A DNA stretch of 39,311 bases from the NCBI GenBank assembly GCA_009602725.1, contig WELB01000014.1:123857-163167 (forward strand), in the 5' to 3' direction. The notes below the pieces were generated by a model. That model was not told the DNA's origin, did not search any database, and worked only from the letters and a program-made list of their open reading frames with translations. The DNA comes from Spirogloea muscicola. Its lineage: Eukaryota > Streptophyta > Zygnematophyceae > Spirogloeales > Spirogloeaceae. Positions 1-39,311 of the stretch are shown piece after piece (the stretch's first letter is position 1; every line of letters begins with the position of its first letter). A program made the translations under genes and the position numbers.

Positions 1-1
1 G

Positions 2-1183
2 GCGCCGCGGCCGAAGCTCGGGCCCCCGCCGGCGGCCGCCGCGCCCGCGCTCGAGCGCCTCGGCCTCTCGCTCCGCCCGCCGAGCGAGGGCCCGGGCCTC
101 TTGGCGGCCTTCCCGGGCCTCACCGAGCTCCACATGACTCTGGACGGGGGCTGGAGCGGCCGCGCGGGAGAACCTCGCTGCCCTAAAGCACACGCCGCGC
201 CTCCGGCGGCTGACCCTGCAGAGCTCCGGATGCTTGGCCGTCCGCAGCGTCACTGGGCTTACGGCGTTCGAGAGCCTGGCCCTGCACAGCATGAAGCTGA
301 GAGGTGAGCGACAGCGCCAGCCCTCTGCGCCGCTCTGCTGACTGTGCGGCCGCTTCCTAATGTGCATTTGCATGAAGAGATTGCCATGGCAGCAGACTGG
401 CAAAGCCTGGTGTTCACAGAAAAGCCTTGACTCCTGGCCTCCTGACGATGCAACACCACGTGCTGGCAGACGAGGACATGCGCATCATCTCGGTTGGCAC
501 GCCAAGTCTGCAGGCACTCCAGCGGTATGATGTCGACTAAGTGAGGGCATGGTGCCTCGCCACGACAAGCTGCCACTCCTGCGCTCCCTTGAATGCTCGC
601 TCCTAGCAGTGACGCGGACGACAAGCTGCAGTTCCAATCCTTTGGACGATGGTGCCCAAGTCTTACGTCCTTGAGCATCCTTGGCTATGAGTTGTGCTCT
701 CTCAGTAACAGCAACATGTTGGTGGAGATGCTCAGCAATTCCAGCTGCCTGGTTGGCCTTGAGCTCGATGGCTTTGTGATTTGGAGTTAGAATCTAGTGA
801 TGCACTTGAATCTTTTGGATTCGTGGAGCAGCCTTCAGCGTGACTCTGTCAGGAGTCTCTCCTGCCAGCACATGCACGCCCAACACGTGCATCACTTGGT
901 CAGTGCTTGTTCACAATTGCAGGCACTGCACATGCAGAGATGCCCCGGAATTGAGTCGACTGTTTCTCTTGATGACATACTCACTACCTGCCCAAACATT
1001 TGCGAGATCGGCCTAGGTGGTCCTCAAACTCTCTCAGGGACTAGAGTCCCGCTTATCAAGACTTCGAACACGTGTTGCCTAGTGGTGTTTGACTCATTTT
1101 GGCAGCAAGATTTCTTCCATGGTTCGCCTAAATATGTGGACATCTATCATGTCCATCGTGACGGCAACCACAACCTAAAATGT
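2..1183 (+). pseudogene. F-box/LRR paralogue A (decayed, 5' end outside window)
   Basis: Remnant of an FBXL/AMN1-type leucine-rich repeat protein. The first exon (2-303) enters inside the first LRR (ALERLGL, then PGLTELHM). About one surplus base near 165-172 shifts the frame, after which LAALKHTPRLRRLTL continues. A donor-like AG|GTGAGC follows at 304. The second exon is recognisable from about 430: LLTMQHHVLADEDMRI is fused directly to TPSLQALQ, so about 600 nt present in paralogue C (about 34490-35095) are missing. A TAA at 538-540 and a TAG at 788-790 interrupt it. From 593 the LRR carboxy half is readable (CPSLTSLSILG, VHHLVSACSQLQALH, TCPNICEIGLG), ending in IYHVHRDGNHN as in paralogue B. 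In F-box proteins the LRRs bind substrate for SCF ubiquitin ligases; this copy cannot encode one intact. Homology to B and C is clear; function of the family here is inferred. Confidence 0.75.
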
Positions 1184-1189
1184 CAAGAA

Positions 1190-1490
1190 TTTCCTTTGCT
1201 TGTCACAATTTGCTTTGCTTGTACGACTTTGCGACCAGCACGTGGCTATGCATGTGCTCTCACTGACCTTGTATGTTATGCTGTCTGCTTACATACCACA
1301 TGACAAGTGCCAGTATTCTTCGGACCAAAACGATATTGCTGCAAGCTTCACTAACATTTGCATCCCCACGTCGTGGAAGGAGAAAGATGAAGCAAATACG
1401 TTTTGGAATATGAGAAATGGATCATCGCAAAATTACTGACGGCTTTATAGTCGGCCTTGCCGCAGCGGCCCACATTCGTAGTTGTGCTTA
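1190..1490 (+). repeat. F-box/LRR 3' tail repeat, copy 1
   Basis: Non-coding tail that follows the F-box/LRR gene end. Landmarks in order are CAGCACGTGGCTATGCATG, CCACATGACAAGTGCCAG, GATATTGCTGCAAGCTTCAC, GGAGAAAGATGAAGC and CGGCCTTGCCGCAGCGGCCC. The same ordered landmarks recur at 3220-3509 (-), 29830-30160 (-), 35870-36165 (+) and 37130-37285 (+). The copies at 29830 and 37130 have no F-box/LRR gene beside them. Confidence 0.7.
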
Positions 1491-1619
1491 CCTCTGTAAG
1501 CCAATTGTTCAGCAACCCGAATGACTTTCATTAACGGCTTGTGAACGAGCGGCTGCTTAAAGGGCAATTGTCACTCCACGAGCGATACACATTAATGAAT
1601 GCGAACGGAGTAAAGAGAC

Positions 1620-1960
1620 ATATTCCCTTCTCTGCGCGTAAACAGTAGATGAAAGCGAGCACTTCAGTGCAGACCCCTCCGAGTCTTGTCAAGGCTCTTT
1701 TGGGCTGGCCTTTTCCAGCTCAAGGCCTCAGGGATGAAGTTCCCATCTTTTCCACGGGGAGCAGACTGATGTTTAACGCCACAGGGCTCTCAGGCCCTGG
1801 TGTAATGTACACGGCATATCTATTCCTGCAGCATCGCCTGGCACATGCCTCGCTGCTTCGTGCTGGTCGTGCCCTGGCTGCCGCCTCAGGCTATAGTCGG
1901 GGCGACTTCATTTCCTGAAAATGCTTTCTCAGGCTTGCACCTGCTGATCAGGGATACTGA
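1620..1960 (+). repeat. Composite repeat: hairpin plus retroelement RLE 3' end
   Basis: 1620-1815 matches the reverse complement of about 2870-3075 and of 29500-29665, sharing CGAGCACTTCAGTGC, GGGATGAAGTTCC, a stretch ending GGGGAGCAG, and GGCCCTGGTGTA. It includes a hairpin copy at 1697-1720. From about 1770 it reads as the last part of an RLE-type retroelement protein (FNATGLSGPGV, then HRLAHASLLRAGRALAAASG). This aligns with the better preserved fragment at 7063-7795 (FNAAGSWAPV, MAHALHLRAGRALAAASG). It is a 5'-truncated remnant. Confidence 0.65.
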
Positions 1961-2529
1961 GCAGGAATCCATAGTGGTCTCTACGCTGTCCAGCTCCTGA
2001 TCTTGTTCACATTTTTTGTGGGCTAGCTTTTGACAGCCCTCGCCCGCTTTCAAGAACTGCTTCTTTCCGTTTTCTTGTTCTTCCCAAACTTGCAAGGGGA
2101 GAAGAGAATGAAGCAGCTCTTCGAAATGTAAGCACAAGCACGTGTTAGCCGCAGCAGGTATAGCCACCGTATGCAAGCCGCTCTGTGCACGTCGAATGCC
2201 GGCGCCACAGACAGGCAGGGTGATCCATTTTTTGCGCTCATTTCCGCTAGCAGCCTTGCCAACCGAGTAGCCTGCTTGTGTCGATGACTTGGTGGGATTG
2301 CGGAGTCAACAGAGTTGGTGACAGTACGTCCGCAACGATGCGGCAAACCTGTTCTCCTGCAGCACCTATCGATTGCCTTCGGCCTCGAAAGAAAAACCAA
2401 AAGCTGAAGTGGAAGCTGTATATAGCCAGCTCCGGATGAATGTACAAGGTCCAAAAGAAAGAGAGGGCGCATGGTGCACATGAGTAGAGGGAGGCCAGGT
2501 GTTCCGCATTGGGCTCTCCATGCCTCTGC
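1961..2529. other. Stretch without a supported gene
   Basis: No gene is supported here. On the minus strand a 169-codon open frame (2050-2559) and a shorter one (2247-2447) contain CRIVADVL, faintly like the IIADVV strand of the RLE domain, and DTSRLLGW. This may be a very old retroelement remnant, but the match is too weak to call. Confidence 0.25.
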
Positions 2530-2680
2530 TTTCAACGTACCCAGGCTCATGCAGTGCACTCGCTTGACGGCTGCGATCTGGCTGCTATCCCTGGGTTTCG
2601 TCGGGATGACTCTTTTCCCGCTGCAAGTTATTTGGAATTACGGCTACTGACTCGCAGTTACTGGGTCTCCAGCTGCAGTC
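2530..2680 (+). mobile_element. RLE retroelement C-terminal remnant
   Basis: The plus strand reads FQRTQAHAVHSLDGCDLAA, GFRRDDSFPAASYLELRLL and TRSYW. These align with LHLRAGRALAAASGFRQGG, FPAARLSELSLLTRSY at the end of the copy at 7063-7795. The expected 3' UTR words (TTAGCGCCTTTCGGCTC, TTGGACCTTGTC) follow to about 2735. It is 5'-truncated. Confidence 0.6.
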
Positions 2681-2772
2681 ACTTCCATACCTGTGTGGTC
2701 TTAGCGCCTTTCGGCTCTTTGGACCTTGTCTGTTCTTTCTGGAAGAAAGAAACAGGTTTTCCAAATATACTG

Positions 2773-3005
2773 GTGGCTGTGAGAGGCCAGCCCAAAGGGA
2801 TGGACAAGGTCTGGATGGCCGGATGGCGCAAAACGTATGTCTACATATCTAGGCAAAGCATGAAAATCTATTCGGATACACCAGGGCCTGATATACACCA
2901 GGGTCTGAGAGCCTGTGGCATCAAACATCTGCCTGCTCCCCGTGCCGAGATAGAAAAGAAAGGAACTTCATCCCTAAGTCCCTGAGCTGGAAAATGCCCG
3001 CTTAA
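2773..3005 (-). repeat. Hairpin repeat copies (minus orientation)
   Basis: A clear copy at 2773-2795 reads GGCTGTGAGAGGCCAGCCC on the plus strand, followed by AAAGGGATGGACAAGGTC, the reverse complement of the usual GACCTTGTCC leader. A degraded copy lies near 2984 (GAGCTGGAAAATGCCCGC). It forms part of the unit 2870-3560 that is repeated at 29500-30160. Confidence 0.65.
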
Positions 3006-3219
3006 ATTAGAACTGACAAGATTTCAGAGGGGTTTGCACTGAAGTGCTCGACTACTGTCTACCTGCGAAGAGTGGGGATAAGAGTCTCTTTCTTCCGGTC
3101 GCATGCATCAACATGTATCACCCGGAACGTGACATGTGCCCTTTAACCAGCCGCCCGGTCACAAGCCCATTTTCACAGTCAATGGCTTGCTGTAGTCACA
3201 GAGGTAAGCACATCGACGA

Positions 3220-3509
3220 TTGTGGGCCGTTGCAACATGGCGACCTATAACCCGTCAGTCGTTTACGGCAATCAATTTCACATTCCTATTTGTAGTCTGC
3301 TTCATCGCTCTCCTTCCACAATATGCGAGGATGCGAATATCAGTAAAGCTTGCAGCAATGTTCTTCTGGTACAGAGAAGACTGGCACTTGTCATGTGGTA
3401 TAGAAGCAGATAGCAAAGATTGCACGCTGGTCAGTGAGAGCATATAGATGGGCACGTGCTGGTCGCAAATCCGTAGCCCATGACAAGCAAAGCAAATGCT
3501 TGGACATTA
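3220..3509 (-). repeat. F-box/LRR 3' tail repeat, copy 2 (tail of paralogue B)
   Basis: Reverse-orientation copy of the tail at 1190-1490, directly downstream of the paralogue B stop codon. The block continues to about 2870 and matches 29500-30160 in the same orientation, including CAGCCGCCCGGTCACAAGCC against CAGCCGCCCCGTCACAAGCC. Confidence 0.7.
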
Positions 3510-5108
3510 TCAGTCGTGGTTGCCATCACGATGGACATGGTAGATGATTAAATGATCAGGCGAACCATGGAAGAATCTGGAAAGTGTCCAAGGTGAGTCA
3601 AACAACTCTATGCAGCACGTATTGGAAGTCTTCGAAAGCGGGACTCTACACCCTAAGAGGTTGCCAGAAGCACCTAGGCCGATCTCGCAAATGTTTGGGC
3701 AGGTAGAAAGTATGCCTTCAAGAAGAACAGTCCTCTCTAATCCGGGGCATTCGTGCACGTGCAGTACCTGCAACTGTGAACAAGCTCTAAGCAAGTGATG
3801 CACGTGTTGGGGTCGCATGTACAGGCAGGAGAGACTCCTGACAGAGTCAAGCTTAAGGCTGCTCCACGCATCTGAAAGGTCAGTAGCATCTCTACATGAC
3901 TCTGACGCATCTCTGTGAGGATCGGGAATTCTGCGCTCAAGACCAACCAGGCAGCTAAGATTGCTGAGCATCTCCACCAACATCTCGCTGTTGATGCGAT
4001 AGTTGATGCGATAAATGCCAAGGATGCTCAAGGACGTGAGATCTCGCGGGCAACACGAGATGAAGACACCCAACTCGTCTGGCTGTCCTTGGAATTCAGC
4101 AAAATCCAGAAACAAAGATACTACCTCCAGGTGCGCCAGACCAGGCAGCTCCTTCAACGTGTTGCGCAAGTGCTTGGCCCAGAATTGGTCACTGACCAGC
4201 TTGGTGAGGAAGGGGCGCTCTGCCAATACTCTCAGCGGCAAATCTGGGGACAGCCCTTGGCACCTGCTCAACCGTACACTGTGAAGCTGGCGGCAACTGG
4301 CTGCAATCTGCCAGACCCCGGCGGCCGTGACGGTGTGGACGCCTGCCAGCTCGAGCACCCTAAGCTGCTGTGAATGTTTCGCCACGTGACGCAAGCCCTC
4401 GTCTGATAGTATTGAGGTCAGACCACAGTCATCATACAGATCCAAATGAGAGATCTTCAGAGAGGTCAAATGGCGGCAGGTTGACGTGATGACGCGCAAG
4501 TCCTCGTCTGCCAGCACGTGGTGTTGCATTGTGAGTAGGCCGAAGGTCGAGGCTCTTCTGCCAACACCCGGCGTTGTCCTCTGCAGCCATTGCAGCTGCA
4601 GTCGTCTTCATGTTTGTATGCTTGCGGTGCACTTGCATATGAGATAATGGCCGCCCAGATGGACCAAAGTGTCCCATGACGTTTTAAGCAGCGTGCAGAA
4701 AGGGGCAGAGTGTTGGCGCTGTCGCTCACCTCTCACCCTTGGCAGATCCTGCAGGCCCAGGCTCTCGAGCGCCGTGAGCCGAGTGAGGATGCGGCCAAGC
4801 GAACCCGCAGGAGGCAGGCCGCAGCCGAAGCCGACCAGCCAGCCCCAGTCTCCTCTGCTTGGACCAAAGGAGCCCGGGCGTCGGGTCATGTGCAGGGTCA
4901 GCCGCCGGAGGCGCGGCGTGTGCTGGAGGGCAGCGAGGTCTACCGCGCCTGCGCTCGAGTCCTTGTCCCATGCTATGTGGAGCTCGGTGAGGCCCAGGAA
5001 GGCCGCCAGGAAGCCCGGGTCCTCGCCCCGCGGGCGATTGGCGAGGCCGAGGCGCTCGAGCGCGGGCGCGGCGGCCGCCGGCGGGGGCCCGAGCAGCACC
5101 GGCGGCAT
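3510..5108 (-). CDS. LRR protein of the F-box/LRR family, F-box lost (paralogue B)
   Basis: Probable LRR protein of about 480 residues in two exons: 5108-4737 (ATG, MPPVLLGPPPA) and 4580-3510 (TGA). The donor GG|GTGAGA at 4736 and acceptor CTGCAG|AGG at 4580 both have phase 0, giving one continuous frame across a 156-nt intron. Exon 1 carries PALERLGLANRPRG, LGLTELHI and LRRLTLHM repeats. Exon 2 carries classic FBXL-style repeats (LSDEGLRHVAKHSQQLRVL, GVWQIAASCRQLHSVRL) and ends IYHVHRDGNHD. The upstream F-box frame starting at 5220 is out of register because about 14 nt including the conserved Trp-Arg-Asp codons are missing, so the start at 5108 is an inference. Relative to paralogue C, one internal LRR block is deleted (SCCPRDLTSLSILG junction). 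If expressed, it could bind a substrate but not recruit SKP1. It is the least damaged of the four copies. Confidence 0.5.
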
Positions 5109-5222
5109 AGCAGGCGGCGCCGCTGCCGACGGCGGCGGGGCGGGCGACCGTCGCGCGCCGCATCACGCACTCCAGCAGCTCGTCCGACAGGAGCTCGAAC
5201 CCGTCCGCCGCGGCGGGCATTT

Positions 5223-5259
<37 letters not shown>
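5109..5259 (-). pseudogene. Broken F-box exon start of paralogue B with (GCC)12 alanine tract
   Basis: ATG at 5220 opens MPAAADGFELLSDELLECV, then MRRATVARPA, a recognisable F-box start that matches IELLPDDLLELVMRRA of paralogue C. The frame then runs GAACYAAGAAR, where C has ACFAEAPAWRDLL. The loss of about 14 nt removes the Trp of the F-box and pushes the LRR part out of frame. Immediately 5' lie 12 GGC triplets on the plus strand (5224-5259). These would be poly-Ala if translation began further upstream. Confidence 0.6.
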
Positions 5260-5800
5260 TGAGACTTCGTGGCCAGTGTATTGAAGTGTGTATCTGATGA
5301 TGGAGGGCCTGAGTGGCCAAGTACGATTGCAAGGGGACTGCTCCGCGGCGCCTTGCATGGAGCTTGCATAGTGATGCCTTCCAGTACTGTCTTCTCCGTG
5401 CCGCCCTCCCTCCACGGTGTGCGGGGGTAGTCCCAAGGCCCGCCCCGCGAGGGGCGGGTCGCCCCAGGGAAGAGAAGTGGCTCTCCTAACAGGGAAGTAC
5501 GAAGAACAACAAGCACAGAAGCGAAGCAGCTACGAAGCACTCAGTTAGCCCTGCTAAGCAGCCTCAGGTCAGAGAGACTGGGTTCCTGGAAGCGGGTCCC
5601 CTGGCCAGAGCCAGGACAAGCGTTCCGATGCCGACCGACTAGCGACAGAGCTTCTGTCGCCTCTGGTCCCGTCAGGTCCATCCGAGGGACCAAGGACCAG
5701 GTGCGGACCCAAACGTAGGAACCACCTGGGGCCACCATGGACCCCTGGAACGATGTGTGTACCCACCGCGAGCAACCTGCGCCCCCCTTTATTGCTCGCT
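5260..5800 (-). promoter_or_regulatory. Conserved upstream region of paralogue B, with hairpin and retroelement insertion
   Basis: Segments 5395-5475 and about 5645-5760 match, in reverse orientation, 33255-33480 upstream of paralogue C (shared TACCCCCGCACAC and GGCGACAGAAGCTCTGTC). A hairpin at 5439-5458 (CCCGCCCC, loop, GGGGCGGG) is conserved at 33408-33427 with one G:T pair. Between the two segments B carries about 165 nt that C lacks, reading SDLRLLSRAN then stop on the minus strand: a retroelement 3' end. No TATA box is evident. Confidence 0.5.
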
Positions 5801-6660
5801 ACCTGGCTTTCACAGTTAATATAGCGTGTCTGCCTGCCACGTAATATCTGACATGTCATGCATTTCTATCACTCGTCTGCCCTACCTACGGGTTCTTGGA
5901 GTCGCCGCCTTGTGGCATGACGGTGTGCGGCTGGGCCGGTGACGCGCTCCCATCTATGCAGCACTTAGCACATTGCTTTCTGCACCATCCAGCTCCTTCA
6001 GACCTTGTCCGTTCCTTTGGGCTGGCCTCTCACAGCCACCAGTCAATCTGGCCGCGCCTTCTTCTATGCAGCGGCTGGCCGGCCTCTCGGGCCCCTCTGG
6101 CCCCCAAAATTTCCTACATGGTCCTTGCTCGGTTAAATCTTTCAGCGCTTTTCGGCCCCTTTGGACCTTGTCATTACTTTTTGCCTGGCTGTTCACAGCC
6201 CTCGCCCAAAGGATATTCGTGCATTTGAAACAAACAAAGGGGGCGAGGGCTGTGAGGGCGAGGGCTCCTTCCCTTTTTTCAATCTGCTGTAGATCATGTA
6301 GTCTTCAGATGTGCTTGCCTTTGTAGTTGGCCATTTGGCCTTCGTTTGAATTCAAATACACGAGATTTCTCTTTCTTTTAAGACCTTGTAGATACCTTCG
6401 GGCTGGCCTTTCACACCGATTGCCGTAGACTGGAACAGCTGTCTCTTCTGGGAGAGTCTTTTTCCTTCCTTCTTTCGGGAAAGCCATTTTCCTTCTGGCC
6501 CCGCTTCCCGGAGCCCACCCGGCCCTGATCGGGCACTCCGCCAGCGATGCCCGCCGATTGCGCCGCCGCCGCAGCCGGCGGCTCGCGCTGGCGAGGCAGC
6601 ATTTGGAGCTTCTTGCAAGGGCACTCGGATAGGGCATCGCCGGGAGTAATCCGAGGGCTT
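5801..6660. repeat. Hairpin repeat cluster with a GC-rich dispersed repeat
   Basis: No gene is supported. Plus-strand hairpin copies occur near 6018-6037, 6182-6201 and 6397-6416. 6470-6620 (CGATGCCCGCCGATTGCGCC) is repeated at 9665-9830. Short pieces of the 3' end of the 23660-27482 element lie at 6208-6232 (minus orientation) and 6308-6362 (plus orientation; CCATTTGGCCTTCGTTTGAA), facing each other. Confidence 0.55.
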
Positions 6661-7062
6661 TGCGTCTGCCTTACCTACGTGTTTGGCAGTCAACGCCCCG
6701 TGGCTGCACGTGTGTGGGCCTGGGCCGGCTATGAGCTCCCACTTCCATGTAGCAGCTGGTTGGCCTGTGAGAAGAAAGACGCTTCCAGGACAGGGCGGTG
6801 GTTGGGAGAGGCCAGACCACGAAATGGAATAAACAAAGGTCGAAGGGGCCAGGTAAAAAGCTAGCTAGACAACAGCAACGGCGCTACCAACCTGAATGGT
6901 GGCTGTAAGAGGCCAGCCCAAAGGAGAAGAAGAAGAAGTGGCTATCCCAATGGGGGCAAGGGCTGTGAAAAGCCAGCCCGAAATCAATTGACAAAGGTTC
7001 GAAGGGGCCAAATGACGGAGGGGCCTAAAGCGCTATGGCAGAACGGGTGGAGGATGGACCAC
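6661..7062 (-). repeat. 3' UTR of the RLE element with three hairpin copies
   Basis: Minus-strand sequence downstream of the RLE reading frame at 7063-7795. After the stop come the words AGCGCTTTAGGCCCC, CCCCTTCGAACCTTTGTC and a hairpin (6958-6977), then a second near 6900 and a degraded third near 6800. This physical continuity shows that the hairpin belongs to the retroelement 3' UTR. Confidence 0.65.
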
Positions 7063-7848
7063 TCAGTAGCTACGAGTGAGGAGACTCAACTCCGACAGAC
7101 GAGCTGCCGGAAAACAACCTCCCTGGCGAAAGCCAGAGGCTGCAGCGAGAGCCCGGCCAGCACGCAGATGCAAGGCGTGTGCCATGGACCGCTGTAGGGA
7201 GACTGACAACCGCATGCGATAGACTGGGGCCCATGAGCCAGCAGCGTTGAAGTCAGCCGGTTCACCTCGCCTGCGGGACACAGCGCGCGCAAACTTGGCC
7301 AGCAGATCGAGCCACTGGGACCTAAGAGCCCCGTATACATCCACAGCCAGGGGTACGAACTCGTCCCCAGCCGGGTGATCAGCGTGTTTGGCCGCCTTGC
7401 AGCGAGCGGCTTTCGCCGCAGCGTGGCCAGCCCGCGAGGCAGAAAGCCCCGAATGAGAGTGGTCGACCACATCAGTGGTGACCACGTCAGCAATGATGCG
7501 CGCGCCGCCGCCCGGCGTGGACGCCACCAGGTCGACGCGGCGCGTGTTGAGTCCGGCGGCCCGATGGAGGATTGGCATGACAGAAGTGTTCTCCATCGCC
7601 ACCGTGTATTCGGCCGCCTGGAAGATGCCGAACATTGCATCGCGGAGGAGGTCGTGAGCAGCTGTACGTTCGCCTCCAATTGCGCAGCGGAGGACATGCG
7701 CCGCCAGCTCCGCCGGGCCCGCCGATCGCTCCCCGCATTCACACTGTAGCACGCCTAGCAGACAGGGCAGGGGGAGACCCAACAGGCGATGGGTTCCGTG
7801 CGGCAGCCCAAAGTAATGGACAAGGTCTGAAGGAGCCGGCTGGCGCAA
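7063..7848 (-). mobile_element. 5'-truncated non-LTR retroelement, CCHC plus restriction-like endonuclease
   Basis: A single open frame of 261 codons. The first about 22 residues derive from the preceding repeat, and retroelement homology starts at LLGLPLPCLLGVLQCECGE. A zinc motif C-x-C-x12-H-x3-C (residues 36-55) precedes an RLE-like core: RRVDLV (Asp about 106), RIIADVV (Asp about 121), then KAAKHADHP with FVPLAVDVYGAL. That order (Asp, Asp-Val-Val, Lys about 30 residues later) matches the PD-(D/E)XK endonuclease of R2-type elements. It ends LRAGRALAAASGF, LTRSY. Comparison with the element at 23660-27482 shows that the RT region is absent, a typical 5' truncation. The frame is intact here, so this copy may be relatively young. 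Confidence 0.7.
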
Positions 7849-7922
7849 AAAGGCAGGTACTAAGTGCTAAGACGGCAGCAGGGGGGCTCTCAGTAACCTC
7901 AGTCAATTAGTGCAGATCGGAC

Positions 7923-7958
7923 TAAAGCTAAAGCTAAAGCTAAAGCTAAAGCTAAAGC
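7923..7958. repeat. (TAAAGC)6 tandem repeat
   Basis: Six perfect TAAAGC units directly abut the left arm of the foldback at 7950-8212, whose arms end in GCTTTAG-type sequence. Confidence 0.9.
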
Positions 7959-8212
7959 GCACACGGAATCAAGTAGCTACGAAACCCTCAGTAACCCCTA
8001 CCAAGGAGCCGCAGGTCGGAGAAACTAGTCTCCTGATAGCGGGTTCTGTGGGGCCCTGCTGTCCTTAGAGTAATGCGTACATGGTCCTTGCTTAGTCATG
8101 TCTTTTAGCGCAGCTCGGCCCCTTCAGACTAGTTTCTCCGACCTGCGGCTGCTCAATAGGGGTTACTGAGTGGTTTGTAGCTCCTCGGTTCCCCGTGTGC
8201 TTTAGAGCTTTC
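7950..8212. repeat. Foldback of two retroelement 3' ends
   Basis: The left arm, about 7950-8035, reads on the minus strand TRYQETSFSDLRLLGRGY then stop. The right arm, about 8127-8212, reads on the plus strand TSFSDLRLLNRGY then stop. Both continue with about 40 nt of matching 3' UTR ending near GTGTG(C)GCTTTAG. The arms are roughly 80% identical by eye and separated by about 90 nt, so a transcript could form a long hairpin. Confidence 0.7.
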
Positions 8213-8244
8213 CCTGGCCCTTACGAACTTTGTTCATTCTTCTT

Positions 8245-8700
8245 TTTTAGGCTGGCCTTTCCCAGCCCCTACCTTCTATTGGAGAGCACTTTCTTCAGAC
8301 CTTGTCATTTCTTTCCGTGCTGGCGCTTCGCAGCCCTCGCCCCCTGTGGGCCCTCCATTCAATGGCCGAGCCCTTCCATCTCTTAATACACACCCATTTT
8401 CCTTTGGGCGAGTGCTGTGAGGGCGATTGCTCCTTCCCTTTCCTTTCAGTCCTTGTGCAGTTCTTTGAGCCTTTGTCAATTGTTATTGTCCTTAGGGCTG
8501 TTTCCTTTGGGCTGGCCTCTCACAGGCCAGCCCAAACAATTAATCTACGGCCATTGCTGCAAATTGGAAGAGCTGTTTCCTTTGGGAGAGTCTTTCATTC
8601 TCCTGGGCTGGCCTCTCACAGCCACCACCCTCCTGGAAGAAGTGGCTCTCCCAACGGGGCAAGGGCTGTGAAAAGCCAGCCCGAAAGAAGTGACAAAGGT
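8245..8700. repeat. Dense hairpin repeat cluster with a 13-bp perfect palindrome
   Basis: Copies near 8246, 8313, 8506 and 8605 (plus) and 8665 (minus). At 8506-8536 the sequence is TTTGGGCTGGCCT, loop CTCAC, AGGCCAGCCCAAA, the longest perfect stem of the family that I found. No coding sequence is evident. Confidence 0.7.
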
Positions 8701-9310
8701 TCGAAGGGGCCAAATGACGGAGGGGCCTAGGTGCGCTAAGCAGCTACGAAGGGGCCTGAAGATGCTATGTCAGAACGGGGGAGGATGGACCACTCAGTAC
8801 TTACGAGTGAGGAGCCTCAAATCCGACAGACTAGCTGCCGGAAAAGTATCCTCCTGACGAAAGTCGGAGGCCGCAGCGAGAGCACGTCCAGCACGCAAAT
8901 GCAAGGCGTGGGCCATGGACGGCTGAAGGGAGACGGACTATCGCATACGATATACCTGAGCGCACGAGCCAGCGGCGTTGAAGTCAGCCGGCTCACCACG
9001 CCTGCGAGACAGCGCGCCGCGCAAGCCTGGCCAGCAGGTCGAGCCATGGGACCCGAGAGCCCCGTGCACGTCCACGGCCAGGGTTACGAACTCGTCGCCA
9101 GCCGGGTGGTCAGAGTGGTTGACCGCCTTGCCGCGAGCGGCCTTCGCCGCAGCAGGCCAGCCCGCGAGGCAGAGAGCCCCGGGTTGGAGCGGTCGACCAC
9201 ATCAGCAATGATGCGCGCGCCACCGACCGGCGTGGACGCCATTGAGGTCGACGCGGCGCGTTTGGAGTCCGTCGGCCCTCTAGAGGATTGGCATGACCGA
9301 AGCATTCTCC
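8701..9310 (-). mobile_element. RLE retroelement remnant with 3' UTR
   Basis: A minus-strand remnant aligned to the copy at 7063-7795. VMPIL is followed by a TAG (CTA at 9281-9283), then GPTDSKRAAST-like sequence, GARIIADV, and near 8830-9000 the carboxy end in shifted frames. The 3' UTR with a hairpin follows to about 8640. Internal deletions and frameshifts make it inactive. Its left part is duplicated at 21490-21620. Confidence 0.6.
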
Positions 9311-9495
9311 TGGAAGCTCTTTCTCTGCTCCATTGACAACAGGTTACTGAGAGCCCACTTGCTGACGTCTTGGAGATCCTGCTTTATGCGATTTCTTCAT
9401 GCCTTTCAGACTTGTCCATTCCTTTGGGCTGGCCTCTGACAGATAGCGCATTTGGCCCCTTCGTACTTTGGCCCATTCGAGCCTTGTTCTTTTCG
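9205..9495. repeat. Segmental duplication, copy 1 (partner 21490-21790)
   Basis: Near-identical to 21490-21790 in the same orientation, with shared CCGACCGGCGTGGACGCCAT, GGCCCTCTAGAGGATTGGC, ACAACAGGTTACTGAGAGCC and GGCCTCTGACAGATAGCGC. The partner has a short extra TTCTTTCAGACTTGAGCCC stretch. Both copies share the same internal TAG in the RLE frame. Confidence 0.8.
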
Positions 9496-10836
<1,341 letters not shown>

Positions 10837-11155
10837 CCCTCATAGCCCTCTACTGGGAGCGTCGTCTTCCTCTATTTCTACAGCCCTCGCCCCCCTTCTG
10901 AGAGCCACTTCTCGGGACGGCCCGCCGTGAGGGACGCCACGCTAGCCCAGGTGGCTATAACGGACAGCCGCCGTCGCCGTAGCCCGCAGCTGTGGCGGGT
11001 GCCACTCCAAATTGACACCTCCCCCGCTACGCCATCACCCCTTTGCCTTACCTGCACCGTGGAAGACGTCCTCCGCCGCCGTCGCCCAGCTGCGCGCCCC
11101 GCTGCGCCGCGGCCAGGCCAGGCCGCTGCGAGGCCGTCGCAGCAGGAGAGGGCCC
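10837..11155 (+). promoter_or_regulatory. Putative 5' region of the protease gene
   Basis: GC-rich interval between the CT microsatellite and the protease ATG. A weak TATA-like GGCTATAACGG lies at about 10951. The start context is GGCCCATGG. No other gene is apparent. The promoter assignment is inferred from position only. Confidence 0.3.
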
Positions 11156-14100
11156 ATGGCTTCTGCGCGGCCGCCGCGGGCAGCGTCTGTGCCTCTGCTG
11201 CTGGTCGCCCTCGTTGCGCTTTCTCTCCACGGGGCTCTGGCAGGTGGGCTGCCCGCCCCTTCCCATCTGCAGCACTGGCTCTCGTTGTCGACTTACCATC
11301 GAGAAGTTACCTCTGGCTTCCCGAGCTGTGCTTTGTCCACACCAAATGTGGCGCTCAGTGCCCTGGGTGTAGCAAAAGCCCTTCCCAAGCGCTCGTCCTT
11401 CATGGGCTGCCAAAGCTCAAGACACCAGCATTAGTGTGCTGGACACTCTCTGCTGCAGCTGCTGCGACCTGGCCCATGAGAAAGTTCCCTCAAGCTGGCT
11501 CAGTCTGCTTCCCGTTCCAGGTCCTGCACGTGCCATTTTGGATGCAGCGGAAAGGCCGTCCACACTGAAGTAAGGAGTTCTTCTCCGCTTTTCCTCTGCT
11601 TGCTTCTGCATAGCACGCTGCCTGCCTTGGTCTCACTAAGCATCAGACTAGCTCCAATATTGGAGCCTGCTCTAGCAATTGACTGCTAGAGCTGGGCTGA
11701 TGTTGTCCTACCCTCACGGCCTTGTTGACTCTGATATGAGTAGCATTCACCAATTGCTGTGACATGTACATGGCAGGTTGAGCCTCACTCACATTGACGC
11801 ACCTCATTCGCCTCTCCGGAGAGAGTGGCCCAGCAAAGAGTACGCATACAGGTTTCGGTACTACAGCGACAAGGTAAGAAGATATGCAAGTGGCAAATGG
11901 TATGCGTCCAAATACATCACTTGGCACGTACTTTGGCTTACCTGTCTGCTTGTAGCCCCTTGCAACAATTACCAGGCCCTGCATTGCTGAGCAGACATCT
12001 TCTTCTCACAACACTTCACATAGTCCAATCACCAGCTGCCCGCTCTCAGAGAACGTGTAAGTTGGCTGCTTGTGGAGTTGTTCATACTGTTAATACAATC
12101 TGTTGCAATTCATCACGACTTTATGCAACATCTGCTTATACATTACTGCACCTTCTGCAGGCAAGATCGGAGAGCTTGTATCGCCTGATCACTAGCAAAG
12201 AGCCAATACGACATCCGGGAAACAGGACCCCTCCTTTAACGCGACCAAAGCTTGTGTCGGGGGCGCACAACACCACGTCCACAAGATCATTCGCGGAGGC
12301 AGCGCTCCAAGTTGTCGAGGAAGCTTTCAACACGACAGTCCATTCAGGATACGGCGTTGGAATCGGAGAATACTTTGCAGACTTCAGCTTGGGCGACCCA
12401 GCCCAACCCCAAATTCTTTTTGTAGACACCGGGAGCGATCTATTGTGGACTCAGGTTGCACCAGCACATTGACCTTGGCAGCAGGCTGTTTCAGAAATGC
12501 TCTCCCGCGTGCATGCACTCGCTGGAGGCCAACGGCAATTTGGACAAGCAGTTGCAGAGCTAAAATCTGATGTGATAGAACATCCCTAAAGCACCTCATT
12601 GCAGCTGGTGGTGTGCAAGGACTTATCTCCTCTGAATTCTCTTACTGCTGCAGTGCTTGCCCTGCTTGATTTGCTATGATCAAGCGGGACCTATTTTCGA
12701 TCCCGCTCTGTCATCGACCTTCTCTCTCATTGATTGCAGAAGTGCAACTTGCCAATCCTTTACTTACTATTACCAGTACGACTTGTGTGACTTCTACACA
12801 AATTGCGAATACACCTACAGGTACAGCTTTGTGAAGTTGGAGGCAGTGTAACTTGTAGATTGGTAGGTTGCATCATCTGCATGGCCAGCGTGGCCAACAA
12901 TCAACTCTTTTGACCTTCTAAATGTTGCGCTGTTGATGTGTCCTAGTCTGAGATACATCAGTCCATGGCAGGAGGATATCAGCATACGTGCTGAGCCATG
13001 CATCTCGAGTGCATGCAGTTATGGAGACACGTCATACACCTCGGGTGATTTGGCGAATGAGACGGTTTGGCTAACAAGCACCACTGGCGATAATGTACGC
13101 CTCTTGGGGACAACCTTTGGTTGCGGTCACATCAATGTTGGTAGCTTCGACTATGCAGGGGGCCTATTAGGCCTTGGACGGGGGCCACTATCCTTTGCTC
13201 AACAGGCAAGTCTCTGCAAGTTAACGAAGCGTTGCCAGCTGCAGCAGATCTCTTCATGTGGAAGGCCCTTCGATGTCACACATGTGCAAGCCAATGAGCT
13301 TGCATGTCGGCTGCAACAAGTGGTTCTTGGTTCTTTCACAGCAACCTTGCCCGCTTTTGCATTTTTGTGAACACAGCAATGCTTAGCGCTGCAGTGGAGG
13401 GGGATTCTTCGATACGCTATTCAATGCTAACCGCTGCGCCACTGCTAATTCTATGCATGCAACTTTCTCCGACCTGCAGCTTGAGCCTTACGACAATGTA
13501 TTCACCCTGTGCCTGCAAAGCTGGTATGCGGATTACCTGCCTCCGAGTGAGTTGGAGTTTGGGTCGGCTGGAGTGCCGAGTACGGGCGTCACATACACTC
13601 CAATCCTTGACAATCCTGTCGTGGATGAATACATTGGGTACTCTACCTTTTATTACGTGCTGGTCAATGAGATACTGTTGGGAACAACCTCAGTCGGCAT
13701 CCCTGCGGCTGCTTTTACCATTGACTCCTTCGGTGGAGGGGGGACCATCTTTGACTCTGGGACAAGCTTGATAGTGTGAGTGATGCAGCGGCTTGCCTTC
13801 TTGCTGCCATGCTTAAAGCAATCACAAAAAAGAGAAGTCGTGTCAATTCATGAGCATATAGCGCGTCTCTCACATTGGCCGGCCTTTCTGATTCATACTG
13901 TGACTCAGGCTGCTGAGTGATGTGTACCGACCCATTATTGATTATCTAAATGCCAGCGTACCTCTGCCCAGGTAAGCATAGAGTACTGCATTATCGTAAT
14001 GTGCTACCAATCACGTGCTCTTGACATTGCAATTATGCCAACTTGTGATCTGATTAGAAACGCCTGGCGTTAACATATACCACGTGCATGGTACAACTGC

Positions 14101-15653
14101 TGCAAGTAGCACAACTGCAGTTAGCAGTCCAGCCGTCACCATTTGCCTAAGATTGCTTGTGTTGCATCAGAGAGAAAGACCCATTTGGTGCACTAGGTTT
14201 GGAGCTTTGCTGGAACGTCGCCGGAATAGTGGCCAGTCAAGAGGACATCGACCAACTGGGCGTCTTCCCTCTCATGACCATCCGCATGTCAGGGCCGGCC
14301 GACTTCACGATTCCCCCTGTGAATTACCTCGCTCTGGTGACTGATACCGTAGTCTGTGCAGTCTTTGTGGAGTCGAGCACCATAAACATCATCGGCAACT
14401 ATGCACAGCAGAACTTCCTGATGGTGCACGATCTGAACCACACTATGGTAAGTGCTCGTGTCCCGATACCACAAGCTGCTCAGTATCAAGGCTGCCTTTA
14501 ACTGTTGACAAGCCGGTCCCCTACACCAGTTGCATGAAACCGTCAGCACAATGCCCACTGCTACTGTTATCACCAACGAACTCGGGTTCAGGGTTCAGGG
14601 CTTAGGGTTTTGGGCTTAAATTTCACGGTTTAGGGCTTAAATTTTTCTGTGACTCACTAGCATATAGAAGTGACAGACGATGAGAGAATAGATTGCTTTC
14701 GGAGAGCAAGGCCCAAGCGAGGCCTTGCCTTGCACACTTAGTGGGCCCTGATCATACTGCATGCCGTTGTGTGCGTTGCAGCTCGGCTGGATGTCGCTTA
14801 ACTGCACGACCAAGGGCCCAGTGACGGCTCCGTCATCAGTTCACCCCCTTCCTCCGCCGCCTCCTCCCCCCCTTCCACCAGAGCCATCCCCTCCTCCCCC
14901 CCCTCCTCCGCCTCCTCCCCCCCCTTCTCCTCCGCCTCNNNNNNNNNNNNNNNNNNNNNNNNNNNNNNNNNNNNNNNNNNNNNNNNNNNNNNNNNNNNNN
15001 NNNNNNNNNNNNNNNNNNNNNNNNNNNNNNNNNNNNNNNNNNNNNNNNNNNNNNNNNNNNNNNCCCTCCCCTCCTCACCCTCCTCCACCCCCTCCGCCTC
15101 GCCCTCCAACACCTCTTCCACTGGCGCCAACCTCTCCGCCTCCACCTCAGCCTGCCCCTCCTCCCGCCCTCCCTCCGCCTCGACCTGCCCTTCCTCTCCC
15201 CCTCCCTCCACCTCCACCTCCGGAACGTGAGTGCTCCTGACCGTAGCCTTGTCTTCAATCATGGTCCCCCCCTCACGCTGATGGAGTGCTCGGCGTGCAT
15301 GCATGAAAGCCCTTTGACGTTGCCCGTGCCTCAAGCGATGATGCTGTAACAACTCCGTCCAGCATCAGCTCCGAGCTAGTTCATCTCGGCTCCATCATCG
15401 GCAGGATTTGCAGAGCAGCTGGTTCTCTGGCTCACATGCATGTCGTCTTCTCGCTCATGGCTGTGCGCACGCCCGACCTTTACTGTGTCACTTCCTCTCT
15501 CCTGCCCTTTGTATCTTCACTGCAGGAATCGTCGGCCATCACCCGGCAGGAGTAGGGAAGCACGCTCGTGGAAGTGGACACCACGCAGCTGGGGTCGGCC
15601 ATCACACAACTTCCACTGGGATGCACCCTCCTGGCGTTGGTCACCACAACTAA
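11156..15653 (+). CDS. Secreted nepenthesin-like aspartic protease with Pro-rich linker and Gly/His tail
   Basis: Family A1 aspartic endopeptidase. Proposed exons: 11156-11243, 11777-11873, 12161-12454, 12654-12820, 13019-13205, 13480-13775, 13909-13971, 14171-14447, 14782-15226, 15526-15653. All junction phases agree except exon 1 to exon 2, where a small exon or different splice is missing from my model. Exon 1 is a signal peptide (PLLLVALVALSLHGALA). Exon 2 has a propeptide-like LTHIDAPHSP. First catalytic motif FVDTGSDLLWTQ (Asp codon 12425-12427). A Cys-rich insert typical of the plant A1B group (CLPCLICYDQ, then CRSATC, CDFYTNCEY) precedes the SYGDTSYTSGDLA flap. Then FGCGHINVGSF and GLLGLGRGPLSF. 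Second motif IFDSGTSL (Asp codon 13753-13755), then LELCWNVAG and the core end LGWMSLNC. Exon 9 continues into about 150 residues of proline-rich sequence crossing an assembly gap. Exon 10 adds a Gly/His tail. It is probably secreted or wall-associated. Exon 5 ends in a GC donor (CAG|GCAAGT at 13206). Confidence 0.85.
14448..14781 (+). other. Protease intron 8 with degenerate telomere-like repeats
   Basis: A GT-AG intron (ATG|GTAAGT to TTGCAG). At 14583-14646 it holds irregular units GGGTTCA, GGGTTCA, GGGCTTA, GGGTTTT, GGGCTTA, GGTTTAG, GGCTTAA, resembling decayed TTTAGGG plant/algal telomere repeats. Confidence 0.6.
14939..15063. other. Assembly gap (125 N) inside the proline-rich exon
   Basis: 125 unresolved bases flanked on both sides by CCTCC/CCGCCT-type repeats in one frame. 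The true length is unknown, and 125 is not a multiple of three although both flanks read the same frame as given. So the linker length in the predicted protein is not reliable. Confidence 1.
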
Positions 15654-16160
15654 AGCGGCGGGAAGACTGCAGATGCAGTGCACATATTACACCGTGCGCA
15701 GGAGTGGCCGGCCACATGCGAGGTTGGCCAGGAGGGCCTCTGGCAGAAGCACCCACTTCAAGTGTACATAGGCCTTGTCGTCTGATTTGCATGCCACTTA
15801 GCGCTCGCCAAACATAAGGCGGCTTAGCACGTCTGACAAGAACGTAAGGCCATGCATGTTCCCCATCGAACAATGCGCTGACATCATTAGGCCTCCAATA
15901 ACTGTGGTATGAAGTACATCTTGGTTGTTATTGTTTTTTAACTTTATACTTGCAGCCTTGCTGAGTACCGGGAGAGAGTGGCCCTAATACCTGTCTGACA
16001 TTGTTGATGCGGGAGCAGCGTTTTGATAACGGTCAGGATGTAACAAATCTCACGGATACTCTCGCAGCTTGTACCAAGCTGAGCAAGCATCATGAAGTGG
16101 TGCGTGCAGCAACGCTGTCGGCATTGCACCCCTGGATTTGCTGATCTGGATCCCTCCAAG
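15654..16160 (+). other. Probable protease 3' UTR and intergenic sequence
   Basis: No reading frame of note follows the TAA at 15651-15653. A TGTAAC at about 16038, similar to the TGTAA polyadenylation signal of green algae, lies about 385 nt downstream. I cannot place the transcript end. Confidence 0.3.
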
Positions 16161-16610
16161 GTTGCCTACCTGGACATAAGTAGGAAAAATAGATATGTAA
16201 ACTTCGGCAGTACCTTGGGGTTGACGCCCATGGTGGCCAGCTTCTCATGAAGACCAATTCGAAGCGCAGATAGTTGCAATTTGCAACTGCAGAGAGCTCT
16301 CAGGACAAGTCTGCAGAGGCGCCCTCGTAACTCCCTAGCTTGGCCTGAAATGAAGCGGATGGTCTTGGCAATGGCAATCATTGGCTTGGCCACCAATTTT
16401 GCAGTCAACCCTTGCCCTCCTCTAGAAGCTGGCCAACAAACCGAATCAAACGGAAGACCTGGGCAGGCGACCCAGCGGCGTTGAAGCCGGGCAGCTCCCC
16501 TTGCTGTCCCTGACTACGATTGACGACCTGCCGTGCAAGTCGCTGCAGGAGAGGGTGTGACGATTCTCTCGTAGCAAGCGCCGCACGAGGTACGGACACG
16601 GAGAGCATGC
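16160..16610 (-). mobile_element. Divergent RLE retroelement C-terminal remnant
   Basis: The minus strand reads LLQRLARQVV, GELPGFNAAGSPAQVFRLIR, which aligns with LLAKFARAV, EPADFNAAGSWAPVYRMRL of the copy at 7063-7795. After a frame change comes RLCRLVLRALCSCKLQLS and EKLATMGVNPK. The last segment could also be an unrelated exon (AAG|GTACTG donor-like), so its origin is open. Confidence 0.4.
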
Positions 16611-17174
16611 CCGAAAGGGTTGTGCAGAATCAGCTCACTTGGGCGATACGCGCGCATCACGAGCCAGTGCCTCCTGGCACGCGCTGTACGAGGGTACCAC
16701 TCCAGGAGGCTGGCTCACACGTTGCGCCTTCTCTCGCTTCCTGGGCTGGCTTCTCACAGCCCTTGCCCCCAGTGGGAAGCCACTTTCTTTTCGGAGAAAG
16801 AGAGAGGCGCGCGGTGCGCATGAAGACGAAAAGGATGCCATTCCGAGCCTTACAAAAGTCCCGGTGACGGGGAAAGAAGCCACCAATTACCCTTTGGATT
16901 TGCGCATCGCAATGTATGGCAGCCGACACCATACGGCAGGACAGGGAGTACCAAGCAACCAGTGGCCACTGAAGCGGCTGTGTGCTACAGCGCATTCCTG
17001 GTTCCTTCGAATACTGTCCACTCTGGGCTGGCCAATCACAGCCATCGCCTGGAAGAGTCTCTCTTTCAAGGACGTACACGTCGGAGGGCGCGGGGTCGAG
17101 TCCGTCTGGCAGCAGACAGTAGTGCGGCTGCTGATATTTAGAGAGCGGCTGTGATAGCCAGCCAGATGCATGCA
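16611..17174. repeat. Hairpin copies and family-3 retroelement tail
   Basis: Plus-strand hairpin copies near 16742 and 17024. 16800-16875 (GGTGCGCATGAA, CCGAGCCTTACAAAAGTC) recurs at 30400-30500. 17140-17174 (GCGGCTGTGATAGCCAGCC) is the minus-strand tail of the RLE remnant at 17175-17860 and matches 29040-29065. Confidence 0.5.
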
Positions 17175-17860
17175 AGTGTTCTTGACGAGCTACAAGCTAG
17201 GCAGATAGGGCGCTCTCAGTACTCCCGGGTCAGCAGTCAGATGAGCTGAGGGGAGGAAGAGCAACCCCGCTGCGCGAGCCAGAGGCTGCTGCAAGGGCGC
17301 GACCGGTAAAGGCTGTGAAGCAAGCGTTTGGAGCGCTGGAGGGTCATAGACAATCGCATGCGGTAGCAGGGCACACGACCCAAAGGCTCCGAGCCTCCAG
17401 GAAGTGCTGCACCCTGTTCGCGGCGCCGGTGGTCAGCTTGAGATGCCAGCAGCGAAAGTAACGAGGACCACCGACCCCCGTAACAACCGTGGATGTCCAT
17501 GGCCAGGGGGTGAAAGGTGTGTCACCCGCCGGGTGGTCCTTGTACTTGTGCAGTTTCTTCTGTTCAGCCACCTTCACGGCATAGCCGGTTGCCTGAAGTC
17601 ATGGGGCCCTTCTTCCGGAAGCTGTCGGTGAGGACAACGTCCACGAGGAGCCGCTTGCCGCCTCCAGGGGGACGCCAACGAGAACGACACACCTCGTCCG
17701 AAGGGACGGAACGGAGTGGAGGAACCCTCCGGCCGCTGACGCCCGTGGGGGCGAGGCTGACGATGACGTTCAGCGGGAGCGGGACCACCGCCGATTGCCG
17801 GCCCGCGGAATGCGGCGGTCAAGCGGGGAGGAGGGAGGTCAGGGGCAGGGAGGCGCTCAG
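17175..17860 (-). mobile_element. RLE retroelement remnant, third lineage
   Basis: Minus-strand RLE core in several frames: VCRSRWRPPGGGKRLLVDVV (Asp-Val-Val), then VAEQKKLHKYKDHPAGD and PLAMDIHGCYGG-like sequence, then CYRMRLSMTLQRSK. The K-x2-K-x-KDHPAGD block aligns with KAAKHADHPAGD at 7063-7795. The downstream part is closely related to 29040-29350. The frame is broken at least twice. Confidence 0.6.
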
Positions 17861-18462
17861 GCGTTACTAGCTTGTAGTGTAGTCCTTTCTCCCAGCGTCT
17901 TCAGAGCCACTTCTTCTTCAGGCCCCGCAGTCGCTGCTTAGCTCGTCCTTTGGCCCCTTCGAACCTTGTCAATTCTTTTCGGGCTGGCTTCTCACAGCCC
18001 TTGCCCCCATTGGGAGAGCCACTTCTTCTTCTTTTTCTCCGGCTCCTCTTGCTTTGGCTTTGGACATTGTCCATTCTTTTTTGGGCTGGCTTGGCCAGCC
18101 CCTCTTTTCTATGGGCGCGCTTTTCTCTACTAGCGCAGCGATCGGGGAGGGATGTTTTGGCCCTGACGCTGACGCTGGGACCCAGACCCGCACGGGGCCG
18201 GCTGCCGGCCCGCGCTTTGCGGCGAGCCGACCGGCGCGGGAAGGCCGGGGTTGGGAGGTAGCGGGGGAGTTGGCTCCGATAATTCGTACGGGTGGGCGGG
18301 CGGGGAGGGAGGCGGCAACCCGGGCCGGGCGCGTCACCCCCCCCTCCCCGGCGCCAGAAGGCGGTGTTCTCGGGTCCCTCGCCCAAGCGACGCCCACCTC
18401 CCTCCTCTCCCCCGTTCCCGTTGTCTGATCTCCGTTAGCAGGAACGAGGAGACAAGCTCGGG
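17861..18462. other. Hairpin copies followed by GC-rich gene-poor sequence
   Basis: Full hairpin units near 17978 (FCGGGCTGGC-type with leader CCCCTTCGAACCTTGTC) and 18081, both plus. 18130-18430 is very GC-rich without a convincing frame. Confidence 0.45.
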
Positions 18463-18521
18463 GCCAGTGACGGGGTTCGAACCCATGTCCTTCAAACCTA
18501 CAACCTGAGGACCCCACTGGT
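18463..18521 (-). tRNA. tRNA-Tyr(GTA)-like sequence lacking a D arm (probable pseudogene)
   Basis: On the minus strand the 59 nt fold as follows. Acceptor ACCAGTG/CACTGGC has six of seven pairs. Anticodon stem TCAGG/TTTGA includes two G:T pairs, around the loop TTGTAGG (anticodon GTA, T33 present). The variable region is AGGAC. The T arm ATGGG/CCCGT, around TTCGAAC, pairs fully and gives a good B box. Between acceptor and anticodon stems only about 6 nt remain, so about 13 nt corresponding to the D arm are missing. It could be a tRNA pseudogene or the tRNA-derived head of a SINE. Confidence 0.4.
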
Positions 18522-19479
18522 GTGAGAAATCTATGAGACTCTTGCTAGCTCGTATGATCTAGGTTCTAGAACTGTGTGTGGAGCAGCGCGGTACCACCTC
18601 CATGCGCGCCTTATGAGGCCCACACAAAGTGGAGCGTCGGCGGGGTACTGAGGGGCTCAGGTTTACTCCCTGAGCTAGGGAGTCCGGTGGTCTCAGCGAT
18701 TGGTGGATCGACTAGATCTCCACCGATGGGGTTGGCGCCGACCCGTGAGATCCAGGTTGGCAGCGCTAGGGCGTGCCGCCAGGTTCAGGGTCTGAGGGGC
18801 TGGAGGGGCTTGCTCCCTTGCACTCACTAGGGCGTACGCCACCGATCCCCGCCGGCCCAGCAGAGCGCACTGCAAGCGCGGCAGGACGGGGGTCGCGTAG
18901 TGAGGTTGCCAGCAGCAGCCACAGCGGCAGCAGCGGCAGCGGCGGCGGCAGCAGCTCCACACGGGAGCCGCAGCAAATCCCCGCAAGGCGTGACAGTGGC
19001 GCCTGCGGCTTGCAGCAACTCCCTGTGCGCTTCGTCTTTGAACACCAGCACAGATGGCAGAGCTCAAGACTGTACATCGAAGACGTTAGCGAGAGGCGCT
19101 CTATAACCGCGAGTCAGCCAGTGCATAGCAGTTTGACTAGAGAGCGGCAATGCGTCGCCCTAACGCAACGCGGAGGCAGCAGCAAAGGCGCGGCTTGCAC
19201 AAAGTGGACGGCATACTCTAAGGACGGCTGCAGAGATATTGCAAGGCGCATTCTGTGAATCTGAGCAAGCGACTCGGCGGCAGAGATGTGAAGACGGAGC
19301 AGCGAGAGCTGGGACGTGCGCGAGCTAGCGGGCCAGGCCGCCGCCGTGACCACCGGCGCCAGCGAACGGTTACCGGCCCCTCCCGACGGGGCGACGGTGT
19401 CTCATGGACGTCTTCTTGACATTGCGGGCTCCGTCCGGCTCGGGCCAACCGCCTGGGCGGGTCCTCCGGCGGCGGAAGC
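18522..19479. other. No supported gene; GC-rich, CAG/GCC-rich stretch
   Basis: A minus-strand frame at 18827-19051 begins MLVFKDEAHRELLQAAGATV, then runs into poly-Ala from GCAGC repeats (18905-18955). I do not recognise it. 18590-18760 shows no homology that I can name. Confidence 0.25.
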
Positions 19480-19562
19480 ATGGCGGCGCTGGCGCTGGCG
19501 CTGGCGCTGCTCTTGGCCGCCGCCGCCGCCACCGCCGCCGGAACGCCCGGGCTCGCGCTGCG
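19480..19562 (+). CDS. Possible first coding exon with signal peptide
   Basis: ATG in a good context (GAAGCATGG) opens MAALALALALLLAAAAATAA, then GTPGLALR, and is followed exactly by a consensus donor CG|GTGAGC at 19563. The composition is that of a secretory signal peptide. No continuation exon could be identified downstream, and the hexamer (GGCGCT)n may produce such a frame by chance. Confidence 0.3.
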
Positions 19563-20580
19563 GTGAGCGCCAGCCCAGCTCGCCGGCGGCCAGCTCCGCC
19601 GCAGGCTGCCGCCGCGAATAGCTCGTTGCCCCCGCGCCGAGCGGCCGCTGAGTCTCAGTGACCGAGTCCGAGTCCTTTCAGAGCGCACGGGGACTCTGCC
19701 GGTGACGGCAGCCTCGTGTACTCGACTCTGCCCAAAGTCTCGGCGGCCGCCGCGGCGAAGTATCATCCGCTGTAATCTCGTCCGAGCGAGAGACAGCTGG
19801 CGTCATGAAATAGGTGCTGTCTGCCGGCCCCTGCAGTGACTCGATTCCGCGCCGAGGGTCAACGCCTGGAGGATCAAAGCGGATAATACCGTAGTAGCGC
19901 CGCACGGCTTCATTGGGCCCCTGGAGCCCCTCGCTCGGACAACGATGGCTGCCGTCGACCCCGGTAATGACTACAAGGACTGGCCCGTGAAAGCCGCGCC
20001 AACGCGGCACCCACGGCGGCAGCTGCAGCCCAATTGAGGAGGTGCCCTGGGTCCCCCTGGTAAGGCGCTTGATGATAGGAGGTATGCTTTGCACTTTGGG
20101 TGCGCCACATGCTGGAGATGCTCGGGTTCGGCTTATGCTGCAGCCCTCGAGGCGTAAAAGTCAGCTCGTGCTGATGACTAGCCACCTGGACGGCCTTCTC
20201 TGGTCGATACGCTCGCTGCATGCACAGCATGCCCGTCGTCCCGCTCAAGGTCCCTCTCCGTTGGTGCTGCTTGATGCTGGTCGGACTCGAACAGTGTTGT
20301 CGTGATTGCTCTCGTCTCTCTCATGCACGATGAGATGAGGGCTTTTTCTTCTGACATCCTCGACCCCGCCGCTCTCGAAGCCCGGGAGGTACTTGCTGGC
20401 CACATGCTTCTTTGGCGAAGTCAGCAACCAGGTGAAATGTATGGAGAGCCAGCTGATCATCGCCGGCGTCCTGAAGCGCACCTTGGTCGTGGACAGGTGC
20501 TGCTGCTTTGAAGTGCTGTATTTATAATGATAAGATATCAACAAGTTGCTGAATGTGAGCATCAAGCTGCGGATGCTAGT
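19563..20580. other. Unassigned stretch
   Basis: The minus-strand frame 19678-20094 contains protein-like text (NEAVRRYYGIIRFDPPGVDP) that I do not recognise. Plus-strand frames near 20302-20511 (LVSLMHDEMRAFSSDILDP) may be remnants of the peroxiredoxin gene below, but lack its catalytic motif. No firm call. Confidence 0.2.
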
Positions 20581-20842
20581 AAGGAAATTATCACACTGAG
20601 CTTCCTGTACCCTGGGATGGTTGGCCGCAATTCTGACGAGGTCTTGCGAGCCGTGGACGCGCTTCAGCTGGCATACATATGTGACATTGCAACCCCAGCA
20701 GGTTGGAAGCCAGGCGAGAAGGTTGTCGTTCCTTCCAAGATGTCCACTGAGGAGGCGCAGAAGAGATTTGCATAACAAGGTTGAGGTTGCGCAAATGCCA
20801 TCGGGCAAAGACTATCTGCGCACGGTAGAGCTGTCAGGTTAG
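20581..20842 (+). pseudogene. 1-Cys peroxiredoxin (PRDX6-like) C-terminal fragment
   Basis: Reads [59 protein letters not shown]. This is the carboxy half of 1-Cys peroxiredoxins, which reduce hydroperoxides through one N-terminal cysteine. After KRF the frame meets TAA (20773-20775), while homology continues in another frame as NKVEVAQMPSGKDYLRTVEL to a TAG at 20840-20842, so it carries a frameshift. The peroxidatic Cys region (PVCTTE type) was not found upstream. The fragment may be a last exon (AG at 20578-20579) of a decayed or dispersed gene. Confidence 0.65.
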
Positions 20843-21489
20843 AGCAGGTGTATAGCTTGGACGGGCTGGTGGTGGCCGACTGGGAATCACGTCCGTGCAG
20901 CATGCATGTGGCAGATGCAGACGGGGACCTCGAGTTGTCGCTGATTACTCTCACCTGGCCAAAATATCCCCACATAATAGTATCACAGCAGAATTATCTT
21001 GAGCAAAGGGCTAGACCGAATAGAATTGCTCATCCTCTCACTGCAAGAAGGAGCACTCAATGCTTGCGTGACAGTTTTGCAGTCTTGCCGTGATCACGCT
21101 TGCAGGTCGTATTAGTATTCAGATGGCAAAGGTCCTATACATACCTCATACACCTTGTCTTCCTGACCAGCTATGCCAAGAGTTGGGGAGCTTTGACAAC
21201 GTAAGCGTGGTGGCTGTTTGGGCAGAATCACGTCCATCCTCTCTCTTCCCTTCTCATAGCCTCCGTTCACAAGCCCAGTTAATCCAGCTTCAATCCATGC
21301 CGGTCCTCAGACTTGGTGGGACGCGCCTGCATCCGCAGTGACCGATTGGTGGTCATGATTCCTTGTTGGTACACGTCGCATGACCACCCCGATCGAGCTC
21401 AAACTGCTCAGCGAAAGCGCGGGAGGCTCCAGCAACCCCCGGTCCGGGCGACGACCGCACGGCAAGCGGCTGTGGGCGGTGCTGGCGCA
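20843..21489 (+). other. Unrecognised open frames downstream of the peroxiredoxin fragment
   Basis: Frame 20848-21093 begins VYSLDGLVVADWESRPCSMH and includes ADADGDLELSLITLTWPKYP. A possible internal exon 21107-21201 lies between TTGCAG| and AAC|GTAAGC (QMAKVLYIPHTPCLPDQLC). Both look more protein-like than background, but I cannot name them. GTGGTGGC followed by AATCACGTCC occurs near both 20868 and 21210. Confidence 0.25.
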
Positions 21490-21790
21490 GCGCGCGCCAC
21501 CGACCGGCGTGGACGCCATTAAGGTCGACGCGGCGCGTGTGAAGTCCGTCGGCCCTCTAGAGGATTGGCATGACCGAAGCATTCTCCTGGAAGCGCTTTC
21601 TCTGCACCATTGACAACAGGTTACTGAGAGCCCACTTGCTGACGTCTTGATGATCCTGCTTTATGCAATCTCTTCATGCCTTTCTTCTTTCAGACTTGAG
21701 CCCTTCTTCTTTCAGACTTGTCCATTCCTTTGGGCTGGCCTCTGACAGATAGCGCATTTGTCCCCTTCGTACTTTGGCCCAATCGGGCCT
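21490..21790. repeat. Segmental duplication, copy 2 (partner 9205-9495)
   Basis: Includes a minus-strand RLE fragment ENASVMPIL, TAG, RADGLHTRRVDL with the same nonsense codon as the partner (CTA at 21556-21558), plus matching flank down to the degenerate hairpin near 21733. The left edge joins unrelated GC-rich sequence at about 21480. Confidence 0.8.
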
Positions 21791-23659
21791 GTGCGGATCC
21801 ACCGCGGGTTACCTGGCAAAAGCCTTTTTTTCTGTCGTTAATTGTCCCCGGACGTTGCACCTACGAAAGACGGGGCACTTCCAAAGGGGGCAAGGGCTGT
21901 GAAAAGTAAGCCCAGAAAGAGTGAACAAGATCCAAAGGGCAAAGCACATGACAAACCTAATATTCGAGGATCTGAAGCTTCGAGCATGGAGGCAACGCCT
22001 GTCATAAGACATCAGATCTCCTTGAGGCTGGCCGCTCCCAGCCAGCGGCTCCTGTCTACACTGTCTCGCCCTTGCTCCGGGTTGGTACTTCGGCGGCACA
22101 GATCAGTCTGGCAAATATGTTTGCTCGGTTTTGGATACGAAAGCCCCGTTTCAATCGTATTTGTCGAACTGTTACCTTTCCACCCCTCAGAGTTTCTTGT
22201 TCTTTTACAGAAATTGTACTGACTTGCTTTTGCCTCCCTCTCACTGCATGCGCACCGCGCGCCTTGCGCCTCCGGGTCGACACCCATCTGTAGGGGCGCT
22301 TCGCGTGGATGTGCTTAATGGCCGGACCCACAGCGGCTGAAGGTCTGAGCAGGTCAACCCAGAGTGCCGAAATCGTGCCCCGCCCAGCGGTCCACGGGGC
22401 GGGGCTCACTATCGAAGAAGTGGCTCTCCCACTAACGGCCTGCAGGCGGTCGATGATCGGCCGGTGGCGATTCTATTCTGAGGCGCCGGAAACAACAGAA
22501 AAGGTGAAGCAGCTCTTTCAAAGAGAGGCGATGGCTGTAAAGAGACAGCTTCTCCATGTGAGGACAGTAGCTTTGAGAGGCCAGCCCAAAGGCCTTCAAG
22601 AAGCCCACAAAAGAACAAAAGGATCCAAACGAAGTGGCAAATCCATGGGGAGTCGCAAAGCGAATACAACCCTGGGAGGCGACCATGTGTTGCCGGCTAG
22701 AGAATCGGCCCTAGGGGCGATATCACGAAGCTAAGGGTCGGTCAAGGAAGAACGAGAATGGCTCTCCAATTGGGGGCAAGGGCTGTGATAAGCCAGCACG
22801 GAAAGCTTGACGAGGTCATGAAGGTCAACAACGCCGCCCCAGCCCAGACAGCACTTACTTTAGCCGCCTGGACGTGGGGAAGGGCGAGCAGCCGCCTAGG
22901 TGCCCCATACTTTACTTCCACTTGGCTCGTCCAAGGCGCGGCCTCGACGGAAGCTGACCGCCGGGGCAATACCGTGCATGCACGGCCGTGTGCCGTTGAC
23001 CAGCCGTGACCGGGCGGGCCTGGCGGCTGCTGGGGCCCAAGGGGACAGTCGGCAGAGCATGAGGCTCGCAGCAGCAGCGCAGGCTGGGCCGCACTTCGGC
23101 CAATCAGGCCCTGCATCACTCAATACACACTCCACGCTGGGCCAGCAGTTTTAGAAGATGGAAGCGCTTCCCAAATTGGGCCGATGGCTGCGAAAAGGCC
23201 AGCTCAGAAAAGGAGGCCTCTGTAACAAACAGTTCGATGGCTTTTCGTGCCAGCCCGACATGAATGGACAAGGTAGCGGTGGCTGTGTCAGGCCAGCCCA
23301 CAAGAGAGTTATTCATGTTTGTCGGCCTGGCTTCTTGCAGCCATTGCCTTACATTGCCTTTACCAGCCCCTCTTCTCTATGGGCGAGCACTTTCTCTTTC
23401 TGACATTGAAGCTCTTCAATCCTTCCTTATCTTTCTTTCGTTCCACAGGGAAGTGGACGAGGAGAAAGGGGTTGCCCCAGCGTAGGCTGGCAACAACAAG
23501 TTCGGGCGGCGGAAGCAACGAGTTGGCTGGCGGCACTCTAGCCGCCGTAGCGCGGAGCGGGTGCATGTGGGACCTGGCGAAAAGGCCCGCTTAAAATGAA
23601 GCTGACAAGATCCAGAGGGGTTTGCAATGAAGTGCTCGACTACTGTCTACCTGCGAAGA
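21791..23659. repeat. Hairpin repeat field, no gene supported
   Basis: Minus copies near 21893, 22570, 22788, 23190 and 23280; a plus copy near 23323. 22060-22310 and 22800-23150 contain open frames without recognisable homology. 23580-23659 is a piece of the composite repeat also at 2990-3075 (CCAGAGGGGTTTGCAATGAA, GACTACTGTCTACCTGCGAA) and serves as the sequence into which the 3' end of the next element abuts. Confidence 0.5.
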
Positions 23660-23839
23660 GGAAATTTCGTGTATTTGAAACGAACGAAGGCCAAATGGCC
23701 AAGTACAAAGGCAAGCACATCTTAAGACCTACATAATCTTCGGTAGATTGACCCGCTCAGAAACCACGGGTCAAAACATACAGGTCGCTAACCGATGCCT
23801 GGATACTAGATGGCAGATACGAAGCCCTTCTGCCACCAA

Positions 23840-24184
23840 CTAGAGCTCGCCCAGCTTTCTGGTGCAAAGAATTAGCCTGAGCACGCTGCAAACAGGCCAA
23901 ACTCGTCGTCGCAACAACGACAGAAAAGCAGCTGGCAAGCCCATCTCAGCCGGGAACACATCTGCATGTCGTGTGTAGCCTAGATTGGCTATGTTTTGAA
24001 GGAGAGTAAGGATACGAGGACCTAAGCAGCCAAAGATGTCGATTGCCGCTGGCAAGAGCTGATCACATCGGGGGTAATCGGAGTAGTGCTGCAACTTTCT
24101 TTGTTCAGCACTGCCCACTGCGTGGCCAGCGATGTGTGTCGATGCTGGACCTTTATAGGCCTCCGTAACCACGATATCGACCAA
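23840..24184 (-). pseudogene. Restriction-like endonuclease core of the retrotransposon
   Basis: MVDIVVTEAYKGPASTHIAG, HAVGSAEQRKLQHYSDYP and AIDIFGCLGP continue the RLE domain begun in the previous frame (RRTLDIV). Together they give Asp, Asp-Ile-Val, and Lys (QRKLQHYSDYP), matching KAAKHADHP in the copy at 7063-7795. It ends LILCTRKLGEL, then TAG at 23840-23842. 37640-38150 is a truncated sister of this segment. Confidence 0.7.
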
Positions 24185-26073
24185 AGCCCTTGGCCCTCCA
24201 CCAGGTTCACGCCCACAATGTCAAGTGTGCGGCGATGATGACGTCCCTGGGCATCCGTGGTGATAGGCATGATGTTGTTCACTTCCACCACCGCACGGTA
24301 CTCGGCGTCGCGCATCAAACCCGCCAAAGCATCACGGAGGAGGTTGTGGATGCCCACCATTTTTGGTCCAGTGGGGCATCGCAGCATGTGAGTGGCGAGC
24401 TCAGCACTCTCTGCACGGAAGCCGCACTCACACTGGCGCACCCCAATCAGGCAGTTAGGTGGGAGGCCGAGGAAGAGTTGAAGCAATGTCCGAAAGGCCT
24501 CGGAGCTGATGCTGAAGGCGCTGGCCACGGCGTGTGAGGTGATCCAGTCTGTGGCTCCAGGTGTGGCGAGGGAAGTAAGTCTTGCCAGGCTCCTTGGATT
24601 GTTGTGAATCTCTGGCAGCCTCCTCAAGCTTCTTTGGCGCTCATCTTCCACTGCCGTAACCAGTCTGGATTGTGCCCCTCTATCCGAAGCTTGGGCGAGG
24701 GCGGAGAATGGCGTGAGTAGGGGTCGTATAGAAGGGAAAGAGCCGATTGCCGAGTCACGGATGCTCCTCAGATCCGCTTGGAAGGGTAAGGAGCCTTCCT
24801 CCACGTTGCGTACGGGATCGTGGAGGCAAGGGAAGCGCATGGGAAGCATAGAGGCGATCTGGTGCCAGCAGCCCAGGAAGGCTGCTTGCGCCGTCTGCTC
24901 CAACGATCGGCAGCCAAGGCCGCCCATGCGAGTGGGGAGGGAAGCCTGGAGGGCAGATGAAGCGGAGGGGAAAGAGGAAGATTGTAGAAGGGATGCCAGG
25001 GACTGCAGCAGGGAGTTGTCGAATTCCTTGTAGAGCTCGCCCACCATGCCCATTGGGGCGACTGTCCGCTGCAGGTAGCATGCCCGTTGGCTGATGCAGC
25101 GGGTGAGAATGGCCAACGCCAGCTGTGTGTCCCCAACGAGGGGAAGTGAAGGGAGGGGGGCGAGATGTTTCTGGAGGCGTTCCCGCAAGTCCACCGCCAC
25201 GTGAGCTGGTGTGCCGAGGGGAACCTTGAGGATGGCCAGCCCATTGGCAGGGTTCTGGCAGCCGTGGGGGAGCTGAAGGTTGGCGGGGAGACCACGTGGG
25301 GACCATGCCACGCTCTTGGATGGGCAAACCCGCAGGCCCATCAGGTCCAGTTCGCGAACAAGCAATGGGTAAGCCGCCATGACTTCAGCTGGAGGTCCAA
25401 TGATGTGTGTATCATCGGCGTAGGAGGGGAAGAGGAGGTCTGGGTGTTGCCTCTGGGTGCGTCGTACTGCCCGACAATGTGCCAAGGCAAACAGGATTGG
25501 GCAAAGGGGACCCTCCTGGCGTGTTCCAAAAGATGACCACAGCGTCTTCCACGACTCTCCGGCTTGCCAAAGCAGCCGCCCTGGGCGGCCATAGGCCATG
25601 AGGAAAAAGGGTATAAGCGAAGGGAAGTGGATGCGCAGCTCCTCCATGATGACGCTGCGCTCCACTGTGTTGAAGGCATTACTGATATCCAGCCCAAGGA
25701 CCATCATTGAAGGGTCCACGTCGAGAGCAGCGCGGATGCCGTGAACGAGGGCCTCCGCCCCGCAGGACATGCCAGCACCAAATTGGTGGGGTGATAGGTG
25801 GCTGGTCAGCTGGGGTTTCAGCTCGCTGCACACGGCCTTTGATACCAGCCGCATGATTCCCTCCGTCATCACAATGGGTCTCACCCCGCCTGTCGGCTTC
25901 GCAAGGGCCAGCAGGTGGCTGGAATTTAAGGCGTCGGCAATGCGTGGTGGAATGGCAGCCCTGGCGATGTGCCGGCAGGTGGACAGGAACAGGGAGAAGC
26001 TCCTCTCATCCCCATCAAGGAAAAGGTCCTGTCGGTACTCAAAGAGCCATCCAGAAGGGCCTCCAGACACCAT
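24022..26073 (-). pseudogene. Reverse transcriptase and CCHC segment of the retrotransposon
   Basis: 683-codon frame. RT landmarks: SGGPSGW (about 3-9), LLALAKPTGGVRPIVMTEGI (54-73), LDISNAFNTV (128-137, catalytic Asp in LDIS), TRQEGPLCPILFAL (184-197) and SYADDTHII (217-225) with the catalytic YADD box. The usual QGDPL box reads QEGPL. A zinc motif C-x-C-x11-H-x3-C follows at residues 548-566 (QCECGF to HMLRC), then RRTLDIVGVNL, the start of the RLE domain. A frameshift near 24180 moves the RLE core to another frame, and the remaining residues of this frame are out of register. Confidence 0.85.
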
Positions 26074-26340
26074 CCGGGGGGCTTTTGGTCAGGGCCACAC
26101 GGAGCGCTTCTGCCGACAGGTCAGGAGGACTGGGGAGCTCGCCAGCCCAGGGCTCGAGGGGGTGTTGTGGAGGCGGGTGGAGCTGTCGCAAGATAGCCTC
26201 CGTGGCGTCGTTGGTAGTAGCCAGGGGGTCAGGGCAAAGGGCCTGAGCGGCCCGGGAAAGTTCTCCTGCCCTGCCAAAGCGTCTTGCGCGCGCTAGATCT
26301 CCAGCTGTGGACTGTTGAGAGGGCTGATTGATTAATCCAT
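26039..26340 (-). pseudogene. Retrotransposon linker segment in shifted frame
   Basis: Reads ARRFGRAGELSRAAQALCP, DPLATTNDATEAILRQLHPP and ELPSPPDLSAEALRVALTKSP, ending in TGA at 26039. Homology continues across a +1 shift in an AAAAGCCCCCC tract (about 26079-26090) into the RT frame at GVSGGPSGW. Confidence 0.6.
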
Positions 26341-27482
26341 TGCGCCCGCCGCTGTGAGAGCGCGACCCGAGCAGCTGCTGCCCGCTGCTGGGCCAACTCC
26401 TCCCATTTCCCACTTGCAAATGCAGCCAGTCTGTCCTGGAAAGTCTTGCGGCCACCGACGCCGAAGGAGGGAAGATGGCCAAGAACGAGCTTGGGAAAAA
26501 GCAGGTACAACGCCCAGGCCGCCTCGTCCATAGAGTCCGCTTCGATTCGTGCGAGGTAAGGCGTAAGAACCTTGGTGCACTGACGACGTGCCCATCTGGG
26601 AATTTGGCGAAGGTTTCGAGCGCTATCAGGGATGAGAAGGGGGGTGAGGTCCACTGTGGCAGCCCAATGCCAGCTCTCTGAAGAAGGGGGTGGTGGAGGC
26701 CGGACGGTGCCAGGCACTTGTGAACTCGCTGCCAGCTCCTCGCGATTCTGGCGGTTGCGGCAGTGATAGGCATGGACTGGCAGCCCTCTCGTGTTGAAAC
26801 GTTGCTGGCATGCTGGGCAGGGGACTCTCTGGTCTGGCGCATTTGGGAGGCCCGTGTGGACTGGGCTCGGGTTGTGAGACAGACCCTGCCGATGGCGAGG
26901 TCGTTCTTGATGGTCACCAGCTGGATGGCGTCTCACGATAACAGGTCGAGGCAGCAAGGGAGGTGGAGGTACGGGTAGAGGTAACAGGGGAGGTAGAGGA
27001 GGCAATGATGGCGGCGGCACTGGTGGTGGTGGTGGTGGTAGTGGAGCAGGTGGTGTTGGTGGTGGTGGTGGTGGTGGCGGCTCCGGGGAGAGGACTGGTG
27101 CAGGCACTGGTACATGCACAGCTGGAGCTTGAGAAGGAGATGAGCGTTGCCTTCGAGTCGAGAGAAGATGCAGCAGACTTCGCGGCCGGCAGGAAAGAAA
27201 GGGCCCGTCCGCAGTAGAGGAGTCGCTTGACTGTGCTGGGCTGATGACAATTCCGACTCGGGGGTCCATGTTGGGGGCCTCGGACTCTGCATGTATCCCG
27301 CGCGCCTGTTTGCGCTCTCCGTGGGCGCCGACATTGTAGCGACCACAGCCAACTGGCACCGCTGGGCAAATATTTGTGCGGCGGTGCCGGTGGTAGTTAT
27401 TGAGCGGGCCGGTTGCACCAAGCTCATGGGTGGCATCCAGCTGCCGGCGGTGGCCAGCGGGGCCCCGGGCCGGGCCCAGCAA
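26229..27482 (-). pseudogene. Retrotransposon N-terminal segment: Pro-rich region and zinc finger
   Basis: An open frame of 417 codons. A (GGT)n-like tract at 27019-27080 (plus) encodes poly-Pro/Thr on the minus strand. The zinc finger (PCPACQQRF, then LPVHAYHC; 26757-26821) resembles the N-terminal DNA-binding fingers of R2-type proteins. Then comes WHWAATVDLTPLL and a helical region (AAWALYLLFPKLVLG). The open frame starts after a stop with TTG, so the real start probably lies upstream in another frame. A frameshift near 26300 leads into 26039-26340 in the next frame. Confidence 0.65.
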
Positions 27483-28259
27483 TTACAAAGAGTATGCTGG
27501 TTGACATCGTGAGGCTGTCTCCTTCAAAGTTTATGCCTGGTGCTGTACAAAAAGGGACCTCCCTGTAGGGGCTGTAGGTTCATTAATGCTGCGGTCGAAT
27601 TCATTGAGCCCTTCTAAGTCATGTGCCGTTGGCAAGGACTCACATATGCTGGACCCTAGGTACAGTGGAAGATTGCTGGGACGTATCCAGTCGAAGCCAA
27701 CCAGTCGGGTGACTGTACTCATCCTCCCTCGCCTCCCCAATTGTTGAGTATGAGATAAATAGTGTGAAAACATGCTGCTTCATCAGGAGTAGTCCATGAG
27801 CATCGTAAGGTGATGAGTATCTCGTGGAGTGGCTAGGCTATAATTTGAGCTGACCTTGGAACAGCGGCCACCTTGCCGATTGCAGTTTGTTTCCGTCAGA
27901 TTTGCATAGGGGTCCGTTTCGCCATATGCGCAGAACCAGATCACGTTAATTTTATTCTGCGGTTCACTGTGGAGTCTTGTCTTGGTTCCAAGGACGTGAA
28001 CACCTAAGTGGAGAGGAAATGTAAGGTTTCCACCCCTTTGAGAACAAGGAAATTCTGCCGCCTTATGCCTCATGACCATGTATGCAACTGTTGGCAAGTG
28101 CTTTTGCCCTGCCTTAGCTTAGGTACAAGGCAGCATTGTCCCGCGTATGCGGTTGCAGTCTGATTTCCATGCGCGCTGGCTCGGGCAGATGAGATAGTCG
28201 TGCCCTGGTAGTAAGGTTCCCAGGTCTGCGAGCGCCAAATTCTGCTGTCAAGCCTACAT
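27483..28259. other. No supported feature
   Basis: Moderately AT-rich, apparently unique sequence. The longest minus frame (27783-28097) is not recognisable. I see no hairpin repeat copy here, in contrast with most of the window. 28218-28275 resembles 31153-31212. Confidence 0.3.
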
Positions 28260-28399
28260 GGTGTTCAAGTAGTTGTGGGCAATTTCCCGGATCTCAGCCT
28301 GGTCTTCAGGCCATTTGCCTCGTGCCGCACGGTATCTGCCGCCCTGGCAATAGTGGTGTTGTCGTTCCATTCGGTTCCGTCCAGGTTCGTCCGGGTGGC

Positions 28400-28525
28400 C
28401 TCGCATGCTCCCGGCATGCTCGGACCCAGACATGCGAGACAGCATGTGCGGAATCGGCCATTCTTGGCGGCATGCTCGACCCCGGCCATGCTCGGCGGCA
28501 TGGCGCCTGCCGGAGCCATGCCGTG
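28400..28525. repeat. CATG-rich imperfect repeat
   Basis: CATGCTC occurs four times (about 28404, 28415, 28471, 28487), and CATG eight times in about 120 nt, often as GGCATGCTCGG or GGCCATGCTCGG. The irregular spacing suggests a decayed short tandem array. Confidence 0.5.
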
Positions 28526-29039
28526 GATCCCTCGTCAGGCACGCTCCTTGCGGGGCGGGCCTTGGGGCGGACCCCATGCATCCGCTGACAAGAGAATGCT
28601 GAGCAGTAATCTGCAAGCTTTCCAGCTCCGTTGGACCTTGTCTACTTCTTCAGGGCTGGCCTTTCACAGCCGTAGCCCTCTTCCCGAGAAAAGCTCACAG
28701 TCGTTTGAAAGCAGGCTTTCCACAGCCCTCGCTCCTTTTGGAGCTGTGCTTACATATGGAAGATCTGCTCCAACCTCTTATCTCACAAGGCAAGGATGAA
28801 TGTTAAACAGAAAGCAGCTCTTGAGAGGTGGCGAGGGGCTGGAGAAAGCTAGCAAACATCATTGACCCGGGTCGGAAGGATACGTAAAGCTTAGAGAGCA
28901 CTTGCTCGGTGATCCTAGTCAGCAGCCGCAAGTCTGAAAGATCAGTATCAAGAAAGAAAGAGCATCTCCAATGTAAGGCAACAGGTGTGAGAGGCCAGCC
29001 CAAGGGAATTTACAGAAAAGAAAGAATGCGGCTGCTGAT
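28526..29039. repeat. Hairpin copies and retroelement 3' end
   Basis: Plus hairpins near 28652 and 28710, a minus copy near 28985. The minus strand at 28880-28960 reads FFLDTDLSDLRLLTRITEQV, the familiar retroelement carboxy end (SDLRLL). No host gene. Confidence 0.5.
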
Positions 29040-29480
29040 GTCAAAGACGCGGCTGTATAAGCCAGCCAGATGCAAACATCAGGTGTTCATGACGGAGCCA
29101 CAGGCTAGGCAGACAGGGCGCTCTGAAGTACCCCCGTGTCAGCAGTGGGAAGTCAGATGAGCTGAGGGGAGGAAGAGCAACCCCGCTGCGCAAGCCAGAG
29201 GCTGCTGCAAGGGCGGCGCGACCGGCTCGGCAATGCAAAGCAAGCGCTTGGGGCCGCTGTAGGAAGATAGATAGCCGCATGCATAGCAGGACACAAGATC
29301 CAAAGGCACCCAGCCTCAAGAAGTGCTGCACCCTGTTCGCGGCGCTGCTGGTCAGCTTAAGAGGCCAGCAGCGAAAGCAACGAGGACAAGCGACCCAAAG
29401 AAAAGGGAAGGAGTCGCTCCGCCTGTAGCCTGAGGCGGCAGCCAGGCCACGACCAGCACGAAGATGCGAGGCATGTGTCA
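29040..29480 (-). mobile_element. RLE retroelement remnant, third lineage, with nested second tail
   Basis: The minus strand from 29331 reads MQHFLRLGAFGSCVLLCMRL, LALHCRAGRAALAAASG and LPPLSSSDFPLLTRGYF. Upstream (29357-29480) a second carboxy end reads SHLRAGRGLAAASGYRRSD. The 3' tail (29045-29065) contains GCGGCTGTATAAGCCAGCC, a variant hairpin, and matches 17145-17300. Confidence 0.6.
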
Positions 29481-29499
29481 GGCGACGAGATGCCGCAAC

Positions 29500-30160
29500 C
29501 GTTACACCAGGGCCTGAGAGTCTGCGGCGTCAAAGAGCTGGTTGCTCCCTGTGCCGAAATGGAAAAGAAGAACTCCCAGAAGGGGTGAACGCTTGTGAAA
29601 GGCCAGCCCCAAAGAATACGGACAAAATCCGAAGAGGCTTGCTGGGAGGTGCTCGCTATCAAGGACTTGCTCAAGGACACTTTCACGAAGAGGGGGATGA
29701 TTTGCCTCTTGCCTCTGGTCACATTCTACGACATGTATTGCTCGTCGAGTGACTTGTGCCCATTAACCAGCCGCCCCGTCACAAGCCGTTGAGGACAGTC
29801 AACCACGTATCGAAGTTACAGAAATGACCATATCTACGACTGTGGGCCGTTGCAGCAATGCCGACCATAAACCCGTCATTCTATATGGCCATCAATTTTG
29901 CATACTCCTATTTGTATTCTACTTCATCTCTCTCCATCAAATGATGTGGGGATGCAGATGTCAGTGAAGCTTGCTGCACAGTATCTTTCTGGTCCAGAGA
30001 TTACGGAGACACTTGGGCATGTGGTATATGAGCAGATAGCAAGGAAACATATTGGTCAAAGAGACCATATGCCTGGGCACGTGCTGGTCACAAATGCGTA
30101 CTTCAAGACAAGCAAAGCAGTATCTGACATCATAACCAGTGGCAGCCATCACGGAGAAAT
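29500..30160 (-). repeat. Composite repeat matching 2870-3560 (orphan F-box/LRR tail)
   Basis: Same order and orientation as 2870-3560: GGCCTGAGAGTCTGCGGC, a hairpin variant near 29597, CAGCCGCCCCGTCACAAGCC, GGGCCGTTGCAGCAATGCC, CATACTCCTATTTGTATTC, GCACGTGCTGGTCACAAATG. The F-box/LRR gene that should follow at 30160 is absent, and hairpin repeats follow instead. Confidence 0.7.
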
Positions 30161-31180
30161 CTCCGTCATTTGGCCCCTTCGAACCTTTGTCAATTCTTTT
30201 CGGGCTGGCTTTTCACAGCCCTTGCCCCCATTGGAAGTGCCACTTCTTCTTTCGTCATTGGGCGAGCCCTTTCTTCTTGCCCTTTCTGCCTAGCCAGTGG
30301 CTCCGCTAATAAGGTCATGAACACCCTAAGTATGCGCCTGGCTGGCTTTTACAGCCGCACTTTTAATATCAGCAGCCGCACTCTTCCTCTTTGGGGCAAG
30401 GCGCGCCGTGCACATGAATTGAAAGAGAGAAGGGCTCTCCCATTGAGGATAGGGGCAAATGAAACGGAGGCCAATCCGAGCCTTACAAGTCCTGGTAACG
30501 GGGGCAAGGGGTTAACTTGCGGCTACTAAGTGATGTTTTTGAAGTGACTATCCTACATGCGCCTTGCTTGCTTGTGTCTTTCAGCGCTTTCTTTCCGGCC
30601 CTTTCGGACCTTGTCAGTGTTTCGGACTGGCCATTAACAGCCCTCGCCACCTTCTTAGGGTTACGGTTTAGAATCTAGGGTGAGGGTTCAAGGTGGCTGG
30701 CATTTCCCAGCCACCTTCTTCAACTGGGCGAGAGCTTATTCTTTTGAAGAGCTGCTTCTCCTCGGCATCAGGGGACACGGCCCCCGCAGAACCCAATATA
30801 CTAGGCACAAGGGCTTGTCGATTACCGTCCTGTATTCGATATCCCCTTTTCGGACCTCCATGTGCTGCCTCGTGGTTACTGAGCAGGTCAGCTTAGCAGC
30901 ACGTGATATGTACATCTGTCCCTGCGTCGGAGAGCCACTTCTCCTGCTTGCCTTCGTACTTGCCCACTCTGGCCCTCCATCACTGATAACCCACTCCAAA
31001 TGCCAGTGTACCCCGCCAACTGAGACCTCCGCTCTTCCTTGTTCACTCCTTCTCACCCATGTCGTCATTCTCTCAAAGCTATTGCCTTGCACTGGACGAG
31101 CTACTTCTTCCTTATTTTTGGGCTGGCCTCTCACAGCCATCGCCTGTGACGATCCCAGGTCTGTGAGCGCCAAATAGCAC
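30161..31180. repeat. Hairpin repeat field with telomere-like stretch
   Basis: Plus copies near 30205, 30335, 30630, 30692 and 31122. The copy near 30335 (GGCTGGCTTTTACAGCCGC) is the third-lineage tail. 30654-30692 (CTTAGGGTTACGGTTTAG, then GGGTGAGGGTTCAAGG) resembles degraded telomere repeats. No gene. Confidence 0.5.
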
Positions 31181-32055
31181 TGTTGACGCTCACATAATGT
31201 TCAGATAGTGTACTTGCCGGCTTTTCAGGCTCTGATATTGAGAAGTCGTTGGGGCCCCACTGCAGAATCTCCACAGTAATGTTGCGCTAACGTATAATCT
31301 AATGCGTCCATGTGGTACTGTGGCGCGGGCCGTTTTGTGTGCCTTCCCGCGCCAAGGGCCGTCATCCTTGTCATGCTGACTCATCCGCATCTCGCCTGGG
31401 TCAGCGTCAGCTTAAGAAAATAATCCACGCTGATTCGATTGTGCCTTGTCATCTCTTGATCGTCCACAACCAATATACGAACCCATAGTCTGTGAGCGCC
31501 AGCCAACGTTCTAAAGGTGACGTGATTGGATTTACTTGCTGGCAAATCTCACCAACTTGCACGGATCATGAGGCCGTCAGCCTCACGTACAGACGTCCCT
31601 TTGCTGTTACAGCACTCATGCCTTTATCGTCCCTTATCATCCTACCGGGAAAGCCTTAGGAAAGCGCTGTTCGGCCCCTTCGGACCTTGTCAGTTTTCCG
31701 GGCTGGCTGTTGAAACGGATGCGGGTCTAACGACTGGGGGTTAGGCAGCCGGAGCCAAGGCAACGCTAATGCAGATGGAGATTGGATTGAGGCGTCTGCC
31801 GAGACTGTCTGCTACAGAGAAGGGAGCCCTCTATATAGAAGTAGAAGTGCTTGCCTATTGAGATAGGGGCTGGGAGAAGCCAGCCCATAAAAGAATGAAC
31901 AAAGGACGAGAAGGGGCCAGGGGAAGCACTAAGAAAGACAAGCACAAGAAGAAACTAAGCAGTCACGAAGCACCCACTAAACCCCTGCTAAGCAGCCTTA
32001 GGTCAGAGAAGGCCCGGGCCTTCATATAGGAGGCCCGGGCCCGGGCTAAAGAATT
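31181..32055. repeat. Gene-free stretch ending in a retroelement 3' end and CCCGGG palindromes
   Basis: 31181-31690 holds no gene that I can see; TCTGTGAGCGCCA occurs at about 31156 and 31488. From 31880 to 32010, minus orientation, lies a retroelement 3' UTR and the protein end FSDLRLLSRG. AAGGCCCGGGCCTT (32009-32022) and GCCCGGGCCCGGGC (32033-32046) are perfect palindromes. Confidence 0.45.
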
Positions 32056-32060
32056 GAGAT

Positions 32061-32550
32061 GTGGACCATCCACGGGAGGACGATTTCTTCCCGCTCGCCA
32101 TCGACACGCACGGTGCGATGGGAGCTCGGTGGCTCGAGCTGCTCAACCAGCTCTCGCACCACGCCATCTCACGCCGCTTCCAAGGGGAGCGGGTGGATTC
32201 CCATGCAGCCGGATGTCATGCGCAGGTGTATTGCATGCGCTTGGCCGTCGAAGAAAGGGCTCGCCCATTGAGGATATGGGCTGGAAAAGCCAGCCCAAAA
32301 AGAATGAAGAAAGTACGAGAAGGGGGGCCAGGGGAAGCGCTAAGAAAACAAGCACAAAATGAGAGAAAGCAGCTACGAATCACTCGGTAACCCCTGCAAA
32401 GCGTCTCGCTGCAGCGGTTCATGGCTCGCGCGTTGCATCTCCGCGCTGGTCGAGCCCTTGCTGCCGCCTCTGGCCCTAGCCAGGGGACCCGCTACCAGGA
32501 GCCCAGTTTCTATGACCTGCGGCTGCTTAGCAGGGGTTACTGAGTGTTTC
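32061..32550 (+). mobile_element. RLE retroelement remnant interrupted by another retroelement 3' end
   Basis: The plus strand 32061-32255 reads VDHPREDDFFPLAIDTHGAM and ARWLELLNQLSHHAISRR to YCMRLAVEER, the RLE end of a relative of 7063-7795. About 32256-32400 is a minus-orientation 3' UTR unit with a hairpin near 32278. Then 32405-32541 resumes QRFMARALHLRAGRALAAAS, YDLRLLSRGY and stop, followed by the 3' UTR and a hairpin near 32627. Confidence 0.7.
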
Positions 32551-32699
32551 GTAGCTGCTTAGTTCCTTCTGTGCTACATTTTTTTTAGCGCTTCCCCCAG
32601 CCCCTTCAAACCTTGTTAATTCTTTTTGGGCTGGCCGTTCCCAGCCCCTGTCCTCCAGCCCCTATCCTCTCTGGAAATGCTCTCTGGGCGAGCACTTCC

Positions 32700-33200
32700 T
32701 TCCTTGGTGAAGCGGGTAAGCAACCCGCTAGCCCAAAAGCTATATGCCCACAACAGGGCATGGATTAAGCCCGCAGGCCCACCATATGTTTAGGGGGCTG
32801 TCGGCTGGACTGACGCGTTACACCTATGGTTATGTTATGGCTTCTTAAGCTGACTCTTACCGCCGGGCGTGCCCGCTACAAGAGGGAAGGTCCCTGACGC
32901 GGTGCCCGCCGCCAGGTGAGAGCGGAGCCCTCGCCCGGCGGTGGCCGTGGCGGTGCCACCGCCTGATCAGGTGCCGAATGGGTTTTGCCTCGCGGTAGCA
33001 GTGGTGTCCAGATGCTGACACGTGCCATCTGTGTCAGCCAAGCCCAAGCATTGTCTCTACGATAAAACTGTTTAGCTCAAGAGATTCTACGATCTCCACC
33101 ATATTTCTACCGACGTGACGTGTCCGTCACACTGATCCCCACATTTGGGAGAGTAATTTCACTTATATCGTCCTTGACTGACCTGGCTTTGCCAGGTGGC
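32700..33200. other. Array of perfect short hairpins, possible structured RNA
   Basis: Perfect inverted repeats: 32711-32729 (AGCGGGT/ACCCGCT), 32744-32761 (ATGCCC/GGGCAT), 32883-32895 (AGGGA/TCCCT), 32949-32963 (GGCGGT/ACCGCC), 33014-33038 (GCTGACAC/GTGTCAGC), 33115-33130 (GTGACG/CGTCAC), 33181-33197 (ACCTGGC/GCCAGGT). There is no long frame and no retroelement homology. I cannot match it to a known RNA family from sequence alone. Confidence 0.4.
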
Positions 33201-33249
33201 CCTCAGTAAATTCGCACAGGGGCCCAGGTGGCTTCTCAGTAGGTACATA

Positions 33250-33839
33250 CATGGGACCAGGGGTCCACTGTGGGCCCTGGCACACCTGCGTTGGTTCGCA
33301 CCTGGTCCTCGGTCGCTCGCGTGGCCCTGACGGGAGCTGTGGCGACAGAAGCTCTGTCCTTATTTTGTCGGCAGCGCAACGCTTCTCCTCCTATCACCTT
33401 CGTGCGACCCGCCCCTCGCGGGGTGGGCCTTGGGGCTACCCCCGCACACTGTGGAGGGAGGGTGGCATGGAGGTGCACTGCAAAGGATAGAGCCGTAAGT
33501 GAAGACCTGGAAGAACGCGCAGCCCTGCCTGGCTGCCGCTCGCCTCGTTGCCGGTCTAGTATGGAGCTCTTCCGATGGGGCCCTCTGCTCCAAGACGTCA
33601 GGCCGAGTACAAAGGCCAGCTCATCGACATCGGGGGCGAAGGCTGTAAACAGCCAGCCCGAGGAGGATTTGACAGGGTCCGAAGGGGTGAAAAGCGCTTG
33701 AAGACACTGTTACGCAAGGTCCATGTAGGCAGCCGCAAAGCAGCCCCCTTGCCTTCGTACTGAGTACACACCTCAATACTGGCCAAGGAGTCTCGAGCTG
33801 CACCTCCCCGCCACAGCCGCCGCCTTCGCCGCCGCTGCC
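33250..33839 (+). promoter_or_regulatory. Conserved upstream region of paralogue C
   Basis: 33255-33480 matches the upstream region of paralogue B in reverse orientation, including a hairpin at 33408-33427. C then carries about 280 nt without a counterpart in B, including a minus hairpin copy near 33643 and CCGAAGGGGTGAAAAGCGC. Homology resumes near 33730 (AGCAGCCCCCTTGC, then ACACACCTCAATAC) up to the start codon. Confidence 0.45.
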
Positions 33840-35867
33840 ATGTCCGCTGCGAGGCCCGCCGCGGCGGGAGTAGGGATCGAGCTCCTGCCGGACGACCTCC
33901 TGGAGCTCGTGATGCGACGCGCGCCAGTTGCCCGCCCCGCCCCGCCAGCAGCGGCGCCGCCTGCTTCGCCGAGGCGCCGGCGTGGCGCGACCTGCTCGGG
34001 CCCCCGCCGGCGGCCGCCGCCCCCGCGCTGGAGCGCCTCGGTCTCGCCCGCCGCCCGCCGTGCGAGGGCCTGGGCTTCCTGGCGGCCGTCCCGGGCCTCA
34101 CCGAGCTCCGCTAATGTTTGTTGGGGAGCTCGAGCCCCGCGGCAGACCTCGTTGCCCTCGGGCCGCGCCTCCGGCGGCTGACCCTGCAGGGCTACGGGAT
34201 GCACGGGCCTTTGCAGCGGCCTTACTCGGCTCACGGCGCTCGAGAGCCTGGCCCTGGACAGCCTGGAATTTGGAGTTGAGCGACAGCACCAGCCCTCTGC
34301 GCCGCTCTGTTGACTGTGCAGCCTTAATTTGCATGCGCATATGCATTGCAAGCATTACAGTAGGTAAAGGACTGGAGCTGCAATTGGTGCTGCAGAAGGG
34401 CATTTTCGGGTGTTGGCAGAAGAGCCTTGACCCTCGGCCTCCTGACGATGCAACACTACGGGCTAGCAGACGAGGACATGGGCATGAGCTCGTCACTCTG
34501 CAGCGGTTTGACGTGTCTGAAGCTCCTCCATTTGAACTCGAGGATAAGTAGTATGACTCGCTTATCAGACGAGGGCTTGCGTCACGTGGCAGACCATTCA
34601 CAGCAGCTTCGGGAGCTCAAGCTGGCAAATATTAGCACCATCACGAACGCTGGGGTCTGGCGGATTGCAGCCAATTGCCGCCAGCTTCAGAGTGTACAGT
34701 TGATGAGGTGCCGAAGGCTGTCCTGGTCCACGGATTTGCCGCTGAGAATACTGGCAGAGCGCCCCTTCCTCACCAAGCTGGTCACTGACCAGATATGGAT
34801 CAAGCACTTGCGCAACAAGTTGCAAGAGCTGCCTGAAGTGGCGCACCTGGAGGAAGTATCTTTGGTTCTGAATTCTTTTGGATTCCATGCAGAGTCAGAT
34901 GTCTTGGGTGCCTTCATCATCTCTTGCCCACGTTGAGTGATCTCTCCCTGGAAGATCCTAAGAATGATGGAGATGACTTTGTAGGGCAAGACAGGGACGA
35001 CTTGTTACCCAGTCGAAGCGGCCAGATGAGAGTTCTCACCACGTTCACCTTGAAGAACTAGAGCATCAAGTGGCCACGTCTGCTAGAGTTCCTCGCACTG
35101 TGCACCCCAAGTCTGCAGGCACTCCAGCTACATGAAGTCGGCTTCCATGAGGCCGCTGTTCCTCCCCACCACAAACTGCCACTCTTGCGCTCCCTTAGAT
35201 GCTCGCTCCGCCAAGTGAAGAGCACATGGAGCGGCAGTTCCTGTCCTTTGGGAATTGGTGCCCAAGTCTCACGTCCTTGAGCATCCTTGGCTCGAGATCT
35301 AAGTCGCCCTCTCGCATTAACAGCAAGACGTTGGTGGAGATGCTCAGCAATCTCAGCCGCCTGGTTGGTCTTGAGCTTGATGGCTCTAAATACTCTACAG
35401 ATGATACGCCTCTGGAGCTAGAATCCACTGATGCTCCTGACCTTTCGGATGCGTGGAGTAGCCTTAAACTTGACTCTGTCAGGAGTCTCTCCTGCCAGCG
35501 AATGCACGCCCAACACGTGCATCACTTGGTTAGTGCTTGTTCACAGTCGCAGGCACTGCACGTGCAAGGATGCCCCGGAATTGATTCGACTGTTCTTCTT
35601 GATCACGTACTCTCTACCTGCCCAAACATTTGCGAGATCGCCCTAGGTGCTTCTTACAAGTTCTTAGGGTGTAGAGTCCCGCTGACTACTTTTTCCAGGA
35701 CGTGCTACTTAGAGTTGTTTGACTCGCCTTGGCGGCTCTCAACCTTCTTCTCACCTCGCGATATCCAGCCATTTATCTTGCTTCACCTGACCCTGTGGAT
35801 ATCTATCATGTCCATTGTGATGGCAACCACGACAAAGATTTTTAAGGATCTGCTTTGCTTGTCATGA
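33840..35867 (+). pseudogene. F-box/LRR paralogue C (full length but broken)
   Basis: ATG at 33840 opens MSAARPAAAGVG, IELLPDDLLELVMRRAPV, a good F-box start. A one-base loss near 33945 relative to B shifts the frame, and the F-box end ACFAEAPAWRDLL lies in another frame. TAA at 34112-34114 cuts LTELR. The donor position reads AGTTGAGC, where A, B and D have AGGTGAGC. The main LRR exon is clear (LSDEGLRHVADHSQQLREL, GVWRIAANCRQLQSVQL, AERPFLTKLVTDQ) to a frameshift near 34930. TLSDLSLEDPKND follows in the next frame, with TAG at 35058-35060, then a shift at 35200 into FGNWCPSLTSLSILG and STCPNICEIALG. It once encoded a substrate receptor of an SCF ubiquitin ligase (family knowledge), and preserves the whole family layout. 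Confidence 0.75.
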
Positions 35868-35869
35868 AG

Positions 35870-36165
35870 TACAAGTGAACTACGGTGTCCGTCACGTGCC
35901 TATGCATATGCTCTTACAGGCCAGCATGTTTCCCTTGCTATCTGCTCACATGCCACTTGACAAGTATCAGAATTCTCTGGACCAACAAGATATTGCTGCA
36001 AGCTTTATTAACATCTGCATCCTCACATTTTTGAAGGAGAGCGATGAAGCAGAACGCAAATTGGAGTATGAGGAATTGATGGCCATGAAGGAGACGGGTT
36101 TAGGGCCGGCCTTGCTGCAACGGCCCACAGTCATCGATGCGCTTAGCATTGTAATTTGGAGATGA
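35870..36165 (+). repeat. F-box/LRR 3' tail repeat, copy 4 (tail of paralogue C)
   Basis: CCTATGCATATGCTCTTACA, then GATATTGCTGCAAGCTTTAT, GGAGAGCGATGAAGCAGAA and GGCCTTGCTGCAACGGCCC follow the gene as in copy 1. A plus hairpin (GAGCTGGC, then GCAGCC) ends it near 36165-36190. Confidence 0.7.
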
Positions 36166-36289
36166 GCTGGCTTCTCTCTCGCAGCCATCGCCTTCGAAAT
36201 TTATGAGAAATATGATATTGGAAGACCGGCGCTCTCGGGCCGGCGGCAGGATCTGGCCGCGGCCGGCGCGGGCGGAACGACTGGAGAAT

Positions 36290-36740
36290 CAAATCCGTGT
36301 ACTTGAAACAAACGAAGGTCAAAATGGCCAAGTACATGGGCAAACACATCTAATGACGTATATCACCCACTGCAAATTGACCCGCTCAGTAGCCACGGGT
36401 CAATTCATGAAGGACGCTATAAAAGAAAGTTTGTGCGCGCCCCTAGAGAAGGGGCTGGAAAATGCCAGCTCAACAAGAATGGACAAGGTCCAAAGAGCTG
36501 AAAGGTGCCGAAAAGAACGACTACACAGCTAGACACGAGACGACGCAGATGGTAGCTTGCTGCTGATGGTAGCTTAGTACTCACGAGCGAGCAGCAGCAA
36601 GTCCGAGTAACTCGCAGCTGGGAAAGAGGCAGTCCGCCTAGCTAATCGATGCCTTGATACCAGACGGCAGCTTGGAAGCCCTTCTGCCACCAACTAGAGC
36701 TCGCCCAGCTTTCTGGTTCAAAGCATGAAGCTGAAACTAG
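36290..36740 (-). mobile_element. 3' end of the 23660-27482 family, split by a second retroelement tail
   Basis: 36290-36425 matches the 3' UTR terminus of the large element (GTACTTGAAACAAACGAAGG and TTGACCCGCTCAGTAGCC). About 36430-36638 is a minus-orientation hairpin-type tail: the carboxy end in decayed form near 36560-36638 and a hairpin near 36452. 36640-36740 resumes the first element (AATCGATGCCTTGATACC, then GAGCTCGCCCAGCTTTCTGG). Confidence 0.65.
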
Positions 36741-37120
36741 AGGGGGGGTGGCTCTGAAGGAAAACGCTCGGTAGTTGTACGATCGGCGCGGCGGGGAGAA
36801 GGGGTGACGGCCCGCGAAAGCAGGTGGCGCCTCATTTTTAAGTGCCACCCGAAAGTAACACATTTCAGCACCGAAGGGCGGCGGCAGCTGTTTTCTTCGA
36901 GGTTACTAGGTCCAATCTTTTTTTTGGGCTGGCTTCCCACAGCCACTGCTGTCAATCTGGAAGCGCTCTTTCTATAAGGTGATTCAACCTACCGGGCAAG
37001 CTTTTTTGGAGAAAAGAAGAGCTTTTGGAGAAAGCGCTCTTGGCCATTTCGGACCTGTTTCCAGCTGTCTGTTCGTAGCCCTTGCCCCTCTTGGGAGAGC
37101 CACTGTTCCTTGATGGCACA
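36741..37120. other. Unassigned sequence with one hairpin copy
   Basis: No gene is supported. A plus hairpin copy lies at about 36928 (TTTGGGCTGGCTTCCCACAG), with a degraded one near 37065. 36780-36850 is GC-rich with no homology that I can name. Confidence 0.35.
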
Positions 37121-37335
37121 GAAATCTCTGGACCAGTAAGATATCGCTGCAAGCTTTACTGACATCTGCATCCACACATCATTGAAGGAGAGCGATGAAG
37201 CAGAAAGCAAATAGGAGTACAAGAAATCGACGGCCTAAGGAATGACGGGTTTAGGGTCGGCCTTGCTGCAACGGCGAAGTGAAATGAACAGCCGGATAAC
37301 ATCACGAAGTGAAATGAGCAGCCGGATAAAGATGA
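37121..37335 (+). repeat. F-box/LRR tail repeat, copy 5 (orphan), plus 30-bp tandem duplication
   Basis: AATCTCTGGACCAGTAAGAT to GGCCTTGCTGCAACGGC is a copy of the paralogue C tail without a gene. At 37275-37330 a 30-bp unit (GAAGTGAAATGA, then CAGCCGGATAA) is present twice in tandem, directly at the point where the tail homology stops. Confidence 0.65.
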
Positions 37336-37564
37336 GAAGCTATTCGAGATTAAGTCCATAGCTGTCAAAGGCCAGCCCGAGAAGTATCGCTGAACTAGGT
37401 CCACAAGGGCCGGAAACTGTAGAAAATGTAAATCCTTTTCGAAACTTTGGACGCTTTCAGTACCTCCAGATAACAAACGCAGATCGGACAAGACGGAGCA
37501 ATGCCGGTTAGCAGTCGCCCTTTTGATTGAGAAGACGAAGTAGCTATACTGAGGAGGGAAAAGC
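37336..37564. repeat. Hairpin copy and retroelement carboxy end
   Basis: A minus hairpin near 37365 (AAAGGCCAGCCCG). The minus strand 37450-37500 reads VLSDLRLLSGGTE. This is a short 5'-truncated retroelement tail. Confidence 0.5.
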
Positions 37565-38150
37565 TTTCGCGGACTTGGAACAATTGAAGGCCAAAGTGGC
37601 TAAGTACAAAGGCACGTACATCTGATGACGTGCATGACCCACTGCAAATTGACCCGCTCAATACTCACGGGTCAACACATAAAGGTCGCGAATCGATGCC
37701 TGAATACCAGATGGCAAATGACAAACCCTTCTGCCACAAAGTAGAGCTCGCCCAGCTTTCTGGTGCAAAGCATGAGCTTGAGCACGCTGCAAACAGGCCG
37801 ACACTCGACTGTGCAAGAACGACCAAAAAGCAGCTGGTGCCTATCTCAGCCGGAAGCACATCTGCACGTTGTGCATAACCTAGATTGCCTATACCCTGAA
37901 GGAGAGTATGAAATCGAGGACCTAAACAGCCAAAATATCGACTGCAGCTGGCAGGAGCTAATAGCAGTGGGGGTAGTCGAAGTAATGCTGCAGCTTACTT
38001 TGCTCTGCACTCCTCACTGCGTGGCCAGCAATTTGGATCGATGCTGGACCTTTCAAAGCCTCCGTAACAAAAACATCAACCAAGCTCCGTAGTCCACCAG
38101 GTTGCAAGCCCAGGGTGCGGCGATGACGACGTCCCCACTTCTGGCTGAAG
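37565..38150 (-). mobile_element. 5'-truncated copy of the 23660-27482 retrotransposon
   Basis: Matches 23660-24260 along its whole length in the same orientation. The minus strand includes VDVFVTEALKGPASIQIAGH, AVRSAEQSKLQHYFDYPHC and the 3' UTR ending near CCAAGTCCGCG. The 5' truncation falls at about 38150, inside the RLE domain. The frame differs from that of the large element, so both are decayed independently. Confidence 0.75.
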
Positions 38151-38399
38151 GGCCACCCCACTAAACGATACGGTCCAGTGGAGACAAACGTGGATAGCCT
38201 TTGGGAAAGGAAGAAGCTCCTCCAGAGGGGCCGAGGGCTTTGAAAGACCAGCCCACAGAAGAGTGGACAAGGTCTAAAGGAGCTGGAAAACGTAGAGATT
38301 ACTGAGGGTGCCTGCTTGGTAAGTTCTGCGAATGGCGGCTCAATAATCTCCTTCCAACAAACAAGGAATCACTAAGGATGGCCGCTCATCTAGCCCGAC
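38151..38399. other. Short unassigned stretch with a hairpin copy
   Basis: A minus hairpin variant near 38230 (GGGCTTTGAAAGACCAGCCC), followed by GAGTGGACAAGGTC, the reversed leader. Nothing else is recognised. Confidence 0.4.
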
Positions 38400-38704
38400 T
38401 TAGCAGCAGCAAGTCAAGAGTGGTAGTAGCCAGATAGCAGTCCCCCTGCCGATGCTGGATGCGGCAGCCAGGGCATGGCCAGCACGCAGATGCAAGGCGT
38501 GAGCCAAGAGGAAGCAGCTACCCAACGGGGCAAGGCCTTGGCTGCTGCCTCCGGTTTCCGTCACGGCGACGTCTATCCGCCTGCTAGCTATTCTGACTTG
38601 CACTTACTGACTCGAGCTTACTGTGAGCCCCCTTGCTGCCATCTTAGCAATTTAGGGGCCTAAACCCCGCTAAGCAGTCACGAAGGGGCCTGAAGATGCT
38701 ATGT
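38400..38704. mobile_element. Two divergent retroelement carboxy ends
   Basis: 38400-38510 (minus) reads AHALHLRAGHALAAASSIGR. 38525-38625 (plus) reads ALAAASGFRHGDVYPPA, SYSDLHLLTRAY and stop, with 3' UTR to 38704 (GGGGCCTGAAGATGCTATGT, also at 8755-8774). The copies point away from each other across about 15 nt. Confidence 0.55.
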
Positions 38705-39311
38705 CTCCTGTCCATGTCCACTTCAGACGCGTCAAACGGCGGCAGAGTGTCGTGATGTTGCCCATGTCCTCGTCTGCCAGCACGTGGTGCATCGTCAAAA
38801 GGCCGAATGTCAGGGCGCTTATGCGAACACCAGGCACTGCCCTTCTGCAGCCATTGCAGCCGCAGTCTTTTCATGCTGTGCAAGTGCACATGAGATGACG
38901 GCCGCGCGATCCACAGAGCGGCGCAGGGGGCTGGCGCTGTCGCTCACCTCTCACCATCATGCTGCGCAGGGCCAGCCTCTCGAGCGCCGTGAGCCGCGAG
39001 AGTCTGCCGCCAAGGCCCGGGCATCGGGAGGTCTGCAGGGTCAGGCACCGGAGGCGCGGCGTGTGGTGGAGGGCAGCGAGACCTGCCGCGCCTCCGCTCG
39101 AGTCCCCGTCTAGGATCATGTGGAGCTCGGTGAGGCCCGGGAAGGCCGCCAGGAAGCCCGGGTCCTAGCCCCGCGGGCGGTTGGCGAGGCAGAGGCGCTC
39201 GAGCGCGGGCGCGGCGGCCGCCGGCGGGGGCCCGAGCGGCGGCGGCCCTCCGGCGCGGTGCCGCGCCTCCAGCGCCAGGCCGCGGCGGGCGCCGCGCACG
39301 ACGGCGCGCCA
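38705..39311 (-). pseudogene. F-box/LRR paralogue D (truncated, extends beyond window)
   Basis: Minus strand, entering at the window end with the F-box Trp-Arg (TGG at 39311-39309). The frame reads GPPPLGPPPAAAAPALERL to NRPRG, then TAG (39165-39167) where B has GAG, then DPGFLAAFPGLTELHMILDG, LAALHHTPRLRCLTL, LTALERLALRSMMVRG up to the donor AG|GTGAGC at about 38946. The second exon retains LTMHHVLADEDMGNITTLC and stops abruptly near 38715, joined to a retroelement 3' end. The single nonsense codon in an otherwise open first exon and the missing LRR exon make it inactive. Confidence 0.7.

What the first reader, a model, noticed from the sequence alone, without database searches (positions are those of the whole stretch)
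1697..38250. About 50 copies of a GGGCTGGC...ACAGCC hairpin throughout the window
The core GGGCTGGC-(TTTTC/CTCTC)-ACAGCCC recurs in both orientations, roughly 28 plus and 22 minus by hand count. It usually has the leader CCTTCGAACCTTGTC-ATTCTTT and the trailer TTGCCCCCATTGGGAGAGCC. It is absent from the protease exons and rare in 27.5-28.6 kb. In several places (6870-7062, 8640-8790, 32550-32650) it follows directly on the stop codon of an RLE retroelement frame. It is therefore best explained as the conserved 3' UTR structure of these elements, copied either as extreme 5' truncations or as non-autonomous (SINE-like) partners.
Basis: partly seen in the sequence, partly recalled or inferred. 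Interest (0 to 1): 0.7.

Follow-up and report, generated by a model that had tools for sequence, protein, structure and literature searches.

The report
Hairpin ending of an algal retrotransposon
The hairpin repeated about 50 times here is the conserved tail end of a group of R2-like jumping genes in a green-lineage alga, left behind as short fragments when copying broke off early; it is a well-populated new example of a known arrangement.

Summary
A profile finds 49 copies in the window (28 plus, 21 minus) and none in reversed or shuffled controls; the genome holds 27,289 exact cores against 9 for the reversed control. The hairpin lies in the 3' UTR of a lineage of R2-like non-LTR retrotransposons with an RLE-type C-terminus. 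It follows the end of the frame, mostly by 67-103 nt, in 49 of 50 loci fetched through their protein. About 25 nt after it, homology ends abruptly at CCACTTCT without poly(A) in 29 of 30 loci (by eye).

The short copies are 5' truncations, not SINEs: breakpoints are spread at about one per nt from 5 to 100 nt, with no shared 5' end. Target duplications are in excess, and copies tend to insert just behind another copy's pyrimidine tail in the same orientation. A second RLE lineage in the same genome and window ends without the hairpin (0 of 6).

RNA-level selection is inferred from a stem that hardly varies between families with diverged loops and flanks; there is no excess of compensatory changes, so recognition by the reverse transcriptase is likely but not shown. 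New member of a known kind.

The parts
7063..7848 (-). RLE-type C-terminal frame of a family A LINE (261 aa, 5'-truncated)
6928..7020 (-). 3' end of that LINE: leader, hairpin (6961-6979), trailer, CCACTTCTTC end
8797..9123 (-). RLE C-terminus of a second family A copy
8628..8722 (-). its 3' end with hairpin 8664-8682
32064..32540 (+). RLE C-terminus, best match the family C protein
32600..32716 (+). its 3' end with hairpin 32628-32646
29128..29280 (-). RLE C-terminus fragment
28949..29014 (-). hairpin copy 127 nt downstream of it
38433..38507 (-). RLE fragment ending 15 residues short of the query end
38198..38292 (-). 3' end with hairpin 38236-38254
24022..26073 (-). RT frame of lineage H, the RLE LINE group WITHOUT the hairpin
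1674..1721 (+). hairpin copy
2010..2051 (+). hairpin copy
2739..2832 (-). hairpin copy
5987..6072 (+). family D copy, possible TSD TCTATGCAGC
6137..6208 (+). hairpin copy
6378..6415 (+). hairpin copy
6766..6850 (-). hairpin copy
6871..6926 (-). hairpin copy directly behind the tail of the family A copy
7804..7841 (-). hairpin-profile match overlapping the 5' end of the truncated RLE frame
8215..8296 (+). hairpin copy (C-like by eye)
8293..8385 (+). hairpin copy
8502..8583 (+). hairpin copy
8594..8638 (+). hairpin copy
9401..9442 (+). hairpin copy
9450..9549 (+). hairpin copy (A-like by eye)
9587..9669 (+). family D copy
16719..16801 (+). hairpin copy (A-like by eye)
17000..17068 (+). hairpin copy
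17941..18032 (+). hairpin copy, family A1c
18058..18140 (+). hairpin copy (B-like by eye)
21710..21748 (+). hairpin copy
21860..21939 (-). hairpin copy
22498..22541 (-). hairpin copy
22540..22592 (-). hairpin copy
22748..22823 (-). hairpin copy
23147..23213 (-). hairpin copy
23276..23309 (-). hairpin copy
23322..23354 (+). hairpin copy
23356..23412 (+). hairpin copy, family B
28620..28685 (+). hairpin copy
29543..29638 (-). hairpin copy
30156..30252 (+). family A1 copy
30419..30456 (-). hairpin copy
30594..30648 (+). hairpin copy
30695..30751 (+). hairpin copy
31108..31144 (+). hairpin copy
31662..31712 (+). hairpin copy
31827..31918 (-). hairpin copy
32244..32323 (-). family C copy, antisense, inside the 32.06-32.54 kb RLE stretch
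33628..33696 (-). hairpin copy
36414..36505 (-). hairpin copy
36910..36975 (+). hairpin copy
37045..37122 (+). hairpin copy
37361..37415 (-). hairpin copy

Best explanation
The hairpin is the conserved 3'-terminal RNA element of one lineage of R2-like, RLE-type non-LTR retrotransposons (families A1, A1c, A2, B, C and variants, D, and older ones). The longest frame seen (L101) runs, stop to stop, through proline-rich repeats, a zinc-finger motif, RT, a CCHC motif and an RLE-type end (..DLxLLTRGY* and variants); after about 67-103 nt comes the hairpin, then about 25 nt and a pyrimidine end such as CCACTTCT(TC)n. Shown: position, precise 3' end, association with the frame, spread 5' breakpoints, excess target duplications, same-strand insertion behind other copies' tails. 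Inferred: the reverse transcriptase binds the hairpin to choose its template and starts target-primed reverse transcription at a nick in a pyrimidine-rich target; synthesis usually stops early and leaves tens of thousands of fragments (medians of about 125-220 nt by family, worked out by hand).
For: Sense hairpin within 200 nt of the frame end in 30 of 30 family A loci (the best 30 of 149 matches, one of them the window's own copy, several near-identical) and in 19 of 20 hand-picked further loci at 64-78% identity, all fetched by protein and not by hairpin; 0 of 50 have an antisense one by a narrower pattern. Copies share the 3' end and then diverge. 1,558-codon frame in L101 with the hairpin 91 nt after it; RVT_1 E 1.8e-17; best PDB matches are R2 retrotransposon proteins, E 1.4e-5. 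5' breaks of 145 unbaited copies: 14 at 0-4 nt, 17 at 5-20, 18 at 21-40, 21 at 41-60, 42 at 61-100, 33 beyond. TSD score >=9 in 22 of 115 against 6.8 by re-pairing. 8 of 117 copies begin within 15 nt behind a same-strand tail, 1.25 expected, 0 near an opposite one. Mean identity over 15 pairs of six family references: stem arms 1.00 and 0.94, loop 0.75, flanks 0.72 and 0.65.
Against: No inner-stem pair is changed on both sides in 16 representatives, and the covariation score of inner plus outer stem is 0.107 against 0.120 shuffled; in 176 distinct copies there are 9 compensatory pairs against 7.55 expected. Three of five family 3' ends fold no better than shuffles. The RLE assignment rests on motif reading and gene order; the AlphaFold model is unusable (mean pLDDT 41.5) and no PDB match covers that part. 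Many TSDs are short and pyrimidine-rich, and two of the top three scores are repeats of neighbouring copies rather than TSDs, so single cases are uncertain.
Confidence: 0.9

Rival explanations
1. The short copies are SINEs: transcribed from their own promoter, with a fixed 5' end, borrowing the LINE 3' tail.
For: Very many short copies with an intact LINE tail; SINE/LINE pairs sharing a tail are well known in other organisms (passages of PMC3747384).
Against: Breakpoints are spread along the 3' UTR and continuous from the hairpin to beyond the 1,200-nt limit in families A and B, to 778 nt in C and 367 nt in D. The one apparent peak (75-80 nt in family A1) is largely a variant whose flank is still element sequence: 6 of 7 copies at 80 nt, by eye. 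No tRNA gene in the window and no Rfam match in the window or in three loci.
Confidence: 0.04
2. The inverted repeat is conserved as DNA, not RNA: a binding site for the element's own protein or the transcription terminator of the LINE.
For: The stem hardly varies rather than covarying, as a sequence-read site would; it lies close to the 3' end.
Against: A pyrimidine-rich loop and spacing kept in register with the 3' end fit an RNA tail; precedent in stringent-type LINEs (passages of PMC4176376).
Confidence: 0.2
3. No function: the hairpin is common only because the last nucleotides of any LINE are the most copied.
For: Truncation alone explains why the 3' end outnumbers the rest.
Against: It does not explain why the stem is nearly identical in source families whose RLE proteins are about 64% identical and whose flanks diverge; recent shared ancestry explains only part of this.
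Confidence: 0.15

Closest known systems
Stringent-type LINE 3' tails (eel UnaL2, zebrafish ZfL2-1 and ZfL2-2)
   Same: A stem-loop close to the 3' end that is not poly(A); [quoted passage not shown]
   Different: Those are L2-clade LINEs with an APE-type endonuclease (endonuclease type recalled); here the element is R2-like with an RLE-type end. Binding has not been tested here. There the loop is the part read specifically; here the loop is what varies.
R2 retrotransposons
   Same: Zinc-finger motif, RT and C-terminal RLE region in one frame; best PDB match. The R2 protein is also known to use its own 3' UTR RNA in target-primed reverse transcription (recalled; of PMC10499050 I saw only the search listing).
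   Different: R2 inserts into 28S rDNA (abstracts in the listing); these copies are dispersed, with a preference for pyrimidine tracts and their own tails.
HERO and other RLE elements that target microsatellites; Utopia (passages of PMC4640811)
   Same: RLE-type elements, some with a simple-sequence target; tandem insertion reported for one Utopia family.
   Different: Clade not determined here; no strict target found.
Chlamydomonas SINEX/RandI pairs (table passages of PMC3747384)
   Same: Green-lineage LINE tails also present on many short elements; one SINEX ends in (CTTT)n.
   Different: Those short elements are SINEs; here they are truncations.

Membership tests
R2-like RLE-type non-LTR retrotransposon | Reverse transcriptase domain | tested here: met
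   RVT_1 E 1.8e-17 in L101 and 1.3e-12 in the window frame of lineage H
R2-like RLE-type non-LTR retrotransposon | N-terminal zinc finger in the same frame | tested here: inconclusive
   CxxC..H motif at about residue 523-545 of L101 seen by eye; zf-met scores 16.7, below its cut-off of 21.2; alignment to the R2 finger not significant (-2.6 and 2.1 bits)
R2-like RLE-type non-LTR retrotransposon | C-terminal CCHC motif and PD-(D/E)XK-type endonuclease | tested here: inconclusive
   C36, C38, H51, C55, R104 and D106 invariant in 20 rows, D121 in at least 90% (motif names recalled); structure model unusable
R2-like RLE-type non-LTR retrotransposon | Marks of target-primed reverse transcription: 5' truncation, precise 3' end, target duplications | tested here: met
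   duplications shown only as an excess
R2 clade proper | Insertion in 28S rDNA | tested here: not met
   Copies on many contigs with unrelated flanks; whether some also lie in rDNA was not looked for
Stringent-type LINE | 3' stem-loop at a similar place near the end in source elements | tested here: met
   49 of 50 loci
Stringent-type LINE | Reverse transcriptase needs the stem-loop | not testable with these tools
   needs a biochemical or cell assay
SINE | Shared sharp 5' end / fixed length | tested here: not met
SINE | Pol III promoter from tRNA, 5S or 7SL RNA | tested here: inconclusive
   No tRNA gene and no Rfam match in the window; diverged or internal A/B boxes were not scanned

The most novel reading that the evidence does not exclude
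One hairpin serves as a common recognition tag for the reverse transcriptases of several diverged RLE families, so they can copy each other's transcripts; with the pyrimidine tail also acting as the target, insertions seed further insertions and build clusters, such as this window, out of tail fragments.
Probability: 0.25. Interest if true: 0.55.

Novelty: new member of a known kind. Interest (0 to 1): 0.36.

Why it matters
It gives a large natural data set (27,289 exact cores in one 153-Mb genome) for an R2-like element with a conserved 3'-tail hairpin, beside a second lineage in the same genome that lacks it. That contrast makes tail recognition by R2-like reverse transcriptases, and its sharing between families, testable. 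For annotation, it shows that these short repeats need not be an independent SINE family.

Tried and rejected
SINE reading: rejected. Stalling of the reverse transcriptase at the hairpin: an apparent pile-up of breakpoints in the loop was not borne out when copies at the bait positions were left out and matching was improved (17 breaks in 16 nt, the rate seen elsewhere), so it is not claimed. Outer stem pairing leader with trailer (TTGTYCATT with AATGGGCGA): cognate flanks pair better than nearly all shuffles in B, C, E, F and I types (fractions 0-0.037), but not in A1 (0.22), A1c, A2, D, G, J or K (0.10-0.71); cognate flanks pair only slightly better than those of other groups (-8.6 against -7.8 kcal/mol); pairing in register is 80.9% of cells against 33-54% when slid, yet no better than shuffles among sequences (81.6%), and only one pair shows a change on both sides. 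Left open. Structure prediction of the RLE part: useless. Profile search of PDB with alignment A1: nothing. Rfam: no match. The per-pair tally printed was misregistered and is replaced. Paper searches returned no paper. None of the titles listed in searches is about these elements; the searches cover only the held open-licence library.
Full report
OBSERVATION. The core GGGCTGGC-N5-ACAGCC with up to 3 mismatches occurs 70 times in the window against 10.2 in shuffles. A profile HMM from 242 seeds, some of them from the window, gives 49 copies at E<0.01 in the window, 28 plus and 21 minus, and none in reversed or dinucleotide-shuffled sequence. Genome-wide, GGGCTGGC-N3..6-CAGCC has 13,729 forward and 13,560 reverse exact matches against 6 and 3 for the reversed control. 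In the 252 kb I then held (window and 63 loci), 383 profile copies at E<0.01 accompany 206 exact cores; scaled up this makes about 41,000-51,000 copies in the genome depending on the cut-off, and the window's own ratio (49 to 20) would give about 67,000. The sample is biased towards hairpin and RLE loci, so these are rough.

WHAT IT BELONGS TO. The RLE-type frame at 7063-7848 (-) has 149 matches from 146 scored candidates in the genome, many open; eight share one score. The best 30 of these (one is the window's own copy; several are near-identical, so they are not independent) came as loci, and I fetched 20 more, picked by hand from those at 64-78% identity. I checked what follows the C-terminal motif (DLxLLTRGY and variants) within 200 nt. 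The sense hairpin is there in 30 of 30 and 19 of 20 (L091 lacks it); measured distances are 48-117 nt, mostly 67-103; an antisense one, by a narrower pattern, in 0 of 50. In 4 of the 50 the motif was not found and a default end was used, which accounts for some of the spread. In 29 of the 30 A-type loci the copies share sequence up to CCACTTCT and then diverge at once (by eye; L019 departs earlier); the others behave alike. This is the 3' end of the element; there is no poly(A), and the next three positions after CCACTTCT are 93-98% pyrimidine.

FAMILIES. Six 3'-end types were used as references: A1, A1c, A2, B, C, D. B, C and D ends are preceded by the same kind of frame end (read by eye). 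One long copy (L101) has an open frame of 1,558 codons, stop to stop, with proline-rich repeats, a zinc-finger motif, RT, CCHC motif and RLE-type end, and the hairpin 91 nt after it. Pfam gives RVT_1; the zinc finger stays below the Pfam cut-off. The best solved structures by sequence are R2 retrotransposon proteins, E 1.4e-5 and 2.8e-5, aligned over the RT; the finger alignment is not significant. The RLE label rests on motifs and position; the fold prediction failed.

CONTRAST INSIDE THE GENOME. The RT frame at 24022-26073 belongs to another lineage (H; 43% identical to the A type in the aligned part). Nine of its 71 matches have one and the same score and an open frame of 1,267 codons, a sign of recent activity. 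Its 3' UTR is different and ends near ..ACACGCATTT (by eye); none of 6 fetched loci has the hairpin within 200 nt. The hairpin is therefore a property of one lineage, not of all RLE elements here.

TRUNCATION, NOT SINE. For 145 unbaited copies with a recognised tail (of 211 tails found, 147 unbaited, 2 too near a locus end), the 5' break lies 0-4 nt upstream of the tail in 14, 5-20 nt (the hairpin) in 17, 21-40 in 18, 41-60 in 21, 61-100 in 42 and beyond 100 in 33: about one per nt from 5 to 100. The 61-100 bin is somewhat inflated by places where a copy departs from my reference but is still element sequence, such as the seeming peak at 75-80 nt in A1. Pairwise comparison, which does not depend on a reference, gives a continuous spread in families A (77 copies), B (34), C (43) and D (23).

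INSERTION. Direct repeats between the 5' and 3' flank score 9 or more in 22 of 115 copies against 6.8 when flanks are re-paired; 10 or more in 13 against 4.2. A clear one is CTTCCAGGAGCCAAGT in L065; two of the three highest scores are neighbouring copies, not duplications. Eight of 117 truncated copies begin within 15 nt behind another copy's tail on the same strand, 1.25 expected at random positions in the same loci, and none near an opposite-strand tail in the same total span; within 40 nt it is 12 against 3.2. The tail, itself a pyrimidine tract, thus seems to be a favoured target; template jumping during one insertion could give the same arrangement and is not excluded.

STRUCTURE. Over 15 pairs of the six family references the two stem arms are 100% and 94% identical on average, the loop 75%, the 30 nt upstream 72% and the 26 nt downstream 65%. 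Among 16 representatives, some of them single copies, four of six inner pairs never vary and the other two only lose pairing; none is changed on both sides. RNAalifold keeps the inner stem only, with no supporting double change. Within 176 distinct copies, compensatory changes number 9 against 7.55 expected by independence, which is what neutral decay of dead copies predicts. An outer stem is possible in some families and unproven. Of five family ends folded alone, B and C fold better than shuffles (z -3.5 and -2.9), A1, A2 and D do not.

MECHANISM. Shown: place in the element, precise 3' end, spread 5' ends, target duplications in excess. Inferred from stringent-type LINEs, where the protein binds the 3' stem-loop and deletion of it abolishes movement (passages of PMC4176376): the hairpin marks the RNA for the reverse transcriptase. 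I put this step at about 0.6.

ORGANISM. It has many light-harvesting genes, and one LHCII fragment is closest to green-lineage LHC chains. That the top chains include mosses and seed plants is my recall of those PDB entries; a streptophyte alga is likely, and a zygnematophyte is only a guess from apparent gene triplets and genome size.

Noticed in passing
24022-26073 (-); genome copies such as G000:C153, C298, C89: A second RLE-type LINE lineage with nine equally scoring copies having an open frame of 1,267 codons, hence probably recently active, with a different 3' UTR that contains short inverted repeats (ACATT..AATGT, GGCC..GGCC; by eye).
   Followed up: partly
L101:228-4901 (-); compare window 26229-27482 (-): Upstream of the zinc-finger motif the frame is a tandem array of proline-rich repeats (SPPPSPPPPPPSTPPDVAAAAC..); the lineage H frame in the window also has a proline-rich stretch there.
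   Followed up: no
about 11.8-14.5 kb, plus strand: Exons of an aspartyl-protease-like gene (..FADFSLGDPAQPQILFVDTGSDLLWTQ..), followed by a proline-rich stretch with a masked part; identified by eye only.
   Followed up: no
10469-10836: A (TC)n tract of about 185 units.
   Followed up: no
1-5.2 kb, 33.9-35.9 kb, 38.7-39.3 kb: Repeated genes or fragments in both orientations (inverted repeats I1-I12) that read like leucine-rich-repeat proteins by eye; Pfam gave no match for the 339-aa frame at 3510-4529.
   Followed up: no
L014 and L043 (5' flanks), also L044, L057: Another dispersed repeat (..GCGCCCCGCGCGCCTTCTCTC) whose pyrimidine end seems to have served as target of hairpin copies (possible TSDs CTTCTCTCTTTCT and CTTCTCTCTTT).
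   Followed up: no
L023, L011: Open frames that begin inside another copy's hairpin tail and run into the RLE frame: tail-to-head copies kept in frame.
   Followed up: no
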